DNA of 64,000 nucleotides from Anoxybacillus amylolyticus. GTDB lineage: Bacteria; Bacillota; Bacilli; Bacillales; Anoxybacillaceae. The notes below the pieces were generated by a model, which saw only the letters and a list, made by a program, of their open reading frames with translations, did no database searches and was not told the origin of the DNA. Shown in pieces: positions 1 to 64,000 of this stretch; within the stretch, counting starts at the first letter, position 1; each line of letters opens with the position of its first letter. The DNA lies in assembly GCF_001634285.1 (NCBI RefSeq), contig NZ_CP015438.1:1128001-1192000 (forward strand). The letters are read 5' to 3'. Position numbers and translations under genes: made by a program.

Positions 1-863
1 TTGACGCGCTGAGTGGCTTGCAATAGAAGCGGTTCAATATTTTTCGATCGAGCCGTTTGCTCAAGGGATCGAACGTCTTTCGGAAAACACGACCCTCCGT
101 AGCCGAGCCCTGCTTGTAAAAAATGAGGACCGATGCGCGGGTCATAGCCGATTCCTTTTGCGACATCGTTGACGTTGACCGAGAACGCATCGCAAATGCG
201 GGCAATTTCGTTAATAAACGAGATTTTCATCGCTAAAAACGCATTCGACGCATATTTAATCATTTCCGCGCCTGTAAGGCTTGTGACGATGTACGGTGCA
301 GAAATGCCGGCATACATCGTTTTCATTACTTCGAGCGACTGATCGTCGTCTCGTCGAAGACCGACGACAATTTTATCAGCGTGCAACATATCAGAAATGG
401 CTGAGCCTTCCCGTAAAAACTCCGGATTGGAAACGACGTGGAATAAATGTGGTGGAACTCCTTTTTCGATAAGCGTTTCATAGATCCATTCATTTGTCCC
501 AGGTGGAACGGTGCTTTTTGTAATAATCGTTTTATGCGAATGAATATGTGGAGCTAATTGGTCGATAACCGACTGAAGGAAGCGCAAATCGGTATTTCCG
601 TCCGGCAACGATGGTGTTCCGACGCAAATGATAATAACAGGAAATGTTGCTCCTTCTATCAGGGACGTCGTAAAGGTAAGCGATGATTTATTTTTTTCCA
701 TTAGTTCAGACAGGCCAGGTTCATAAATGGGCACATTCCCATTGTTTAACTGTTCGATTTTATGCACATCTTGATCGACGCAGCAAACGGTATGCCCAAC
801 CTCTGCTAAAACGGCTGCGGTCGTCAGTCCGACGTATCCTGCTCCGATAATAGCGATGTTCAT
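1..863 (-). CDS. ugd: UDP-glucose 6-dehydrogenase, 3' part outside window
   Basis: Oxidises UDP-glucose to UDP-glucuronate with two NAD+, a cytoplasmic step that supplies uronic acid for cell-envelope polymers (teichuronic acid or capsule). About 287 residues are visible from the start. The N-terminus MNIAIIGAGYVGLTTA is the NAD-binding GxGxxG Rossmann motif; further on are the family signatures STVPPGTNEW, NPEFLREGSA and GGSCFPKD, the last carrying the catalytic cysteine. The ATG at 863 follows a good AAGGAG ribosome site. The C-terminal UDP-binding domain lies beyond base 1. Homologues in Bacillus are TuaD, YtcA and Ugd; which of these it matches cannot be told here. Confidence 0.95.
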   Translation of the reverse strand, partial: MNIAIIGAGYVGLTTAAVLAEVGHTVCCVDQDVHKIEQLNNGNVPIYEPGLSELMEKNKSSLTFTTSLIEGATFPVIIICVGTPSLPDGNTDLRFLQSVIDQLAPHIHSHKTIITKSTVPPGTNEWIYETLIEKGVPPHLFHVVSNPEFLREGSAISDMLHADKIVVGLRRDDDQSLEVMKTMYAGISAPYIVTSLTGAEMIKYASNAFLAMKISFINEIARICDAFSVNVNDVAKGIGYDPRIGPHFLQAGLGYGGSCFPKDVRSLEQTARSKNIEPLLLQATQRV

Positions 864-886
864 GGAAACACTCCTTTCGTTAGACG

Positions 887-911
887 TAAAAAACCAGGCG
901 TATACCTGGTT
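887..911 (-). terminator. Rho-independent terminator after the 97-residue gene
   Basis: A 7-bp stem, AACCAGG (892-898) with CCTGGTT (905-911), is followed on the minus strand by a run of T. It sits between the gene ending at 918 and the ugd start. Confidence 0.75.
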
Positions 912-917
912 CTTCCG

Positions 918-1211
918 TTATTCCTCTTCTTCGTCTGACTGTGCGGAAGACGGTGTATCAAGCGAGGTAATCATTCCGATGGGAACGGTAATCCGTTTTT
1001 CTCCATTTGGATAAAATGAATCAGTCACTAAAGTAACCAACCCTTTTTTTGCATGAAACGATTGAAAGATAGCGTTATAATACGTCTGTTTTTTCGTATG
1101 GACGTTGATTTCTGTTCCTGGCTGCAACGTTTGTAATTGGGCGATCATCGCTTCGTCGGCTGCGGTTAATTTTTTCTTCAGCGGTTTCGTATGCACAAAT
1201 ACGCTATACAT
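918..1211 (-). CDS. Small protein of unknown function, acidic C-terminus
   Basis: A 97-residue protein starting MYSVFVHTKP and ending in an acidic tail (SDEEEE). The ATG at 1211 is preferred over the upstream in-frame one because AAAGGAGTG lies just before it. The centre (TEINVHTKKQ, GLVTLVTDSF, RITVPIGMIT) alternates hydrophobic and polar residues like a small beta-barrel. I do not recognise the family. A sigma-K-like -10 (CATATGATA) lies upstream and late-sporulation genes surround it, so a spore role is an inference from context. It has its own terminator and is monocistronic. Confidence 0.6.
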   Translation of the reverse strand: MYSVFVHTKPLKKKLTAADEAMIAQLQTLQPGTEINVHTKKQTYYNAIFQSFHAKKGLVTLVTDSFYPNGEKRITVPIGMITSLDTPSSAQSDEEEE

Positions 1212-1244
1212 GACAGTCACTCCTTTCATCAAGAACATCTACTG

Positions 1245-1271
1245 TATCATATGAACCAATGGGAAAATGGC
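1245..1271 (-). promoter_or_regulatory. Possible sigma-K promoter for the 97-residue gene
   Basis: On the minus strand CATATGATA (1253-1245) fits the sigma-K -10 consensus CATANNNTA. The -35 dinucleotide 16 bases upstream is GC instead of AC, so the call is weak. Confidence 0.3.
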
Positions 1272-1325
1272 TTAGACAAATGCCTAACGAGGTTGAGAAA
1301 ACGGGAAACTAGTCGTTCTTGTTTA

Positions 1326-1333
1326 CATATAAT
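1326..1333 (+). promoter_or_regulatory. Possible sigma-E -10 element for yjcA
   Basis: CATATAAT matches sigma-E -10 consensus CATACANT at seven of eight positions and lies 28 bases before the yjcA ATG. No convincing -35 was found. Confidence 0.3.
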
Positions 1334-1360
1334 GGGGAAAAAGGAGGTGGAGGAGAGAAC

Positions 1361-1708
1361 ATGGACAATCCATTTTTCTTTTTCGTGCTTTCGCTAGCAA
1401 GTTTTCGTTTAACGAGATTAGTGGTGTATGATACGATTACCTCGTTTCTTCGTAAGCCGTTTCATGAAATAGTGGAGGAAACGATGCTGGACGGAACGAC
1501 AGAAACGTTTCTTGTTGTAAAGGGAGAAGGGATAAGAAAGTGGATTGGGGAATTGTTAAGCTGTTATTGGTGCACAGGAATATGGTGTGCTGGGGGATTG
1601 TACGGGGGGTATGCGATATGGCCGGCCGTATTTGAACCATTCATCGTTTTTTTAGCGATAGCCGGATGTGCTTCGTTTTTGGAAACGATTGTACAAAAAC
1701 TCTCATAA
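1361..1708 (+). CDS. yjcA: Sporulation membrane protein YjcA (DUF1360)
   Basis: A 115-residue protein of the DUF1360 family, whose B. subtilis member YjcA is expressed during sporulation. The N-terminus MDNPFFFFVLSLASFRLTRL is the typical hydrophobic start with the FRLTRL signature; the middle has the family's CYWCTGIW cysteine motif; the C-terminus is a second hydrophobic stretch. It is probably an integral membrane protein of unknown biochemical role. The ATG at 1361 has AAGGAGG 14 bases upstream and is preferred over the longer in-frame start at 1319. In B. subtilis yjcA is near spoVIF and yjcD, as here, although many genes now lie between. Confidence 0.85.
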   Translation: MDNPFFFFVLSLASFRLTRLVVYDTITSFLRKPFHEIVEETMLDGTTETFLVVKGEGIRKWIGELLSCYWCTGIWCAGGLYGGYAIWPAVFEPFIVFLAIAGCASFLETIVQKLS

Positions 1709-1710
1709 TA

Positions 1711-1739
1711 AAAACCTCTCCTCCGTCGATGAGGAGAGG
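1711..1739 (-). terminator. Terminator between yjcA and the coiled-coil gene
   Basis: Nine-bp perfect stem CCTCTCCTC (1715-1723) with GAGGAGAGG (1731-1739). On the minus strand it is followed by TTTTTATT, so it serves the gene ending at 1740. It may also slow transcription leaving yjcA. Confidence 0.75.
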
Positions 1740-2483
1740 CTACTTATTGAGGATGATGCGGTTTAGCGAAGGGACGCCGTTAGGGAGTTCATTTCCATAA
1801 ACAAATCCGTCAATGACAACCGAAGGGGCGTTTTTGAACCGAATGTGCAAATTGGCAAGCCGGAGTTGTTCGTTTGGGAAAAGAGGTTTTTGCTGAAATG
1901 GTTTAATCCAATATTCACCGTCTGCTTTCATTCGTTCGCGCCAATTTTCATATGCAAAGATCCATTCGGCATCGTCCACTTCTTTCGTTGAATATGTAGC
2001 GATTTTTCCGCTTAACTCGGCTGCTGTCATTGGTCGGACGCGAAGGCAGACAACGATGTTTTGCAGCGGTTCTGTTCCGATGTTCTGAACGAAAAAATCA
2101 CCAATAACGAGCGTTTCTTCTTCAGAAGTTTCAGGAAGAATAACGGAATAGGCAAAAAACGCTTGCACGTTCATTATTGTTTGTTTTTTCTCTTCTGGCA
2201 CTTTCCATTTTTTTAACTGCTGAATTTGCCGCTCTGCTTCTTCTAAAGCAACTTCGTACGATAGTAGTTGCTGTTCGAGCTGCGCGATTTGTTTCTCATA
2301 CGTTTCTACATGTACAGACTGGGTTTCGTGTAGCTTTTCCACTAAAAATTCGTTACGCAATTTTTCCTTTTGCAGTTCTGTTTCTAACGTTTTTATTTGC
2401 TGTTCGTATTTGGCAATTTCGGCGCGATAATAAATTAATTTTTGTTGCAGCTGAATATGCTCGTTTGGGGGTTTTTTTCCCAT
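1740..2483 (-). CDS. Coiled-coil protein with C-terminal beta domain, unknown function
   Basis: A 247-residue protein beginning MGKKPPNEHIQLQQ. The ATG at 2483 is chosen because AAAGGAGGGG lies ahead; a longer in-frame start at 2567 has no such site. Residues about 8-115 form a continuous coiled coil (heptads rich in Gln, Glu, Leu). Residues about 125-247 have no heptads and look like a beta-sandwich (LVIGDFFVQNIGTEPLQNIV, IRFKNAPSVVIDGFVYGN). I do not recognise a named family. The position between yjcA and a sigma-K coat-like gene, and the resemblance of its coiled coil to the protein at 3481, suggest a spore-surface structural role by inference only. Confidence 0.65.
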   Translation of the reverse strand: MGKKPPNEHIQLQQKLIYYRAEIAKYEQQIKTLETELQKEKLRNEFLVEKLHETQSVHVETYEKQIAQLEQQLLSYEVALEEAERQIQQLKKWKVPEEKKQTIMNVQAFFAYSVILPETSEEETLVIGDFFVQNIGTEPLQNIVVCLRVRPMTAAELSGKIATYSTKEVDDAEWIFAYENWRERMKADGEYWIKPFQQKPLFPNEQLRLANLHIRFKNAPSVVIDGFVYGNELPNGVPSLNRIILNK

Positions 2484-2543
2484 CTGCACCCCTCCTTTTA
2501 CAGCTATATATATGTGGGGATCGTTCCTCCGATGAGAAAAAAC

Positions 2544-2572
2544 AAAAAAGGCTGTTGAATCTGGCAACAGCC
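2544..2572 (-). terminator. Rho-independent terminator of the coat-like gene
   Basis: Eight-bp stem GGCTGTTG (2550-2557) with CAACAGCC (2565-2572), followed on the minus strand by six T and more T-rich sequence. Confidence 0.85.
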
Positions 2573-2585
2573 TAACTCGTAAAGT

Positions 2586-3302
2586 TTAGCGGCTCGGGAA
2601 TACTTCCGGGCATTGTGGTGGGAATTTGTCTGTTGGGCAAAGCGTTGCTTCTAAAATTTCTTCGCGTGGTTTGCAGAAGCGGGCTTCGACTTCGATTTTT
2701 ACTTCTGCCTCCATTTGTACTTCTAGGCAAAGGGTAATTGAAACATCTAGTTGCGAGAAGTTGTTTGTACAAATAAGGCTTGCGTCGCATTCGAAGAAGG
2801 AGATATGGCAGTCGAGTGTTGTTCCTTCTGGTGCGCATAAAATAAATGTTTGTGCGGTAGCAAATGGGATGGCATTCGATTCGCAAACAACTTGCCCGTT
2901 CGCGTTTAAAATTTGCACGACGACATGCCCTTTCACAAGTACTTTTACTTTTTGCAACGTGACTTCATCGCCTGACGGAAGGGTGACGGTAACTGGTTGG
3001 CGACCGTTTGGTTGGATAATTTCTTGGCAAATGAGCGCATCGTTGTCGACGACTGGATCAATGCGGTTGCCGTCTTCGTCAGATAAGAAGCAGCGAATCG
3101 TAAAGTCGTGTGGATTCATCCCGTTCGATGTGAAGAAGTCGCAAATGCTTTCACAGTTTCGTGGGCATTTGTCGCTTGGGAAGATTGTTTCTAGCTCATT
3201 GTTCGAAAAACTTTTGAGCGGCACATCGACCTGGCGTGTAACCCAGTCGTACACTTTACGAGTCTTAATACAAACTTTTTCTTTATGATGAGAGTGACCC
3301 AT
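2586..3302 (-). CDS. Cysteine-rich putative spore coat or exosporium protein
   Basis: A 238-residue protein starting MGHSHHKEKVCIKTRKVYDW. The ATG at 3302 has CAGGAGG upstream. It contains about 14 cysteines spread along its length (CPRNCESIC, DCHISFFECD, FCKPREE, CPTDKFPPQC) and no signal peptide or membrane segment. The repeated beta pattern and the cysteines suit a cross-linked shell protein. A perfect sigma-K promoter (AC-N16-CATACTATA) lies upstream, placing expression in the mother cell late in sporulation. The opening KVYDWV phrase recalls clostridial and Bacillus spore-surface proteins, but I cannot assign a family name. Confidence 0.7.
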   Translation of the reverse strand: MGHSHHKEKVCIKTRKVYDWVTRQVDVPLKSFSNNELETIFPSDKCPRNCESICDFFTSNGMNPHDFTIRCFLSDEDGNRIDPVVDNDALICQEIIQPNGRQPVTVTLPSGDEVTLQKVKVLVKGHVVVQILNANGQVVCESNAIPFATAQTFILCAPEGTTLDCHISFFECDASLICTNNFSQLDVSITLCLEVQMEAEVKIEVEARFCKPREEILEATLCPTDKFPPQCPEVFPSR

Positions 3303-3361
3303 AACTTTTTCCTCCTGTTTAAAATTTTTCCCACAGAAATATGTGGGTGTTAGGACTACTG

Positions 3362-3388
3362 TATAGTATGAAAAAGTTAGGTAAATGT
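3362..3388 (-). promoter_or_regulatory. Sigma-K promoter of the coat-like gene
   Basis: On the minus strand AC (3388-3387), 16-base spacer, then CATACTATA (3370-3362): an exact match to AC-N16/17-CATANNNTA. It lies about 60 bases before the ATG at 3302. Confidence 0.7.
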
Positions 3389-3480
3389 GCCGTGACAAAA
3401 GCGGAAATTTCATTTTTTTGGTCTAAACAGCTAGGCGAGTGAATTTGTTGTAAGTAGAACGAAGTAAAGGGGGACTATGT

Positions 3481-3924
3481 GTGAAAGCGAAACAGGCAGA
3501 AGATATTGTTCTGTTAAAACAGCGGATTATTTATTTACAATCTGAGCTAGCTCGCTACAAGGCGAAAGCATATGAGGACGGGGATATTTTGCTTGAGAAT
3601 GAGCGATTAAAAGAAGCGCTCGAAAAAGCGGAGACAAAAATAAAAGAGCTAACGAAACAAGTCGAAGCAGTGATGGCGGAAAATGTGGTGTTGAAGGAGC
3701 TTGCTTTATTGAGCGAACAACGTTATGAAGAATTGGAGAAAGTCAAGCAGGAAAAATCGGAATTGGAGAAGCAGTTGGGGCAATCGCGTTCGAACAGAAG
3801 TGCAGAAGACGGGGAAAACTGGTTTTTGCATACGTTGCGACAGCAAAACGCCATTGTTAAGCAGGAAAGAAACGAACTGACATCGCTTTCTAATCCGTTT
3901 TCATTCAGTGGAGAAGAGGAATAG
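3481..3924 (+). CDS. Coiled-coil protein, unknown function
   Basis: A 147-residue, highly charged protein that is almost entirely coiled coil from about residue 5 to 125 (VLLKQRIIYLQSELARYKAK, ENERLKEALEKAETKIKELT). It ends in a short non-helical tail, SNPFSFSGEEE. The start is GTG at 3481, five bases after AAAGGGGG. There is no signal peptide or membrane segment. The opening heptads resemble those of the coiled-coil protein encoded at 1740-2483, so the two may share an ancestor or pair as helices. Function unknown; context suggests sporulation. Confidence 0.6.
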   Translation: MKAKQAEDIVLLKQRIIYLQSELARYKAKAYEDGDILLENERLKEALEKAETKIKELTKQVEAVMAENVVLKELALLSEQRYEELEKVKQEKSELEKQLGQSRSNRSAEDGENWFLHTLRQQNAIVKQERNELTSLSNPFSFSGEEE

Positions 3925-3970
3925 AAGGCATTCTCTGTTTTCCACGTATCGAATTAGGGACTTGACCGTT

Positions 3971-3998
3971 ACCAATTGCTTTTTTCCTTCATACAATA
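3971..3998 (+). promoter_or_regulatory. Sigma-K (or sigma-E) promoter of a 39-residue gene
   Basis: AC (3971-3972), 17-base spacer, CATACAATA (3990-3998): exact sigma-K consensus. The same -10 is also an exact sigma-E -10 (CATACANT), but no sigma-E -35 is obvious. Confidence 0.65.
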
Positions 3999-4030
3999 AC
4001 GATAACTTTACACATGGAGGGGAAGAAAAG

Positions 4031-4150
4031 ATGAACGGGAAAAAGCCGATCGTGATTAGCGGAACGAAGTCCTATCCTCTATATTCATCGTCTGCGGAGA
4101 AAGGGAAAAAAGGCGGCTGCGGGTGTGGAAAGCCGATTCAGAAAAAGTAA
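4031..4150 (+). CDS. Small Lys/Gly/Cys protein, probable sporulation product
   Basis: A 39-residue basic protein, MNGKKPIVISGTKSYPLY then a Ser/Lys/Gly stretch and the tail GGCGCGKPIQKK with two cysteines in CGC. The ATG at 4031 follows a GGAGGGG ribosome site; an upstream in-frame ATG at 3908 overlaps the previous gene and lacks one. A sigma-K promoter lies 30-60 bases upstream and a strong terminator follows, so it is a monocistronic late-sporulation gene. No family recognised. Confidence 0.65.
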   Translation: MNGKKPIVISGTKSYPLYSSSAEKGKKGGCGCGKPIQKK

Positions 4151-4159
4151 CGAATCGTG

Positions 4160-4189
4160 AGGATTATCGGAAAGGATAATCCTTTTTTT
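4160..4189 (+). terminator. Rho-independent terminator
   Basis: Nine-bp stem AGGATTATC (4160-4168) with GATAATCCT (4175-4183), followed by seven T. Confidence 0.9.
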
Positions 4190-4204
4190 GTGCAAAAAGC
4201 CTAT

Positions 4205-4232
4205 ACCATATCCGTGACACATGCATAGTCTA
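4205..4232 (+). promoter_or_regulatory. Sigma-K promoter of the 66-residue gene
   Basis: AC (4205-4206), 17-base spacer, CATAGTCTA (4224-4232), an exact match to the sigma-K consensus, 40 bases before the ATG at 4272. Confidence 0.6.
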
Positions 4233-4271
4233 ATGATGCAAACCTTTCTATAAATGAAGGAGGAAGTGAAC

Positions 4272-4472
4272 ATGTCAGAACATAAAAAAGCGCGTGTCAT
4301 TCACGTCGATAAATTAATCGTGCATGCGGACGAGGTCGTGATTATCCCGAAAAGGCGTTTGCACGATCCATGGTTTTCTCTACGGCGCGATCATGAAGAA
4401 GACGTCGAAGAAATACAAGAAAACATAACTGACGATAACGACAGGGAGAGACGTCCGTTTTCATGGATTTAA
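4272..4472 (+). CDS. Small acidic protein, probable sporulation product
   Basis: A 66-residue protein, MSEHKKARVIHVDKLIVHAD then VVIIPKRR and an acidic segment (EEDVEEIQENITDDND). ATG at 4272 is chosen for the AAGGAGGAA site in front. It is preceded by a sigma-K promoter and is 13 bases from the holin-like gene, so the two are probably co-transcribed. The VDKLIVHADEV strand looks like part of a small beta protein. Family not recognised. Confidence 0.6.
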   Translation: MSEHKKARVIHVDKLIVHADEVVIIPKRRLHDPWFSLRRDHEEDVEEIQENITDDNDRERRPFSWI

Positions 4473-4485
4473 GTGAGGTGAGAAC

Positions 4486-4689
4486 ATGGAACGATTTAAA
4501 AATTACGGCCTTTGGTTAGCGATCGGTTCGTTTGGCTTGCTTGCGTTGCAAACGTTTGGTGTCGATATTGATTTAGGAAAATATGAACGGCTGTACGATG
4601 CGTTTCTAAGTATTTTAGTCATGGCTGGCATTTTAAATAATCCGTCGCTCGGTCGCGGCTATTTAGATAAAGTGGAAAAGAAAGAGTAA
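4486..4689 (+). CDS. Phage phi-LC3-type holin-like small membrane protein
   Basis: A 67-residue protein with two predicted membrane segments (LWLAIGSFGLLALQTFG and LYDAFLSILVMAGILNN) and the C-terminal NNPSLGRGYLDK, which resembles the ...DPTTxGxxDS end of the phi-LC3 holin family. Such genes occur singly in Bacillus genomes. It follows the acidic protein gene after 13 bases with a GAGGTG ribosome site, and a terminator follows. No endolysin or other phage gene is near, so it is not evidence for a prophage. A role in mother-cell lysis or in the spore envelope is only a guess. Confidence 0.6.
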   Translation: MERFKNYGLWLAIGSFGLLALQTFGVDIDLGKYERLYDAFLSILVMAGILNNPSLGRGYLDKVEKKE

Positions 4690-4697
4690 GCCAAAAG

Positions 4698-4723
4698 CTG
4701 CCTCCTATAAGGGGCAGTTTTTT
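4698..4723 (+). terminator. Rho-independent terminator after the holin-like gene
   Basis: Short GC-rich stem CTGCC/GGCAG around TCCTATAAG with a run of six or more T. Confidence 0.75.
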
Positions 4724-4738
4724 AGTTAAAAATGGAAT

Positions 4739-4768
4739 TCATATTTTTTTGGCAAACGATTCATGCTA
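4739..4768 (+). promoter_or_regulatory. Sigma-G promoter of the spoVA operon
   Basis: TCATA (4739-4743) matches the sigma-G -35 GHATR at four of five positions. After 18 bases CATGCTA (4762-4768) fits the -10 CATNHTA exactly. This places the operon in the forespore, as known for spoVA genes. Confidence 0.6.
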
Positions 4769-4803
4769 ACGATTGTAATCCACTTTATTAGGAGGGTTTG
4801 ACA

Positions 4804-5007
4804 ATGACTGTTGCATCCCAAGTAAAACAAACGTTAGCGGGATTAAAATCAGCACAAGCAAGTTTTGAAACATTCGCTTTGCAGACAGAAAACAAAGCAG
4901 CAAAGCAAATCTATCAACAAGTGGCGCAACAAACGCAAGCGATCGTTGATTTAATTAACTCCCGCGTGCAAGAAATTGAAAACGAAGAACCACAATATAA
5001 ACAATAA
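4804..5007 (+). CDS. DUF1657 protein, first gene of spoVA2mob-type operon
   Basis: A 67-residue protein (MTVASQVKQTLAGLKSAQAS ... EIENEEPQYKQ) of the DUF1657 family, small helical proteins found almost only next to spoVA genes in spore formers. ATG at 4804 has AGGAGG eight bases upstream; the TTG six bases earlier is too near that site. It is clearly paralogous to the protein at 7418 (same MTVASQVKQ start and EEPQY end) and to the C-terminal part of the protein at 7637. It is first in the operon after the sigma-G promoter. Biochemical role unknown. Confidence 0.85.
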   Translation: MTVASQVKQTLAGLKSAQASFETFALQTENKAAKQIYQQVAQQTQAIVDLINSRVQEIENEEPQYKQ

Positions 5008-5077
5008 GCATACTCAGGTTGGTTAATGACCAACCTTTCCGCCTTTACAGAAACTACATAAGAATGGGTTGATAGCA

Positions 5078-5545
5078 ATGAAACGATTGGCCGGAATCAT
5101 CCTAATCGGATGTTTAATGATAGGTTGTGCACGTGAGCCTGTGGTGAAAAAGCAATCATTGCAAGGGAAAAATATGATTCAACTAAGCACGGACGGAACA
5201 GCGAAAACGAATGAAACACGCCAGTTCGTCGCGGAACAAGCGGTCGCGCAAATAAAGCAACGTGACGATATTCGCGACGCTGTCGCAGTAAGTACAGACA
5301 AGAAGCTGTTGCTTGCTTACCAAGTGAAACAAATGGCGCGGTTTCGCATGAAGCAAATGGCCAAAGACATTCAGCAACAACTCGAACGTTTATTTCCAGA
5401 CCATGAGGTGACGACTTCGAGCGACTTAAAACTATTTTGGAAGACGGATGAATTGCGCGGAAAAATCGAAAAAGACCGGTTGAGCGAACGGCAAATAAAT
5501 CGGGAAATTGATGAACTGAAACGGTTAACCGAAGAGCGCACGTAA
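5078..5545 (+). CDS. YhcN/YlaJ family sporulation lipoprotein
   Basis: A 155-residue lipoprotein. The signal peptide MKRLAGIILIGCLMIGC has the lipobox MIGC, so the mature protein would be anchored to the forespore inner membrane. The rest is charged and helical, with the YhcN/YlaJ-type region AEQAVAQIKQRDDIRDAVAV that matches conserved spore lipoproteins. ATG at 5078 is used although the ribosome site ahead is poor; a TTG at 5069 is an alternative. In B. subtilis strains with spoVA2mob a lipoprotein of this family sits at exactly this place, between DUF1657 and spoVAC. Confidence 0.8.
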   Translation: MKRLAGIILIGCLMIGCAREPVVKKQSLQGKNMIQLSTDGTAKTNETRQFVAEQAVAQIKQRDDIRDAVAVSTDKKLLLAYQVKQMARFRMKQMAKDIQQQLERLFPDHEVTTSSDLKLFWKTDELRGKIEKDRLSERQINREIDELKRLTEERT

Positions 5546-5557
5546 AGAGGTGATACT

Positions 5558-6040
5558 ATGGCAAACGAGAAACGAAAAAATTTAACCCCTGTGCAGCAAG
5601 AATATCATGTATTCGAAAAAAAGCGGGAAACGAAGCGCCCGGTGGCAAAAAATTGCTTTCGCGCCTTTTTCGTTGGCGGAATCATTTGTGCGATTGGACA
5701 AGCGATTTCCTATTTTTACATGTATTTTTTTGATTTTACAGAACAGACAGCAGGAAATCCAACGGTTGCCACGATGGTGTTTTTATCGATGATTTTAACA
5801 GGTATTGGCGTGTATGACCGAATCGCACAGTTTGCCGGGGCAGGAACAGCAGTGCCGGTTACGGGGTTTGGGAATGCGGTGATTTCCGCAGCGATTGAAC
5901 ACCGGACGGAAGGATTTGTTTTAGGGGTTGGCGCGAATATGTTTAAACTTGCTGGCTCCGTCATTTTGTTCGGAACGTTTGCCGCCTTTCTTGTCGCATT
6001 AGTGAAGACGATCGCCGTGAAATGGGGGGGACTCGGATGA
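5558..6040 (+). CDS. spoVAC: Stage V sporulation protein AC
   Basis: A 160-residue integral membrane subunit of the SpoVA channel, which moves Ca-dipicolinic acid into the forespore and out at germination. Four to five hydrophobic segments are visible, with the SpoVAC signatures NLTPVQQEYHVFEKKREXKR-like N-terminus, AFFVGGIICAIGQ and GAGTAVPVTGFGNAV. It starts with ATG at 5558 after GAGGTG and its TGA overlaps the spoVAD start by four bases (ATGA), indicating translational coupling. Confidence 0.93.
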   Translation: MANEKRKNLTPVQQEYHVFEKKRETKRPVAKNCFRAFFVGGIICAIGQAISYFYMYFFDFTEQTAGNPTVATMVFLSMILTGIGVYDRIAQFAGAGTAVPVTGFGNAVISAAIEHRTEGFVLGVGANMFKLAGSVILFGTFAAFLVALVKTIAVKWGGLG

Positions 6041-7053
6041 GAAAAGGGCATCGAACGTGGGTGTTTAAAAACAGGCCGGTGATCGTAGCGACGGCGACGG
6101 TCGGCGGACCGTTTGAAGCGAATGGCCGCATTGCTGATGATTTTGATTTGCTGCATGAAGACCTTTGGCTTGGGGAGGAATCGTACGAAAAGGCACATAA
6201 AGTGTTGCTAGAAGAAGCATTTTTTAAAGCAATTGAAAAGGGAGGAATTGCGAAAGAGGATATTCAGTTTATGATTGCTGGCGACTTAATTAACCAAATG
6301 ACGCCATCGAACTTTGCGGCGCGAACGATCGGGGCACCGTATCTTGGCGTATTTGGCGCTTGTTCGACGTCGATGGAAGGGTTAGCGCTTAGTGCGTTTA
6401 TCGTAAATCACGGTGGGGCAAACTACGTTTTAACGGGGGCTGCAAGCCACAATACAGCGGTAGAAAAGCAGTTTCGTTATCCGACGGAATACGGGGGGCA
6501 AAAACCGCCAACCGCTCAGTGGACCGTCACCGGTGCGGGAGCAGCGCTTGTGAGCAGCGAGGGAGAAGGGCCGCGTGTTGTGGCAGCGACCATCGGGCGC
6601 GTCGTCGATATGGGGCTAAGCGACCCATTTAATATGGGGGGAGCGATGGCGCCTGCTGTGGTGGATACGATTGAAGCCCATTTGCGCGACATGCAAGTCG
6701 ACATTTCGCATTACGACTTAATTGTAACGGGAGATTTGGGGAAAATCGGACGCCAAGTATCGCTTGATTTGTTACGGGAACACGGACTTTCCCTTGAGGA
6801 GGAACGCTATCAAGATTGTGGGTTGCTTATTTATCGAGAAGATCAGCCAGTATTATCAGGAGCGAGCGGTGCTGGTTGTTCTGCAACGGTTGTGTATGGG
6901 CATTTATTGAACCGGATGAAACGAGGCGAATGGAAACGAATGCTCGTCGTTGCAACAGGAGCTTTACTATCGCCACTGACGTTTCAGCAAAACGAAACGA
7001 TTCCGTGCATTGCACATGCGGTGGCGATTGAGGCTGGAGGTGAAGAAAGATGA
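6037..7053 (+). CDS. spoVAD: Stage V sporulation protein AD
   Basis: A 338-residue, thiolase-fold protein that binds dipicolinic acid on the outer face of the spore inner membrane. Visible family motifs are [20 protein letters not shown] at the start, the [13 protein letters not shown] segment with the cysteine corresponding to the thiolase active site, [10 protein letters not shown] and [11 protein letters not shown]. Start ATG 6037 lies in the ATGA overlap with spoVAC; a GTG/ATG a few codons upstream is less likely. It overlaps spoVAEb in the same way at its end. Confidence 0.94.
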
Positions 7054-7406
7054 TGGGGATGTTTTTTTGGGCGTTTGTCGTTGGCGGGATTATTTGCGTC
7101 ATCGGACAAATCATGATGGACGTGTTCAAGTTGACACCGGCGCATACGCTTTCGATTTTAGTTGTGGCTGGTGCGATTTTGGACGGCTTTGGTTTATATG
7201 AGCCGCTTATTGATTTTGCTGGTGCGGGCGCGACTATTCCAATTACAAGCTTTGGAAATGCGCTTGTTCACGGGGCGCTACAAGAAGCGGATAAACATGG
7301 GATTATTGGTGTGTTAACCGGAATGTTTGAAGTAACAAGTGCTGGTATTTCCGCTGCGATTGTGTTCGGATTTATTGGTGCATTGTTATTTCGGCCGAAA
7401 GGATAG
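7050..7406 (+). CDS. spoVAE: Stage V sporulation protein AE (SpoVAEb type)
   Basis: A 118-residue membrane subunit of the SpoVA channel. It is hydrophobic throughout with [17 protein letters not shown] and [20 protein letters not shown], the latter echoing the motif in SpoVAC. Start ATG at 7050 overlaps the spoVAD stop; a second ATG follows directly. The C-terminus [13 protein letters not shown] matches the family. Together with AC and AD this is the minimal set found in spoVA2mob operons, which lack spoVAA, AB and AF. Confidence 0.92.
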
Positions 7407-7417
7407 GAGGGAAAGCA

Positions 7418-7624
7418 ATGACCGTTGCTTCGCAAGTGAAACAAAGTTTAGCAAGTTTAAAAAGCATATATGCAAGCTTCCAACAATTTTCCCTTACGTC
7501 AACGGATGAAAAGGTGAAGCGAGTGTTTCATGAAGCGATGCTATTGACGGAAGAAATGATTGCCGATGTGAAGCATCGCCTAAGTCAACTGGAACGAGAA
7601 GAACCGCAATATCATGGAAAGTAA
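7418..7624 (+). CDS. DUF1657 protein, second copy in operon
   Basis: A 68-residue paralogue of the first operon gene (MTVASQVKQSLASLKSIYAS ... LEREEPQYHGK). It is 11 bases after spoVAEb with AGGAGGG before its ATG. Two free DUF1657 proteins plus a fused DUF1657 domain in the next gene are the hallmark of the mobile-type spoVA2 operon. Confidence 0.85.
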   Translation: MTVASQVKQSLASLKSIYASFQQFSLTSTDEKVKRVFHEAMLLTEEMIADVKHRLSQLEREEPQYHGK

Positions 7625-7636
7625 GGGGTATGACCG

Positions 7637-8497
7637 ATGCCGATCTGGTTAGAAGTAGCAATCCGCTCCGTTTCGATTTTAATCGGGCTTTTTGTTATTA
7701 CAAGGATTTTAGGAAAAAAGCAACTATCGAAATTATCGTTTTTTGAGTATATTGTCGGCATTACCGTTGGCGATATTGCCGGAACGATGTCGACCGATTT
7801 GGATATTAATTTGCAAGAAGGAATCACAAGTATTTTAATTTGGTCGCTATTTCCTGTTCTTATTTCGTATATTTCGTTGCATAATAAAAAGTTTCGCGAT
7901 TTCGTCGAGGGCAATTCTACTGTATTTATTAAAAACGGAAAAGTGCTAGAGGAAAATTTAAAGCGGGAAAAATATACGATCGATGAGCTGATGGAGCAGC
8001 TAAGGAAAAAAGATGTTTTTCGCGTCGCTGATGTGGAGTTTGCGGTATTAGAGCCAAACGGCGATTTGAATGTGTTATTAAAACGAGAAAAACAGCCGTT
8101 AGTGGTCGGGGATGTCTTCCCAAATCCTCCGTCCGAAAAAGAGCCGCAAACGGTTGTGATGGACGGCAAAATTTTAGACGAGCCGCTCGCGACTGTGGGC
8201 TTAAGTCGCGGCTGGCTGAAAACGGAGTTGGATAAACAAGGGGTTACAGTTGAAAACGTCTTTTTAGCGCAAGTTGATAGCTATGGGCAGCTTACGGTTG
8301 ATTTATACGATGATAAACTTAACGTGCAACAGCCACAAGAAAAACAGCTTTTGTTGGCAGCGATGAAAAAAGTGCAAGCTGATTTCGAGTTGTTTGCGTT
8401 AGAAACGCAATCGGAAGAAGCGAAACAAATGTATGAAAAAAATGCGAAAAAGTTGAACGACTTAATACAAAAAGTCACTCCACTATTGAAACATTAA
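7637..8497 (+). CDS. DUF421 membrane protein with C-terminal DUF1657 domain
   Basis: A 286-residue protein. Residues 1-85 hold three membrane segments typical of the YetF/YrbG DUF421 family (ITRILGKKQLSKLSFFEYIV, GITVGDIAGTMSTD). Residues about 90-205 form the soluble DUF421 domain (VFRVADVEFAVLEPNGDLNV, LKREKQPLVVGD). Residues about 225-286 (LLLAAMKKVQADFELFALET ...) are a DUF1657 domain similar to the free DUF1657 proteins of this operon. In B. subtilis the corresponding spoVA2mob gene product is a main contributor to spore heat resistance. Probably located in the spore inner membrane. Confidence 0.85.
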   Translation: MPIWLEVAIRSVSILIGLFVITRILGKKQLSKLSFFEYIVGITVGDIAGTMSTDLDINLQEGITSILIWSLFPVLISYISLHNKKFRDFVEGNSTVFIKNGKVLEENLKREKYTIDELMEQLRKKDVFRVADVEFAVLEPNGDLNVLLKREKQPLVVGDVFPNPPSEKEPQTVVMDGKILDEPLATVGLSRGWLKTELDKQGVTVENVFLAQVDSYGQLTVDLYDDKLNVQQPQEKQLLLAAMKKVQADFELFALETQSEEAKQMYEKNAKKLNDLIQKVTPLLKH

Positions 8498-8511
8498 AGG
8501 AGGAACGGTGG

Positions 8512-8682
8512 ATGGAAAATCGACGAGTAAAAACAACCGATGAGGAAATGAAGTTATCATTGAAGGAAAATGACGGGGAGAAGCATACTTACACGACGGA
8601 CGAAGAAATAACGATCGAGTGGATCAACAAAGACGACTATCTGACCCATCAACCGAAAGATTTTGAAGACATTGACTATTAA
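8512..8682 (+). CDS. Small acidic protein, last gene of spoVA operon
   Basis: A 56-residue acidic protein (MENRRVKTTDEEMKLSLKEN ... WINKDDYLTHQPKDFEDIDY). ATG at 8512 has AAAGGAGG upstream and lies 14 bases after the DUF421 gene; the operon terminator starts right after its stop. No known domain. The place matches the unknown last gene described for spoVA2mob operons. Confidence 0.7.
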   Translation: MENRRVKTTDEEMKLSLKENDGEKHTYTTDEEITIEWINKDDYLTHQPKDFEDIDY

Positions 8683-8710
8683 CAGCCGATGCAACCATCG
8701 GCTGTTTTTT
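8683..8710 (+). terminator. Terminator of the spoVA operon
   Basis: Nine-bp stem CAGCCGATG (8683-8691) with CATCGGCTG (8696-8704), followed by six T. Confidence 0.93.
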
Positions 8711-8716
8711 CATGGA

Positions 8717-9034
8717 CTAAGAAATCGACTGTAAAAACGCTCGCACTTCTTCTGGAGTTTTGGCATTGGCGCTATGAAGGTGTGCGATTTTTTGTCCGTT
8801 TTGAAAGACAAGTAGGCTCGGAATGCCCATTACTTGATACGCCTCAGCAATGTCTGGCACGTTGTCGCGATTGATTTGCAACCACTCGTATTGCGAATAT
8901 TCGCGGACAATCTCATCGATAAACATGTCCATTCGTACACAATCAGGACACCACGTCGTATAAAATTTTACGATGACCGGCTTTTCTGACGTGATTGCTT
9001 CGTGAAACTGCTCGGCGGTTTGTAATTCTTTCAA
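8717..9034 (-). CDS. Thioredoxin family protein (YtpP-like)
   Basis: A 105-residue thioredoxin-fold protein with the redox motif WCPDC (KFYTTWCPDCVRMDMF) and the cis-proline loop MGIPSLLVFQNG. No signal peptide, so cytoplasmic. Length and sequence are closest in memory to Bacillus YtpP. It is a single gene, convergent with the spoVA operon; ATG at 9034 follows GAGGGG. Substrate unknown. Confidence 0.85.
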   Translation of the reverse strand: MKELQTAEQFHEAITSEKPVIVKFYTTWCPDCVRMDMFIDEIVREYSQYEWLQINRDNVPDIAEAYQVMGIPSLLVFQNGQKIAHLHSANAKTPEEVRAFLQSIS

Positions 9035-9142
9035 ACTATCCCCTCCTCGTCAACGATGTACGTTTTTACTTTATCATATTTCATCCGCCTTGGCACGTTG
9101 TCTTCTTTCAGCATACATCATTAAGAGAAAGGCGGTGACAAG

Positions 9143-9379
9143 ATGAGCAAACAATTCGAAAAATCGTTAGAAGCAGTCGCAAAGTCAAAGCAAGAAGGAC
9201 ATGACCAATTTTTAAAGCGAATCACAAAATGGGGAACAGAATTTGACAAGAAAATGAAAGAAATCGAAAAAGTGAACAACCAATTTTTGCAAGAAGTGAA
9301 TGGTGACTTGACGAACATCGATGGCTGGTTTCGAAAAAAAGAAAAGCAGCTCACACAACTTTTCCGTTATTTTTCTTAG
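9143..9379 (+). CDS. Small helical protein of unknown function
   Basis: A 78-residue charged, mostly helical protein (MSKQFEKSLEAVAKSKQEGH ... WFRKKEKQLTQLFRYFS). ATG at 9143 follows AAAGGCGGTG. No signal peptide or cysteine. It lies between the thioredoxin gene and yjcZ inside the late-sporulation block. I do not recognise the family. Confidence 0.55.
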   Translation: MSKQFEKSLEAVAKSKQEGHDQFLKRITKWGTEFDKKMKEIEKVNNQFLQEVNGDLTNIDGWFRKKEKQLTQLFRYFS

Positions 9380-9390
9380 CAGCCGCCCAT

Positions 9391-9418
9391 ACCGTTCGAG
9401 TTGTTTCCGCATACGATA
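9391..9418 (+). promoter_or_regulatory. Sigma-K promoter of yjcZ
   Basis: AC (9391-9392), 17-base spacer, CATACGATA (9410-9418): exact sigma-K consensus, 31 bases before the ATG. Confidence 0.7.
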
Positions 9419-9449
9419 ACATTACCAACGCGCAAGGAGGTGCAAAGCA

Positions 9450-9575
9450 ATGTTTGGATATTGCGGATACGGATATGGTGGGTATGGATATGGCGGTTAC
9501 TACGGCTCTACATTCGTGTTAATCGTTGTATTGTTTATTTTGTTAATTATTGTCGGTGCTGCGTTCGTCGGTTAA
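9450..9575 (+). CDS. yjcZ: YjcZ family sporulation small membrane protein
   Basis: A 41-residue protein, [20 protein letters not shown] followed by one membrane helix [20 protein letters not shown]. The Gly/Tyr-rich head and this helix are the YjcZ/YjfA-type sporulation signature. ATG at 9450 has AAGGAGG nine bases upstream. A sigma-K promoter and a terminator bracket it, so it is a monocistronic mother-cell gene. Confidence 0.88.
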
Positions 9576-9585
9576 AGAAGAAATG

Positions 9586-9625
9586 GTACGGGCTGTTTCG
9601 TTGAAAACAGCTCGTACTTTTTCTT
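9586..9625 (+). terminator. Rho-independent terminator of yjcZ
   Basis: Long stem GTACGGGCTGTTT with AAAACAGCTCGTAC (one mismatch), loop CGTTG, then TTTTTC. Confidence 0.88.
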
Positions 9626-9635
9626 GTTTCCATGC

Positions 9636-9662
9636 ACTGATCGTTATTTTTTTCATACGCTA
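9636..9662 (+). promoter_or_regulatory. Sigma-K promoter of spoVIF
   Basis: AC (9636-9637), 16-base spacer, CATACGCTA (9654-9662): exact sigma-K consensus. B. subtilis spoVIF is also sigma-K dependent. Confidence 0.75.
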
Positions 9663-9682
9663 GTAAAACAAGGGAGGTTGAC

Positions 9683-9940
9683 ATGATGGATAACCAATTT
9701 TTTAAGAATGTAGAAAAGAAAACAGGCGTGAATATGAAAGATATTTTAGAGCTCGCCAATTCGCTTCAGCATGCGAATTTCAAGGATGAGCAAACGGTTC
9801 GCGGCGTCATTAAGCGCGTCGCACAAATCGCCAACCGTAAAGTGCCGAAAGAATTAGAAGATAAAATTGTTCAAACGATCATTCAAAACGGCAAACAACT
9901 TGATTTCAATACGATTGCCAATATGATTAATAAAAAATAA
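9683..9940 (+). CDS. spoVIF: Stage VI sporulation protein F
   Basis: An 85-residue protein (84 if the second ATG at 9686 is used) matching SpoVIF (YjcC), needed for coat assembly through the coat regulator GerE. The family core KKTGVNMKDILELANSLQHA and KDEQTVRGVIKRVAQIANR is nearly identical to the B. subtilis protein as I know it. GGGAGG precedes the ATG pair. It lies directly before yjcD on the opposite strand, as in B. subtilis. Confidence 0.93.
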   Translation: MMDNQFFKNVEKKTGVNMKDILELANSLQHANFKDEQTVRGVIKRVAQIANRKVPKELEDKIVQTIIQNGKQLDFNTIANMINKK

Positions 9941-9970
9941 GCGAGGGGAGTTATTTACGAACTCCCTCGC
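9941..9970. terminator. Bidirectional terminator between spoVIF and yjcD
   Basis: Stem GCGAGGGGAGTT (9941-9952) with AACTCCCTCGC (9960-9970), one bulge. T-rich on both sides (TTATCTTT on plus, TTATTTTTTATT on minus). The yjcD stop codon lies in the loop. Confidence 0.88.
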
Positions 9971-12152
9971 TTATCTTTGTGATAAATTCTTTTAGAAAGC
10001 GGGACGGTGCTGCGGCTTTTAACCGGCGCTGCGATGGGACAGAAAAAAAAACGCCATATCGCGCTCTTGTAATGGCGACGTATAATAAGCGACGCTCTTC
10101 TTCTAATGGCAATATATCTCCATTTCGGTATGCCTCGAGCGCATAGTCATGTGGGATACTTCCTTCTACCGCTCCTAAAATATAGACGTATTTGTATTCT
10201 AACCCTTTGGCGCGATGAATGGTTGAAAGTTGAATCGCTTGTTCGTGCTTGTTGACGTGTTTTGCTGATTCGGTCATGTCGTCGATGTGGCGAAGAAAGG
10301 CGGGCACCGTTTTAAATTTTTTCGCGGCTACTTTGACGTCGCGAATGTCATCAGCGCCCCGTTCGATGATGTTTCCGTCGTTGCCGCGCTTTTTCAGAAA
10401 TTCGGAAAAGCCCATCTCCGTTTCCACTAATTCGATTGCCTCTAGCGGTTTTAATTTCGCAAGTTGTTTAAAAAGCGGCACGATTTCCTTTAATTTTTTG
10501 CGCTGAAACGGCTGGATATTGGTTAGTTTTGCAAGCGCCTTAACAAGCGAGCAATCTTCGAGAATGCTAAGTGCTTTTAGTTCTTGTAAAATCGTTTGTT
10601 TTAAAAATAGCGACACAAGTAAATCGTTCATCGCTTTTTCATCGTTCGGATTTATGCTTAAACGCAAATACGCAAGTAAATAGCGGACGAACCGTCGCTC
10701 ATAAAACGATTCGCTGTCGCTTGCGAGCATAAACGGGAGTTTTGATTGCACAAGCCGCTCAAATATTGCACGTGAGGCGGTGTTCGTGCGGTATAAAATT
10801 GCAAAATCAACGGGATTCGCGCCGTTTTCTAGCCGTTCTTTTATATCTTCGACGACCATTGTTGCTTCCTCTTCTTCGTCATATGGAAAGAAGAAAAGCG
10901 GAAGCTCGTCCGCCGAAAACTGGGCGTTCATTTGTTTTTTTTGCCTCGAGCGGTTGCGGGAAATGACCGTGTTTGCAAGCGAAACGATGCTATGAGACGA
11001 ACGATAGTTTTCCGTCAGCGTAATGATTTTTGTTTCTGGGTAGTTTTTATCAAACTTAAGAATAAATGATGGGTCAGAGCCACGAAACGAATAAATTGCT
11101 TGGTCGTCATCTCCGACGACACAAAGGTTGCGCGTGTGCGCACATAAGAGATTGATAATGTCGTATTGCACTTGGTTAATGTCTTGAAATTCATCGATTA
11201 AAAAATAGCGAAATCGCTCTTGATAGCGCGTAAGCAGCGCTGGGCGCTCTAAAAGCATGTCATAACAGCCGATGAGCATATCATCAAAGTCAAACAGTCG
11301 CTGCGCTTGTTTCATTTCTTCATACCGTTTGTATAAATAGACGGTTTGTGCCTTCCATTGTTCGGTTGGATGAAGGTCATCGACGTCTGTCCGCGTATTT
11401 TTCCAATACGAAATTTGTTGGAGCGCTTGGTCATAGGCAAATTGCCGCTCATCTAATCCGATTTCGCGCCCTGCCTCTTTAATTAATTGCTCTCGTTGCC
11501 AATCCCATTTTAAGAGGCGGCTTGTATGCCAGCGCTCGCGGTCGGTGTGGGAAACCATGCGATAAAAGATGCTATGGAACGTGCCGGACACAAGCTGGGA
11601 AATAGCAGTCGGATGCATCGCTGGGTACGTCAACAAGCGCTCTTTCATTTCTTGTGCTGCTTTTGTCGTAAAGGTGACAAGCATCATGCTTGACGGCGAA
11701 ATTCCTTTTTCCGCAATCATATACGCTGTTCGCGCCGTTAAGACGCGTGTTTTGCCGCTTCCAGCGCCGGCAAGCACAAGCAGTGGTCCTTCTGTCGTTG
11801 TTACGGCTTGTAACTGTGCATCGTCAAGGGAAACCCCTGCCTCCGAAAGGATGCGAAGATAGCCAGTTGCTTCGTATGTTTTTGTTCGCTTCTTTTGTTG
11901 AAACGGAACAGGCGGCTCATAGGCGATCGGCATATTCCACTGCCGCTTGTTTGTGAGAGAAAACGAGCACGCAGTCGGTTCGTTGTGATAAAAATGCGGC
12001 GTTTTTTGGATGCCTAAATATAATTTGAGCGGCTCGCCACAATGCATACAAACTATTTTTCCACGTAACGATAATTCGTAGACAGCTTCATATTTTTCGC
12101 GCGCAAGCACGGAAAGATGAATAGGTTTTCCTTTGTATAGTGCCCGTTCCAT
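9951..12152 (-). CDS. yjcD: UvrD/PcrA-family ATP-dependent DNA helicase YjcD
   Basis: A 733-residue superfamily 1 helicase. An N-terminal region of about 90 residues has a zinc-type pair CMHCGEPLKLYLG ... HFYHNEPTACSF. The helicase core follows: Walker A PLLVLAGAGSGKTRVLTART (residue about 125), DEFQDIN Walker B, GDDDQAIYSFRGSD, LTENYRSSHSI, STIHRAKGLEYKYV and YVAITRAR. The N-terminal extension and shorter 2B region separate YjcD from PcrA. It probably acts in repair or recombination; the precise role is unknown. Gene order with spoVIF is as in B. subtilis. Confidence 0.93.
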   Translation of the reverse strand: MERALYKGKPIHLSVLAREKYEAVYELSLRGKIVCMHCGEPLKLYLGIQKTPHFYHNEPTACSFSLTNKRQWNMPIAYEPPVPFQQKKRTKTYEATGYLRILSEAGVSLDDAQLQAVTTTEGPLLVLAGAGSGKTRVLTARTAYMIAEKGISPSSMMLVTFTTKAAQEMKERLLTYPAMHPTAISQLVSGTFHSIFYRMVSHTDRERWHTSRLLKWDWQREQLIKEAGREIGLDERQFAYDQALQQISYWKNTRTDVDDLHPTEQWKAQTVYLYKRYEEMKQAQRLFDFDDMLIGCYDMLLERPALLTRYQERFRYFLIDEFQDINQVQYDIINLLCAHTRNLCVVGDDDQAIYSFRGSDPSFILKFDKNYPETKIITLTENYRSSHSIVSLANTVISRNRSRQKKQMNAQFSADELPLFFFPYDEEEEATMVVEDIKERLENGANPVDFAILYRTNTASRAIFERLVQSKLPFMLASDSESFYERRFVRYLLAYLRLSINPNDEKAMNDLLVSLFLKQTILQELKALSILEDCSLVKALAKLTNIQPFQRKKLKEIVPLFKQLAKLKPLEAIELVETEMGFSEFLKKRGNDGNIIERGADDIRDVKVAAKKFKTVPAFLRHIDDMTESAKHVNKHEQAIQLSTIHRAKGLEYKYVYILGAVEGSIPHDYALEAYRNGDILPLEEERRLLYVAITRARYGVFFSVPSQRRLKAAAPSRFLKEFITKISEGVRK

Positions 12153-12225
12153 TGCAAAACTCCTTTTTCCATTTCAATCAATCTTAATGATAACAAAACA
12201 TACAATAAGAAAAAAGGGGAGGAAA

Positions 12226-12405
12226 ATGAAACGAGTAACGAGAGGATTTTCGGTAGTAGCCGCTTCCCGCGTTATTCTTTCCCCACCTGTTGCGAAAAGG
12301 GAGAAGCGAAAGAAAAAAGTGAGAAGTCAGAGAAAGTCAATTAGGACCGTATGCACGGTCCTAAAGCGTTTTAATCATCGTTACGTGTGGAATACCAGCA
12401 TCTAA
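12226..12405 (+). CDS. Doubtful small basic ORF
   Basis: A 59-residue, Lys/Arg-rich ORF (MKRVTRGFSVVAASRVILSP ...). In favour: AGGGGAGG lies three bases before the ATG and CATACAATA (sigma-E/K-like -10) lies at 12199-12207. Against: the spacing is too short, no -35 fits, and its last 45 bases run antisense into the GNAT gene through that gene's terminator hairpin. It may be chance. Confidence 0.22.
   Translation: MKRVTRGFSVVAASRVILSPPVAKREKRKKKVRSQRKSIRTVCTVLKRFNHRYVWNTSI
12343..12362 (-). terminator. Hairpin at the end of yjcF
   Basis: Perfect 8-bp stem AGGACCGT/ACGGTCCT with a 4-base loop, overlapping the yjcF stop. The T-run is weak, so termination strength is uncertain. Confidence 0.45.
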
Positions 12406-12789
12406 AAAGATGTCGGAAACGGTTTCGTAGCCGAGTTTTTTGTAAAACGGCTCTGCATGAGTTTGCGCGTTTAGTTTTGCTTTTGTCGCACCATGTTGTT
12501 TTGCTACTTGTTCAATGTGCTCCATTAAAAGGCGACCGGCACCTGTTTTTCTTGCGTGAGGTAAGACGCAAATTCGTTCGATTTTCGCGGTTGTTTTATC
12601 CAATAAACGAAATCTGCCTGCACCGATTGGGTTCGTTTCGTCGTAAAGCACAAAATGAACCGCTTCGCCTTCGAACTGGTCGATTTCTTCTTCGAGCGGA
12701 ACGCGTTGTTCTTCGACGAAGACGAGTCGGCGCACATAAAGCGCATCTTCATAAAGCGCCTCCTCTTTTTTTCCAAACATCACGTTCAT
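12361..12789 (-). CDS. yjcF: GNAT family acetyltransferase YjcF
   Basis: A 142-residue GCN5-related N-acetyltransferase. It has the typical acetyl-CoA binding region (IERICVLPHARKTGAGRLLM, fitting V-x-P-x-x-R/Q-x-x-G-x-G/A) at about residue 72-91 and the beta-bulge LNAQTHAEPFYKKLGYETV near the end. Its start overlaps the yjcG stop by one base. The order yjcH-yjcG-yjcF is that of B. subtilis; acceptor substrate unknown. Confidence 0.88.
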   Translation of the reverse strand: MNVMFGKKEEALYEDALYVRRLVFVEEQRVPLEEEIDQFEGEAVHFVLYDETNPIGAGRFRLLDKTTAKIERICVLPHARKTGAGRLLMEHIEQVAKQHGATKAKLNAQTHAEPFYKKLGYETVSDIFLDAGIPHVTMIKTL

Positions 12790-13307
12790 TATGCATTTTC
12801 CTTTCCAAGCCGGAATGTTTCGTATACAGTCCAGGCGCCATCTTCAAGCTGATAAAGCAAATGGAATCGGTCAGCTGTTTCAGAAAAGTGGACGGTCTGC
12901 ATTTTTAGTTGTCCGTAAACGTCAAAATATTCCCCATCGGATAAATCGCGCCCGATTGTAATATGTGGCACGAAAGCGAATTCTGGTTGGTCGGTGAAAA
13001 TGCCGCTATATAATTTTTGATGTAGTGCCGTTAATGTTTCGTTGGGCTCGACTTTTAAATAAATAACAGTGTTTGACGGATAAAATGAGCTGAACTTCGT
13101 AATGGTTAACGGGATGACAGCCGTTTCCGCTGCGATTCGCTGCAGTTCTTGGACGATTTGGTCGATTTGCTGTTCATCTGCTTCAAACGCGCTTTTTAGT
13201 GTAATATGCGGCGGGATGAGCGCATAATGGCTGTCGTAACGTTTGCGATACGAATTGGCGAAATCTTGTACTCGTTTCGATGGAAAAATAGCAATACCAT
13301 ACTTCAT
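12789..13307 (-). CDS. yjcG: 2H phosphoesterase / 2'-5' RNA ligase-like protein YjcG
   Basis: A 172-residue 2H-superfamily protein with both HxTx motifs: HITLKSAF near residue 34 and HITIGRDL near residue 115. These pair to form the active site of cyclic phosphodiesterases and RNA ligases of this fold. It is cytoplasmic, starts MKYGIAIFPSKRVQDFANSY and has AGGGATT before the ATG. It shares an operon with yjcF. The RNA or nucleotide substrate is not known. Confidence 0.9.
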   Translation of the reverse strand: MKYGIAIFPSKRVQDFANSYRKRYDSHYALIPPHITLKSAFEADEQQIDQIVQELQRIAAETAVIPLTITKFSSFYPSNTVIYLKVEPNETLTALHQKLYSGIFTDQPEFAFVPHITIGRDLSDGEYFDVYGQLKMQTVHFSETADRFHLLYQLEDGAWTVYETFRLGKENA

Positions 13308-13378
13308 CGGAATCCCTCCTTATTCGGTATTATTTAATTATAACAAAATTTTGAAAAGGATGACAGTGTGATCTTTCG

Positions 13379-14107
13379 TTAGAACGCAAGAATCGAAGCA
13401 AGCGCCTTCGGGAGATCTGGCTGCCAATATGTCCACGTATGATCGCCGGCAAATTCTTCGTACGTGTAGTCAAATCCTTTTTGTAGAAAACGATCGCGCA
13501 CCTGTCGGTTTGGGGTGACAAAATCGCGAACCCGACCGTCCGTTGTTTTGACAGCGGTTTCTTCCGTGCCGATAGAATGGTACAGTTTGAGCAAATGCGG
13601 TTCGCTAAACTGTTCGACTTTTTCTAATATCATATCATTGATATATGGCGATTGCATCGCAATTTTTCCAAACGTATGTGGATATGTAAGCGCTGTGAGG
13701 AGCGATACCGTTCCACCGAGCGAATCGCCGATGAAAGAGCGCCCCATACCCATTTGATATGTCGGAAATTCACGATCGATTAATGGCGCAAGTTCATTCG
13801 CTAAAAATTTTACGTAAGCGGCATGCTTTGTTCCGTTTGGATGGTATTTTTCATACCGGTCATCCACATTCGCATACGGAATGCCAACGACAATCGTGCG
13901 GTCAATCGCACGTTCTTCCATTAGTTGTTCCACCACACGACCTATTTTACCAAACATAAAGTAATCTTTTCCGTCTTGCGCAATCAACACCGAATACTTA
14001 TATAGCGGAGAAAACGTGCTTGGCAAATAAACTAATAGCGGCATATCTTCCCCTAATTCACGGCTATACACTGTCTGTTCCATCACAGTTCCTTTTTGAA
14101 TAATCAT
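13379..14107 (-). CDS. yjcH: Esterase D-type alpha/beta hydrolase YjcH
   Basis: A 242-residue alpha/beta hydrolase of the putative esterase (enterochelin-esterase/Fes-like) family. The nucleophile elbow GRSFIGDSLGGTVSLL carries the serine in GDSLGG; the C-terminal GDHTWTYWQ supplies the histidine. The ATG at 14107 follows GGAGGGC; an inner ATG at 14083 also has a site (AAAAGGAA). No signal peptide. First gene of the yjcH-G-F group, divergent from metI. Confidence 0.88.
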   Translation of the reverse strand: MIIQKGTVMEQTVYSRELGEDMPLLVYLPSTFSPLYKYSVLIAQDGKDYFMFGKIGRVVEQLMEERAIDRTIVVGIPYANVDDRYEKYHPNGTKHAAYVKFLANELAPLIDREFPTYQMGMGRSFIGDSLGGTVSLLTALTYPHTFGKIAMQSPYINDMILEKVEQFSEPHLLKLYHSIGTEETAVKTTDGRVRDFVTPNRQVRDRFLQKGFDYTYEEFAGDHTWTYWQPDLPKALASILAF

Positions 14108-14207
14108 CGCTTGCCCTCCAGATGTAAAATTCGTCTATTATTGTAGCATGTTCAAAGCATCTTACACTACATCTTACACTAGCTTAGAGATAAGAACAAA
14201 AAATTGC

Positions 14208-14236
14208 TTGCAAATTCCAAAAAAATCGTGTAAATT
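14208..14236 (+). promoter_or_regulatory. Vegetative promoter of the metI-metC operon
   Basis: TTGCAA (14208-14213), 17-base spacer, TAAATT (14231-14236), about 35 bases before the S-box. Confidence 0.6.
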
Positions 14237-14270
14237 GATATAAAATCAGAAAATTCTATATAGTTATTCA

Positions 14271-14431
14271 TTCTTATCAAGAGAAGCGGAGGGACTGGCC
14301 CTGTGAAGCTTCAGCAACCAGCCGGTATCGGCCAGGTGCTAAATCCAGCGAATTGGATTCAATTCGGAAGATAAGAAGAAGCGTATTTGTTTCGAGCAAA
14401 AAGCCTTCTTCTTAGAAGGCTTTTATTTTTT
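14271..14431 (+). promoter_or_regulatory. S-box (SAM-I) riboswitch with terminator
   Basis: Classic S-box leader that ends transcription when S-adenosylmethionine is plentiful. Conserved parts: CTTATCAAGAGAAG, GGAGGGACTGGCCC, GTGAAGCTTCAGCAACC, GGCCAGGTGCTAAATCC. P1 is formed by TTCTTATC (14271-14278) and GATAAGAA (14370-14377). The terminator is AGCCTTCT (14402-14409) with AGAAGGCT (14414-14421) and a T-rich tail. It precedes metI directly. Confidence 0.96.
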
Positions 14432-14446
14432 GGAAAGGAAGAGGAA

Positions 14447-15553
14447 ATGATGAAAAATTTCGAGACATTGCTTGCGCAAATTGGCAATCGAAGCGAAACG
14501 GTGACAGGAACCGTTAATCCGCCTGTTTATTTTTCAACGGCTTATCGCCACGAAGGAATTGGACAGTCGACAGGGTTTGATTATATCCGTACAGGAAATC
14601 CAACACGAAAAATCGTCGAAGAAGCAATTGCCCAACTTGAAGGCGGAGACCAAGGGTATGCGTTTAGCTCGGGCATGGCGGCGATTCAGACGGTATTGGC
14701 GCTGTTTGAAAGCGGCGATGAGTTTTTAGTGTCCGCCGATCTTTACGGTGGTACATATCGGCTTTTTGAAAAAGGATGGAGAAAGTACGGGTTGTCATTT
14801 CATTATGTGGATTTTCTCGACATATCATTAGTGGAGAAATCGATTACAGAAAAAACGAAAGCGATTTTTCTTGAAACGCCGACGAACCCGCTTATGCAAG
14901 AAACAGACATTCGCGAAGTGGCTCAGCTTGCCAAGCGGCACGGATTGCTTCTCATTGTTGACAATACGTTTTATACGCCGGTCATCCAGCGTCCGATTGA
15001 ACAAGGAGCAGATATTGTGATTCATAGCGCGACGAAATATTTAGGCGGTCATAACGATGTGCTAGCGGGTCTTGTCGTCGCTAAGGGAGAAGCACTGTGT
15101 CAACGGTTGGCTGAATACCATAACGCCATTGGAGCAGTGCTATCGCCGTTTGACTCATGGCTGCTAATTCGTGGGATGAAGACGCTCGCGTTACGGATGC
15201 GAAAGCATGAGGAAAATGCGAAAGTGATTAGCGAATTTTTAGCAGCGCATGAAGATGTGACAGACGTATTGTATCCAGGGCGAGGCGGAATGCTGTCGTT
15301 TCGTGTGCGCGACGAACGATGGGTGAACCGCTTTTTGCAAAGTTTGAAGCTCATTACATTCGCCGAAAGTTTAGGCGGGGTGGAAAGCTTTATTACGTAT
15401 CCGGCGACGCAAACCCATGCCGACATTCCAGAAGAAATTCGTATCGCCAACGGTGTCTGTAACCGCCTGCTGCGCTTTTCCGTCGGCATTGAGCATGTCG
15501 AAGATTTAATTGCTGATTTGTCACAAGCCTTGGAAAAAATGAAAGAGGTGTAG
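14447..15553 (+). CDS. metI: Cystathionine gamma-synthase / O-acetylhomoserine thiolyase
   Basis: A 368-residue PLP-dependent Cys/Met metabolism enzyme that makes cystathionine (or homocysteine) from acylhomoserine. Visible: YFSTAYRHEGIG, FDYIRTGNPTRKIVEEAIAQ, the pocket SGMAAIQTV, and the PLP lysine in IHSATKYLGGHNDVLAG. Length suits MetI. ATG at 14447 follows GGAAGAGGAA and the S-box terminator; a second ATG follows at once. It is four bases ahead of metC, with the S-box controlling both. Confidence 0.93.
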   Translation: MMKNFETLLAQIGNRSETVTGTVNPPVYFSTAYRHEGIGQSTGFDYIRTGNPTRKIVEEAIAQLEGGDQGYAFSSGMAAIQTVLALFESGDEFLVSADLYGGTYRLFEKGWRKYGLSFHYVDFLDISLVEKSITEKTKAIFLETPTNPLMQETDIREVAQLAKRHGLLLIVDNTFYTPVIQRPIEQGADIVIHSATKYLGGHNDVLAGLVVAKGEALCQRLAEYHNAIGAVLSPFDSWLLIRGMKTLALRMRKHEENAKVISEFLAAHEDVTDVLYPGRGGMLSFRVRDERWVNRFLQSLKLITFAESLGGVESFITYPATQTHADIPEEIRIANGVCNRLLRFSVGIEHVEDLIADLSQALEKMKEV

Positions 15554-15557
15554 TGAA

Positions 15558-16730
15558 ATGGAAAAATCGTTTTCGTTTCAAACAAATTTATTGCATAACA
15601 AATGGAAAATCGATGAGCAGACGGGAGCTGTCAGCGTGCCGATCCAGCATGCGTCTACGTTCCATCAAGCCAATTTTGATGAGTTCGGAAAATATGATTA
15701 CAGCCGCTCCGGCAATCCGACACGGGAGGCATTAGAAGAGACGATTGCCGAACTGGAAGGAGGAGTGCGGGGCTTTGCCTTTTCTTCCGGCATGGCCGCG
15801 ATTTCCACGGCGTTTTTGCTTTTGTCAAAAGGCGACCACGTTTTGGTGACCGAAGACGTGTACGGCGGCACGTACCGGATGATTACAGAAGTATTGAGCC
15901 GCTTTGGCATTGAATACACGTTTGTCGATATGACGGATTTGCATGAAGTCGCTTCGCATATTCGCCCGAATACGAAAGTGATTTATGTCGAAACACCATC
16001 GAATCCGCTGTTAAAAATTACTGATATTCACGGCATTGTGAAGCTGGCGAAAGCGAACGGCTGTTTAACATTTTTAGACAACACGTTTATGACACCGGTC
16101 TTGCAGCGTCCGCTTGATTTGGGCGTCGATGTCGTGTTGCATAGCGCGACGAAATTTTTAGCTGGGCATAGCGATGTATTGGCCGGACTTGCGGTCGTAA
16201 AGGATAAAGAGCTTGCCGATCGGCTGTATAAGCTGCAAAATGCGTTCGGGGCGGTATTAGGCGTGCAAGATGCGTGGCTTGTGTTGCGCGGTTTAAAGAC
16301 GCTTCACGTCCGCCTTGAGCAATCGGCCCAATCAGCGCTCAAAATCGCCAAATTTTTAGCGAAACATCCGAAAGTTGAGGCTGTGTATTATCCGGGGCTT
16401 TCGGATCATCCAGGTCATTCGATTCACCGATATCAAGCGTCTGGGTTCGGGGCGGTGTTGTCGTTTCACTTAGCGGATGAAGAAGCAGTTCGCACGTTTG
16501 TGCAGCATGTAAAAATTCCGGTATTTGCGGTCAGTTTAGGGGCGGTCGAGTCGATTTTGTCATATCCAGCGAAAATGTCGCATGCGGCGATGCCGAAAGA
16601 AGAAAGAGAGAAGCGGGGAATTACCGACGGCTTGTTGCGCTTAAGTGTTGGGTTAGAAGCAGCGGAAGATTTAATCGTAGATTTTTCAGAGGCGCTCACC
16701 TATGTCAAGACGTCAGAAGCAGTTTCATAG
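15558..16730 (+). CDS. metC: Cystathionine beta-lyase
   Basis: A 390-residue PLP enzyme cleaving cystathionine to homocysteine, pyruvate and ammonia. Motifs: QHASTFHQANFDEFGKYDYS, RSGNPTREALEETIAELEGG, SGMAAISTAF, and the PLP lysine in LHSATKFLAGHSDVLAGLAV. It is a paralogue of the preceding metI. ATG at 15558 comes after GAGGTGTAGTGAA that overlaps the metI stop. Unlike metICFE operons of some relatives, nothing else follows on this strand. Confidence 0.93.
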   Translation: MEKSFSFQTNLLHNKWKIDEQTGAVSVPIQHASTFHQANFDEFGKYDYSRSGNPTREALEETIAELEGGVRGFAFSSGMAAISTAFLLLSKGDHVLVTEDVYGGTYRMITEVLSRFGIEYTFVDMTDLHEVASHIRPNTKVIYVETPSNPLLKITDIHGIVKLAKANGCLTFLDNTFMTPVLQRPLDLGVDVVLHSATKFLAGHSDVLAGLAVVKDKELADRLYKLQNAFGAVLGVQDAWLVLRGLKTLHVRLEQSAQSALKIAKFLAKHPKVEAVYYPGLSDHPGHSIHRYQASGFGAVLSFHLADEEAVRTFVQHVKIPVFAVSLGAVESILSYPAKMSHAAMPKEEREKRGITDGLLRLSVGLEAAEDLIVDFSEALTYVKTSEAVS

Positions 16731-16757
16731 GCTAGGGGATGTGTCCACCTAGCCTAT
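16727..16757. terminator. Hairpin between metC and the HD gene
   Basis: Perfect 10-bp stem ATAGGCTAGG (16727-16736) with CCTAGCCTAT (16748-16757), overlapping the stop codons of both convergent genes. There is no T-run on either strand, so it may not be an efficient terminator. Confidence 0.4.
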
Positions 16758-17290
16758 ACAATGTCATCGAGCCGCTCGTTATGCATTTGGCGGTCGACGA
16801 GTTTGTCGAGCTGTTTTATTTTTTTCCAAGCAAGTGTTTCGTCGATTTTTCGGTAATGATGTTTGCCACCTAGTTCTTCGTCGGCTTCGTCGGCGAGCTT
16901 GATGATTGTTTGCAGCGGTTTTCGTTTGAATTCCCCTTCCGGCAGGTAGGAATCAGTATGCAAGAGAATAGCGAGGGCGATTTCTTTGGCGTTTTTCGGG
17001 TGTTCACCTAAGCGGATCAATAGCTTGTGCGCCCGCTCAGCGCCTTTGATGGCGTGGATGTCATTTTGCTTATATTGTTCGTAATCCCAAGTTCCGTTCG
17101 AATACCATTCATAATGGCCAATATCATGCAATAGGGCAGCTTTTGTCGCAAGATCGACGTTGACGCCATATTGCAAGGCGAGACGATATGCATGATAAGC
17201 CGTCGCGATCGCATGGGCGATCCCAGACCGCTTTAAATATTTTTGTGCCACCGGATGGGCAAACACGTCTGCTAGTGTGACGTATCTCAT
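16754..17290 (-). CDS. HD domain phosphohydrolase
   Basis: A 178-residue HD-superfamily protein. Metal-binding residues: H of HAIATAYHAYRLA, the pair in ALLHDIGHYEW, and the distal D of IIKLADEADEELGG. Start ATG 17290 has GGAGGGG six bases upstream; the ATG two codons earlier touches that site. Cytoplasmic, monocistronic. The substrate (nucleotide or phosphorylated metabolite) cannot be told. Confidence 0.82.
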   Translation of the reverse strand: MRYVTLADVFAHPVAQKYLKRSGIAHAIATAYHAYRLALQYGVNVDLATKAALLHDIGHYEWYSNGTWDYEQYKQNDIHAIKGAERAHKLLIRLGEHPKNAKEIALAILLHTDSYLPEGEFKRKPLQTIIKLADEADEELGGKHHYRKIDETLAWKKIKQLDKLVDRQMHNERLDDIV

Positions 17291-17384
17291 CAACATCCCC
17301 TCCGTTTCAAGTGTTTCTTTTCATCATATCACAAAAAGTGGAGCGAGGACAATGGGTGGGTGTCATCTTTATGCAAAATGATGC

Positions 17385-17795
17385 TTATTCGTGATAACGA
17401 AGGATAGCTTGGCTGAATTCGGTAAAGTCGGTTAAATGATGTTCCAAAATGGCTTGTAAAATGGTTAAGTTTAGTTGTTGATAATTGTGAACCGCGATGT
17501 TTCGAAAGCCGATCATTGCTTTCATTTTTTGCGCGAGGGAAGATGAAATAATTCCGTGTTCTTCCAATAGCGTAAACGCATCCCGGCTGTTTTGCGGAAG
17601 GCCAAGCTGTTTTTTCGATACGATGTGCATCGCGAGATCGATGCTTGCTTTGCACGCTCGTTGGAGATTGAGAATAATTGAATCTTGTTTTGTATCGTTT
17701 TGCAAATGATTTGGGTTATCTTCGTATTCTTCACGGATGCGCTTCAAGCATCGTTCGATGACGCTAATTTTATTCAAAATCACATCATTTTCCAT
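17385..17795 (-). CDS. hepT: HepT-like HEPN toxin (DUF86)
   Basis: A 136-residue helical HEPN-domain protein. It has the RNase-type motif RX4HXY as RNIAVHNY at about residue 97-104, preceded by KMKAMIGF. In the studied MntA-HepT system HepT is an RNase toxin and the tyrosine of this motif is modified by MntA. Its ATG overlaps the end of mntA by 11 bases, showing translational coupling. The active motif is intact, so the toxin looks functional by sequence. Confidence 0.88.
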   Translation of the reverse strand: MENDVILNKISVIERCLKRIREEYEDNPNHLQNDTKQDSIILNLQRACKASIDLAMHIVSKKQLGLPQNSRDAFTLLEEHGIISSSLAQKMKAMIGFRNIAVHNYQQLNLTILQAILEHHLTDFTEFSQAILRYHE

Positions 17796-18168
17796 AAACA
17801 GACCCGCTTTCGCTTATTTTTTTTAAGATGACCGAACGTTCTTCGTTTAACTTAGCGTACATTTTAAACGCTTTTAACTCAAATTCCATTCGTTTTTTCT
17901 CATCTGAGCAATAGATCACTTTTCCGGTATGGACGACTTGGGCCTGAAACACGGTGCTTGCTTGTTGAAGGTCGATAAGGTCTACTTCCCGTTTTAAGAG
18001 ATCGGCGAGCTCTTGGGCGATCATAAACAGTTCATATGGATCTAGCTCTTTTTTATCGCTCAAAAAAGCGATATCAACATCGCTGTTTGGACGAACCGTT
18101 CCGTTGACAGTGGAGCCGAATAAATAAATGACAAACGGGGCTAATTTTTCTTTTAATACATGGACAAT
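17785..18168 (-). CDS. mntA: MntA-like nucleotidyltransferase antitoxin, unusual start
   Basis: A minimal nucleotidyltransferase that in known type VII pairs AMPylates HepT. Active-site motif GSX10DXD is intact (GSTVNGTVRPNSDVDIAFL). The canonical-start ORF would begin only at a TTG at 18063, after this motif, and would be inactive. The open frame continues upstream through KEKLAPFVIYLFGS but has no ATG, GTG or TTG; the best candidate is ATT at 18168 (127 residues), 12 bases after AGGAGGG. Either an ATT start is used or a small change destroyed the start. Confidence 0.75.
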   Translation of the reverse strand: MVHVLKEKLAPFVIYLFGSTVNGTVRPNSDVDIAFLSDKKELDPYELFMIAQELADLLKREVDLIDLQQASTVFQAQVVHTGKVIYCSDEKKRMEFELKAFKMYAKLNEERSVILKKISESGSVYGK

Positions 18169-18275
18169 CGTTTTGCCAATCCCTCCTGATCTTTTGTTTT
18201 ATTATACGATAATTGCCGTTTATCCTAGGCGTGGCGTAAAGAAGGAGGGGGGAGAAATTTTTTTGAAAAAAGTAT

Positions 18276-18304
18276 TTGACAAATCACATGCTCGTCTATA
18301 TAAT
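18276..18304 (+). promoter_or_regulatory. Consensus vegetative promoter of the tRNA gene
   Basis: TTGACA (18276-18281), 17-base spacer, TATAAT (18299-18304): perfect sigma-A consensus, 36 bases before the tRNA. Confidence 0.92.
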
Positions 18305-18339
18305 AAGAAGTGTGTTCGATAGAGCACAGTGACAAATAT

Positions 18340-18412
18340 GATTCCGTAGCTCAGCTGGGAGAGCGCTACCTTGACAGGGTAGAGGTCGCTGGTTCGAGCC
18401 CAGTCGGAATCA
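18340..18412 (+). tRNA. tRNA-Val (anticodon GAC)
   Basis: 73 bases fold as a tRNA: acceptor GATTCCG/CGGAATC, D arm with AGCTCAGCTGGGAGAGC, anticodon stem CTACC/GGTAG with loop TTGACAG giving anticodon GAC, and T arm GGTTCGAGCC. The discriminator is A (18412) and CCA is not encoded. It stands alone between its own promoter and terminator. Confidence 0.95.
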
Positions 18413-18419
18413 TCGGAAG

Positions 18420-18452
18420 ACCCGAGTTCTGTAGAAGAGCTCGGGTTTTTTA
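18420..18452 (+). terminator. Terminator of the tRNA gene
   Basis: ACCCGAG ... CTCGGGT stem with an 11-14 base loop and a TTTTTTATTTT tail. Confidence 0.88.
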
Positions 18453-18528
18453 TTTTAAGGTAAGAAAGTATTGAATCTACTTTTGTTCAAAAATCGAGCG
18501 CAACTTTTGGTGAAGAGCCTTTTTATTC

Positions 18529-18720
18529 TATAAATGCACATTGAAGTGTTAACATTTTTCGACTGTCGGGCGACCGAACAACACCGCTTCCAGACAAATG
18601 CATTTGTCTGTGAAGCGGTTGGTTGTTTGGTCCTCTGTCACGCGAAGGCGTGACAGAGGCAATCCTTTGGCTTGCCTCCGACAGTCAAAAAATAAGTTAA
18701 ACTCTCCAGTTGTATATATA
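18529..18720 (+). repeat. Repeat family A, copy 1
   Basis: About 192 bp. AT-rich inverted ends (TATAAATGCACATTGAAGTG ... CCAGTTGTATATATA), then GACTGTCGG closing with CCGACAGTC. Inside are three hairpins: a long arm ACCGAACAAC-A-CCGC ... GCGG-TTG-GTTGTTTGGT whose tip is CAGACAAATG/CATTTGTCTG; CTCTGTCACGC/GCGTGACAGAG; and GGCAA/TTGCC. No ORF. It lies between the tRNA and the nrd control region. Confidence 0.9.
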
Positions 18721-18965
18721 AGTTGAAATTTTGTTTTACATCCAGCTTACTACCTTCCACGTTATACCATATCAGCTCGTATTGAGATAAAAGCGGAAAC
18801 GAAAAATCGGAAATTCTTTATTGCAACTTATATAGATATGTATCCTATTATTATTTTTTGCTCATCGGCTGTGTACAAAGGGCAAGCTCATCTTCTTTTT
18901 TCGTAAAAAAACATAGTTGAAATTTCCGCTTTTTTCGTTTATGATGGAAAAAGTACAACTACGAA

Positions 18966-19012
18966 ATACAACATATTGTATTTTTATTTGTTAAGAAAAC
19001 TATATATAGTAA
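18966..19012 (+). promoter_or_regulatory. Paired NrdR boxes upstream of nrd operon
   Basis: ATACAACATATTGTAT (18966-18981) and AAACTATATATAGTAA (18997-19012) each match the NrdR-box consensus (ACACWATATAWWGTGT-like) at about 13 of 16 positions. Their starts are exactly 31 bases apart, the usual three-turn spacing of tandem NrdR boxes. A TTGTAT/TATATA promoter overlaps them. Confidence 0.7.
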
Positions 19013-19020
19013 GTAAGGAA

Positions 19021-19309
19021 GCCGCAAGCAATGGTGTCTGTTTGGACTTAATAGGGAATCTGGTGTGAATCCAGAACTGCCCCCGCAACTGTCAGTGCAG
19101 ACGAAATGGGAGTGCCACTGTATATGAAAGCTTTATCGGCGCGTATACGGGAAGGGACCAAAGTAGGAAGAAGCACGAGTCAGGAGACCTGCCTTGCTTG
19201 TTTCGTTTCACATTCTTCGGGGATGGAGAAGATGAAACGATGGCGAGAAGGGGAGGTTGCACCCTTTTTGTGCTGTCGTTTCATCCACTCGATCCAGAGT
19301 GGATTTTTT
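19021..19309 (+). promoter_or_regulatory. Adenosylcobalamin riboswitch with terminator before nrd
   Basis: Cobalamin aptamer (about 19021-19198) with GCCGCAAGCAATGG, GGGAATCTGGTGTGAATCC, AACTGCCCCCGCAACTG, GCCACTG, GGAAGAAGCACGAGTCAGG and AGACCTGCC. Expression platform: terminator ATCCACTC (19283-19290)/GAGTGGAT (19297-19304) with six T just before the nrd ribosome site. GATGAAACGA (19231-19240) can pair with TCGTTTCATC (19276-19285), opening the terminator, or with TCGTTTCA at 19203-19210, so a three-way switch is visible. Predicted: cobalamin turns nrd off. Confidence 0.93.
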
Positions 19310-19327
19310 ATTGGAGGAGGATATGCA

Positions 19328-21562
19328 GTGGCGGTGAAGACGATTTCGAAACAGGAGATTGCTACATTTGTTCGCGAATGGACGAACGATTTTCCGAACT
19401 TGGAAACAGAAAGTTATGTGGAGCGCATATTTCGCCATTGGCAGGCGAAACCGGATTGGTTGTTAGAAGAATTGATAGACGTTTTCATTTTGGAAGGGTT
19501 GGCTCGTATTAGCGAACAAGAGCCGGAGTGGACATTTGTTTGTGCTAATTTGTATTTACAAACCCTCTACAAGCAAGCTGCTAAGCAACGTCGGTATGAT
19601 CCGAGAGAGCGTTATGGTAATTTTTATGAGCTTATCACTTCGCTTGTCACGAAAGGAGTGTATGATCGTTCGCTACTTGACGATTATTCGAAAGAAGAAA
19701 TCGAGAAACTCGGGACACTGATTGATCCGGAAAAAGACAAGTTATTTACCTATATCGGATTACGCACGCTTGCAGATCGGTACCTTGCACGCGACTATGA
19801 ACGAAATCTTTACGAATTGCCGCAAGAACGGTTTTTAATTATCGCGATGGCGTTAATGGCGAAAGAGCCGCGTGAAAAGCGATTGTTGTTTATTAAAGAA
19901 GCGTATTGGGCGTTAAGTCATTTATACATGACGGTCGCCACTCCGACGCTAGCCAATGCGGGAAAAAGCTACGGGCAATTATCTAGCTGCTTTGTCGATA
20001 CTATTGACGATAGCTTGCAAGGGATTTATGACAGCAATACGGATATTGCTAACCTTTCGAAATCTGGCGGCGGAATAGGGGTGTATCTTGGCAAAATTCG
20101 CAGCCGCGGCAGCGATATTAAAGGATTTAAAGGCGTTTCCTCTGGCGTCATTCCATGGATGAAGCAGCTAAACAATACAGCTGTCAGCGTTGACCAACTT
20201 GGACAGCGGAAAGGAGCGATTTCCGTCTATTTAGACGTATGGCATAAAGATATATTTGCTTTTCTCGATGCGAAATTAAACAATGGTGACGAACGGTTGC
20301 GTACGCATGATTTATTTACTGGTGTTTGCATCCCTGACCTCTTTATGGAACAAGTGGAAACTAGAGGAGATTGGTATTTGTTTGACCCGCATGAAGTTCG
20401 CAAAGTGATGGGGTTTAGCTTAGAAGATTTTTACGACGAAGCAAAAGGAAGTGGCAGCTTCCGTGAAAAATATTGGCAGTGCGTATACGATGAGCGGCTT
20501 TCGAAAGAAAAAGTACCGGCGATTGAAATCATGAAAAGTATCATGCGCAGCCAATTAGAATCCGGTACGCCATTTATGTTTTACCGCGATGAAGTCAACC
20601 GAAAAAATCCGAACGCGCACGTTGGCATGATTTATTGCAGCAACCTTTGCACGGAGATTACACAAAACCAAAGCCCGACGGTGATGGAAACACAATATAC
20701 GAAAGATGGAAAAATTATCATTGAAAAAACGCCTGGGGACTTTGTTGTCTGCAATTTATCGTCTATTAATCTGGCACGTGCAGTGACGGATAACATACTA
20801 GAGCGATTAATTCCGATTCAAGTGCGGATGCTTGACAACGTTATTGATTTAAACCGAATCCCAGTGTTGCAAGCACAGCTGACGAACGAAAAATATCGGG
20901 CAGTCGGGCTTGGAACGTTTGGTTGGCATCACTTATTAGCATTAAAAGGAATTCGTTGGGAATCGAAAGAAGCAGTAGTTTATGCCGACGAGCTGTATGA
21001 AAAAATTGCCTATCTCACCATTCAAGCAAGCATGGAATTAGCGAAAGAAAAAGGGAGTTATCCAGCGTTTTGCGGCTCTGATTGGCAGACGGGCGCTTAT
21101 TTTACGAAGCGCGGATACGAGGCACCACATTGGCAAAACTTAAAAGAACAAGTGGCGCAACACGGGATGCGTAATGGATATGTATTGGCAGTTGCTCCGA
21201 ACGCATCGACCGCCATTATTGCCGGAAGCACCGCAAGCATCGACCCCATTTTTTTAAAAGTGTATGCGGAAGAAAAGAAAGATTATAAGATTCCTGTAAC
21301 GGTGCCAGATTTAAATGAACAAACGACGTGGTATTATAAATCGGCCTATCATATTGACCAACATTGGAGCATTCGGCAAAATGCTGCTCGGCAGCGCCAT
21401 ATCGACCAAGCAATTTCGTTTAACATGTATGTCATGCATACAATTAAGGCAAAAGAATTATTACATTTGCACTTGGACGCTTGGAAGTCAGGAATAAAAA
21501 CGACGTATTACGTCCGTTCTACCTCAAGCATTGTAGAAGAATGCGAATCATGCACAAGTTAA
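19328..21562 (+). CDS. nrdA: Class I ribonucleotide reductase, alpha subunit
   Basis: A 744-residue large subunit that reduces ribonucleoside diphosphates, using a radical supplied by the beta subunit. Visible: ATPTLANAGKSYGQLSSCFV with a catalytic-pair cysteine, NLSKSGGGIGVYLGKIRS, the central thiyl cysteine region YCSNLCTEITQ, CNLSSINLA with the other redox cysteine, APNASTAIIAGSTASIDP, and the C-terminal CESC redox pair. Start GTG at 19328 is seven bases after GGAGGAGG; the ORF reaching back to 19106 lies inside the riboswitch. Naming nrdA rather than nrdE is a choice from sequence style. Confidence 0.9.
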   Translation: MAVKTISKQEIATFVREWTNDFPNLETESYVERIFRHWQAKPDWLLEELIDVFILEGLARISEQEPEWTFVCANLYLQTLYKQAAKQRRYDPRERYGNFYELITSLVTKGVYDRSLLDDYSKEEIEKLGTLIDPEKDKLFTYIGLRTLADRYLARDYERNLYELPQERFLIIAMALMAKEPREKRLLFIKEAYWALSHLYMTVATPTLANAGKSYGQLSSCFVDTIDDSLQGIYDSNTDIANLSKSGGGIGVYLGKIRSRGSDIKGFKGVSSGVIPWMKQLNNTAVSVDQLGQRKGAISVYLDVWHKDIFAFLDAKLNNGDERLRTHDLFTGVCIPDLFMEQVETRGDWYLFDPHEVRKVMGFSLEDFYDEAKGSGSFREKYWQCVYDERLSKEKVPAIEIMKSIMRSQLESGTPFMFYRDEVNRKNPNAHVGMIYCSNLCTEITQNQSPTVMETQYTKDGKIIIEKTPGDFVVCNLSSINLARAVTDNILERLIPIQVRMLDNVIDLNRIPVLQAQLTNEKYRAVGLGTFGWHHLLALKGIRWESKEAVVYADELYEKIAYLTIQASMELAKEKGSYPAFCGSDWQTGAYFTKRGYEAPHWQNLKEQVAQHGMRNGYVLAVAPNASTAIIAGSTASIDPIFLKVYAEEKKDYKIPVTVPDLNEQTTWYYKSAYHIDQHWSIRQNAARQRHIDQAISFNMYVMHTIKAKELLHLHLDAWKSGIKTTYYVRSTSSIVEECESCTS

Positions 21563-21574
21563 GGGGGAAAAAGG

Positions 21575-22606
21575 ATGTTAGGGAGACGAGCAATTATGGA
21601 TGCCGAAGCGCCGAACCGTTCGACGCGCATTATTAACGGCAAATGTTCCAATGTATTAAATTGGGATGACATTGCATATCCTTGGGCATACGCGAAATAT
21701 AAGCGGATGCTTGCGAATTTTTGGACACCATTTGAAATTAATATGTCACAAGATGTGAAGCAATTTCCTCTGCTTACGGAACGCGAGCAAGAAGCATTTT
21801 TGAAAATTATCGGGCTGCTCGCCCTACTTGACAGCATTCAGACAGATTACGCCGGAAAAGTGGCTGACTACATCACTGATTCGAGTATTAACGCATTGAT
21901 GATTATGCTTGCCCAACAAGAGGTCATTCATAACCATTCGTATTCGTATGTGCTTTCAAGCCTTGTCCCGAAGCAAAAGCAAGAGGAAGTATTTGAATTT
22001 TGGCGGCACGAACCGACTTTGCGCAAGCGAAACGATTTTGTGACGAACGGATACCGAGCGTTTGTCGAACAACCGACCGTAGAAAACTTTTTACAATCAA
22101 TTGTTTATGACGTCATTTTAGAAGGGTTGTTTTTTTACTCCGGGTTCGCGTTTTTTTACAACTTGGCGCGCAATCAAAAAATGGTTGCTACAAGCACGAT
22201 GATTAATTATATTAACCGCGATGAACAGTTGCACGTCGATTTGTTTGTAAAAATTTTCAAGGAAGTGCTGCGCGAATATCCAGAATATGATACACCAGAA
22301 CTTGCCCATTTTGTGCAAGAAACGTTTAAAAGAGCAGCACAGCTCGAAATGGAATGGGCCGATGTTATTATTGGCAACAGCATGGATGGTATTCCGATTC
22401 AAGATTTGCATGACTACATAAAGTTTTATGCAAATGTCCGTTGTCATCAGCTCGGATTTGTACGTCCTTTTGAAGGATATCGCACCAATCCGCTTCGCTG
22501 GATTAAAGCGTACGAGGAAGTCGATTTAGGGAAATCGGACTTTTTTGAACAAAAATCGCGCCAATATACAAAAGTAAATGTCGATAACGGATTTGACGAG
22601 CTGTAA
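21575..22606 (+). CDS. nrdB: Class I ribonucleotide reductase, beta subunit
   Basis: A 343-residue di-iron radical subunit. Metal ligands and radical tyrosine can be placed: D in LLALLDSIQTD, E and H in QQEVIHNHSYSYV with Y seven residues after E, E in ILEGLFFYSGF, and E/H in NRDEQLHVDLF. The tyrosine is present, so the classic Y-radical type is expected. ATG at 21575 follows AAGGGGGAAAAAGG, 12 bases after nrdA; an ATG at 21596 also has a GGGAG site. It ends the operon, with no nrdI or thioredoxin gene attached. Confidence 0.92.
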   Translation: MLGRRAIMDAEAPNRSTRIINGKCSNVLNWDDIAYPWAYAKYKRMLANFWTPFEINMSQDVKQFPLLTEREQEAFLKIIGLLALLDSIQTDYAGKVADYITDSSINALMIMLAQQEVIHNHSYSYVLSSLVPKQKQEEVFEFWRHEPTLRKRNDFVTNGYRAFVEQPTVENFLQSIVYDVILEGLFFYSGFAFFYNLARNQKMVATSTMINYINRDEQLHVDLFVKIFKEVLREYPEYDTPELAHFVQETFKRAAQLEMEWADVIIGNSMDGIPIQDLHDYIKFYANVRCHQLGFVRPFEGYRTNPLRWIKAYEEVDLGKSDFFEQKSRQYTKVNVDNGFDEL

Positions 22607-22710
22607 ATTCTTATTTCAAAAAATGGATTTTTATGCCAAAATCACCTATTCACGAACGGTTTTTCCTGCGAAGGCAGGAAGCGAAGCTGAGTCATATAGG
22701 TTCTCATTCA

Positions 22711-22749
22711 AAAAGACGGATCATCGTAATGCTGAGCCGTCTTTTTGTT
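22711..22749 (+). terminator. Terminator of the nrd operon
   Basis: AAAAGACGG (22711-22719) pairs with CCGTCTTTTT (22737-22746), followed by GTTTTG. Confidence 0.82.
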
Positions 22750-22810
22750 TTGGGACGAGGAGTTTTTATTTCCACCATGTGATTCGTTTGTGTCACTGTA
22801 TTTCCTTTGG

Positions 22811-23458
22811 TTAAGTCATGGGGCGGTGTATTTTTCTTTCCTCATCACGAATGGTTCCATCTTGCACATATAAAATGCGATCTCCTAATTTTTTAGCTTC
22901 TTCGTACTGATGCGTGACTAGTATAATTGGGATGCGCCACCGTTCGTGGATACGTAATAATTCCTCATGACTTTTTGACCTTGTTTGGTTATCTAAAGCA
23001 GAAAATGGCTCGTCTAAAAGCAAGGCATCTGGCTCGGTAGCAATTGCCCGTATCATAGCGACTCGCTGTTTTTCGCCACCTGAAATTTCCACTGGATATT
23101 TTTCACTAAGTTGTTCAATTTGTAGTTCCTTCATTAATTCTTTTGCCAAGCGTTCGTTTTTCATACCATAAGCAATGTTTTTCCAAACCGTCATATGTGG
23201 AAAGAGCGCATAGTCTTGAAACACATAGCCGATATTTCTTTTATGTATAGGAACAACTATTTTTTTATTGTCGAATAACACCGTATTATTTAGTTGGATG
23301 GTACCAGTAGTAGGTTTACTTATTCCGGCAATACAATGTAAAATTGTCGTTTTTCCAGAACCGGAAGGTCCAAAAAGAACAACGATCTCGTTAGCTACGG
23401 AAAATTTTACGTTTAATTCAAAATGAGAGAGTTTTTTTTGGATATCGACGGTAAGCAT
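22811..23458 (-). CDS. modC: Molybdate ABC transporter ATP-binding protein, short form
   Basis: A 215-residue ATPase. Walker A GPSGSGKTTILHCIAG, Q-loop YVFQDYALFPHMTVWKNIAY, signature EISGGEKQRVAMIRAIA, Walker B ALLLDEPFSALD, H-loop ILVTHQYEEA. It is about 140 residues shorter than typical ModC and lacks the C-terminal molybdate-binding TOBE domain. It lies 39 bases downstream of modB. Specificity (molybdate, possibly tungstate or sulfate) is inferred from the modA and modB neighbours. Confidence 0.85.
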   Translation of the reverse strand: MLTVDIQKKLSHFELNVKFSVANEIVVLFGPSGSGKTTILHCIAGISKPTTGTIQLNNTVLFDNKKIVVPIHKRNIGYVFQDYALFPHMTVWKNIAYGMKNERLAKELMKELQIEQLSEKYPVEISGGEKQRVAMIRAIATEPDALLLDEPFSALDNQTRSKSHEELLRIHERWRIPIILVTHQYEEAKKLGDRILYVQDGTIRDEERKIHRPMT

Positions 23459-23497
23459 GAGGCCGCCCCCTTTGCGTACGCAAATAAACTATCACGT

Positions 23498-24181
23498 TTA
23501 TTTTGGTACATGTTTCATTATATTTTTTTTGCTCCACCAATTCAGCCACAAAATAGCGCTAAACCCTAGGCAAACAATAATGATCGTCCAAAATTTTGCT
23601 ACTTGCATATTCCCTGATTCCACTGCAAAATAGATAGCTAAAGGAATGGTGTCAGTGACATTCGGAATATAGCCGGCGAGCATGAGCGTGGCACCAAATT
23701 CCCCAAGCGCTCGAGCGAACGATAAAACTAAGCCAGCTAACAGACCCGGCCATGCAAGCGGAAAGGATATCGTCCAAAACACTTTCCATTTAGATGCGCC
23801 CAGCGTATAAGCAGCATTTTCAATATTTAGGTCATATTGTTGGAAGGCTGCAGCTGCACTTTGATACATTAAGGGAAAGGATACGACGACGGATGCAATA
23901 AGAACACCGTACCAAGTGAAAGCGACTTGGAAACCAAACAAGTCAAAGAGTAATCGACCGATAAACCCGTTTTTTCCGAATACATATAATAAACCAAAAC
24001 CGACAACGGTAGGAGGAAGTACGAGTGGCAATAAAATGATCGCTTCTATAATACTTTTCCCACTAAAGGAACTGCGGCTGATCCATCTTGCTAATACAAC
24101 TCCAGTAATAAATACAATAAGCGTTGCGATTGTAGCAGTTTTAAAGGAAAGGATAAGCGGAGAATAATTCATATGGTTCAT
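23498..24181 (-). CDS. modB: Molybdate ABC transporter permease
   Basis: A 227-residue permease with about five membrane segments and the ModB EAA loop (AAYTLGASKWKVFWTISFPL at about residue 121-140). Also LPLVLPPTVVGFGLLYVFGK and FARALGEFGATLMLAGYIP, conserved in molybdate and sulfate permeases. Start ATG at 24181 follows AAAAAGGTGA. Forms an operon with modC, divergent from modA across a 350-bp gap. Confidence 0.88.
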   Translation of the reverse strand: MNHMNYSPLILSFKTATIATLIVFITGVVLARWISRSSFSGKSIIEAIILLPLVLPPTVVGFGLLYVFGKNGFIGRLLFDLFGFQVAFTWYGVLIASVVVSFPLMYQSAAAAFQQYDLNIENAAYTLGASKWKVFWTISFPLAWPGLLAGLVLSFARALGEFGATLMLAGYIPNVTDTIPLAIYFAVESGNMQVAKFWTIIIVCLGFSAILWLNWWSKKNIMKHVPK

Positions 24182-24363
24182 TCACCTTTTTAACATTCAG
24201 TTATTTTTATAAACTTTATAGGAAGCATAATGATAAAATGAAAGATAAGCGATTTGAGACAGATGTATCTTTTTATCCGAATCATTCATTTACCATTAAA
24301 TATAAATCATCCTATTGAGGTTATCAATATATTATACAAAACTGCATTTATATAGCATGCTCT

Positions 24364-24423
24364 CCTCGAACAAGAACGCTTTGCGGGTAAATGTTATTTG
24401 CCTGTCGGCGTTCTTGTTCGAGG
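24364..24423. repeat. Perfect 16-bp inverted repeat in the modB-modA gap
   Basis: CCTCGAACAAGAACGC (24364-24379) pairs exactly with GCGTTCTTGTTCGAGG (24408-24423). The inner GGGTAAAT/ATTTGCC can extend it. It lacks a T-run on either strand and sits in the 350-bp gap between the divergent modB and modA genes, closer to modA. The rest of the gap is AT-rich and shows nothing else I can name. Confidence 0.7.
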
Positions 24424-24530
24424 GAAAAGGCAGAAAAGCTTGTGTTCAGCCATAGGATTCTATGTTTTTTAGTAAAATAATGGATAATCGGCACTCTTGA
24501 AAATCAATAGTTAAAGAAAGGAAGATAACG

Positions 24531-25328
24531 ATGAAACCTGTTATTCGCATCACAATGAGTGTGTTTTTGTGTGTCTCGCTCCTCTTTATGTTCGGATGTA
24601 CCAATGAAGAGAAAAAACAGGAATCGAAGCAAACTGTAGAACTAACTATCTCGGCAGCATCTAGTTTACAAAATGCACTGACAGAAATTCAAAAAAGATA
24701 TGAAAAAGACCACAAAAATATAAAATTAGTATTTAACTTTGGAAGTTCCGGTGCATTGCAACAGCAAATCGAACAAGGAGCGCCAGTAGATTTATTTTTC
24801 TCGGCTGCTGAAAATAAATTTCGCCCGCTCGTAGACAAAGGATTAATTAACAAAGAAGAAAGTAAAAATTTGTTAGGAAACGAACTCGTGTTAATTGTTC
24901 CGAAAGATAAAGGGAATACGATAAAAGGATTTCAATCTTTAACAGACAATAGCATCAAGCAAATTGCTATTGGCAATCCTGAGACAACTCCTGCAGGTCA
25001 GTATGGGAAACAAGTCTTAACGAAGTTAAATCTTTGGGAAAAAGTAAACGGAAAAATCGTATATACAAAGGATGTGCGCCAAGTATTACTGTATGTAGAA
25101 ACAAATGCAGTAGATGCAGGAATTGTCTTCAAAACGGATGCCCAAATATCTAATAAGGTAAAAGTTGTCGACATAGCAGCTGCTAATATGCATGCTCCTA
25201 TTATTTATCCAATTGGTATCATTAAGAATACAAAGCATAAAAAAGAGGCTACAGATTTCTATCAATATATACAGACAAAAGATTCTCTCCAAGTTTTTGA
25301 GAAATACGGATTTCAGATTTTAAAGTAA
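24531..25328 (+). CDS. modA: Molybdate-binding lipoprotein
   Basis: A 265-residue extracellular binding lipoprotein. Signal peptide with lipobox MFGC at residues 20-23. ModA motifs follow: LTISAASSLQNALTEIQKRY (oxyanion Ser), NFGSSGALQQQIEQGAPVDL, FSAAENKF, IAIGNPETTPAGQYGKQVL and VDAGIVFKTDA. ATG at 24531 follows AAAGGAAGATAACG. It is transcribed away from modB-modC; a terminator lies at 25486. Confidence 0.9.
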   Translation: MKPVIRITMSVFLCVSLLFMFGCTNEEKKQESKQTVELTISAASSLQNALTEIQKRYEKDHKNIKLVFNFGSSGALQQQIEQGAPVDLFFSAAENKFRPLVDKGLINKEESKNLLGNELVLIVPKDKGNTIKGFQSLTDNSIKQIAIGNPETTPAGQYGKQVLTKLNLWEKVNGKIVYTKDVRQVLLYVETNAVDAGIVFKTDAQISNKVKVVDIAAANMHAPIIYPIGIIKNTKHKKEATDFYQYIQTKDSLQVFEKYGFQILK

Positions 25329-25359
25329 GTAATGAGTCGTGTTGATTAATCAATAGAAA

Positions 25360-25485
25360 AGCGGAGATAGTTTTTCTTCTTCAAGCCTTTCCGTGACAGA
25401 GAACTGAACGACTAACCGCTTCTGGGCTCAGTCACAAAATACCCAGTACCCCATAGACATTGAAAAGAGGGAAGTTTCCAGTTGC
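25360..25485 (-). repeat. Repeat family A, degenerate fragment
   Basis: Read on the minus strand, CCCAGAAGCGGTTAGTCGTT, then TTCTCTGTCACG and AAGGCTTG follow the order of the A-family arm 1 tip, arm 2 and arm 3. The inverted ends are lost or changed. It lies after modA. Confidence 0.55.
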
Positions 25486-25526
25486 ATAGGCGTTCTTTCT
25501 CTATGGAAAGAAACGCCTATTTTTTT
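25486..25526 (+). terminator. Terminator downstream of modA
   Basis: ATAGGCGTTCTTTC (25486-25499) pairs with GAAAGAAACGCCTAT (25506-25520), one bulge, followed by six T. It overlaps the ansR stop codon and is directional for the plus strand. Confidence 0.82.
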
Positions 25527-25843
25527 GCCATCTCCCGTTTGATTCGAATGAAGGCAATGAGTTGATGAATTTCGTCTTCTGTTAAACGCTCCCCATCGAC
25601 GGTAATCGAAACGGATGTGTTCGTCAGTTCAATCGTTTGTTGTTCATCATCGACGACGCCAAGCAAGTAATCCGTCGACGTGGCAAATAACGTGGCGAGT
25701 TCTTTTACAGCTTCTAACGACGGCTGGCGGTAGCCGGATTCATAGCCGGCGTATGTGCTTTTGGCGATGTTTAATTGATCGGCGATATATTGCAATGACC
25801 ATTTTTTCTTTTTTCTTAACTCCGACAATCGTTTTGCAATCAT
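25517..25843 (-). CDS. ansR: HTH (Xre-type) regulator, probable AnsR
   Basis: A 108-residue protein. N-terminal Xre helix-turn-helix at residues 1-62 (RLSELRKKKKWSLQYIADQL, STYAGYESGYRQPSLEAVKE, DYLLG); the C-terminal 40 residues are a short acidic and basic tail. It is divergent from ansA, as B. subtilis ansR is from ansAB, so it is likely the asparagine-utilisation repressor. ATG at 25843 follows GAGGGAGAG. Name rests on context. Confidence 0.7.
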   Translation of the reverse strand: MIAKRLSELRKKKKWSLQYIADQLNIAKSTYAGYESGYRQPSLEAVKELATLFATSTDYLLGVVDDEQQTIELTNTSVSITVDGERLTEDEIHQLIAFIRIKREMAKK

Positions 25844-25876
25844 CGTTTTCTCTCCCTCTCATGCTCATCACTGAAT

Positions 25877-25956
25877 GTTCGCGAAACGAATAAAAACACT
25901 TGTTATTTTCTTTTTTTCTGAATATAATTGAAACATATATACGCGAATCGCGAACA
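25877..25956. promoter_or_regulatory. Possible AnsR operators in ansR-ansA gap
   Basis: The 9-mer TGTTCGCGA occurs on the plus strand at 25877-25885 and on the minus strand at about 25956-25948. The second lies in the palindrome CGCGAATCGCG just upstream of a TATAAT (25965-25970), where a repressor would cover the ansA promoter -35 region. Confidence 0.4.
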
Positions 25957-26027
25957 ACTTTACTTATAATGTACAATACATCACGTAAAAAATACAATAG
26001 ATTATTTATCACCACGAGGTGACGATG

Positions 26028-27038
26028 ATGAAAAACATTTTGTTATTAGCGACAGGAGGCACGATTGCTTCTGTTCCAAGTGAAGAAGGACTGACGCCGA
26101 AGCTGACGGCAGAACAATTAACAGGCTACATCACAATCGAAAACCAGCCGTATCGGTTAGACAGCCAAATTTTAATGAACATCGACAGCACGAATATGCA
26201 GCCGGAGCATTGGCGCGAGATTGCCGAGGCCATTTATCAAAACTACGACAACTATGACGGATTTGTCGTTACGCACGGAACAGATACGATGGCATATACA
26301 GCGGCTGCGTTGTCGTATATGCTCCAACACGGCAATAAACCGATCGTGTTGACCGGTTCGCAAGTGCCGATCGGCTTTGAAAAAACGGATGCGAAAAAAA
26401 ATATACGCGATGCGCTTCGTTTTGCTTGCGAAAACATCGGCGGCGTCTTCGTCGTATTCGATGGGCGCGTCATTTTAGGTACAAGAGCGGTAAAAATGCG
26501 GACGAAAAGTTACGACGCGTTTGAAAGCATTAACCATCCGTACGTCGCTTATATTCATAAAGACCGCATCGACTATCAATGCGAGCTAGAAACGACGCAT
26601 GAGCAGCTACAATTTGATCCGTCGCTTTGCCCCGATGTGTTTTTATTAAAACTTCATCCAGGCACGAAGCCGGAAATCTTCGATTACATTCGTCACTTAT
26701 ATCGCGGGGTGATCATCGAAAGCTTCGGTAGCGGCGGTGTACCGTTTCAAGGGCGCAATTTGTTGCCAAAAATAAAAGAGCTCATTGATGATGGAATGGC
26801 AGTTGTCATTACGACGCAATGTTTAGAAGAAGGAGAAGATTTAACATTATATGAAGTTGGGCGGAAAGTGGCGCAAAATACCGTCATTTTATCAGGCGAT
26901 ATGAATACGGAAGCGATCGTGCCGAAGCTCATGTGGGCGTTAGGAAAAACGACGAATTTGCTTGACATTAAAGCGATCATGGAAACGCCAATTGCCAATG
27001 ACATTACGCCAAAACAAGAAGAAAGTTGGGATGCGTAA
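26028..27038 (+). CDS. ansA: Type I L-asparaginase
   Basis: A 336-residue cytoplasmic asparaginase converting asparagine to aspartate and ammonia. Both catalytic-threonine motifs are intact: [15 protein letters not shown] at the start and [20 protein letters not shown] at about residue 80; [12 protein letters not shown] and [13 protein letters not shown] follow. ATG at 26028 is chosen because GAGGTG is six bases ahead; GTG 26019 lies in that site. Its partner gene ansB follows at once but is broken. Confidence 0.93.
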
Positions 27039-27358
27039 ATGATGCAAACAAAAGCAGTACGAATGGAACGCGATTTTCTTGGCGAAAAAGAAATTCCAGC
27101 TGACGCGTATTACGGCATTCAAACGATGCGCGCAGTCGAAAATTTCCCGATTACCGGCTACCGTTTGCACCGGGAGCTTATCCAAGCGATGGCGACTGTG
27201 AAAAAAGCAGCAGCACTCGCGAATATGGAAACTGGTCAACTCGATCGGCGCATCGGTGAAGCGATTGTGAAAGCGGCCAAAGAAATCATCGGAGGACGAT
27301 GGCACGACCAGTAGGGGGCACGGGCACGTCAATCAATATGAACAGGAACGAAGTGATC
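27039..27358 (+). pseudogene. ansB: Truncated aspartate ammonia-lyase gene
   Basis: The first 90 codons encode a good aspartase N-terminus (VRMERDFLGEKEIPADAYYG, IQTMRAVENFPITGYRL). After GGRWHDQ a TAG stop occurs. Shifting frame, the conserved GGTGTSINMNRNEVI is still readable to about 27358; a short deletion removed the FxVDPxQ part between them. Beyond that the roughly 370 C-terminal residues are absent and unrelated sequence follows. The product would lack all catalytic regions. Confidence 0.88.
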
Positions 27359-27426
27359 GTTCATGTCTTCTTTTTTGCTGAAATTGCTCATCTATAGTAT
27401 ATTTTAGTGAAAAAGGAGACTGAGTC

Positions 27427-27876
27427 ATGAATTTGCCCCGTTTCGTTATCAAGGGAAGTGTCGCCGGCGTGATTTCTGGCGTCATACTCGGCCTGTTTTT
27501 AAAAACGATTGAAATACGTTGGAACATCAACGTGTATACGCTGCTGTTAAATGTCGATTATATTCCTGTTTTCAACCGATTTTCGTTTTCGGAAATGGTC
27601 GAGTTCTCTTTTCACCTGATTATATCGGTCATTTTAGCGACGATTCTTTTATACGTTGCCACAAAGCACCAATGGACGCGTCAGCAAATGATGGTACGTA
27701 CGATCGGAATTTCTCTTTTCATTGGCCTTGTTCTTTATCCAACAACCGCCTTGTCGGAGCGGACACCTCCATTGACTTCTGTTCCTGCGTTGTTTTGCTG
27801 GCTGTTTGGACATTTGTTATATGGAGTGGCGCTAAGCTTGTTTTACTGGGATAAGAACGAGACGCAAGCGATTTGA
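27427..27876 (+). CDS. Small membrane protein of unknown function
   Basis: A 149-residue protein with about four membrane segments (GVISGVILGLFLKTIE, FSFHLIISVILATILLYVAT, TIGISLFIGLVLYPTTAL, ALFCWLFGHLLYGVALSLFY). It resembles the YagU/DUF1440-like small membrane proteins but I am not sure. ATG at 27427 follows AAAAGGAGACTGAGTC. It is 11 bases before the next gene and likely co-transcribed with it. Confidence 0.7.
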   Translation: MNLPRFVIKGSVAGVISGVILGLFLKTIEIRWNINVYTLLLNVDYIPVFNRFSFSEMVEFSFHLIISVILATILLYVATKHQWTRQQMMVRTIGISLFIGLVLYPTTALSERTPPLTSVPALFCWLFGHLLYGVALSLFYWDKNETQAI

Positions 27877-27886
27877 AGGTAAGGAA

Positions 27887-28882
27887 ATGGAATTGGTAGA
27901 GAGGATGGGAGCGATGCCACGTTTTGCGACACCTGTTGTCGTTGTAAGCGAATGTTTAGGATTTGCGCCTTGCCGTTATAACGGAGATCAACTCGAAGAT
28001 GAAACGGTTCGTAAACTCGTACCATTTGTGCGTTTTATTCCTGTTTGTCCTGAAATGCAAATCGGTCTCGGAACTCCACGGGAAACGATTCGTCTTGTGA
28101 TGACGGAGTCAGGTGTACGACTCGTGCAGCCGTCCACAGGGATCGATTGGACGGAAGTGATGAATGGTTTTTCTGCTGCTTTTTTACATAAACTGCGAGA
28201 TGTAGATGGATTTATTTTGAAAAGCCGCTCGCCTTCTTGCGGAATGAAAGATGTGAAAATTTACCGAAATGAACAAAAAGGACCGACTGCTGGGAAGGGA
28301 AGCGGCTTGTTTGCCGAACAAGTGTTGATGATGTTTCCGCATAAAGCGATCGAAGAAGAGGGGAGGCTTACGAATTTTTCCATTCGTGAGCATTTTTTGA
28401 CAAAATTATTTACGCTTGCGCTATTTCGGGAAGTAAAGCAAACGAAATCGCATCACCAACTTGTCGAATTTCATGCAGAACATAAATATTTGTTCATGGC
28501 GTACCATCAAAAAAAATTGAAAGAACTTGGTAACACGGTTGCGAATCGAGAACGGCTGCCAATCGATGAAGTGTTTTCACGTTATGAACAAATATTGTGC
28601 GAACTATTCGCGAAACGTTCCCGACGAAAAGCAAACATAAACGTTTGCCAACATATGATGGGGTATTTTAAACATGAACTGTCTACTGAAGAAAAGCACT
28701 ACTTCGAACAGTTGTTATCGAAATATCGTGATGGGAAGCTGCCGCTAAGCAGTGTGACAAGTGTGATTAAATCATGGGCGGTTCGCTATAAAAATGAGTA
28801 TTTGTTGAAACAGCGTTATTTTGAACCCTACCCGGAGGAACTAATAGATATAACAGATTCTGGGAAAGGAAGGGATTATTGA
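27887..28882 (+). CDS. DUF523 (TudS-like) plus DUF1722 fusion protein
   Basis: A 331-residue two-domain protein. The N-terminal half is DUF523, the thiouracil desulfurase TudS type: cysteines in SECLGFAPCRYNG, VCPEMQIGLGTPRETIRLV and LKSRSPSCGMKDV, the three-cysteine set that holds an Fe-S cluster in TudS. The C-terminal half (from about residue 165) is DUF1722 (YbgA): LVEFHAEHKYLFMAYHQKKL and VCQHMMGYFKHELS. The start is unclear: ATG 27887, 27905 or 27914 (before PRFATPVVVV). Substrate unknown. Confidence 0.8.
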   Translation: MELVERMGAMPRFATPVVVVSECLGFAPCRYNGDQLEDETVRKLVPFVRFIPVCPEMQIGLGTPRETIRLVMTESGVRLVQPSTGIDWTEVMNGFSAAFLHKLRDVDGFILKSRSPSCGMKDVKIYRNEQKGPTAGKGSGLFAEQVLMMFPHKAIEEEGRLTNFSIREHFLTKLFTLALFREVKQTKSHHQLVEFHAEHKYLFMAYHQKKLKELGNTVANRERLPIDEVFSRYEQILCELFAKRSRRKANINVCQHMMGYFKHELSTEEKHYFEQLLSKYRDGKLPLSSVTSVIKSWAVRYKNEYLLKQRYFEPYPEELIDITDSGKGRDY

Positions 28883-29242
28883 ACAATAGATAGCGTTTGT
28901 CAACGTATGTGCGATAGCTGGCACCGACGCCTGTCGAAAAACTGCCGGCAAAAAATGCAGTTGAATTTTCCATCATTTTATCATAGCGGCCGAGAAGACT
29001 CACACTTTGAAGCGTCGAGTAAGTGGGGATGAATCGGTCGGTTTTGGTTTGAAAAACACCTTTGAATGACAAGGGTGTTTTTCTTTTGACCATCTTTCCT
29101 CATAAAATTATGGCCACTCATATTTTCTTAGATGAAGCAGGATCATTTTCGTTTGCGATAAGGAAATAATTGTCCGCTTCCGAAACGAAAAAAGAGAAAA
29201 AAGTATCCCAAAAGATCTTTTTCAAGTTCATCAGCTGCATGT
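28883..29242. other. Gene-poor stretch with decayed coding traces
   Basis: No intact gene. On the minus strand 28890-29040 reads as an open, protein-like stretch (TDRFIPTYSTLQSVSLLGRY ... FAGSFSTGVGASYRTYVDKR) without a credible start or end, possibly a gene remnant. A terminator lies at 29052-29088. Confidence 0.4.
29052..29088 (+). terminator. Rho-independent terminator
   Basis: AAAAACACC (29052-29060) pairs with GGGTGTTTTT (29073-29082), followed by CTTTTG. The gene it served is not intact, unless read-through from the TudS-like gene ends here. Confidence 0.65.
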
Positions 29243-29400
29243 TATATATAGATGCAATTTGGAACTTTAACGTTTTCATCTTTTATGGAGTAGGTATTTT
29301 TCGACTGTTCGGTTCTCTGTCACGCGAATGCGTGACGCAGGAAAGCCTTTGGCTGGTCTCCGACAGTCGAAAAAATAAGTTAAACTCCCTAGTTATAATC
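29243..29400 (+). repeat. Repeat family A, copy 2 (lacks arm 1)
   Basis: Starts TATATAGATGCAATTTGG and ends with CGACAGTCGAAAAAATAAGT then TTAAACTCCCTAGTTATAA. Arm 1 is missing: CGACTG joins directly to TTCGGTTCTCTG. Arm 2 (CTGTCACGC/GCGTGACGCAG) and a small arm 3 (AGCC/GGCT) remain. Lies downstream of the LysR gene. Confidence 0.85.
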
Positions 29401-29518
29401 GGAAAGATAGAAAGTAATACAATTTTCGGAGAGAGGGGAAAGATTGGCGGTAACTTAGCCGACCATTTGCCCCTTTTTGCCGCTTTTATTAAATCCAGCA
29501 CAAATGCGGCTTTTGCCA

Positions 29519-30424
29519 TTATTGCTTTGCTAAGCTGTTTGCCGAAGTTCTATGCTTCCGTAAAATGTCTAAAAACACTTCCATCGCTTTTGTATAAAAC
29601 GGGGTTTTTTGAGTGATAAAGGAAAATTGGCGAAAAAAAGGCTGGTCATCAATATGTATCAGTTTCAATGTCCCAAAAGAAAGCTCTTTTCTTACTGTCC
29701 ATTGTGAAAGGAATGTAATGCCCAAGCCGGCTTCCACCACTTCTTTAATCAGCTGTGTACTGCCAAATTCCATGATATCGTGCGGAAAAAAGTTATATTT
29801 TGAAAACAATTTGTCGGTTGCTTTCCTTGTTCCAGACCCCGTTTCGCGAACGATCCATGTTTCGCTGCGAAGATCATCAATAGACACCCTTTTCTTTTTT
29901 GCATACGGATGGTTAGCAGAAGCGATGATAAACATTTGGTCTTCGGCAAACGGTTCGATATAAACATCTTTCATCTCAATGTCCATTTCGATAATCCCGA
30001 CATCCAATTGATGGTTGCTCACCATTTCTACAATTTCATTCGAATTTCCGATGGTGATGGCCGGTTTAATTAATGGGTACTGTTTATGCAACTCGGCCAT
30101 AATATGGGGAAGGATATACTCGCCGTAAGTATAGCTGGCGCCGATGGACAGCGCTCCGCTGGCGTGGTTCATTAAGTCATCGATCAAATGGTTCATGCGA
30201 GTATAAAGCCCTAATATTTCTTTCGCATGATGGTAAACAATTTTTCCAGCTTTATTAAGTTTTACGTACTTGTTGTTTCGCTCTAGCAATTTTGTTCCCA
30301 TTAGGCGCTCCAATGTTTGGATATGCTGGCTCACCGCCGGCTGTGTCATGTGTAATTCTTCGGCAGCGCGTGTAAAATTTTTCTTTTCCGCCACTTTGAC
30401 AAACACGTGCAATAATTGATCCAA
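29519..30424 (-). CDS. LysR family transcriptional regulator (CysL/YeiE-like)
   Basis: A 301-residue LysR regulator. The winged HTH occupies residues 1-60 (NFTRAAEELHMTQPAVSQHI QTLE region) and the co-inducer domain follows from about residue 88 (GALSIGASYTYGEYILPHIM, QLDVGIIEMDI). The domain is closest in memory to the CysL/CbbR/YeiE branch, which respond to sulfur or anions. The expected divergent target is not next to it. Start ATG 30424 has GAGGGAACG upstream. Target unknown. Confidence 0.85.
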   Translation of the reverse strand: MDQLLHVFVKVAEKKNFTRAAEELHMTQPAVSQHIQTLERLMGTKLLERNNKYVKLNKAGKIVYHHAKEILGLYTRMNHLIDDLMNHASGALSIGASYTYGEYILPHIMAELHKQYPLIKPAITIGNSNEIVEMVSNHQLDVGIIEMDIEMKDVYIEPFAEDQMFIIASANHPYAKKKRVSIDDLRSETWIVRETGSGTRKATDKLFSKYNFFPHDIMEFGSTQLIKEVVEAGLGITFLSQWTVRKELSFGTLKLIHIDDQPFFRQFSFITQKTPFYTKAMEVFLDILRKHRTSANSLAKQ

Positions 30425-30578
30425 TACGTTCCCTCCAGTAATTATTCATAATAATTATCATTAATATTATAATCATTTATTTTGCTTATATTAAAGAAAG
30501 TTGATGGATTAAAATTAATGACAATGATAAAACTCCCGATGGTGGACAAAAACACATAAAGGCTGGTATTGTTTACGG

Positions 30579-30911
30579 CTATTCCATTAAAAAATAAATT
30601 TTTTCCACTTTCTTTTTAAACTGTTCAACATGAACAAACCTTGCCTCTCGTAAAACTTCTTTTCCATCGACATATAAAATCAAAACAGGTGCGGTCAATA
30701 TGGAAAGGTGCCCTGCTATGTTCGGGACATTATCGACGTTGACAAAGGCCATTTGAATCTTTGGAAATTCCGCCATGACTTTTTGCACTTTCGGTAACAA
30801 TGCATGACAAACACTGCAATGTGTTTTTGAGATGTATAAAAATGCTAAATAATGATTGTTTACGAAATGCTCGATTTCTTCTATGGAAAATAGCTCATTT
30901 TTTGCATTCAA
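30579..30911 (-). CDS. Thioredoxin family protein
   Basis: A 110-residue thioredoxin-fold protein with the redox motif CSVC (ISKTHCSVCHALLPKVQKVM) and the cis-proline loop LTAPVLILYVDG. The motif differs from the usual WCGPC. It resembles YdfQ-type thioredoxins. A stop codon is directly upstream of the ATG at 30911 and AAGGAG is about 17 bases away, so initiation may be weak. Single gene. Confidence 0.78.
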   Translation of the reverse strand: MNAKNELFSIEEIEHFVNNHYLAFLYISKTHCSVCHALLPKVQKVMAEFPKIQMAFVNVDNVPNIAGHLSILTAPVLILYVDGKEVLREARFVHVEQFKKKVEKIYFLME

Positions 30912-31361
30912 AGGTTATGTCGTCTCCTTCTATGCCGATTTTCAACAAATCTCCTTTTTATTATACTATAGGAAGCTGCAAGAATTCTTGTGTCTGATAT
31001 TGGTGAAGAGCGACAGATTTTACAATTGCCAAAACTCATTCGTGTGATTTGGATATGACAAATCCGTTATTTTTTAGGGACTTTTCGGACCGCCCCTTTT
31101 TTACGAAAGTAACAGTGAATAATCGGTTGTTCTCACGCTAGATAGGGAGTAAAATTGATTGATAGATGTTTCTTTTCCACTCAGCAGGAATTGCAGCAAA
31201 TGAAGCGAATTTAAAGGAGATGTGATGAAAATACTAGCCACAGTCAGCCGTGAATTTGTATAATGTCTATATCTTGCATTGCCCAAAGCGGTAGGACAAG
31301 TCAGCTCGCCTGGTCATACCGGTAGAACAACAATTTAACAATGAAACGTTTGTTCCTTGAC
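30912..31361. other. Intergenic stretch without recognised feature
   Basis: About 450 bases, AT-rich. No ORF with a good ribosome site and no strong terminator seen. Confidence 0.5.
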
Positions 31362-31557
31362 TATATAAATGCACATTGAAGTGTTAACACTTTTCGACTG
31401 TCGGGCGACCGAACAACACCGCTCCCAGACAAATGAATTTGTCTGGGAGGCGGCTCGTTGTTCGGTTCTCTGTCACGCGAACGCGTGACGCAGGCAAGCC
31501 TTTCGCTTGCCTCTGACAGTCGAAAAAATAAGTGAAACTCCCAAGTTGCATGTATAT
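31362..31557 (+). repeat. Repeat family A, copy 3
   Basis: 196 bp, the best-formed copy. Ends TATATAAATGCAC ... TGCATGTATATA. Closing stem CGACTGTC/GACAGTCG. Arm 1: ACCGAACAAC, CCGC, TCCCAGACAAAT / ATTTGTCTGGGA, GCGG, GTTGTTCGGT, all pairing. Arm 2: GTCACGCG/CGCGTGAC. Arm 3: GGCAAGC/GCTTGCC. It ends 33 bases before the malic enzyme ATG, so it is probably in that gene's leader or promoter region. Confidence 0.92.
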
Positions 31558-31590
31558 AACAGCAAAAGATTGAAAGAGAGGTAGATACAT

Positions 31591-33018
31591 ATGGCAATAC
31601 CAAGCGGGGCGAGCATGCATATTACGATTCGCCTGCAGTTTGCAAAACAGTTAGTGTCGTTTGGCGATATCGCCACAACGATCGGTCAAGCGGGAGGAGA
31701 TATTGTCGGCATTGACGTTATTTCTTCAAGTAAAACACATACTGTTCGCGATATTACGGTGAGTGTGCTAGATTCTAAGCATGCAGATTTAGTCGTCGAT
31801 ACGTTGCGTAAAACGAACGGCGTTAAAGTTATTAATGTGTCCGATCGGACGTTTTTAATGCATATCGGTGGGAAAATTGAAGTAGCGTCGAAAATCCCAA
31901 TTAAGACGCGTGACGATTTATCGCGCGTATATACGCCAGGAGTGGCGCGTGTATGTACAGCCATTGCCGAAGATCCAAATAAGGCGTATTCGCTAACGAT
32001 TAAGCGGAATACGGTGGCGGTCGTCTCCGATGGAACAGCTGTGCTAGGATTAGGGGATATCGGACCGCACGCTGCGATGCCTGTGATGGAAGGAAAAGCG
32101 ATGCTGTTTAAGCAACTCGCTGGCGTCGATGCATTCCCGATTTGCTTAGATACAAAAGATACAGAAGAAATTATTCAAATTGTCAAGGCAATCGCGCCGG
32201 CGTTTGGTGGCATTAATTTAGAAGATATTTCGGCTCCGCGTTGCTTTGAAATCGAAGAGCGGTTAAAACAAGAGCTTGATATTCCTGTGTTCCATGACGA
32301 CCAGCACGGTACAGCTGTTGTATTGCTTGCCGGATTGTTAAATGCGTTAAAAATTGTCGGCAAAAAAATTAGCGACATTAAAGTCGTCTTAACTGGTGTT
32401 GGGGCAGCGGGGATTGCCTGCACGAAAATTTTGCTAGCTGCTGGTGTGAAAAATATTATCGGTGTCGACCGCCACGGCGCGATTCACCGCGGGGGGGAAT
32501 ATGACAATCCATACTGGAACGAATATGCGCAATTAACGAATCCCGAAAATATAAGCGGCACGCTTTCCGATGTCATTAAAGGTGCGGACGTGTTTATCGG
32601 GGTATCGGCGCCAGGAATTTTGAAGGTAGAAGATGTGCAGAGCATGGCGAAAGACCCGATCGTTTTTGCGATGGCAAACCCAATTCCAGAAATCGATCCA
32701 GAACTTGCAGAGCCGTACGTTCGTGTGATGGCAACGGGACGTTCGGACTATCCGAACCAAATTAATAACGTTCTTTGCTTCCCAGGCATTTTCCGCGGAG
32801 CGCTCGATTGCCGAGCGATTGAGATTAACGAGGAGATGAAGCTAGCAGCAGCGCAAGCGATTGCTTCTGTGGTGACGGACGAAGAGTTAAGCGAAACATA
32901 TATTATCCCGAGTGTATTTAACAGCAAAGTAGCGGAAAGAGTGCGCGAAGCGGTCATTAAAGCGGCGTATCAAACAGGAGTGGCGCGCAAAGAAGATATT
33001 ATGTTTAAATTAGAATAG
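31591..33018 (+). CDS. NAD-dependent malic enzyme with N-terminal ACT domain
   Basis: A 475-residue malate dehydrogenase (decarboxylating): malate to pyruvate and CO2. Residues about 10-85 form an ACT-type regulatory domain (MHITIRLQFAKQLVSFGDIA, GGDIVGIDVI). The catalytic part follows with RVYTPGVARVC, TVAVVSDGTAVLGLGDIGPH, VMEGKAMLFKQLAGVDAFPI, the metal/lysine region FHDDQHGTA and NAD motif LTGVGAAGIACTKIL. The B. subtilis YtsJ type lacks the ACT extension. ATG at 31591 follows GAGAGG; its leader holds repeat A copy 3. Confidence 0.92.
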   Translation: MAIPSGASMHITIRLQFAKQLVSFGDIATTIGQAGGDIVGIDVISSSKTHTVRDITVSVLDSKHADLVVDTLRKTNGVKVINVSDRTFLMHIGGKIEVASKIPIKTRDDLSRVYTPGVARVCTAIAEDPNKAYSLTIKRNTVAVVSDGTAVLGLGDIGPHAAMPVMEGKAMLFKQLAGVDAFPICLDTKDTEEIIQIVKAIAPAFGGINLEDISAPRCFEIEERLKQELDIPVFHDDQHGTAVVLLAGLLNALKIVGKKISDIKVVLTGVGAAGIACTKILLAAGVKNIIGVDRHGAIHRGGEYDNPYWNEYAQLTNPENISGTLSDVIKGADVFIGVSAPGILKVEDVQSMAKDPIVFAMANPIPEIDPELAEPYVRVMATGRSDYPNQINNVLCFPGIFRGALDCRAIEINEEMKLAAAQAIASVVTDEELSETYIIPSVFNSKVAERVREAVIKAAYQTGVARKEDIMFKLE

Positions 33019-33026
33019 AAAAAAGT

Positions 33027-33062
33027 ACCGAAACCTCTTATGAAGAGGTTTCGGTCGTTTTA
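33027..33062 (+). terminator. Terminator of the malic enzyme gene
   Basis: Perfect 13-bp stem ACCGAAACCTCTT (33027-33039) with AAGAGGTTTCGGT (33043-33055), 3-base loop, then CGTTTT. Confidence 0.92.
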
Positions 33063-33110
33063 AAAAGATAGACCCCCATGCCGAAAAAATTTCGGCGCCA
33101 TCGGAAGGAT

Positions 33111-33180
33111 GAAAATACCCTTCTATCGAATATTTTAAGTTTATACATTTTGAAATTTAGGTATTTTCAAGATAGAAGGG
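33111..33180 (+). promoter_or_regulatory. Interlocked inverted repeats before an HD-GYP gene
   Basis: GAAAATACC (33111-33119) pairs with GGTATTTTC (33160-33168), and CCCTTCTATC (33118-33127) pairs with GATAGAAGGG (33171-33180). The arms interleave, so they exclude each other or form a pseudoknot. A TATAAT lies just after (33185-33190), which makes a DNA operator also possible. Confidence 0.45.
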
Positions 33181-33214
33181 CTGGTATAATAGAGAAAAGA
33201 GAGAAAGGGGATGA

Positions 33215-34726
33215 ATGTGGGTGGCGACGTATAAACGAACATTGCTTTATCTTTTCCGAAATTATATAATCGGTTCGCTTATTGCCGTTGTTGGGGTAGG
33301 AAGTACGCTCATGACGATGACGCTTCACGTGATGAAAAGCGATTTGTATTTATTGCTGTTTGTCCAATTTGTTTCACTAATTATTATGTTTGCGTTAGAG
33401 TATCGTGCCTTTCGAAACGATATTTCCCCGATTCGAACACTGTTTTTTTCTCCCCACTTTAGCGAACAGCAATTTTACTTTGCTCTCGTGCAGGCGAAGC
33501 GTTTTCCGCTTTTGACGGTTCGGCGTATTTTCATTCCTCATTTTCTCGGATTGTCAATACCGGCTATGTTTATAACGACTGTCCTAATTTATCAAGGATT
33601 GTTGCATATTCCTTATGTTTATGTGTTATATGCATTGCTAGGTGCTTTTTTAATTGCTAGCCTTCATGCGGTATTGGAGTTTTTTCTGACCGTTCAAGCG
33701 ATGAAGCCGCTTATTCGGGAAATCATTGAAATTGGAAGGCAAAACGGGTGGACAGAAGCTGTTGGGGCTACGAACGCGGTTTATGTGCCGATAAAAATCC
33801 AGCTTCAATTGAGTGTCTTATTTATCGGAACGTTCCCAATTATTTTGTTCGTACTAGCAAGCCAAATTAAAACGACGCTTTCCGCTGCTGATTTTGGCTG
33901 GGTGTTAGCTGTATTATGTATGTCCATTTCCTTTTCTCTATTTGCGGCACACATTTTAGCCAAAGAAATTGAAAGCCCCATTCAAGAGTTGTATAAAAGC
34001 ATGAAAGGTGTGCAGGCGGAATCATTTGAAATGATCTGCGACAATATTTACATTGATGAGTTTTCGGAACTAACGAATGGCTTTAATCATATGATTGATG
34101 CGATTTTGCGACGAGAAGAAAAAAATAAACAGCTGCTTGACAGTTTTATTACTGTCATGGTAACGGCACTTGATGCACGTGATACATATACAGCTGGTCA
34201 CTCGCTCCGGGTCGCGACGTATGCTTTAGAAATTGGGAAACGCCTGCGTCTTCCAGAAGAACAGCTGCAAAAATTATACAAATCCGCAATTCTTCATGAT
34301 ATTGGAAAAATAGGGATTCCTGACGCGGTGTTGTTAAAAGACGGACGATTGACGGACGAAGAATTTGCATGGATTAAAAAACATCCCGTGCTCGGTGAAA
34401 ATATTTTGCAACAAGTGCAGCCGATCGAAGAAGTGAAAGATTTGCTTCCGGGCATTCGCTCGCATCATGAGCGAATCGACGGAAAAGGCTATCCAGACGG
34501 GTTAAAAGGCGAGCAAATTCCGCTGTTTGGCCGCATTATTGCGGTGGCGGACGCGTTTGACGCGATGACGTCTGACCGCCCATATCGAAAAGGAATGAGC
34601 GTCGAAACGGCCGTATCCATTTTGCTAAGCGGAAAAGGAACACAATGGGATGCAGAAATGGTCGATCATTTCGTCGCACACTTACAAGGGCAACATCCAC
34701 ATATATACCCAGAAAGGGTGGGGTAA
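33215..34726 (+). CDS. Membrane-bound HD-GYP phosphodiesterase
   Basis: A 503-residue protein. Residues 1-250 hold about six membrane segments, then a HAMP-like linker (AAHILAKEIESPIQELYKSM) and a C-terminal HD-GYP domain from about residue 305. The catalytic set is intact: TAGHSLRVATYA, LHDIGKIGIPD, HHERIDGKGYPDGLKG and ADAFDAMTSDRPYRK. Expected activity is hydrolysis of cyclic di-GMP at the membrane. ATG 33215 lies four bases after AAAGGGG; GTG 33221 is an alternative. The membrane sensor family is not recognised. Confidence 0.85.
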   Translation: MWVATYKRTLLYLFRNYIIGSLIAVVGVGSTLMTMTLHVMKSDLYLLLFVQFVSLIIMFALEYRAFRNDISPIRTLFFSPHFSEQQFYFALVQAKRFPLLTVRRIFIPHFLGLSIPAMFITTVLIYQGLLHIPYVYVLYALLGAFLIASLHAVLEFFLTVQAMKPLIREIIEIGRQNGWTEAVGATNAVYVPIKIQLQLSVLFIGTFPIILFVLASQIKTTLSAADFGWVLAVLCMSISFSLFAAHILAKEIESPIQELYKSMKGVQAESFEMICDNIYIDEFSELTNGFNHMIDAILRREEKNKQLLDSFITVMVTALDARDTYTAGHSLRVATYALEIGKRLRLPEEQLQKLYKSAILHDIGKIGIPDAVLLKDGRLTDEEFAWIKKHPVLGENILQQVQPIEEVKDLLPGIRSHHERIDGKGYPDGLKGEQIPLFGRIIAVADAFDAMTSDRPYRKGMSVETAVSILLSGKGTQWDAEMVDHFVAHLQGQHPHIYPERVG

Positions 34727-34728
34727 GG

Positions 34729-34755
34729 CGGACAAGGATTTGTCCGTCGTTTTTT
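34729..34755 (+). terminator. Terminator of the first HD-GYP gene
   Basis: CGGACAA (34729-34735) with TTGTCCG (34740-34746), followed by TCGTTTTTT. Confidence 0.82.
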
Positions 34756-34866
34756 ATGGTTTAAAAAGTGATGCTTATTCAAAAAATCACCAACATTTTA
34801 AAGTGAAAAAGAAAAAAAGTGTATTATAATGGAAGAAAGAGGGGATTTATAGGGGGATTTGAGTAG

Positions 34867-36765
34867 ATGAAGAGAATACGAGTAACAAATAAAGAGAGAC
34901 TGCAACAATTGAGTTATACGGGGGTGACGGAAGAAAGGCTGGAGTATTTGCGTGAATATAGGCATATATTATTCTCGCTTATTGATGCGATTGTTAGCGA
35001 GTTATACGAAGATATATGGGCGGTTGATTCACTACGTGACGTTATCCAGCGCCACTCGACGTTAGAGAGATTAAAAAAGACGCAGGCAGAATATTTACAT
35101 CAATGTTTCGAGGCAACGATTGATGACGAATATATTGAAAGACGTTATCGAATCGGAAAAGTTCATTCCGAAATCGGGCTTGATTTAATGTGGTATTTAG
35201 CTACTTATACGAAATATCTCGACATTATTTACAAACACGTATCCGCTGTGCTCCCTAAGGAAGCAACGAATATTTTACTTGTTGTTCAGACGATTTTTTC
35301 GTTTGATATGCAGCTGACATTAGAAGCGTACAAATCAGTAGAAATTGAAAAAGCTGCCCACCCGTTGCGCTATGAATTGGACAAGCTGCGGCAAGTGCAC
35401 GGTTTTACGAATGAGGATTTAGAAAACCTTGAGAAATTGAGTGGCTACATTTCATTTTGTATTGACGATATTATGAATCATTTTTATCATTGCCTTGTTC
35501 ACCGGCTAGGGGAAGAAAATAGGTATAGCTTTTTACAAACAGAGAAGTATTTATCATATATTAGAAATTTTTTGCTACAATTTTTTCAAGAAAAAGTATA
35601 TTGCGACTCAGAAGCTTATTTTTTAATTATTCGGGATTGGAGTCGCCTCATTATCGAACAGCGGTACCAAGAAAGCTTTTTTCATATTTCATCCGAATCG
35701 ATTGGGGAAGCACTAAAAAAAGTATTTTTGACAAAAGAATATTTACACGATCCGAAAATCGTTCAATATATTCATTCGTTTGAACGTTTTTCTAAATTCA
35801 CTTTAGCAATTATGAATGAAATTATCCGGCCATATTTGTTTTTACGCGATTTTGACTTTTTGGATATTTATGCGTATGAAATTAGCACAATCGATTTTGG
35901 GCGATTGACGTGGATTGACGATAAGATGAAGCGATTGTTAAAAACGCTTGGCATTGATGAAGAACATCCGATTGGTCGCCGCTGTTACGAACTGCTCCAT
36001 AACCGTACCGTTCCTTGTTCAGGCTGTCCAGCTCTAGAAGGAAAATCGGAGCCGATGATGGCGACATTTATGAACGAGCATGGGGTAAGTTATTATAAAA
36101 TTCGGATACTACCACAAACAAAAATTTTTGAACTATCCAGAGCGCTGCTTGTTATTCAAGATGTGACGAAAGAATCGAAAGTGATGTTTGATACGCTAGA
36201 GCGGCTGTTGCAGTTGGCCGAATATCGAGACGATGATACGAAAAATCATGTTCACCGCATCGGTATGCTTTCTAGAATGTTGGCACGGTTGGCAGGATGT
36301 GATGAGCAATTTGTTTCCCATATTGAAATTGCCGCGAAATTTCATGATATCGGGAAAGTGGGCATTCCAGATTATATTTTAAACAAACCAGGAAAATTGA
36401 CAAAAGAAGAATGGGAATCGATGAAAACGCATGTGCTCATCGGTCATCAAATTCTTGCTAACTTAGACTTGCCCGTCATTCAAATGGCGGCGAATATTGC
36501 CCGAACGCACCACGAATGGTGGAACGGAGGTGGCTATCCGAACGGGTTAAAAGGAGAGGAAATCCCGTTAGAAGGACGGATTGTTGCTATTGTGGACGTA
36601 TTTGATGCCTTATTATCTAAGCGGGTATACAAAGAAGCATTTCCGCCAGAAAAAGTGAAAGAGATCTTAATAGATGGGCGTGGCAAGCAATTTGATCCGA
36701 AGTTAGTGGATCTGTTTGTTTCGATGTGGGATGATTTTTTGATGGCAAGAGAGCGGTTGGTGTAA
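34867..36765 (+). CDS. Globin-coupled HD-GYP protein (two globin-like domains, PAS)
   Basis: A 632-residue soluble multi-domain protein. Residues about 5-165 are a protoglobin/globin-coupled sensor, with the proximal-histidine motif RRYRIGKVHSEIGLDLMWYL. Residues about 185-335 look like a second, diverged globin domain without that histidine motif (RDWSRLIIEQRYQESFFHIS). A PAS-like part follows at about 345-440 with RRCYELLHNRTVPCSGCPA. The HD-GYP domain is C-terminal: KFHDIGKVGIPDYILNKPGK and THHEWWNGGGYPNGLKGEEI. It suggests oxygen- or redox-controlled cyclic di-GMP breakdown. ATG 34867 has a weak site. Confidence 0.85.
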   Translation: MKRIRVTNKERLQQLSYTGVTEERLEYLREYRHILFSLIDAIVSELYEDIWAVDSLRDVIQRHSTLERLKKTQAEYLHQCFEATIDDEYIERRYRIGKVHSEIGLDLMWYLATYTKYLDIIYKHVSAVLPKEATNILLVVQTIFSFDMQLTLEAYKSVEIEKAAHPLRYELDKLRQVHGFTNEDLENLEKLSGYISFCIDDIMNHFYHCLVHRLGEENRYSFLQTEKYLSYIRNFLLQFFQEKVYCDSEAYFLIIRDWSRLIIEQRYQESFFHISSESIGEALKKVFLTKEYLHDPKIVQYIHSFERFSKFTLAIMNEIIRPYLFLRDFDFLDIYAYEISTIDFGRLTWIDDKMKRLLKTLGIDEEHPIGRRCYELLHNRTVPCSGCPALEGKSEPMMATFMNEHGVSYYKIRILPQTKIFELSRALLVIQDVTKESKVMFDTLERLLQLAEYRDDDTKNHVHRIGMLSRMLARLAGCDEQFVSHIEIAAKFHDIGKVGIPDYILNKPGKLTKEEWESMKTHVLIGHQILANLDLPVIQMAANIARTHHEWWNGGGYPNGLKGEEIPLEGRIVAIVDVFDALLSKRVYKEAFPPEKVKEILIDGRGKQFDPKLVDLFVSMWDDFLMARERLV

Positions 36766-36830
36766 AGCGGACGGAGAGGTTTGAGTTACCCTGTGATATA
36801 ATGAATAAAAAGTAAATGGGGTGAATGGAA

Positions 36831-37349
36831 ATGAAAACTCCAGAGTCCCAGCATAAAAGCTATACGTATAAAGAATATGCAGAGTGGGATGGGAAATGGA
36901 AGTTGATTGACGGCGTTCCATATAATATGTCCCTCTCTCCATCCTTTTCGCATCAAGGATTATTGGGAGTTTTATGCTGTTTTGCGATCATTTTTTGAGA
37001 AACAAGGCTGCGCGGTTGTTCTCGCTCCGTTTGATGTAAGGCTAAATGCCAGCTTTCATTACGAAACGGCGAAACATATCGTGCAACCAGATCTGTTGGT
37101 CGTTTGCGACAAACAGAAAATCACTGAAAAAAGTTGCGATGGGCCTCCTGATTTAACGATTGAAGTGCTGTCTCCGAGCACGGCGTTAAAAGACAGAAAT
37201 GAAAAATACAACTTGTATTAGCAGTTTCGAGTAAAAGAATATTGGATGGTCGATCCTATTCATCGAACAGTGGAAGTATACGGCTGGGAGGATGGTTTAT
37301 TCCGGAACTGCAATTAACTCTTTCTGAAGTGTTAAAGCAGCCATGGTAG
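36831..37349 (+). pseudogene. Uma2-type (DUF820) endonuclease-like gene, disrupted
   Basis: Pieces of a Uma2-family protein are readable in order: MKTPESQHKSYTYKEYAEWD and WKLIDGVPYNMS, a frameshift near 36960, then AVLRSFFEKQGCAVVLAPFD, VQPDLLVVCDKQKI and LTIEVLSPSTALKDRNEKYN, a TAG stop at 37219, then VKEYWMVDPIHRTVEVYGWE, and after another shift FIPELQLTLSEVLKQPW. At least two frameshifts and one nonsense change, so no full product. The PD-(D/E)xK residues are still visible in the fragments. Confidence 0.88.
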
Positions 37350-37423
37350 CTTTCGCTTTTCCCTTGAAGTAGGCAAATCGTTTTGCCCGCTGGCGTTCAT
37401 TCGATACTTGTGGTTCGCTATCA

Positions 37424-37745
37424 TACAACTGGGGAGTTTACCTTCATTTTTTTCGACTGTCGAGGCAAGCTTATGGCTTGCCTTCGTCATGCTTTGGCGT
37501 GCAGAGGACCGCACCACCAGCCGCTTCCTAGACAAATTCATTTGTCTAGGAGCGGTGTTGTTCAAAGATAGGAAAGCATAGAATTTTGCAATTGGGCAGA
37601 GAGCTGTCTAGTTCCACGCGCCACCTTCTTTCGGCGGCTAAGCCTCCTCGGTGGGGCTTGTGCGCTATTCGCCGATAGACAGGCGCTTTGCGCTTTTCTT
37701 AGGTCGCGCGACAGTCGAAAAATTAAAGCTTCAACGTGGATTTAC
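37424..37745 (-). repeat. Repeat family A, copy 5, interrupted by repeat B
   Basis: Reverse orientation. ACAACTGGGGAGTTTACC and TCGACTGTCG are the right end of A; arm 3 is GGCAAGC/GGCTTGCC, arm 2 is decayed, arm 1 tip is CCGCTTCCTAGACAAAT / ATTTGTCTAGGAGCGG. After GGTGTTGTTC about 136 bp of repeat B intervene, and A resumes with GGTCGCGCGACAGTCG and TTCAACGTGGATTTA. Confidence 0.85.
37571..37706 (+). repeat. Repeat family B, copy 1, inserted in repeat A
   Basis: Shares with the copy at 57086: TTTTGCAATTGGGCAGAGAG then CTGTCTAGTTCCACGCGCCA near its start and GGGGCTTGTGCGCT, GATAGACAGGCGCTTTGCGC, TTTTCTTA near its end. No ORF. It splits an A-family copy, which shows that it inserted after A. 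Confidence 0.75.
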
Positions 37746-37828
37746 ATTCTAAATGGCAAAGATGTGCCTATTTCTCTTCTTTTCTTGTGGTATACTAATG
37801 GAGAGATTGATTAGAACGGAGAATTGGC

Positions 37829-38566
37829 ATGGAAGACATTCATGTAGCGGATGTTTGTTTATTAGCAGGGAAAATTATGTTGCAAAGCGGAGCGGAAACG
37901 TATCGGGTAGAGGATACGATGGTGCGAATTGCCGCCGCATTTGGCATGCCGCATTCGCACAGCTATGTAACGCCAACTGGAATTATTTTTGCGATTGATG
38001 GAGCAGGACCAGCGAGGTTAATCCGTATCGTAGAGCGCTCGACCGACTTACAGAAAGTAACGATTGTCAACAGCATTTCTCGGCAAATTAGTTGTGGAGA
38101 GCTATCGCTTTCTCAGGCATATATGCTATTGAAACAACTCGAACAAAAAAATGTATCGTACCCGTTTGTATGGCAAATTGCGGCCGCGGCGATTGCAAGC
38201 GGTTGTTTTGTTGTCATGTTTGCTGGGGCATTTAGCGACGTTTTACCTGCATGTGTTGCCGGCGGGATCGGTTTTTCCGGCTTATATTATATGCACCGGC
38301 TTGTAAAAATTAAGTTTTTCTCTGAATTTTTTGCATCGTTTCTTTCTGGAATTATAGCGATTGTGCTTGTAGAGGTCGGACTTGGCAACAACGTTGATAA
38401 AATCATCATTGGCTCCGTCATGCCGTTAGTTCCAGGAATGTTAATTACGAATGCCGTACGGGATTTAATGGCAGGACATTTAGTCGCTGGATTGTCCAAA
38501 GGAGCGGAAGCGTTTTTAACCGCATTTGCTATCGGGACGGGAATCGCGGTAGTTTTAGCGATGTAG
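37829..38566 (+). CDS. Threonine/serine exporter family protein, large part (ThrE, YjjP-like)
   Basis: A 245-residue protein of the ThrE family. The cytoplasmic first part (VCLLAGKIMLQSGAETYRVE, GIIFAIDG) is followed from about residue 115 by five membrane segments, including GSVMPLVPGMLITNAVRDLM. In one-piece ThrE this part is joined to the domain encoded by the next gene. ATG 37829 follows CGGAGAATTGGC. It probably pairs with the product of 38577 to export small amino acids or similar; substrate unproven. Confidence 0.85.
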   Translation: MEDIHVADVCLLAGKIMLQSGAETYRVEDTMVRIAAAFGMPHSHSYVTPTGIIFAIDGAGPARLIRIVERSTDLQKVTIVNSISRQISCGELSLSQAYMLLKQLEQKNVSYPFVWQIAAAAIASGCFVVMFAGAFSDVLPACVAGGIGFSGLYYMHRLVKIKFFSEFFASFLSGIIAIVLVEVGLGNNVDKIIIGSVMPLVPGMLITNAVRDLMAGHLVAGLSKGAEAFLTAFAIGTGIAVVLAM

Positions 38567-38576
38567 GAGGAAAAGT

Positions 38577-39008
38577 ATGGGCGCTGAACAACTAGCAATG
38601 AGTTTTATTGCCACGGCGGCGTTTGGTCTTATTTTTAATGTTCCGAAAAAGTTGCTTGCCCATTGTGGAGTTGTCGGGATGATTGGCTGGCTCATTTACC
38701 TTTTAATCGTCGAACACGAATTAGATCCTGTTTTAGCGACGTTTTTTGCTGCTTTTGTTGTTGCGGTAGTTAGCCAGTTATTAGCAAGGGCATATAAAAC
38801 ACCGGTGACGATTTTTAGCGTTTCGGGTATCATTCCTCTTGTTCCAGGGGGATTGGCATATGAAGCGATGCGGCACGTCGTTGTCAATGACTACAATATG
38901 GCGCTTCAATTGGCAGCGAAAGCGTTTATGCTCTCAGGGGCGATTGCAATGGGGATTGTTTTTTCAGAAGTAGTCAATCAAATGGTGAAAACAAAGTTTT
39001 TTCGGTAG
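38577..39008 (+). CDS. Threonine/serine exporter family protein, small part (YjjB-like)
   Basis: A 143-residue membrane protein with about four to five segments and the motif SGIIPLVPGGLAYEAMRHVV that mirrors the PLVPG motif of its partner. It is the ThrE_2 (DUF3815) half of a split ThrE exporter. It starts 10 bases after the first half with AGGAGGAAAAGT. The next operon starts 108 bases on. Confidence 0.85.
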   Translation: MGAEQLAMSFIATAAFGLIFNVPKKLLAHCGVVGMIGWLIYLLIVEHELDPVLATFFAAFVVAVVSQLLARAYKTPVTIFSVSGIIPLVPGGLAYEAMRHVVVNDYNMALQLAAKAFMLSGAIAMGIVFSEVVNQMVKTKFFR

Positions 39009-39116
39009 AATCTAGGTATTTCACACATATTTCTTTCTTTTTTGATATTGAAACACTTTTTTGAATATTATAATATATTCAACAACTATTGTATGTCATA
39101 ACTGAGGAGAGAAGAC

Positions 39117-40286
39117 ATGAAAAGTGCATTAGAAAGTATTCGACAAGAATTATGGAATGTGTTCGACCTTTTGCATCAGCATCCAGAAATCAGTTGGGAA
39201 GAATTCAAAACAACCGAATTTTTAAAACAGCAACTAATTCAAGAAGGATATCGCGTTCAAACATTTTCTGATTGCACTGGAGTTATCGGGGAATTTGGCA
39301 ATGGATCGTTGACCGTCGGGTTACGGGCGGATATGGACGCACTTTGGCAAGAAGTGGACGGAGTATGGAAGGCTAATCATTCGTGCGGTCACGATGCTCA
39401 TATGACTATGGTGCTGGGGGTTATAAAATTGTTTAACCGCATTGGTTATCATCCGCCGGGGAAACTAAAAATTTTGTTTCAGCCAGCAGAAGAAATGGGA
39501 ACCGGTGCATTGAAAATGATGGAAAAAGGGGTCGTCGATGATGTGGACTTTTTATATGGCGTGCATTTGCGACCGATTCAGGAATTACGCAGTGGCTATG
39601 CATCGCCAGCGATTTTGCACGGAGCGGCGCAAATTATTAATGGAGAAATTAAAGGAGTGGCGGCACATGCGGCACGACCGCATCTTGGCGTGAATGCGAT
39701 TGAAGTTGGAAGCGCGCTTGTGCAAGAACTAGGCAAAATCCACATCGATCCACAAGTGCCAGCATCGATTAAAATGACCCGATTTCATGCAGGGGGGAAA
39801 AGCGCCAACATCATTCCAGAACATGCCGATTTTACGCTTGATTTGCGAGCGCAAACGAACGAAACGATGAAACAGCTTGTTGAACATTTACATCATGTCG
39901 TAAAAGGGATAGAGATGATTTATGGGGCGGAAATTTCCCTTGAACAAAGTGTTCGAATTGTTGCTGCGAACGTGCATCCAGAGGCAAAGAAACTGATGGA
40001 AAAAGCGATTGTTGCAACAATCGGACAAGAAAAGTGTGCCCCTCCAGTCGTGACATCAGGTGGAGAGGATTTTCACTTTTACTCAGTCATGAAACCAGCA
40101 TTGAAAACGACGATGCTCGGTCTCGGATGTGACTTAGCGCCAGGGTTGCATCATCCTCATATGACGTTCCGTCGCGACGATTTACTCACCGGAGTGGAAA
40201 TTTTAGCAAGAACGGTGATGGAAACATTCCGCGCGGCGCAAACAAAAGGGGAGAACGACGTTGAACATTTCGCTGCAAACAATTAG
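39117..40286 (+). CDS. M20 family amidohydrolase (AmhX-like; probable N-succinyl-amino-acid desuccinylase)
   Basis: A 389-residue zinc amidohydrolase. M20 signatures: HPEISWEEFKTTEFL, GLRADMDALWQE, NHSCGHDAHMTMVLGV, FQPAEEMGTGALKM, and the dimer lid AAHAARPHLGVNAIEVGSAL. It resembles B. subtilis AmhX. The next two genes encode a GNAT enzyme and an N-succinyl-amino-acid racemase type enolase; this trio is the set shown in Geobacillus kaustophilus to convert D- to L-amino acids, where the M20 member removes succinyl from the L-product. ATG 39117 follows TGAGGAGAG. Confidence 0.85.
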   Translation: MKSALESIRQELWNVFDLLHQHPEISWEEFKTTEFLKQQLIQEGYRVQTFSDCTGVIGEFGNGSLTVGLRADMDALWQEVDGVWKANHSCGHDAHMTMVLGVIKLFNRIGYHPPGKLKILFQPAEEMGTGALKMMEKGVVDDVDFLYGVHLRPIQELRSGYASPAILHGAAQIINGEIKGVAAHAARPHLGVNAIEVGSALVQELGKIHIDPQVPASIKMTRFHAGGKSANIIPEHADFTLDLRAQTNETMKQLVEHLHHVVKGIEMIYGAEISLEQSVRIVAANVHPEAKKLMEKAIVATIGQEKCAPPVVTSGGEDFHFYSVMKPALKTTMLGLGCDLAPGLHHPHMTFRRDDLLTGVEILARTVMETFRAAQTKGENDVEHFAANN

Positions 40287-41091
40287 TACGATGGAGCAGT
40301 TAAAGGAAATGGCAGAGTTAGAGCATCGCGTCTGGCAATCAACGTCCATTCCGCTACATCAAACGCTCACTGTTGCAAAAAATGGTGGCATTATTATCGG
40401 GGCGTATGATGCTGAGCGACTCGTCGGTTTTGTCTATAGTTTTCCTGGATATCGAAACGGCGACGTGTATTTATGTTCGCATATGCTAGGTATTGATGAA
40501 GATTACCGCAACAAAGGCATTGGGTATTTGCTAAAACAAGCGCAGGCGGAGGTAGCGAAAAAACTTGGTTATCGCCTCATTCGGTGGACGTACGACCCAC
40601 TCGAAAGCCGTAACGCCTATTTAAATATGGTGAAGCTTGGCGCCATTTGTTCCGAGTATATAGAAAATTGCTATGGTGAAATGAGTGATGCGCTCAATAA
40701 GCATTTGCCGTCCGACCGATTTAACGTCGAATGGCATATTAATAGCCGCTACGTACAAGAGCGTCATATCTTTGTTTCTTCAATTCGTCCGTCGGAAGAA
40801 GCAGAAGTGCTTCATTGGCGTATGCACGAAACAGGAGAGCCGGAAGCAGTCGTATCCTTGCGGGAGTGGGAAACATTTTCAGAGCAACCGTTTTTATTTG
40901 TTCCAATTCCGCGTCATTTTCAACGCATAAAAGAGAAGAACCGAGAATTGGCGTTCGACTGGCGCTATAAAACACGCGCTATATTCACCCGTCTGTTTCA
41001 AGAAGGATGGTCGGTTGTGCATGTGGAACGAACGGAGAAGGAGCCGATACAATATTATGTGCTCGTGAAACGAGGTAATATACCGTTATGA
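40261..41091 (+). CDS. GNAT acyltransferase (probable D-amino-acid N-succinyltransferase)
   Basis: A 276-residue GNAT protein. Acetyl-CoA fold elements: [40 protein letters not shown], and [20 protein letters not shown]. The C-terminal half (from about residue 165) is a partly similar second domain typical of this GNAT subfamily (COG3375). TTG start at 40261, seven bases after AGGGGAG, overlapping the M20 gene by 26 bases. In the described pathway this enzyme succinylates D-amino acids; here that role is inferred from the operon. Confidence 0.82.
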
Positions 41092-41101
41092 GGTGGAAAC
41101 A

Positions 41102-42220
41102 ATGAAAATAAATCGAGTAGTTTTGCGGCATATGCAAATGAAACTAAAAGCGCCGTTTACGACGAGCTTCGGTTCGTTTACTACTAAAGAGTTTATTTTA
41201 GTGGAAGCGATTGACGAAGATGGGGTGTCCGGGTGGGGGGAATCGGTAGCGTTTCACTCGCCATGGTATAACGAAGAAACGGTGAAAACAAACTGGCACA
41301 TGTTAGAAGATTTTTTATTGCCGCTTCTATTCCAAGCGCCTATTGCTCACCCAGATGAGTTAAGCGGTCGTTTTTCGGGGATTCGCAAAAACAATATGGC
41401 AAAAGCAGCGATTGAAGGGGCGATATGGGATTTATTTGCGAAGAAAAAGAATGTCCCATTAAGCGAGGTACTTGGCGGAACGAAAAAGCAAATTGATGTC
41501 GGCATTAGCATCGGGATTCAAAAAGGTATAGCCGACTTATTGGGTATTGTCGAACGCTATGTGCACGAAGGGTATCGACGGATAAAAGTGAAAATTAAGC
41601 CAGGCTGCGATGTCGAAGTCATTCGCGAAATTCGCCGTCATTTTCCTGATATACCGTTAATGGCAGATGCGAACTCAGCATATTCACTAAAAGACATCGA
41701 GAGGTTAAAGGCGCTTGACGAATTTGAATTGATGATGATCGAGCAACCGCTCGCTGCGGACGATATTGTTGATCATGCTGCATTGCAAGCACAACTAAAT
41801 ACCCCTATTTGCCTTGACGAAAGCATTCATTCGTACGAAGATGCTAGAAAAGCAATTGAGCTTGGCAGTTGCCGCGTTATTAATATTAAAATTGGCCGTG
41901 TAGGCGGCTTGACAGAAGCGAAGCGCATCCATGATTTTTGCCAAACGCACCATATCCCTGTTTGGTGTGGGGGAATGCTTGAATCTGGAGTAGGACGAGC
42001 GCATAATATTGCGATAACTACGCTTTCTAATTTCTCTCTGCCAGGGGACACGGCTGCTTCTTCGTATTACTGGGAGCGAGATATTATTTTTCCTGAAGTA
42101 ATGGTACATAATGGAACGATTACGGTTCCAGACAATCCAGGCATTGGCTATGATGTTGACCGACAGCAAGTGACCCGCTATACAACGTTTACGAAAACAT
42201 ATCGTCCATCATTGGAATAA
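41102..42220 (+). CDS. N-succinyl-amino-acid racemase / o-succinylbenzoate synthase family
   Basis: A 372-residue enolase-superfamily enzyme of the MenC/NSAR group. Catalytic residues visible: KVKIKPG (second Lys of KxK as the general base), metal ligands D in MADANSAY, E in MMIEQPL and D in ICLDESIHS, and the opposing Lys in [10 protein letters not shown]. Racemises N-succinyl amino acids and may make o-succinylbenzoate. ATG 41102 has GAGGTGG just ahead; it is 11 bases after the GNAT gene. The menaquinone genes are not near, favouring the racemase role. Confidence 0.88.
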
Positions 42221-42250
42221 CCGATCTGTCGAACAGGTCGGTTTTTATTT
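42219..42250 (+). terminator. Terminator of the racemase operon
   Basis: CCGATCTGT (42221-42229) with ACAGGTCGG (42233-42241), then TTTTTATTTT. Confidence 0.88.
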
Positions 42251-42337
42251 TGGAGTATTTTTTTTACGAAAAAGCAACAATAGAAATAAATGCGTTATTT
42301 TTTTGTATTAGAAGAGAGAAAAAAACGTTGAATTTAT

Positions 42338-42365
42338 CCGTTTTATGCGTTAAAGTATAAAACGG
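42338..42365. promoter_or_regulatory. Inverted repeat before the first amino acid permease gene
   Basis: CCGTTTTAT (42338-42346) and ATAAAACGG (42357-42365), perfect 9-bp arms separated by 10 bases, 66 bases before the ATG. Could be a repressor site or a leader hairpin. Confidence 0.35.
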
Positions 42366-42430
42366 AAAAAGTATTTTTATCGCAAAAATTTTTGCAATTT
42401 TCAACAAGAAAAAGCGAGGAGAGACAGCAC

Positions 42431-43846
42431 ATGAATTTGTTTCGAAAAAAATCGGTGGAGGCCTTATTGCAAGAGGCAGGAAAGAAAGGGGCATCGCTTA
42501 AAAAAGAATTAGGTGCTTTTGATTTAACGATGCTCGGGATTGGCGCGATTATTGGGACAGGTATTTTCGTCTTAACAGGAGTGGCTGCTTCTGAACATGC
42601 TGGACCTGCACTTGTTCTTTCGTTTATTCTTTCTGGTCTCGCGTGCGTGTTCGCGGCGCTTTGTTATGCCGAGTTTGCGTCGACTGTTCCGGTATCTGGA
42701 AGTGCGTATACGTATAGCTACGCAACATTTGGTGAGTTAATTGCTTGGATTTTAGGGTGGGATTTAATTTTAGAGTATGGAGTTGCTTCGTCAGCGGTAG
42801 CGGCTGGGTGGTCTGGATATTTTCAAGGATTGTTAGCGGGATTTGGCATTGAACTTCCGAAAGCGTTAACGAGTGCTTACGATCCAGCGAAGGGAACGTA
42901 TATTGATGTGCCAGCGATTTTCATTGTACTTGTGATTGCGCTTTTATTAACACGCGGCGTGAAAAAATCTGCTCGCTTCAACTCCATCATGGTTATTATT
43001 AAAGTGACAGTTGTATTGTTGTTCCTTGCCGTTGGCGTATGGTATGTGAAGCCAGCAAACTGGACGCCATTTATGCCGTTTGGCTTCTCAGGTGTCGCGA
43101 CAGGGGCAGCGACGGTATTCTTTGCCTACATCGGCTTTGATGCGGTGTCTACGGCTGCGGAAGAAGTAAAAAATCCGCAGCGCAATATGCCGATAGGGAT
43201 TATCGCATCTCTTTTAATTTGTACCGTATTGTATATTGCCGTTTCGCTTGTATTAACAGGTATTGTTCCATATGACCAATTGAACGTGAAAAACCCTGTA
43301 GCGTTTGCACTAAACTATATTCATCAAGATTGGGTAGCTGGGTTTATTTCGTTAGGAGCGATTGCTGGGATTACAACGGTATTGCTTGTGATGCTATACG
43401 GTCAAACTCGCCTATTTTATGCAATTAGCCGTGATGGGTTATTACCAAAAGTGTTTTCCCGCGTTAGCCCTGTGAAGCAAGTACCAGTCGTTAACACATG
43501 GTTAACATGCTTATTCGCTGCCTTCTTTGCCGGTGTCGTCCCATTGAATAAGCTTGCAGAACTGACGAATATCGGAACATTATTTGCGTTTATTACCGTA
43601 TCGATTGGTGTGTTAATTTTACGCAAAACGCAGCCAGATTTAAAACGGGCGTTTAAAACGCCGCTCGTTCCAGTTGTTCCATTGTTGGCTGTCGCGTTTT
43701 GCGGCTATTTAGTGCTCCAGCTGCCAGCGATGACTTGGATTGGTTTCGTTTCATGGTTATTAGTTGGTCTTGTTATTTATTTTCTCTATGGACGCCGTCA
43801 TAGTACGCTAAATGGACAAGCACATGCTAGCGAAAAGGTTAGCTAA
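42431..43846 (+). CDS. APC family amino acid permease (YfnA/CAT-like), copy 1
   Basis: A 471-residue transporter with 12 or more membrane segments. N-terminal KKELGAFDLTMLGIGAIIGT and GIFVLTGVAA (unwound helix 1 substrate site), AALCYAEFASTVPVSGSAYT, and FFAYIGFDAVSTAAEEVKNP are cationic amino acid transporter-type motifs. ATG 42431 is chosen; the in-frame ATG at 42392 has no ribosome site. A nearly identical protein is encoded at 46148-47563. The substrate is likely a branched or basic amino acid, unproven. Confidence 0.9.
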   Translation: MNLFRKKSVEALLQEAGKKGASLKKELGAFDLTMLGIGAIIGTGIFVLTGVAASEHAGPALVLSFILSGLACVFAALCYAEFASTVPVSGSAYTYSYATFGELIAWILGWDLILEYGVASSAVAAGWSGYFQGLLAGFGIELPKALTSAYDPAKGTYIDVPAIFIVLVIALLLTRGVKKSARFNSIMVIIKVTVVLLFLAVGVWYVKPANWTPFMPFGFSGVATGAATVFFAYIGFDAVSTAAEEVKNPQRNMPIGIIASLLICTVLYIAVSLVLTGIVPYDQLNVKNPVAFALNYIHQDWVAGFISLGAIAGITTVLLVMLYGQTRLFYAISRDGLLPKVFSRVSPVKQVPVVNTWLTCLFAAFFAGVVPLNKLAELTNIGTLFAFITVSIGVLILRKTQPDLKRAFKTPLVPVVPLLAVAFCGYLVLQLPAMTWIGFVSWLLVGLVIYFLYGRRHSTLNGQAHASEKVS

Positions 43847-43875
43847 AAACCTCGCCCAAGGGGCGAGGTTTTTTA
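43845..43875. terminator. Bidirectional terminator
   Basis: AAAACCTCGCCC with GGGCGAGGTTTT (3-base loop), T-rich on both strands. It separates the permease from the convergent symporter gene. Confidence 0.9.
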
Positions 43876-45417
43876 TTAGTTTGTTAATTCTTTAATACCT
43901 GTATTGGCTTTGACAAGAATCTCATCGAATTTTTTCTCATCTGCTTTTTTCGATGAGAGGAGTGTCCCGACAACAGCAGCGATGAAACCTAAAGGAATGG
44001 ACACAATTCCTGGATTGGCAAGTTTGAAAATAGGCTCGCCGACGAGAATGGCAACTCCAGGCTGTGGTGCCCAAACGTTCGGGCTAAGCGCTACAAGTAA
44101 GAGCGAGCTAATCAAGCCGACAAGCATTCCGGTAATCGCTCCAGTAGTATTAAAGCGCTTCCAAAAGATCGTTAACAAAATGATTGGCAAGTTGGCGCTT
44201 GCTGCTACTGCAAATGCTAAGGCGACAAGGAAAGCAACGTTCATTTTTTGAGCGAATAACGCTAATAAAATCGACAATACCGCAACCCCGATTGATGCCC
44301 AGCGTGCAGCTAACATTTGTTCTCTTTCTGTCGCTTGCCCATGTCGAATAATGTGGCTATAGAAGTCATGAGCAAAAGCAGAAGCGGCAGATAATACAAG
44401 TCCAGCCACAACTGCTAAAATCGTGGCGAAAGCGACTGCAGAAACGAATGCAAATAAGAAATCGCCGCCTAATGCTTCCGCTAACAACGGTGCGGCCATG
44501 TTCCCTGCTGGATTTGCCGCAACGATTTTATCATAGCCAACAAATGCGGCTGCACCGAATCCTAAGAAAATCGTCATGACATAGAATAAACCGATAATCC
44601 ATGTCGCATACACGACTGATTTGCGAGCGGTTGGTGCGTCTTTTACGGTAAAGAAACGAATTAAAATGTGTGGAAGTCCTGCTGTACCTAAGATGAGAGC
44701 TAAATTGAGCGAAATGGTGTCAAGTGGATTTTTAAATTTATTGCCTGGATTTAAAAATGCTTCTTTTAATGGTGTAGCCGTTTTTACTTCGTTAAACATT
44801 TTGACAATGCTAAAATCGAACTTGGCAAAGACGATGACAGAAATAACAAACGTTCCAGCCATCAATAAAACAGCTTTGACAATTTGTACCCAGCTTGTAG
44901 CTGTCATTCCCCCGAATACAACGTAAACGGTCATCAACGTACCAACGATTAAAACAGCGTAAATATAGTCAATGCCCAATAAAAGTTTAATAAGGGCGCC
45001 TGCTCCGACAAGTTGAGCAATCATGTAAAAAATGGAAATAGAAATCGTATTTAATGCAGCGACGCCACGAACCTTTTTATCATCGAATCTTGCTGCAATC
45101 ATGTCTGCCATCGTATATTTTCCTAAGTTGCGAAGCGGCTCAGCCACGATATAAAGGACGACAAGATATGCGACAAGAAAGCCAATGCTGTAGAAAAATC
45201 CGTCAAACCCGACTAACGCAATCATCCCTGCAATCCCTAAAAAGGAGGCAGCGGACATGTAATCGCCAGCGATTGCTAATCCGTTTTGCCAACCGGTTAG
45301 CGCGCTGTCTGCTGTATAAAACTCGCTCGTTGTTTTTGTCCGTTTGGAAGCAAAATAGGTAATGACGAGTGTTAGTGCAACGATAATTAAGAATAGAGAA
45401 AATGCTAATCCATGCAT
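43876..45417 (-). CDS. Sodium:solute symporter, acetate permease type (YwcA/ActP)
   Basis: A 513-residue symporter with about 13 membrane segments. Motifs of the SSF family: YLVVLYIVAEPLRNLGKYTM, TMADMIAARF, GTAGLPHILIRFFTVKDAPT and SAASAFAHDFYSHIIRHGQA. ActP/YwcA members carry acetate or other short organic acids. Its start overlaps the DUF485 gene stop by one base, and this pair (ywcB-ywcA) occurs across Bacillus. Confidence 0.9.
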   Translation of the reverse strand: MHGLAFSLFLIIVALTLVITYFASKRTKTTSEFYTADSALTGWQNGLAIAGDYMSAASFLGIAGMIALVGFDGFFYSIGFLVAYLVVLYIVAEPLRNLGKYTMADMIAARFDDKKVRGVAALNTISISIFYMIAQLVGAGALIKLLLGIDYIYAVLIVGTLMTVYVVFGGMTATSWVQIVKAVLLMAGTFVISVIVFAKFDFSIVKMFNEVKTATPLKEAFLNPGNKFKNPLDTISLNLALILGTAGLPHILIRFFTVKDAPTARKSVVYATWIIGLFYVMTIFLGFGAAAFVGYDKIVAANPAGNMAAPLLAEALGGDFLFAFVSAVAFATILAVVAGLVLSAASAFAHDFYSHIIRHGQATEREQMLAARWASIGVAVLSILLALFAQKMNVAFLVALAFAVAASANLPIILLTIFWKRFNTTGAITGMLVGLISSLLLVALSPNVWAPQPGVAILVGEPIFKLANPGIVSIPLGFIAAVVGTLLSSKKADEKKFDEILVKANTGIKELTN

Positions 45418-45755
45418 TAGACATTGCCCCCTTTTACTTCCTGTTTAATTTTTTCAACCATTTCATCAAAACGTGCGGCACGTTTTGAATACAACATGCA
45501 AAGTGTCCACGTCATAATGAATTGGGCAAAAGCAAACACCCATGCCCAGCTGATTGAACCGAATGCGGGAGTGTTTAATACCGTTGAGTACGACGTTAAA
45601 ACCGGTAGCGTAAAATAAAACGCTAAAAAAAACAGCGAAAAAGGTAAAATAAATCCGCGTTTTTCCCGCATCAACTGCTGGAAAGAAGCTGACTGGACTA
45701 CTTGGCTGTAGTCAATGGTTTGTTGCTGTTGGGAAGAAAATTCTTTCACTGCCAT
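45417..45755 (-). CDS. DUF485 membrane protein (YwcB-like)
   Basis: A 112-residue protein with two membrane segments (FILPFSLFFLAFYFTLPVLT and WAWVFAFAQFIMTWTLCMLY). DUF485 proteins are encoded directly ahead of acetate-permease-type symporters and are thought to be their partner. ATG 45755 has AGGAGGGGG ahead. It overlaps the symporter start by one base. Confidence 0.88.
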   Translation of the reverse strand: MAVKEFSSQQQQTIDYSQVVQSASFQQLMREKRGFILPFSLFFLAFYFTLPVLTSYSTVLNTPAFGSISWAWVFAFAQFIMTWTLCMLYSKRAARFDEMVEKIKQEVKGGNV

Positions 45756-46147
45756 AGGTTAACCCCCTCCTCAAAAATGCTTTTTATTTTTCGTGAGAAA
45801 AGCGAAATAAAGCGGCCCTCCTTTCGTTTAGATGTTCATGATTTTGTCACAAATTCATTATACATTTATCAGAAAAATTTGTAAATTGTGAATTTAAAAA
45901 AATCAATTATTATTCAGTTATACCTTTACTAGAAAAATAAATAGAGTTATTTCAGAATATATAAAAAAATATTTAAATTAAGAAAAATAAATAAAATCAC
46001 AATGTTCATGAAATAAAATTATAAAAAAAGAAAAGTAATTTCTCTTTTTCTTTATTTTTCAACTTTACAAAAATTATCGAATAGTATACAATCTTAAACG
46101 TATAACTTCTGCAATATTCTACAGAAAACGACAAGGGGAGACAGCGG
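45756..46147. other. AT-rich gap between divergent transporter genes
   Basis: About 390 bases, strongly AT-rich (especially 45880-46060). It must hold the promoters of both ywcB and the second permease, but I cannot fix a -35/-10 pair with confidence. Confidence 0.45.
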
Positions 46148-47563
46148 ATGAATTTATTTAGAAAAAAGCCGATTGATGTCCTTCTGAAAGAAGCAGGGGG
46201 GAAAGGGGCATCGCTAAAAAAAGAACTAGGTGCGTTTGATTTAACGATGCTTGGGATTGGCGCAATTATCGGTACGGGAATTTTCGTACTTACTGGGGTA
46301 GCTGCTGCAGAACATGCTGGTCCAGCACTCGTTCTTTCATTTATTCTTTCTGGTCTCGCGTGCGTATTTGCGGCACTTTGCTATGCAGAGTTTGCTTCCA
46401 CCGTTCCAGTATCGGGAAGTGCATATACGTATAGTTACGCAGCTTTCGGAGAACTTCTTGCTTGGATTTTAGGGTGGGATTTGATTTTAGAGTATGGAGT
46501 TTCTTCGTCAGCGGTTGCTGCAGGTTGGTCCGGTTATTTCCAAGGATTGTTAGCAGGATTTGGCATTGAACTTCCGAAAGCGCTAACAAGTGCATACGAT
46601 CCAGCGAAAGGAACGATTATTGATTTACCGGCTATTATCGTTGTTTTATTCATTACATTCTTATTGACGCGCGGTGTGAAAAAATCGGCTCGTTTTAACT
46701 CTATTATCGTGGTGATTAAAGTAGCAGTTGTGTTATTGTTCCTTGCGGTTGGTGTGTGGTATGTGAAACCAGCAAACTGGACGCCATTTATGCCGTTTGG
46801 TTTCTCAGGTGTTGCGACAGGGGCGGCGACGGTATTCTTTGCATATATCGGCTTTGACGCGGTGTCTACTGCTGCCGAAGAGGTAAAAAATCCACAACGT
46901 AATATGCCAATCGGAATTATTGCATCCTTATTAGTTTGTACGATTTTGTATATTGCCGTTTCGCTTGTACTAACAGGAATTGTTCCGTATGACCAATTGA
47001 ACGTGAAAAACCCTGTAGCATTTGCTTTAAACTACATTCATCAAGATTGGGTAGCTGGGTTTATTTCGTTAGGAGCGATTGCCGGGATTACAACGGTATT
47101 GCTTGTGATGATGTATGGTCAAACTCGTTTATTCTATGCAATCAGCCGTGATGGGTTATTGCCGAAAGTATTTTCGAGCGTTAGCCCAGTAAGACAAGTG
47201 CCATTTGTGAACACATGGTTAACCGGCTTATTAGTAGCGTTCTTTGCAGGGGTTGTACCGTTAAATAAATTGGCGGAGCTAACAAACATTGGAACGTTGT
47301 TTGCATTCATCGTTGTTTCTGTCGGTGTGCTTGTTTTGCGCAAAACACAGCCAGATTTGAAACGAGCGTTTAAAACACCGCTTGTTCCACTTGTTCCACT
47401 ATTAGCAGTAGCGTTTTGCGGCTATTTAGTACTTCAGTTGCCAGCGATGACATGGATTGGCTTCGTCTCATGGCTATTGATTGGTCTTGTCATTTATTTT
47501 GTCTATGGTCGCCGTCATAGTACACTAAATGAACAAGCGAATGTAAATGAAAAAGTAAGCTAA
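46148..47563 (+). CDS. APC family amino acid permease (YfnA/CAT-like), copy 2
   Basis: A 471-residue protein, aligned without gaps to the product of 42431-43846 and differing at only some 30-40 positions by eye (for example MNLFRKKPIDVLLKEAGGKG here). All motifs of copy 1 are present. ATG 46148 follows AAGGGGAGACAGCGG. DNA identity stays high through the coding part but the upstream regions differ, so the two copies are probably expressed under different conditions. Confidence 0.9.
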   Translation: MNLFRKKPIDVLLKEAGGKGASLKKELGAFDLTMLGIGAIIGTGIFVLTGVAAAEHAGPALVLSFILSGLACVFAALCYAEFASTVPVSGSAYTYSYAAFGELLAWILGWDLILEYGVSSSAVAAGWSGYFQGLLAGFGIELPKALTSAYDPAKGTIIDLPAIIVVLFITFLLTRGVKKSARFNSIIVVIKVAVVLLFLAVGVWYVKPANWTPFMPFGFSGVATGAATVFFAYIGFDAVSTAAEEVKNPQRNMPIGIIASLLVCTILYIAVSLVLTGIVPYDQLNVKNPVAFALNYIHQDWVAGFISLGAIAGITTVLLVMMYGQTRLFYAISRDGLLPKVFSSVSPVRQVPFVNTWLTGLLVAFFAGVVPLNKLAELTNIGTLFAFIVVSVGVLVLRKTQPDLKRAFKTPLVPLVPLLAVAFCGYLVLQLPAMTWIGFVSWLLIGLVIYFVYGRRHSTLNEQANVNEKVS

Positions 47564-47567
47564 TGTC

Positions 47568-47604
47568 AAAAGGTCTTTGCCGGGAATCGGCGAAGGCCTT
47601 TTTG
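47568..47604 (+). terminator. Terminator of the second permease gene
   Basis: AAAAGGTCTTTGCCG pairs with CGGCGAAGGCCTTTTT apart from one mismatch; T-run follows. Confidence 0.85.
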
Positions 47605-47662
47605 GCTAATTCGGATTTTTTTGGTATAATGGATATATGATGACGAAATAGAGGTGAAGATA

Positions 47663-48172
47663 GTGATTAGTAAAAAGTTGTTACAAGGGTTAAATGAACA
47701 GATGAATTTTGAATTTTTTTCTGCTCATGCATATATGGCGATGGCAGCGTACTGTTCCGCAGAAAGCCTAGATGGATTTGCCAACTTTTTTTTAGTGCAG
47801 GCGGAAGAAGAGCGATTTCATGCAATGAAGTTTTATAACTTTATTAATGCGTTAGGAGAGCGGGCGATTATTACTGGCTTTGAATCGCCGAATAACGATT
47901 TTACATCTGTGCTGGACTGCTTTGAAAAAGCGCTCGTGCAAGAAAAAGAAGTGACGAAACGAATTTACCGGTTGTCTGATATTGCGTGGGACGAGCGGGA
48001 GCATGCGACGATTAACTTTTTGAAATGGTTTATTGACGAGCAAGTAGAAGAGGAAGCGATGTTTGATAATATTATCCAAAAATTGCGTCGTATCCAAAAT
48101 GACAATAACGCAATGTTTATGCTCGATAGCGAGTTTGCCAAACGGACATTTACCCCCCAGACACAGGCATAA
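47663..48172 (+). CDS. ftnA: Non-heme ferritin
   Basis: A 169-residue ferritin storing iron in a 24-mer shell. Ferroxidase ligands can be placed: E in NEQMNFEFFSAHAYMAMAAY, E and H in QAEEERFHAMKFY, and E plus Q-like positions in DIAWDEREHATINFLKWFI. GTG start at 47663 is six bases after GAGGTG; the GTG at 47654 lies inside that site. It is a single gene followed by a hairpin. Confidence 0.9.
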   Translation: MISKKLLQGLNEQMNFEFFSAHAYMAMAAYCSAESLDGFANFFLVQAEEERFHAMKFYNFINALGERAIITGFESPNNDFTSVLDCFEKALVQEKEVTKRIYRLSDIAWDEREHATINFLKWFIDEQVEEEAMFDNIIQKLRRIQNDNNAMFMLDSEFAKRTFTPQTQA

Positions 48173-48176
48173 GCAA

Positions 48177-48201
48177 AGGCTGTTCCATGATGGGACAGCC
48201 T
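48177..48201. terminator. Hairpin between ferritin and SASP genes
   Basis: AGGCTGT with ACAGCCT plus inner CCAT/ATGG. No clear T-run. Lies between two convergent genes. Confidence 0.5.
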
Positions 48202-48211
48202 CGTTGCCATG

Positions 48212-48412
48212 TTATTCAGTTGGTTTTGTACTAGCAAGCTGGCTTTGCGCTTGAGCGATTAACCGTTTGGTAATTTCGCCGCCGACGGAACCATTCGCGC
48301 GCGAGGCGGTGTCAGAACCTAGTTGAACCCCAAACTCTTGGGCGATTTCGTATTTTATTTGATCAAGGGCTTGTTCAATTCCCGGTACAAGCAATTTATT
48401 GTTTGTTGCCAT
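48212..48412 (-). CDS. Small acid-soluble spore protein, alpha/beta type
   Basis: A 66-residue DNA-binding spore protein that protects spore DNA. Family features: the GPR protease cleavage region [10 protein letters not shown], then [20 protein letters not shown] and the Gln-rich end. ATG 48412 has CAGGAGGAG upstream and a sigma-G promoter (TTATA-N17-CATACTA) precedes. Spontaneous deamidation-prone and conserved residues look intact. Confidence 0.96.
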
Positions 48413-48449
48413 ATTATTCTCCTCCTGTTTTTTGATTGCCTTGCACTGT

Positions 48450-48478
48450 TAGTATGCTGCATGGGAGAGGATTTATAA
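48450..48478 (-). promoter_or_regulatory. Sigma-G promoter of the SASP gene
   Basis: On the minus strand TTATA (48478-48474), 17-base spacer, CATACTA (48456-48450). -10 fits CATNHTA exactly; -35 fits GHATR at four of five. Confidence 0.75.
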
Positions 48479-48513
48479 TGGCAATTACAGAGGATATGGC
48501 AAGTTTTTGGCAT

Positions 48514-50217
48514 CTAAAGCACAAACCGTGTAACGGATTGTTTTAATTGATTGGCGGTGCCAGCTAGTTCGTGGGACGATGCAAGCAACTCTTGTATGGT
48601 AGCATTTTGTTCTTCAGTGGCGGCTGCGACTTGTTCAATATTGGTAGCTGTCATTTTAGACACACGAATAATACCTTCAGCCGAAACAGTCATTTCGGCC
48701 ATTTTTTCGTTTGCGGCTAAAACTGCGCTCCGCACGGTTTCACACTCGGTTTTGACGTTCCAAATCGATTGAGCGATGTGGTGGAAAGTTTCCTCAAGCT
48801 GTTTCATCATTCCTCTGCCGTGTTTAACAGCTTCGTCGCTTTCATTCATCGCTTGAACGGCGCGCGTCGTTTCTTGTTGTGCCAAATGGAGAAGTTCGCG
48901 AATGTTGCCGGCAGCAACAGATGTTTGTTCTGCAAGCTTCCGCACTTCGGACGCGACGACGCCGAATCCTTTTCCTTGATCTCCTGCTCGAGCTGCTTCA
49001 ATAGCGGCGTTTAAGGCGAGCAAATTCGTTTGTTCGGAAATAGCGGTAATGAGGCCAACAATTTGTTGGATTTCGTTCGATTGTTTGTCTAATATTTGAA
49101 TAATGGTCGATAAATGGGTCACTTTTTCGTTGATTCGTTCCATTTGCTTTGTTGTTTCGTTGACAAACTTGGCGCCTTGAGCTACTTTTTGGCTCGTTTT
49201 GTTCGTGATATCCGTAGTTTTTTCCATTCGGGTCGTGACGGTTGTTAATTGAGCAGAAACAGATTGTACGGTTTCGTTTGTCTGTTCTGCCGCTGCCACT
49301 TGCTCATCAGCGCCGGTAGCTACTTGCAAAATTGCCTCGGTAATTTGTTCGTTCGTTTCGGTTGTTGATTCGGCGTTTATTTTTAGTTTTTCGGACATAT
49401 CGTGGACGCATTCGGCTGATTGGCGAATTTGCTCAATCGATTGTTGTAAGTGGGTGGCAAGTTCGTTCATCGCGTTCATCATTTCTCCGATTTCGTCTTT
49501 TCTTGTAGTATCCATCTGAGTGACACGTAAGTTTCCCCGTGCTAGTTGCTTACATATACCAACCGCTTGAAATAGTGCTTTGCTAATTTTTCGACTGACG
49601 ATGACGAGTAAAATAGCTGAAAGAATGATGGCAGAGATAACCGTCGTTATCATAATAAGCATTGTTTGCTTTATTTGAACGTTCATTTGAGTAATTAGTT
49701 TAGTTCGGTCTGTTGTAATCATCGCACGAAGTTGTTCTAGTTTCTCGATGCTGACATCACGAATAACTTCTGCTTTATTTTGGAAGCTAACGACTTGATA
49801 AATGTCCATTTGTTCGCCACGGTTGCGGTTTTCTAAAACAGCGGGTTGAATTGTTTTAGACAGGAGATTATTTAATTGATTATCCACGGCTAAGATGGCA
49901 TTATACCTCGCTTTTTCTTCATTTGTAACCATATGTGGTCGTAATTTTTTCATGCTCTCTTTAAATTGTTTTGTTTGTTGATCATATTGTTGTAACATTT
50001 CAGGTCGAGGGTTTGTCATGTAATCGGTAATTAAAATATATTTTTGGCGAAAAGATGACGCAATTTCTGTAATTAAAATCGCTTGGTCGCTTTTTTCTTC
50101 CACTTGTTTAACGACGGTCGTCATATGATAGACGAGAAAGACCACAAAAATGAAAACGATCACAAACAGAAGTGTCGAAAAACTGAAAACGATTCCATAT
50201 TTTTTGCCAATGGTCAT
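48514..50217 (-). CDS. Methyl-accepting chemotaxis protein
   Basis: A 567-residue receptor. Membrane helix at 9-33, extracellular four-helix-type sensor (about 34-190), second membrane helix ([20 protein letters not shown]), HAMP domain, then a signalling domain with the conserved hairpin tip [20 protein letters not shown] and [20 protein letters not shown]. The C-terminus lacks a CheR-tether pentapeptide. Ligand unknown. Single gene. Confidence 0.92.
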
Positions 50218-50304
50218 AACGTCACTCCCCCTTCACTTTTTAGGTAAATTATAACACTGGTATCGAGAAGTGTGGAGAGTGATTTTAAAAAACATTTTAC
50301 CCTT

Positions 50305-50332
50305 TTTATACAAATATTTAACAAAACAAACT
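50305..50332 (+). promoter_or_regulatory. PhoP-box array upstream of the pst operon
   Basis: Three hexamers TTTTAC (50305), TTATAC (50316) and TTTAAC (50327) repeat at exactly 11-bp steps, matching PhoP boxes (TTHACA with 5-bp spacers). A -10 TATAAT lies at 50364-50369 without a consensus -35, as in PhoP-activated promoters. Confidence 0.65.
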
Positions 50333-50481
50333 AAATATTATTATTATTTTAACAATCGTTCGTTATAATGACTTACATCATAGGGTTCACCTTTATGGTA
50401 ACCATGAAAGGGGTGGAAATCTAACTATTGAATTTGTGCGGTATGAAATCATTTTTATTTTTATCTTTCAGGAGGAGTGAC

Positions 50482-52242
50482 ATGAAGAAAGCGAAAAAAA
50501 TACTTGTGAGTGCGCTAGTAGCATCCACCCTTATGAACACACCGACCATTTTCGAAACAGTAAAAAGTGAGAAAGTATTTGCTGCAGCGAAGTCTATGAA
50601 GAATACAACGTCTTATTCACTTTATGTGAATGGACGTGCAGCAACAATTGAAACGATTACAGTTCATGGTCATATTCTGGTGGATGCTCGAGAGTTAGCG
50701 CATCATTTTGCAGCTACATATGCGTATAATCAAAAACAACATGTACACAGCATAATGATAAAATCACCAAAAGTAGAAATTAAATTAAAGAAAAATAGTA
50801 CATTAATGGTTGTTAATGGGGAGAAAAAGAAGCTATCGGTTGCCACTAAATGGGCTGCTAATAAATTATATGTTGATCCTGTACCGATCGTTCAAGCGCT
50901 CAATGGTCAATTATTAGTCGATCAACGAGGATTGGTTTTATCCACGACGGGATCAATAAAAAAGATTCAATCGGCATTAAATTTTGATGGAGTAACAAAA
51001 TTAATTAACACGGTGACTTTTGGGAAAAAGACATTGTACTCTGTGAAAGATTTAGCTACTGCCTTTGGTGCTTCTGTTTCAGTTGATAAAAAAACGAGCG
51101 CAATTACAGTGAATAAAGAAACTAAAAAGGTGATTTTAGCTAATTTTAGTGACATTATAAATATCAACGGAAAAAAACTTAAGATGCCATCTTCAACTAT
51201 TGTTATCCAAAATATCGCTTATACAGATCTTGATTCATTTGTTAGAGGGTTAGGTGGCGATACGGAAGGTACATTTATTGCAACAAAAGGATTTTTAAAA
51301 GGAACAAATACAAATCCACAGTGGGTTAATTCGTCTTTATTATTAGTTACTAATGAGGAAGATTCCACTTTAAAGCTTATTCATGTTCAATCCAGAAAAG
51401 TGGTGTCTTCTATTTCTCAACATGATGCAGTTGTTTCTCCTGATGGTCAATATATTGCATATGTAAGTGGAGACGGTTTATTGTACGTGATGAATTTAGC
51501 AAATGGACAAACAAAGCAAATTAGTAATGATGACGATGTCAAGGTTGAGTTGACTTGGTCTAAAGATTCCAAACGACTGTATTTTATTCATGGAAGCAAT
51601 AATGAAGCGATTTCTATGGTGTCTATTGATACAGGAACCATTACAAAAATTGTCGATGACAAAATTAAATACAAATCAGATCTGCATCTTTCTCCAGATG
51701 AAACGAAAATAGTATATACAGTCGCAAAGGAAGCAAAAACAAACTATACAGATGACCAAAAGACAGATGTGGATTCTATTGACACAGCGGGAGCTGATCC
51801 GCAACTGTTCATGGTAGATCTAACATCGGATAATAAACAGCCAATACAATTGACGAATTCAGCAGAAAATAAAATCAACTGCAACTTTGTTTCGAATAAT
51901 CAGATTATTTATTTGAGCGCATCTAGTGAATCAGAGAGTTTACCTTCCTTGAAAATGATTGTAGGTAATAAGGAGGAAACATTATTATCCAATAAAAACA
52001 TCCTAGATGTTACAGTAGCAAATGGCATTATTTACATCGTGACTGAAGCAAATGGTATTTATACAGTTCAAACATTACATCCAGAAACAAAAAGTTTAAA
52101 CAATCTTGTTCGTACGAAAGAAGAAATTAAATCTTTAGCTGTATCTCCATACAACAATCAAATAGCTGTTACAATTTCTACACAATCTGGTGAAAAAGTA
52201 GCTATTTTAGAAAAAGGCCAGTTAGTAGATGTGACAAAATAA
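50482..52242 (+). CDS. Secreted protein with copper amine oxidase-like N-domain and beta-propeller
   Basis: A 586-residue exported protein: signal peptide about 1-33 (ILVSALVASTLMNTPTIF ... VFAAAK) with no lipobox. Residues about 40-260 contain two to three copies of the copper amine oxidase N-terminal-type stalk fold (YSLYVNGRAATIETITVHGH, ARELAHHFAATYAY, VKDLATAFGASVSVDKKTSA). Residues about 270-586 read as a TolB-like propeller (AVVSPDGQYIAYVSGDGLLY, LSPDETKIVY). ATG 50482 follows CAGGAGGAG. It is the first gene of the pst operon, so it is likely a phosphate-starvation surface protein; function unknown. Confidence 0.75.
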   Translation: MKKAKKILVSALVASTLMNTPTIFETVKSEKVFAAAKSMKNTTSYSLYVNGRAATIETITVHGHILVDARELAHHFAATYAYNQKQHVHSIMIKSPKVEIKLKKNSTLMVVNGEKKKLSVATKWAANKLYVDPVPIVQALNGQLLVDQRGLVLSTTGSIKKIQSALNFDGVTKLINTVTFGKKTLYSVKDLATAFGASVSVDKKTSAITVNKETKKVILANFSDIININGKKLKMPSSTIVIQNIAYTDLDSFVRGLGGDTEGTFIATKGFLKGTNTNPQWVNSSLLLVTNEEDSTLKLIHVQSRKVVSSISQHDAVVSPDGQYIAYVSGDGLLYVMNLANGQTKQISNDDDVKVELTWSKDSKRLYFIHGSNNEAISMVSIDTGTITKIVDDKIKYKSDLHLSPDETKIVYTVAKEAKTNYTDDQKTDVDSIDTAGADPQLFMVDLTSDNKQPIQLTNSAENKINCNFVSNNQIIYLSASSESESLPSLKMIVGNKEETLLSNKNILDVTVANGIIYIVTEANGIYTVQTLHPETKSLNNLVRTKEEIKSLAVSPYNNQIAVTISTQSGEKVAILEKGQLVDVTK

Positions 52243-52260
52243 ACTAGGAGGAGTATAGAT

Positions 52261-53124
52261 ATGATGAAACTAAAAACGTTATTCAAAAGTATGACCGCTG
52301 TCGCTTTATCTTCTGCATTGTTAATTGGTTCTGCTTTTACAGCAAATCACCAAGCAGATGCAGCACAAGTTTCAGGAAAAATTGTCATTGCTGGCTCTAC
52401 CGCGCTTTTGCCATTAACACAACAAGCAGCAAAAGAGTTCAAAAAAATGAACCCTAAAGTATCAATTGTTGTTTCTGGTTCTTCTTCTATTGCAGGTCCA
52501 CAATCCGTCTCTAAAGGTGTGGCAACAATTGGTGCTTGTGACTGGGATGCTACTCGTGCAATGGGTGGGTTCAAAGCATACAGTGGATTAAAAGCGTACA
52601 AAATTGCGAAAATTCCTTTCGCTGTTATTGTTAACAAAGAAAATCCTGTAAAAAATTTGTCGGTAAAACAAATTCAAGATATTTATGCTGGGAAAATTAC
52701 TAACTGGAAGCAAATTGGTGGAAAAGATGAAGAAATCGTTGTTGTTAATCGTGCTAAAGGTTCAGGTACTCGCGTGAATTTCGAAGCAAAAATCCTCAAC
52801 GGTGTAAGTATCAAAACATCTGGAGATAATTATAAAGAAGTACAAAAATCTGGTGAAATGGTAAATGCGGTAACATCTAATCCGAATGCTATTGGTTTTG
52901 TTGATTTAGCGTACGTAAAAGGCGGGATTAAAGCGGTCGATATTAACGGGGTAAAGGCTACAACAGCTAATGCTGCTAGCGGAAAATACATTTTCTATGG
53001 TTACGGCTATCTTTTAACAAAAGGAGACGCGGAAGGCGCAAGTAAAGCATTTATTGATTATATGCTAAGCAAAAAGTTTCAAAATGGTTCATTGAAAAAA
53101 TTAAAATTCATTCCAGTTCAATAA
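52261..53124 (+). CDS. pstS: Phosphate-binding protein PstS
   Basis: A 287-residue phosphate receptor. Binding loops: IAGSTALLPLTQQAAKEF, VSGSSSIAGPQSVSKGVATI and VVNRAKGSGTRVNF, with GACDWDA. The signal peptide ends ANHQADAAQ, an AxA-type site; there is no cysteine lipobox, unlike most Gram-positive PstS. How it stays at the cell is unclear. ATG 52261 follows AGGAGGAGT, 18 bases after the propeller gene. Confidence 0.92.
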   Translation: MMKLKTLFKSMTAVALSSALLIGSAFTANHQADAAQVSGKIVIAGSTALLPLTQQAAKEFKKMNPKVSIVVSGSSSIAGPQSVSKGVATIGACDWDATRAMGGFKAYSGLKAYKIAKIPFAVIVNKENPVKNLSVKQIQDIYAGKITNWKQIGGKDEEIVVVNRAKGSGTRVNFEAKILNGVSIKTSGDNYKEVQKSGEMVNAVTSNPNAIGFVDLAYVKGGIKAVDINGVKATTANAASGKYIFYGYGYLLTKGDAEGASKAFIDYMLSKKFQNGSLKKLKFIPVQ

Positions 53125-53137
53125 TATCATACACTTT

Positions 53138-53174
53138 CACCAGCCTCTTTAAGTCATGAGAGGCTGGTGTTTTT
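53138..53174 (+). terminator. Attenuator-like terminator between pstS and pstC
   Basis: Perfect 11-bp stem CACCAGCCTCT (53138-53148) with AGAGGCTGGTG (53159-53169) then TTTTTAG. Its place would keep pstS expression above pstC-pstA. Confidence 0.8.
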
Positions 53175-53186
53175 AGGGGGATATAC

Positions 53187-54119
53187 ATGATGGGAAAATT
53201 ATTAAATAGTTTGTCCTACCAGCAAAAACAACTAACAATAAACTCCATGACGTATTGGAAAAAGAAATATGCCAGCAATCATTTATTCCGGTATCTGTGT
53301 TTATTTAGTGCACTCTTTTTAGGAGTTACTTTATTGTGTATTGTTTTATTTATTAGTAAAACTGGCTTCCTTGTATTTAAAGAAGTTTCCTTTAAAGAAT
53401 TTTTTTTCTCCACTAAATGGAAACCGGAAGAAGGAAAGTACGGCGCTGCTATATTTATCGTTGGAACCTTATATTTAACTTTTGTAACATTAGCAATTGC
53501 AGCACCTGTCGCTTTATTTGTTGCTGTTTATATTGCGGAAATTGCTCCGAAACAGGTAAAAAATATAATGCGTTCCCTTTTGGATTTGCTCGTTGGAATC
53601 CCTTCTATTGTATATGGTTATTTAGGTGCTACCATTCTAATTCCTTTTATTCGTAAAGTGACAGGGGCTCCAGTTGGGGATGGGATTTTAGCGGCAGCTA
53701 TTGTATTAGCAATTATGATTTTACCGACCATTGCACGAATCGCTGATGATGCCATTTGCGCAATTCCAAAAGAATTACGCGAGGCAAGCTATGCTCTAGG
53801 AAGCACCACATTTCAGATGATTACAAAAGTTGTACTCCCTGCTGCTAAATCAGGAATTTTAACGGGTATAATTCTTGGAATGACTCGTGCAATTGGAGAA
53901 ACAATGGCAGTTGTTATGGTAATTGGAAACGTAGCACAATTTGGGCTTAACTTAATCACACCTACAAGTGTATTAACAAGCAATATTGTGATGCAAATTC
54001 TTAACGTTGATTTTGATTCCACTTGGAATTATGCGTTATATATGATGGCATTTCTCTTGTTACTCATTTCTATGGTATTTATTGTCATTATTCGTAAACT
54101 GCGTCCTAAAGGAGTATAG
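53187..54119 (+). CDS. pstC: Phosphate ABC transporter permease PstC
   Basis: A 310-residue permease with six membrane segments. PstC features: FFFSTKWKPEEGKYGAAIFI, SLLDLLVGIPSIVYGYLGAT, the EAA loop ELREASYALGSTTFQMITKV and TRAIGETMAVVMVIGN. ATG 53187 (or the next codon) follows AGGGGGATATAC. It is two bases before pstA. Confidence 0.92.
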   Translation: MMGKLLNSLSYQQKQLTINSMTYWKKKYASNHLFRYLCLFSALFLGVTLLCIVLFISKTGFLVFKEVSFKEFFFSTKWKPEEGKYGAAIFIVGTLYLTFVTLAIAAPVALFVAVYIAEIAPKQVKNIMRSLLDLLVGIPSIVYGYLGATILIPFIRKVTGAPVGDGILAAAIVLAIMILPTIARIADDAICAIPKELREASYALGSTTFQMITKVVLPAAKSGILTGIILGMTRAIGETMAVVMVIGNVAQFGLNLITPTSVLTSNIVMQILNVDFDSTWNYALYMMAFLLLLISMVFIVIIRKLRPKGV

Positions 54120-54121
54120 TC

Positions 54122-55030
54122 ATGATGAAATCTATTTTTCATACTCATAAAAAAAGTGTTTCAGGTGCGGTTCAAGTAGATAAAATCATGCTTTGGGTTG
54201 CTACGATAATCACATTGACTGTATTTATTCTTATTTTTTCATTGCTTTATGTCATTTTAAGTAAGGGGCTTCCGAAAATGACGCTGCACTTTCTTTTTGG
54301 ATTGCCGGAGGAAATTGATGCAGGCGGTGGAATAGGTCCTTTCTTATTTAATTCGTTTTATATATTAGCGTTATCGTTACTGATCTCTTTGCCAATCGGT
54401 ATCGGTGCAGGCATTTTTTTAGCAGAATATGCGCCAAACAATAAATTTACAGAATTTGTACGTGCTTCAGTGGAAAGTTTATCGTCTGTCCCATCTATTG
54501 TATTCGGACTATTTGGTTATGTAGTATTTGTTGAGCATTTTGAGATAGGATTTACGATTATTGGTGCTGCTAGTACGTTAGCATTATTAAACCTCCCGAT
54601 TTTAACTCGTATAACAGAGGAGGCGATAGCAGCTGTTCCTACAGAAGTTAGAGAAGCATCACTAGCTTTAGGAGCAACCAAGGCACAGACGATTCTCAAA
54701 GTAGTCCTTCCCGCAGCTATCGAAGGAATTTTAACTGGCATTAGCCTGGTAGCTTGTAGAGCATTTGGGGAATCGGCAATTATACTATTAGTAGGGGGAA
54801 CATCAACCTCCGGAGTGATGTGGGATGCTCATCCATTATCAGAAGGAGGAACATTGCCAGTTCATTTGTGGTATGTCCAATCAGAGGCACTAGTAGCTGA
54901 CGCTCAAGAAATTGCCCAAAAGGCATCGGCGCTTCTCGTTTTTATTGTCTTGTTCATTAGTTTTTCTGTGCGGTTTCCTTTATGGATAAAGCAGCAAATA
55001 ACTACCAGCAAAAAGCATAATGTACAATGA
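54122..55030 (+). CDS. pstA: Phosphate ABC transporter permease PstA
   Basis: A 302-residue permease with six membrane segments. PstA features: GGIGPFLFNSFYILALSLLI, SLSSVPSIVFGLFGYVVFVE, the EAA loop EVREASLALGATKAQTILKV and AFGESAIILLVGG. It starts two bases after pstC with AAAGGAG overlapping the stop. The expected pstB ATPase gene does not follow; instead there are a decayed A-type repeat, a terminator and an IS element. Confidence 0.92.
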   Translation: MMKSIFHTHKKSVSGAVQVDKIMLWVATIITLTVFILIFSLLYVILSKGLPKMTLHFLFGLPEEIDAGGGIGPFLFNSFYILALSLLISLPIGIGAGIFLAEYAPNNKFTEFVRASVESLSSVPSIVFGLFGYVVFVEHFEIGFTIIGAASTLALLNLPILTRITEEAIAAVPTEVREASLALGATKAQTILKVVLPAAIEGILTGISLVACRAFGESAIILLVGGTSTSGVMWDAHPLSEGGTLPVHLWYVQSEALVADAQEIAQKASALLVFIVLFISFSVRFPLWIKQQITTSKKHNVQ

Positions 55031-55109
55031 ACAGGAATGTAAATGTGACCATAGAAATAGATTAGGAAATAAGACAGCGGAAAAGGATAACTTATGACTG
55101 ATAAAAAAG

Positions 55110-55195
55110 CAGGATTGCTCTTTTTTCGACGATCGGAAACAAGGCAAAGACTTGCTTTCGTGTGGCAGAGAACCGAATAGTTGAAAACTTCATTT
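55110..55195 (-). repeat. Repeat family A, degenerate fragment
   Basis: On the minus strand CTATTCGGTTCTCTGCCACA, CGAAAGCAAG, TTTCCGATCGTCGAAAAAAG matches the right half of copy 2 (29307-29382) with several changes. Directly after pstA. Confidence 0.65.
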
Positions 55196-55198
55196 TAG

Positions 55199-55221
55199 GT
55201 GGGCTGTTGCCCACTTTTTTG
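55199..55221 (+). terminator. Terminator after pstA
   Basis: GTGGGC (55199-55204) with GCCCAC (55209-55214) and six T. Confidence 0.8.
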
Positions 55222-55338
55222 TAAGGTAAGAAAGCATTCCTGTTAGAAAGGTTTTGGGGGACTTGAAAGAAAAAAGCCCTCTTGGTATGATGCAGGGGTA
55301 CCAACAAACACCTATCATCCAACCAAGGAGGACTTACT

Positions 55339-56622
55339 ATGAATTGTACACAAAATCGCAAAATTGAACAAGTCACCGATCAAACATTAGTGATTGGAAT
55401 GGATATTGCCAAGCAAAAACATTACGCAGCGATCGTGGACGCACGAGGTCGGGTACTGAAAAAGTCGTTTCCGGTGTTCCAGTCGAGATTCGGATTTGAA
55501 CAGTTCTATGCGTTGATCCAAGAGGCGATGAGGGAGTTTGGCAAAACGGAAGTGATCGTCGGAATCGAACCGACCGGACATTACTGGTTGAACCTCGCCT
55601 ACTTCCTCGAGGAAAAAGGGATCCCGTTGGTGATGGTTAACCCGATGCACGTCAAACGGTCGAAAGAACTCGACGACAACTTGCCAACGAAGCATGATGC
55701 CAAAGACGCCCTAGTCATCGCAAGACTGGTCAAAGACGGACGTTTTAGCTATCCACGTATTCTCCATGAGGTGGAGGCGGAATTGCGGGCAGGAAGTACG
55801 TTTCGAGAGTCATTAATCAAGGAACGGAATGCCGTCCACAATCAAATGATTCGTTGGCTGGATCGGTACTTCCCTGAGTTTGTGCAGGTGTTTCCGTCGT
55901 TTGGCAAAATGGCATTGGTGGTGTTAGAAAAAACGCCATTTCCGATGGACATCGCAAGTCAGACGATAGAGGGGCTCATGGAGCGTTATCGGCAAAGCGA
56001 GGCGCTAAAATGCCCACAGAAACCGAAAGTGCAAAAGCTGTTAGAGATGGCTCGCCATTCGATTGGCATCACGGAAGGACAACAGATGGCCCGTATCGAA
56101 ATCGCCACGTTGGTCCGCCGATATCGCCAATTGGAACAAGAGATCGCAGCGTTGACGGAAGAGTTAACTGCCCTTGCACAAACGACGGTCGAATATGAAT
56201 GGCTCCAAACGATTCCGGGGCTAGGAGAGGCGACGATCATTGAACTGTTGTCGGAAATCGGGAGTTTTCATCAGTACCAAGATCCGCGGCAATTGATCAA
56301 ATTAGCGGGCTTGACGTTGAAAGAACACTCGTCTGGACAACACAAGGGGCAAAAACGAATCTCGAAGCGAGGACGAAGACGGCTACGCGCCCTTCTCTTT
56401 CGGGTGATGATACCACTCATCCGCCATAACAAGGCGTTCCGAACGTTGCACGAGTACTATACGACACGTCCCGTCAATCCGTTGCGTAAGAAGCAATCCA
56501 TTGTGGTGTTATGTGGCAAGCTATTGAAGATTCTATACGCGGTTTGTGTGAAACAACAAGCATTTGATGAGGAACGAATGATGCAAGATATCTTCTCCTC
56601 CACTCAAGCACAGGCAGCCTAG
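55339..56622 (+). CDS. IS110-family transposase
   Basis: A 427-residue DEDD recombinase. N-terminal RuvC-like domain: LVIGMDIAKQKHYAAIVDAR with the first Asp, VIVGIEPTGHYWLNLAYFLE with Glu, and KHDAKDALVIARLVKDG with the two Asp. A coiled middle (about 190-290) leads to the C-terminal transposase_20 part (QTIPGLGEATIIELLSEIGS, LIKLAGLTLKEHSSGQHKGQ, ISKRGRRRLRALLFRV) with its conserved serine region. Length and motifs look intact. ATG 55339 follows AAGGAGG. Confidence 0.95.
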   Translation: MNCTQNRKIEQVTDQTLVIGMDIAKQKHYAAIVDARGRVLKKSFPVFQSRFGFEQFYALIQEAMREFGKTEVIVGIEPTGHYWLNLAYFLEEKGIPLVMVNPMHVKRSKELDDNLPTKHDAKDALVIARLVKDGRFSYPRILHEVEAELRAGSTFRESLIKERNAVHNQMIRWLDRYFPEFVQVFPSFGKMALVVLEKTPFPMDIASQTIEGLMERYRQSEALKCPQKPKVQKLLEMARHSIGITEGQQMARIEIATLVRRYRQLEQEIAALTEELTALAQTTVEYEWLQTIPGLGEATIIELLSEIGSFHQYQDPRQLIKLAGLTLKEHSSGQHKGQKRISKRGRRRLRALLFRVMIPLIRHNKAFRTLHEYYTTRPVNPLRKKQSIVVLCGKLLKILYAVCVKQQAFDEERMMQDIFSSTQAQAA

Positions 56623-56639
56623 AGCCGCCTCCTTTGACA

Positions 56640-56860
56640 AGAAAAACTGTCTAAACAACCAGATGACACGGAGAAGCTGGCACGATTTTATACATTCGAC
56701 CTCGAGTCCCTAAGAAAGCTTAGCCGGCCTCTGCCTGGTGAAGAGACCGAACGAAGGAATGTAGGCACAAGGATGCCCAGAGACATGGGAGGGTTCGTCC
56801 TCATCAGCTATGCAGAGATCCAAGGTGCATCACATACACATCCATCCACTGCAGAAAAAA
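56640..56860 (+). ncRNA. Candidate bridge RNA of the IS110 element
   Basis: IS110/IS1111 elements encode a bridge RNA in a non-coding end that pairs with target and donor DNA. The 220 bases after the transposase have no ORF, are more GC-rich than nearby gaps and contain several short complementary pairs (for example ACTGC/GCAGT near the right end). This is inferred from position; the loops were not resolved. Confidence 0.3.
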
Positions 56861-57085
56861 ATACCCAGCAGTGACCGCGAAGCGCACCATGGATTGTTAG
56901 ATATCAACAAAAATGAAAAAGTATGTAATGAGTTTTGTCGAAAAATATTTTTTTGGCACCCCTAAGATGCCAAGAAACCTTGATATATCAACATTTCTAG
57001 AGGGAGTATAAAATTTTGCGACCAAGCGAAAAGCCCGTGTGCGTCCATATGATTCTTTGTTTTTTAGGGGAATATTGGGTAATCA

Positions 57086-57291
57086 ACACTCGTGTTTTGC
57101 GATTGGATAGAGAGCTTTCTAGCTCCAAGCGCCATCGGTGTGATGCGCTCCGCCCCTTCTTGCGGCGGCGACACACTGAGTTCGCTTCTTTGACATATCC
57201 CACGCAAGCCCAAGCTTTGCTTGGGCGGATCCTCTTCGATGGGGCTTGTGCGCTCTTCACGGATAGGCGGGAGCTTTGCGTTTTTCTTACT
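57086..57291 (+). repeat. Repeat family B, copy 2
   Basis: About 200 bp. Outer pairing AGCTCC and CGCC (57119-57133) with GGCG and GGAGCT (57266-57276), internal hairpin GCCCAAGC/GCTTGGGC. Shares TTTTGCGATTGG, AGAGAGCT, TCTAGCTCCAAGCGCCA, GGGGCTTGTGCGCT and TTTGCGTTTTTCTTA with the copy at 37571. It lies upstream of the LacI-type regulator. Confidence 0.75.
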
Positions 57292-57361
57292 GATTAACTT
57301 AAAAAATGCTTTTTTTTGTGTATCTCTATGCACTGATTTGAAATTTGTCACAATTTTTTTG

Positions 57362-57421
57362 TTGCAATCGGTTTCAACTTGTTTTAAAATCCAAATCAAA
57401 GAGTTATCCGAAACGTTTTGG
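57362..57421 (+). promoter_or_regulatory. Promoter and operator of the LacI-type regulator
   Basis: TTGCAA (57362-57367), 17-base spacer, TAAAAT (57385-57390). Operator CCGAAACGTTTTGG (57408-57421) overlaps the ribosome site, so autoregulation is likely. Confidence 0.7.
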
Positions 57422-57432
57422 AGGAAAGAGAA

Positions 57433-58449
57433 GTGACAACGATTAAAGATATCGCCAAAGCAGCTGGTGTTTCCATTACGACTGTTTCTCGAGCGTTAAA
57501 CGGTTACTCGGACGTAAACGAAAAGACAAGGCAAAAAATTATTGAGATTGCCAAACAGTTAAATTATAGTCCGAATACGTTAGCACGTAGTCTTGTAATG
57601 AATAAATCGAAAACGATCGGCTTACTTGTTTCAGGGTTGACAAGAGAAAGTACGAAAGATAACTTTACGTTTGAAGTGCTTGCTGGCGTGAATCAATATG
57701 TCAGTGAAGTAGATTACGATATGGTACTATTTAGTACCACTTCAACGAAACAGCGAGAAAAGACGTACACACAGCTTTGCCGTGAACGGCGTGTAGATGG
57801 CGCTATTTTACAAGGAATTCGCGTCGATGACCCTTATTTGCAGGAAGTAGTGGAAAGCGATATTCCGTGCGTATTGATCGATATTCCAATTGAATCAGAA
57901 ACGGTCGGATATGTGACAACAGATAATGTATTGGGGGCAAAAAAAGCAGTACAACATCTCATTTCGCTCGGTCACCGACAGATTGCAATGATGAACGGCT
58001 ACGAGTTTGCATTCGTCAGTGAACAACGTTTGAAAGGGTTTAAAGAAGGATTATTGGAAGCAGGCTTGCCTGTTCCTGAACATTTGATAGCTAATGGTGC
58101 GTTTAAAGAAGAGCGGGCTGAGGAAGAAGCACTGAGGTTATTAACGAAACACCCAGAAATTACGGCGTTTTTTTGTGCAAGCGACTTAATGGCGCTTGGA
58201 GTAATGAAGGCAGCAAAAGCGTTAGGGAAACGAATTCCAGAAGAACTAGCGATCATCGGTTATGATGACATTATTTTAGCATCGTACACTAATCCACCTT
58301 TATCCACAATTGCTCAAAATAAGTTCGCAATGGGATACGAAGCGGCTAAACTATTGATTGACATGTTGGAAGGAAAGGAACGGTCGCGTGTGCGAGTGCT
58401 TGAAACAGAGTTGCAAATACGTGAATCCACCGTGAAAAACTACACATAG
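57433..58449 (+). CDS. LacI family transcriptional regulator
   Basis: A 338-residue regulator. HTH and hinge: TTIKDIAKAAGVSITTVSRA, LNGYSDVNEKTRQKIIEIAK, NYSPNTLARSLV. The sugar-binding domain follows from about residue 60 (KTIGLLVSGL, HRQIAMMNGY, DLMALGVMKAAKALGKRIPE, IIGYDDIILASYTNPPLSTI). GTG start at 57433, nine bases after GGAGG; the frame upstream lacks a better start. It probably represses the following debranching enzyme and transporter genes until an oligosaccharide is present. Confidence 0.9.
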   Translation: MTTIKDIAKAAGVSITTVSRALNGYSDVNEKTRQKIIEIAKQLNYSPNTLARSLVMNKSKTIGLLVSGLTRESTKDNFTFEVLAGVNQYVSEVDYDMVLFSTTSTKQREKTYTQLCRERRVDGAILQGIRVDDPYLQEVVESDIPCVLIDIPIESETVGYVTTDNVLGAKKAVQHLISLGHRQIAMMNGYEFAFVSEQRLKGFKEGLLEAGLPVPEHLIANGAFKEERAEEEALRLLTKHPEITAFFCASDLMALGVMKAAKALGKRIPEELAIIGYDDIILASYTNPPLSTIAQNKFAMGYEAAKLLIDMLEGKERSRVRVLETELQIRESTVKNYT

Positions 58450-58471
58450 TAGTTTTTCTACCTTCGGGATT

Positions 58472-58554
58472 CAAAACGTTTTGGAACGATTTATTTTTTA
58501 TACAAAATCCGAAACGTTTTGGTTTTTATATCAATGGCATCCGAGACGTTTTGG
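58472..58554 (+). promoter_or_regulatory. Three LacI-type operators before the debranching gene
   Basis: CAAAACGTTTTG (58472-58483), CCGAAACGTTTTGG (58509-58522) and CCGAGACGTTTTGG (58541-58554). All share the palindromic core of the site ahead of the regulator gene; the centres are 38 and 32 bases apart. Confidence 0.8.
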
Positions 58555-58576
58555 GATATACAGGAGGCATCTTTGA

Positions 58577-60673
58577 ATGGAGTACCGAGTTATTAAAGAG
58601 AACGATTTATTTTTGCTGACAGATGAGAAAGGGGATATTCCAGAAAACCATCCGTATGGACTAGGATTATATACAAAAGATACTCGTTTTTTAAGTAAGT
58701 TACATTTGCGTATTAATGGACAAGAGCCTGTTCTATTATCTTCCGATGCGGGGGAAAATTATGTTGCAACGATTTTATTGACAAACCCTCACATGGAAAA
58801 AGACGGGGAAATTTTATTGTGGCGGGAATCGGTTGAAATCGAAAGAAAGCGTTTTATATACGAAGGTGTGCTTTATGAAAGAATTAACTTGAAAAATTAC
58901 TATCCAAAGCCGATACAATTTGAACTAAGTGTACAAGTCGATGTTGATTTTGCGGATATGTTTATTGTTCGTGGCTTTCAAACGGGGAAAATTGGCAAGC
59001 GTACTGGCCAAACTGTTGGAAGCCGTTCACTCACTTTTCATTATGAAGGATCTGATCAACAGAAGCGCGCAACAATGATCACGTGGGATCGAAAAGAGAA
59101 AGCAGTGGAGGAACATGGGGAAATTATTTTTGATTTTACGTTGAACCATGCGGAAGAACAGGCTGTGACATTGATTATTGAGCCGAAAATTGGTGAAGAA
59201 AATCCGAGAAATATTGTTTCTCCGACAGAAGCGCTTTCTCGCTTAAAATCATCTTATCGTCAATGGGAGAACGACATTACGAAAGTGATAACGGATTACG
59301 AGCCACTTGTCCGCTTAGTCAGCCGTGGAATTGGCGATTTGCGAGTATTGCTAACAGATTTAGGGTATGGTCCATTTCCTGTTGCAGGATTACCATGGTT
59401 TGGGGTGCCATTTGGCCGAGATAGTTTAATTGCGGCATTGCAAATGCTTCCTTTTCAACCGGAAATCGCAAAAGGGACACTCCTTACAATGGCGAAATAT
59501 CAAGGAACAAAACTTGATCCTTGGCGAGACGAACAGCCTGGAAAAGTGATGCACGAAATACGTTTTGGTGAATTAGCAACTACAAATCAAATCCCATTTA
59601 CGCCATATTACGGGACGATTGATGCCACCCCGTTGTTTCTTGTCCTGTTGACAGAGTATGTGAAATGGACAGGTGATTTCGAGCTTGTTCGCCAACTAAA
59701 AAACAATATTGATGATGCACTCATGTGGATTGATCAATACGGGGATCGCGATGGCGATTTATTTGTTGAATATCACCAAGAATCAGCGAAGGGGATTGCT
59801 AATCAAGGATGGAAAGATTCTGGTGATTCCATCGTTCACCGTAACGGTGAATATGCTGAGTCTCCGATTGCCCTTGTGGAAGTGCAAGGCTATGTGTATC
59901 AAGCAAAAATGGGATTGGCGGATATTTTTGAACAGCTCAATGAGCATGATCAAGCGGAAAAGCTTCGCCAGCAGGCGGAAGAGTTAAGAGTGAAATTTGA
60001 GAAACAGTTTTGGATGGAGGATGTGCAATTTTATGCGATTGCATTAGATGGAAACAAACAGCAAGTGGGGACGATTACGTCTAACCCAGGGCATGTGCTG
60101 TTTGCCGAAATGCTTGATTCAGAACGAGTGGAGAAGACGATTCGTACGCTGTTGTCCCCAAAAATGTTTTCTGGTTACGGGATTCGTACAATGGGAGAAG
60201 GGGAAGCAGGATACAATCCAATGAGTTACCATGACGGTAGCGTCTGGCCGCACGATAATAGCATTATTTTGCTTGGATTGAGCAAATTAGGAAAACAGGA
60301 AGAAGCCAACATAGTCATGGAGGGTCTTATTGAAGCAGCTTCTCATTTTGAATACGACCGTCTGCCAGAATTATTTTGCGGATACAGCAAACAATTCGGC
60401 AAGCCTGTGAAATATCCAGTTGCTTGCTCTCCTCAAGCGTGGGCGGCAGGGACTCCTCTTGTTTTTGTTCAATCGTTACTTGGGTTGTTCCCTAATAGCC
60501 TAAAAAAGGAAATTCGTTTGTCGCCAACATTGCTTGAGCCGATGAATGTCTTAAAAGTAGAAAATATCATGATTGGAAATGGCCGATTATCGGTTACCAT
60601 TACACGTCAAAATGGCAACATCCATGTGCATATTGATCAAAACACAACTGGTTATGAGGTAAAACTTGTTTAA
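58577..60673 (+). CDS. Amylo-alpha-1,6-glucosidase / glycogen-debranching family protein
   Basis: A 698-residue cytoplasmic protein. Residues about 5-205 match the glycogen-debranching N-terminal beta domain (FLLTDEKGDIPENHPYGLGL, YTKDTRFLSKLHLRINGQEP). Residues about 260-680 are the (alpha/alpha)6 catalytic domain: AGLPWFGVPFGRDSLIAALQ, GTIDATPLFLVLL, GWKDSGDSIVHRNGE and YHDGSVWPHDNSIILLGLSK. It would hydrolyse alpha-1,6 or related glucosidic bonds in imported oligosaccharides. ATG 58577 follows CAGGAGG. First gene of the LacI-regulated operon. Confidence 0.88.
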   Translation: MEYRVIKENDLFLLTDEKGDIPENHPYGLGLYTKDTRFLSKLHLRINGQEPVLLSSDAGENYVATILLTNPHMEKDGEILLWRESVEIERKRFIYEGVLYERINLKNYYPKPIQFELSVQVDVDFADMFIVRGFQTGKIGKRTGQTVGSRSLTFHYEGSDQQKRATMITWDRKEKAVEEHGEIIFDFTLNHAEEQAVTLIIEPKIGEENPRNIVSPTEALSRLKSSYRQWENDITKVITDYEPLVRLVSRGIGDLRVLLTDLGYGPFPVAGLPWFGVPFGRDSLIAALQMLPFQPEIAKGTLLTMAKYQGTKLDPWRDEQPGKVMHEIRFGELATTNQIPFTPYYGTIDATPLFLVLLTEYVKWTGDFELVRQLKNNIDDALMWIDQYGDRDGDLFVEYHQESAKGIANQGWKDSGDSIVHRNGEYAESPIALVEVQGYVYQAKMGLADIFEQLNEHDQAEKLRQQAEELRVKFEKQFWMEDVQFYAIALDGNKQQVGTITSNPGHVLFAEMLDSERVEKTIRTLLSPKMFSGYGIRTMGEGEAGYNPMSYHDGSVWPHDNSIILLGLSKLGKQEEANIVMEGLIEAASHFEYDRLPELFCGYSKQFGKPVKYPVACSPQAWAAGTPLVFVQSLLGLFPNSLKKEIRLSPTLLEPMNVLKVENIMIGNGRLSVTITRQNGNIHVHIDQNTTGYEVKLV

Positions 60674-60738
60674 TAACAAGGAAGATTTTCTCTTCCTTGT
60701 TATATATAAATTATTCCATATAAAGGGGAGATAGCAAA

Positions 60739-62004
60739 ATGAAAAAATGGTTGGCTATTAGTATGTCGACTATGTTATTTGGAAGCGCTTTAGCAGGTTG
60801 CAGCAGCGGAGGTGAAAAAACGACAGAAAAAGAAACAGGAGGGAAAAAAGAAGAAAAAGTAGAAGTGACGCTTGCTGGTTGGGGAGGAAATCCGACAGAA
60901 CAAAAGCTATTGCAACAAACATTAGATGAGTTTCAAAACAAATACCCGAACATTAAAGTAAAATATGAAGTCATTTCTGACCAATATATGGATGTCATTA
61001 AAACACGGCTAGTTGGTGGGGAAGGACCAGATGTATTTTATCTCGATGCGTTTGAAGCGCCGGCATTAATTAAAACAGGAGCGCTTGAGCCGCTAGACAA
61101 ATATGTTACAGATGATTTTGATATCAATGATTTTGAAAAACCACTGCTTGATGCGTTTAAAGGAGAAGATGGAAAAATTTACGGATTCCCGAAAGACTAT
61201 TCGACACTCGCGCTTTTCTATAATAAAAAAATGTTTCAAGAAGCAGGGGTAGAAGTACCGAAAACATGGGATGAATTACGGGAAGTAGCGAAAAAACTAA
61301 CGAAAGGCACACAAGTATATGGCTTCGGGGTGGCGCCAGAATTAGCGCGCTTATACTACATTGCGGAATCAAAAGGTGGGAAAGTAGTTACAGATAACAA
61401 AGCAAGTTTTGCTGATCCGAAAGTAGTCGAAGCGCTTCAACCGATCGTTGATATGCATTTGAAAGATAAATCAGCTGCTCAGCCGAGCGAAGTTGGTGCA
61501 AACTGGGGCGGTGAAATGTTCGGGCAAGGAAAAGCGGCCATGGTCATTGAAGGGAACTGGGCAATCCCGTTCTTAAAAGATACGTTCCCGAATTTAGAAT
61601 ACGGAACAGCAGAAATCCCAACAATCAATGGAAAAAAAGCAACGATGGCATATACTGTTGCATATGTGATGAACAAAAATTCACAGAAGAAGGAAGCTGC
61701 TTGGAAATTGCTCTCGTTCTTAACTGGAAAAGAGGGAATGAAGATTTGGACGAGCAAAGGATTGGCGTTACCGACGCGCAAATCGGTAGCAGCTGAGTTA
61801 GGATTTGATAAAGATCCGTTGCGCGGTCCGATTGTTGCTGGTGCTTCTTATGCAACGGTATGGCAAAACGGGACGAACTTGCCAATTATTACAAATAACT
61901 TTAACAACCAATTTGTCAGCGCCTTTTTAGGACAGCGTCCACTAGCAGATGCATTGAAAGAAGCACAAGAAACAGCGAACAAAGAAATTGAAGGGAATAA
62001 ATAA
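60739..62004 (+). CDS. Sugar ABC transporter solute-binding lipoprotein (MalE-like)
   Basis: A 421-residue extracellular lipoprotein with lipobox LAGC at residues 17-20, then a Lys/Glu/Gly linker and a family-1 binding protein (VTLAGWGGNPTEQKLLQQTL, GGEGPDVFYLDAFEAPALIK, GEMFGQGKAAMVIEGNW). Likely ligand is an alpha-glucan oligosaccharide because of the debranching enzyme ahead. ATG 60739 follows AAGGGGAGA. The permeases follow after 340 bases holding a hairpin and repeat A. Confidence 0.9.
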   Translation: MKKWLAISMSTMLFGSALAGCSSGGEKTTEKETGGKKEEKVEVTLAGWGGNPTEQKLLQQTLDEFQNKYPNIKVKYEVISDQYMDVIKTRLVGGEGPDVFYLDAFEAPALIKTGALEPLDKYVTDDFDINDFEKPLLDAFKGEDGKIYGFPKDYSTLALFYNKKMFQEAGVEVPKTWDELREVAKKLTKGTQVYGFGVAPELARLYYIAESKGGKVVTDNKASFADPKVVEALQPIVDMHLKDKSAAQPSEVGANWGGEMFGQGKAAMVIEGNWAIPFLKDTFPNLEYGTAEIPTINGKKATMAYTVAYVMNKNSQKKEAAWKLLSFLTGKEGMKIWTSKGLALPTRKSVAAELGFDKDPLRGPIVAGASYATVWQNGTNLPIITNNFNNQFVSAFLGQRPLADALKEAQETANKEIEGNK

Positions 62005-62011
62005 TGACAGC

Positions 62012-62040
62012 GCTGATAGAAGAATTCTCCTTCTATCAGC
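62012..62040 (+). terminator. Hairpin directly after the binding-protein gene
   Basis: Perfect 11-bp stem GCTGATAGAAG (62012-62022) with CTTCTATCAGC (62030-62040) followed by TTTAGC. The short T-run suggests a partial terminator or an mRNA 3'-end stabiliser. Confidence 0.6.
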
Positions 62041-62068
62041 TTTAGCATTAAGCGGTTCCCTCCTTTCT

Positions 62069-62280
62069 ATATAAATGAACATTGGAGGGTTAACATTTTG
62101 CGACTGTCGGGAGACCGAACAACACCGCTGGGGCTGACCCAAAACGCGAATGCGTTTTGGTCAGCCTCAGGCGGCTCGTTGTTCGGTTCTCTGTCACGCG
62201 AACGCGTGACAGAGGCAGGACTTTGGCTCACCTCCGACAGTCGAAAAAATAAGTGAAACTCCTCAGTTGCATGTATATAG
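62069..62280 (+). repeat. Repeat family A, copy 4, between malE- and malF-like genes
   Basis: 212 bp. Ends TATATAAATGAACATT ... GTTGCATGTATATA. Closing stem CGACTGTCGG/CCGACAGTCG. Arm 1 keeps ACCGAACAAC-A-CCGC / GCGG-CTC-GTTGTTCGGT, but its tip is a different stem: GGCTGACCCAAAACGC with GCGTTTTGGTCAGCC. Arm 2 TCTGTCACGCG/CGCGTGACAGA; arm 3 is weak. Same strand as the operon. Confidence 0.92.
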
Positions 62281-62343
62281 TAAATAGGATGCTAGGAAGA
62301 GGGGAAAAGCTTAATGGAATCCCTTATGAGGAGAGGAATGAGG

Positions 62344-63231
62344 ATGAAGAAAAAAGCTTGGCGCGAAGCAGGAACTGGATATTTACTGTTGGCTCCGACG
62401 TTATTTGTACTGCTTTTGTTTATTATTGGTCCGATTGTGTTTGCCGTTTTTTTAGCGTTTCATAAAGTGCAATTGCTTGGAACGTCTACATTTGAATTTG
62501 TTGGGTTTGATAATTTCAAACGAATGGCAGGGGATTTGCGAGCAAAAATTGCTTTATGGAATACGGTGAAATACGTCGTCATCGTCGTTCCTTGTCAGAC
62601 GATGCTCGCGCTTGTGTTAGCGGCGACGCTAAATGCGGGATTGAAAGGACAAAAATTTTTCCGTATCGTCTACTTTTTGCCAACGCTTACGTCTTCAGCG
62701 GTACTAACATTGATTTTTATGTGGATGTATAACCAAAATGGATTAATAAACCATTTATTCCATGCTATTGGGTTGCCAACGTATAATTGGCTCGGTGACC
62801 CAAAAGTAGCATTGAACGCGATTATGATGATGAATATTTGGTCAACCGCTCCATTTTTCATGGTCATTTATTTAGCGGCATTACAAGATATTCCTGATTC
62901 GCTTTATGAAGCCGCTGAATTGGATGGGGCAAGTGCCATCCAAAAATTTTGGTATGTCACGGTTCCTTATTTACGACCAGTTACATCATTTGTTGTCATT
63001 ATGGGATTGATTGGGACGTTCCAACTATTTGACCAGTCCTACATTTTTTCCGCTGGTTCTGGGGGTCCAAACAATTCAACATTAACCGTCGTATTGCTCA
63101 TTTATCAGTATGCGTTTAAAACGTTAGGAACGATGGGATATGCAGCTGCATTAGCTTTTGTATTAGCAATTATTATTTTAATCGCGACATTAGTGCAACG
63201 GAGATTTTCGAAAGAAGAGTCTCTTTATTAA
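62344..63231 (+). CDS. Sugar ABC transporter permease (MalF/LacF-like)
   Basis: A 295-residue permease with six membrane segments; EAA loop SLYEAAELDGASAIQKFWYV then TVPYLRP, and LVLAATLNAGLKGQKFFRIV. ATG 62344 is preferred (GGAGAGG seven bases ahead; start MKKKAWREAGTGYLLLAPTL), with 62314 as an alternative. It pairs with the permease at 63246. The dedicated ATPase is not in the window; a shared MsmX-type ATPase is likely. Confidence 0.9.
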   Translation: MKKKAWREAGTGYLLLAPTLFVLLLFIIGPIVFAVFLAFHKVQLLGTSTFEFVGFDNFKRMAGDLRAKIALWNTVKYVVIVVPCQTMLALVLAATLNAGLKGQKFFRIVYFLPTLTSSAVLTLIFMWMYNQNGLINHLFHAIGLPTYNWLGDPKVALNAIMMMNIWSTAPFFMVIYLAALQDIPDSLYEAAELDGASAIQKFWYVTVPYLRPVTSFVVIMGLIGTFQLFDQSYIFSAGSGGPNNSTLTVVLLIYQYAFKTLGTMGYAAALAFVLAIIILIATLVQRRFSKEESLY

Positions 63232-63245
63232 GGAGATGAAGATCG

Positions 63246-64000
63246 ATGAAGAAAAAACTAGGCATTGGCAAGGCGTTTTTGTATACTATTCTCGTTCTTT
63301 ATGCTATCGTGACGATGATTCCATTTTTATGGGCATTGTCTTCTTCTTTTAAAACGCTTGAAGAAATTGTAAGTGGCACCATTTCGTTTATTCCAAAGCA
63401 TTTTACGCTTGATAACTATAAACAAATTTTTATAGAACAACAAATGTTTCCGCGTTGGTTGTTCAATAGTGTCATTATCGCAGTAACGGTAACGTTGCTT
63501 AACTTATTGTTTAATTCGATGGCTGGATATGCGCTTGCACGCTTGCAGTTTCCAGGGAAAAAATCGATATTTATTATTATCTTGGCTGTGCTCATGATTC
63601 CAGCACAAGTGACGATGATCCCAAACTATTTAATTTTAAAACAGCTCGGCTGGCTTAACTCCTATCAAGGAATGATTGTGCCGACAATGATTAATGCAAC
63701 GTTTATTTTTATGATGCGTCAATTTTTCATTAATTTTCCAAAAGAATTAGAAGAGGCAGCTGCCTTGGATGGATTGAGTCGAATTGGAACATTTTTTCGA
63801 ATTGTATTACCGCTTGCTCGTCCCGCATTAGCAGCACAAGCGATTTTTGTTTTCATGGGGTCATGGAATGATTTTATGCGACCGCTGATCGTTCTTTCCG
63901 ATCCAGAACTGTTTACATTACCGCTTGGGTTGAACAGTTTTAAAGGGCAATATATTAGCTACTGGAACTATATTATGGCGGCATCAATGGTGTTTACATT
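63246..64000 (+). CDS. Sugar ABC transporter permease (MalG/LacG-like), cut by window end
   Basis: The first 251 residues are visible: MKKKLGIGKAFLYTILVLYA, MIPFLWALSSSFKTLEEIVS, NSMAGYALARLQFPGKK and the EAA loop ELEEAAALDGLSRIGTFFRI. ATG 63246 follows AAGGAGATG, 14 bases after the first permease. Usual length is about 275, so only about 25 residues are missing. Confidence 0.9.
   Translation, partial: MKKKLGIGKAFLYTILVLYAIVTMIPFLWALSSSFKTLEEIVSGTISFIPKHFTLDNYKQIFIEQQMFPRWLFNSVIIAVTVTLLNLLFNSMAGYALARLQFPGKKSIFIIILAVLMIPAQVTMIPNYLILKQLGWLNSYQGMIVPTMINATFIFMMRQFFINFPKELEEAAALDGLSRIGTFFRIVLPLARPALAAQAIFVFMGSWNDFMRPLIVLSDPELFTLPLGLNSFKGQYISYWNYIMAASMVFT

What the first reader, a model, noticed from the sequence alone, without database searches (positions are those of the whole stretch)
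18529..62280. A family of three-armed, structure-conserved repeats (family A)
Seen directly: copies at 18529-18720, 29243-29400, 31362-31557, 62069-62280, an interrupted reverse copy at 37424-37745 and decayed pieces at 25360-25485 and 55110-55195. Intact copies share AT-rich inverted ends (TATATAAATGCA-type), a GACTGTC/GACAGTC closing stem and three hairpins, like a cloverleaf. The pairing is kept while sequence changes: the arm 1 tip is TCCCAGACAAAT/ATTTGTCTGGGA at 31 kb, TCCTAGACAAAT/ATTTGTCTAGGA at 37 kb (a C:G to T:A double change), and an unrelated stem GGCTGACCCAAAACGC/GCGTTTTGGTCAGCC at 62 kb. No ORF is present. They could be MITE-like elements, REP-like mRNA elements, or a structured RNA with a job. 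I do not know a described family that matches.
Basis: partly seen in the sequence, partly recalled or inferred. Interest (0 to 1): 0.75.

Follow-up and report, generated by a model that had tools for sequence, protein, structure and literature searches.

The report
Transposon-borne three-armed palindromic repeat
These repeats are small mobile DNA elements, apparently moved by the transposase of a larger relative, and their folded three-armed middle also turns up inside unrelated kinds of mobile elements, which suggests the middle has a history of its own.

Summary
Family A is a non-autonomous element of about 193 bp. Its 26-bp ends (TATAnATGCA...TTAAC) resemble those of IS630-family insertion sequences in the same genome and in relatives. 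It duplicates a TA target: two Anoxybacillus relatives carry the empty site of the 31-kb copy. Matches lie at 37 places in this genome, and 34 of 41 genomes of the family have matches. The three-armed core covaries strongly (43 of 55 pairs changed on both sides across classes). Overall, G·T and A·C mismatches are rare and balanced, though subgroups lean opposite ways, and orientation to genes is near random. This argues against a one-strand RNA gene and for folding kept at the DNA level or needed on both strands. The surprise is that a homologous core also sits in two MITE classes with unrelated ends and other target duplications: 9 bp (same genome) and 8 bp (other families of the order). One genome has all three end types. 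The core thus behaves as a module that changes transposon ends. What it does is inferred, not shown; armless copies exist. The eight paper searches listed no account of such a module.

The parts
31364..31556 (+). intact family A element, 193 bp, ends TATAAATGCA...TGCATGTATA; TA duplications at 31362-31363 and 31557-31558
   Evidence: (empty sites in G012 and G013)
31391..31526 (+). three-armed core of the 31-kb copy (closing stem, long arm 1, arms 2 and 3)
   Evidence: R2, E 6.6e-33; fold
18529..18720 (+). family A copy; no target TA before its left end; core at 18556-18691
29245..29400 (+). family A copy without arm 1; older left end TATAGATGCAA, young right end; left part shared at the same site by G012 and G013
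37422..37745 (-). family A copy, reverse, broken by another repeat between arm 1 and the left end
62070..62277 (+). family A copy, 208 bp, with longer alternative arm-1 tip; TA at 62068-62069 and 62278-62279
24286..24494 (-). class C copy (GTGTTGATTA-type end at 24478-24494), damaged; three-armed design, different ends
25339..25485 (+). decayed piece, best read as class C (end GTGTTGATTAATCAATA at 25339-25355, arm-1 remnant 25381-25422)
   Evidence: weak
55110..55195 (-). decayed core remnant
   Evidence: 72% identity, E 2.9e-8; E 0.016; weak

Best explanation
Family A is a MITE of the IS630/Tc1-mariner type. Transposase from resident IS630 copies recognises its 26-bp ends and inserts it at TA, mostly after C and often before G, duplicating the TA (ends, duplication and one empty site shown; action in trans inferred). 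Between the ends lies a module of about 130 bp: a closing stem with T-runs at its base, a long arm with the tip GnCAAAT/ATTTGnC, and two short arms. A homologous module sits in at least two other MITE classes with 8-bp and 9-bp duplications, hence moved by other transposases, so it has passed between sets of ends. Its pairing is kept in Watson-Crick form with no overall strand preference. I think it most likely acts as folded DNA (cruciform or single-strand hairpins) that closes the middle and brings the two ends together, or otherwise helps a very short element transpose or be tolerated, whichever transposase is used (inference, about 0.4). The alternatives are no function, with palindromes kept neat by template switching and spread by hitchhiking (about 0.35), and a transcript structure needed on both strands (about 0.2). 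The confidence below is for the MITE/IS630 part plus the shared module, not for the role of the core.
For: Empty site: G012 (Anoxybacillus sp. J5B_2022) and G013 (A. tepidamans DSM 16325; both identified by matching contig lengths) read GAC-TA-ACAGC and GAC-TA-AACAGC where the window has GAC-TA-[193 bp]-TA-ACAGC. Of 26 own-genome loci scanned, 21 have both ends with TA outside (the TA was required by the script); 17 of 21 have C before it, 12 of 21 G after it; the preference of IS630 for CTAG is known to me here only as a cited title. Own genome: 16 DDE_3 hits, 8 full IS630 copies of 1187-1189 bp flanked by TA, with ends such as TATACATCCAAATTGACATTTTAACC / TATACATGCACTTTAAAGCAATGACT; NCBIfam IS630. 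IS630 in a relative: TATAAATGCACCTTGAAAAGTTAACT, 22 of 26 with the MITE left end, 0 of 20000 shuffles. Shared module: class C, 9-bp duplication perfect in 7 of 14 loci with both ends found (22 examined); class E, 8-bp duplication perfect in 18 of 24 (28 examined). G170 holds an A-type right end (L151; its left end is disrupted), C-type ends (L245, perfect 9-bp duplication) and E-type ends (12 loci read, ends found by script in 9) around homologous cores. Sampled G170 E-type cores (3) are nearer A cores (mean identity 0.69) than the E cores of g72 (0.61). Covariation: 11 pairs vs 5.9 shuffled, 1 of 500; 43 of 55 vs 24.4; 226 cells vs 59.8; 0 of 500. G·T 125 vs A·C 129; 31 vs 33.
Against: Armless forms exist (A: L061-L063, 93 and 95 bp where measured; C: L343, L344, with the same 9 bases on both sides of L343 by eye), so the core is not required for insertion unless it was lost afterwards. 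End matching is not fully specific: the right end of A matches group 1 IS630 ends at 15-19 of 26 (weakest 185 of 20000 shuffles), and one end of the second own IS630 group matches the A left end at 18 of 26 (14 of 20000); the g3 right end matches group 1 at only 14-17. The wobble balance hides opposite leanings: genus g1 rows G·T 68 vs A·C 27, other rows 57 vs 102, although counted by pair position neither is significant (13 vs 16, p 0.71; 9 vs 20, p 0.06). In own-genome family A alone, 10 of 12 copies between tandem genes lie opposite to the genes; the whole sample is 27 opposite, 22 same (p 0.57). Alignments A2-A4 were fitted to a model and lean towards the structure. No autonomous partner was found for class C; for class E only one ISL3 with similar GGnTCT ends and an 8-bp duplication. 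Tree support for end exchange is moderate (0.78).
Confidence: 0.82

Rival explanations
1. The core has no function. Long imperfect palindromes are corrected by template switching during replication, which makes paired changes without selection; the cores spread because MITEs nest in one another and recombine.
For: G·T and A·C balance overall; nesting is seen directly (class C inserted in the left end of a family A copy with duplication TAAATGCAC, L144); A/C hybrids and microhomology deletions read by eye (L024, L061-L064); armless copies exist.
Against: The same three-arm order, the tip GnCAAAT/ATTTGnC and a core of about 130 nt are seen in genomes of six families outside the own family and with three end classes, although loss is easy.
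Confidence: 0.35
2. The element is a regulatory RNA module: when co-transcribed it folds and affects mRNA stability, as proposed for ERIC, NEMIS and BOX. It must fold on both strands because it lands in either orientation, which disfavours G·U.
For: Very stable folds; copies between tandem genes are common (49 of 81 classified); precedents in PMC3049150 and PMC2229807 (passages read); own-genome family A is 10 to 2 opposite to tandem genes.
Against: No overall orientation preference, no Rfam match on a copy, no expression data here.
Confidence: 0.2
3. A stand-alone structured non-coding RNA gene with a one-strand function.
For: Significant covariation.
Against: Mobile with TA duplication; G·T equals A·C overall; near-random orientation overall.
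Confidence: 0.04

Closest known systems
RUP of Streptococcus pneumoniae (107-bp repeat proposed to move by IS630-Spn1; PMC3049150 and PMC2229807, passages read)
   Same: short, no ORF reported, inverted ends like those of a resident IS630, TA target, intergenic, high copy, folded
   Different: described in those passages as a simple repeat whose ends pair; here there is a three-armed core of about 130 bp, and the core is shared with MITEs that have other ends and duplications. Sequences were not compared
Other bacterial MITEs with TA ends (Correia/NEMIS, ERIC; PMC2229807, passages read)
   Same: size, TA motif at ends, stable pairing of the ends
   Different: that review describes the other repeats as a stem loop without arms (CIR excepted); no core shared between transposase classes is mentioned in the passages read
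BOX elements of S. pneumoniae (PMC3049150, passages read)
   Same: modular repeat proposed to be moved by an IS with similar ends, extensive secondary structure
   Different: BOX is built of boxA, boxB and boxC modules with one kind of ends; here one core is found with several kinds of ends
bcr1 of the Bacillus cereus group (recalled; only search listings seen)
   Same: mobile repeat of about 150 bp in Bacillales (recalled)
   Different: not compared by sequence here

Membership tests
MITE (non-autonomous DNA transposon) | short, no transposase or other ORF | tested here: met
   17 of 21 measured copies are 191-194 bp; no ORF of 90 aa or more inside the 18-, 31-, 37- and 62-kb copies
MITE (non-autonomous DNA transposon) | terminal inverted repeats | tested here: met
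   TATAAATGCACATTGAAGTGTTAAC / TATACATGCAACTGGGGAGTTTAAC, imperfect
MITE (non-autonomous DNA transposon) | target-site duplication shown by an empty site | tested here: met
   TA, at one site (31 kb) in two relatives; 18-kb site not alignable; 29-kb site filled in the relatives; 37- and 62-kb sites not searched
IS630-mobilised MITE | ends match an IS630 of the same genome | tested here: met
   group 1 own ends: 18-20 of 26 with the left end, 15-19 with the right; best elsewhere 22; controls: second own group 15-18 and 11-14, third type 12 and 13
IS630-mobilised MITE | mobilised in trans by that transposase | not testable with these tools
   needs a transposition assay
RUP | 107-bp pneumococcal sequence with IS630-Spn1 ends | not tested
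   not compared by sequence; differs in host, reported length and core shape from the passages read
Rfam RNA families | match to a curated covariance model | tested here: not met
   Searches (whole window, gathering score; 18400-37900, E up to 1): no match overlaps a copy
one-strand structured RNA | G·U pairs in excess over A·C on the functional strand | tested here: not met
   125 vs 129 overall, 31 vs 33; subgroups 68 vs 27 and 57 vs 102, opposite ways
ISL3-type MITE (class E) | 8-bp duplication and ISL3-like ends | tested here: inconclusive
   18 of 24 perfect 8-bp duplications; one of four ISL3 loci tested had GGnTCT ends and an 8-bp duplication, similarity short

The most novel reading that the evidence does not exclude
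The three-armed palindromic core is itself the evolving unit: a selfish folded-DNA module that has moved between the ends of at least three transposon classes (IS630-type, an 8-bp-duplication class and a 9-bp-duplication class) across Bacillales, because its fold helps any very short element bring its ends together or escape counter-selection.
Probability: 0.3. Interest if true: 0.8.

Novelty: new variant of a known kind. Interest (0 to 1): 0.56.

Why it matters
MITEs are usually described as shortened or imitated copies of one transposon, with an interior of no consequence. Here the interior is the conserved part, while the ends and target duplications differ between classes. That makes it possible to ask directly, with armed and armless elements of the same ends, what a folded middle does for a transposon too short to bend. 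It also warns that covariation alone does not prove an RNA: mobile palindromes can give strong covariation without a one-strand wobble signature.

Tried and rejected
Rfam: no match on a copy. Exact right-end pattern in genome contigs: 0 hits. Phage records: no match; plasmids: one, Geobacillus kaustophilus HTA426 NC_006509.1, 69% of the query at 80%. The first orientation count used a faulty strand test for family A and was replaced; the strand of three class C loci (L135, L136, L144) was taken from a neighbouring family A copy, so three copies count twice. The first class E duplication count used a bad pattern and was replaced. No autonomous partner for class C among own-genome end matches: end pairs about 1.57 kb apart at 810023-811601 and 2246441-2248010 were read by eye as insertions inside class C copies. 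Empty sites: 31 kb found; 18 kb not alignable; 29 kb filled; 37 and 62 kb not searched. Match counts of the models include reverse-strand matches of the same copies and so overstate copy number; the 37 places are merged by eye from the 65 pieces. Phylum search: 1 of 398 genomes, the own one; searches of more than 40 genomes use stricter filters that lose weak matches. Literature: the titles and abstracts listed by searches (several lists capped) showed no three-armed MITE core and not this repeat; most subscription papers are not held. PMC2267715: no occurrence of Geobacillus or MITE (term search). PMC8024623: 4 IS630 listed for G. kaustophilus, no occurrence of MITE (passages).

Full report
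What is there. The window lies in a 3.16-Mb genome of three contigs, in a genus that includes Anoxybacillus tepidamans (G013, identified by matching contig lengths). BLAST with the 31-kb copy gave 65 matching pieces in the genome. I merged these by eye to 37 places, of which 19 (L001-L019) cover nearly the whole query at 89-100% identity; two of the 19 lie on the 65-kb contig C3 and one on the 258-kb contig C2.

Ends and insertion. Family A runs from TATAAATGCACATTGAAGTGTTAAC to the complement of TATACATGCAACTGGGGAGTTTAAC. For the 31-kb copy, G012 and G013 hold the site without the element: GAC-TA-ACAGC and GAC-TA-AACAGC, where the window has GAC-TA-[193 bp]-TA-ACAGC. So a TA is duplicated. 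This is one site only. Of 26 own-genome loci scanned, 21 had both ends with TA outside (the script required the TA); 17 of these 21 have C before the TA, 12 have G after it, and 17 are 191-194 bp long. Insertion of IS630-family elements at TA with a two-base duplication is described in PMC2170065 (passages read), whose reference list cites the preference of IS630 for CTAG by title. At 29 kb the relatives hold a related element at the same site, so some copies are old.

The partner. The genome has 16 DDE_3 transposase matches. One group has 8 full copies of 1187-1189 bp, flanked by TA, with ends such as TATACATCCAAATTGACATTTTAACC and TATACATGCACTTTAAAGCAATGACT. Its two reading frames match NCBIfam IS630, one above and one below the curated cut-off (151 and 92 bits, cut-off 100). 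IS630 copies in relatives have TATAAATGCACCTTGAAAAGTTAACT and TATACATGCAACATGAAGAGTTAACT. The left MITE end agrees with these group 1 type ends at 18-22 of 26 positions and the right at 15-19; the best pairs have 0 of 20000 shuffles as good, the weakest 185. As controls, the second own IS630 group reaches 15-18 (left) and 11-14 (right), and a third type 12 and 13; so one control end is as close to the left end as the poorest group 1 end. That these transposases move the MITE is inferred.

The core. On 31 copies, 11 of 55 pairs have changes on both sides (shuffled mean 5.9, 1 of 500 as high), and 37 cells against 11.8. Across classes (27 sequences), 43 of 55 pairs and 226 cells against 24.4 and 59.8, 0 of 500 shuffles. 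A4 was fitted to the model and so leans towards it, but the slid controls fall to 14-19 pairs. Changes go mostly from one Watson-Crick pair to another. G·T and A·C mismatches are balanced: 125 and 129 among 4705 cells of 86 rows (46 of 132 rows dropped as duplicates or under 70% paired; reverse-strand matches fall among them), and 31 and 33 among 1436 cells. The balance is of the whole set: genus g1 rows have 68 and 27, the other rows 57 and 102, though by pair position neither lean is significant (p 0.71 and 0.06). A one-strand RNA should favour G·U on its strand in every group; this does not. The result fits DNA-level folding, or folding needed on both strands, or correction by template switching.

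The core is shared by other elements. A model built only from family A finds the same order of arms in elements with other ends. Class C (own genome, 16 best loci) has GTGTTGATTA-type ends and a 9-bp duplication, perfect in 7 and 8 of 9 in 3 of the 14 loci whose ends were found (22 examined). Class E (other families of the order) has GGCTnTTTTC...TTGTTGC ends and an 8-bp duplication, perfect in 18 and 7 of 8 in 3 of 24 (28 examined). G170 carries an A-type right end (L151, left end disrupted), a C-type element with a perfect 9-bp duplication (L245), and E-type elements (L161, L173-L183; ends found by script in 9 of these 12). Most of its E-type elements keep the A-type closing stem TTTTCGACTGTC, and three sampled cores are nearer to A (mean identity 0.69) than to the E cores of another genus (0.61); tree support for this is moderate, 0.78. 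G040 has cores with ends like those of the second own IS630 group (read by eye). In one own-genome locus a class C element sits inside the left end of a family A copy with duplication TAAATGCAC (L144), so nesting, one route for exchanging ends, is seen directly.

Range. Matches are found in 34 of 41 genomes of the family, in 24 of 397 of the order, of which 10 lie outside the family, in six other families, and in 1 of 398 of the phylum, the own genome. Counts per genome include reverse-strand matches of the same copy.

Does the core matter for moving? Armless or partly armed copies exist in A (L061-L064) and C (L343, L344, L346); L343 has TTAGCATAT on both sides (by eye). So the core is not strictly needed, or can be lost afterwards by short homologies. 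Orientation to neighbouring genes: 27 opposite, 22 same among 49 tandem cases, with 19 convergent and 13 divergent, of 98 loci listed (17 unusable, three copies counted twice). Own-genome family A alone is 10 to 2 opposite, which I take as chance or recent amplification but cannot exclude as a bias.

Literature. RUP with IS630-Spn1 (PMC3049150; PMC2229807; passages read) is the closest described system. The lists of eight searches showed no account of this repeat or of a core shared between MITE classes; lists were capped and the library lacks most subscription journals, so absence is weak evidence.

Verdict. An IS630-type MITE, ordinary in how it moves, carrying an unusual three-armed core that is also found in transposons with other ends. 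Novelty: a new variant of a known kind. The role of the core is open.

Noticed in passing
window 18712-18838: A further small repeat abuts the 18-kb copy: ends TATAAGTTG... and ...CAACTTATA, many copies in relatives, resembling the ends of a third IS630 type TATAAGTTGAATTAAAG.
   Followed up: partly
window 37563-37690; L020, L067: The repeat that interrupts the 37-kb copy (GGGCAGAGAGCTGTCTAG...) breaks family A copies in a similar way at two other loci and has pieces at 57095-57134 and 57231-57289; it may be a further subfamily or a site-preferring insertion.
   Followed up: no
L024 (C1:352750), L066 (C1:539630-540137): Hybrids between family A and class C arms (by eye), suggesting recombination through the shared arm sequences.
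   Followed up: no
L152, L153, L155, L247, L249, L250: The closing stem starts with TTTT in most classes and the long-arm tip mostly keeps CAAAT/ATTTG while the rest of the arm changes; a protein-binding site or a folding constraint could explain it.
   Followed up: no
own genome C1:810023-811601 and 2246441-2248010: Class C copies that seem split by an inserted element of about 1.3 kb with GGTTCATCACCAAAAG-type ends (by eye).
   Followed up: no
L343, L344: Two armless class C copies share the same deletion junction (CATAyGGCAGAAAA), so a short class C form may itself be mobile.
   Followed up: partly
A2 rows, genus g1 versus other genomes: G·T exceeds A·C in g1 rows (68 vs 27) and the reverse holds elsewhere (57 vs 102); probably a few fixed positions, not resolved.
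   Followed up: no
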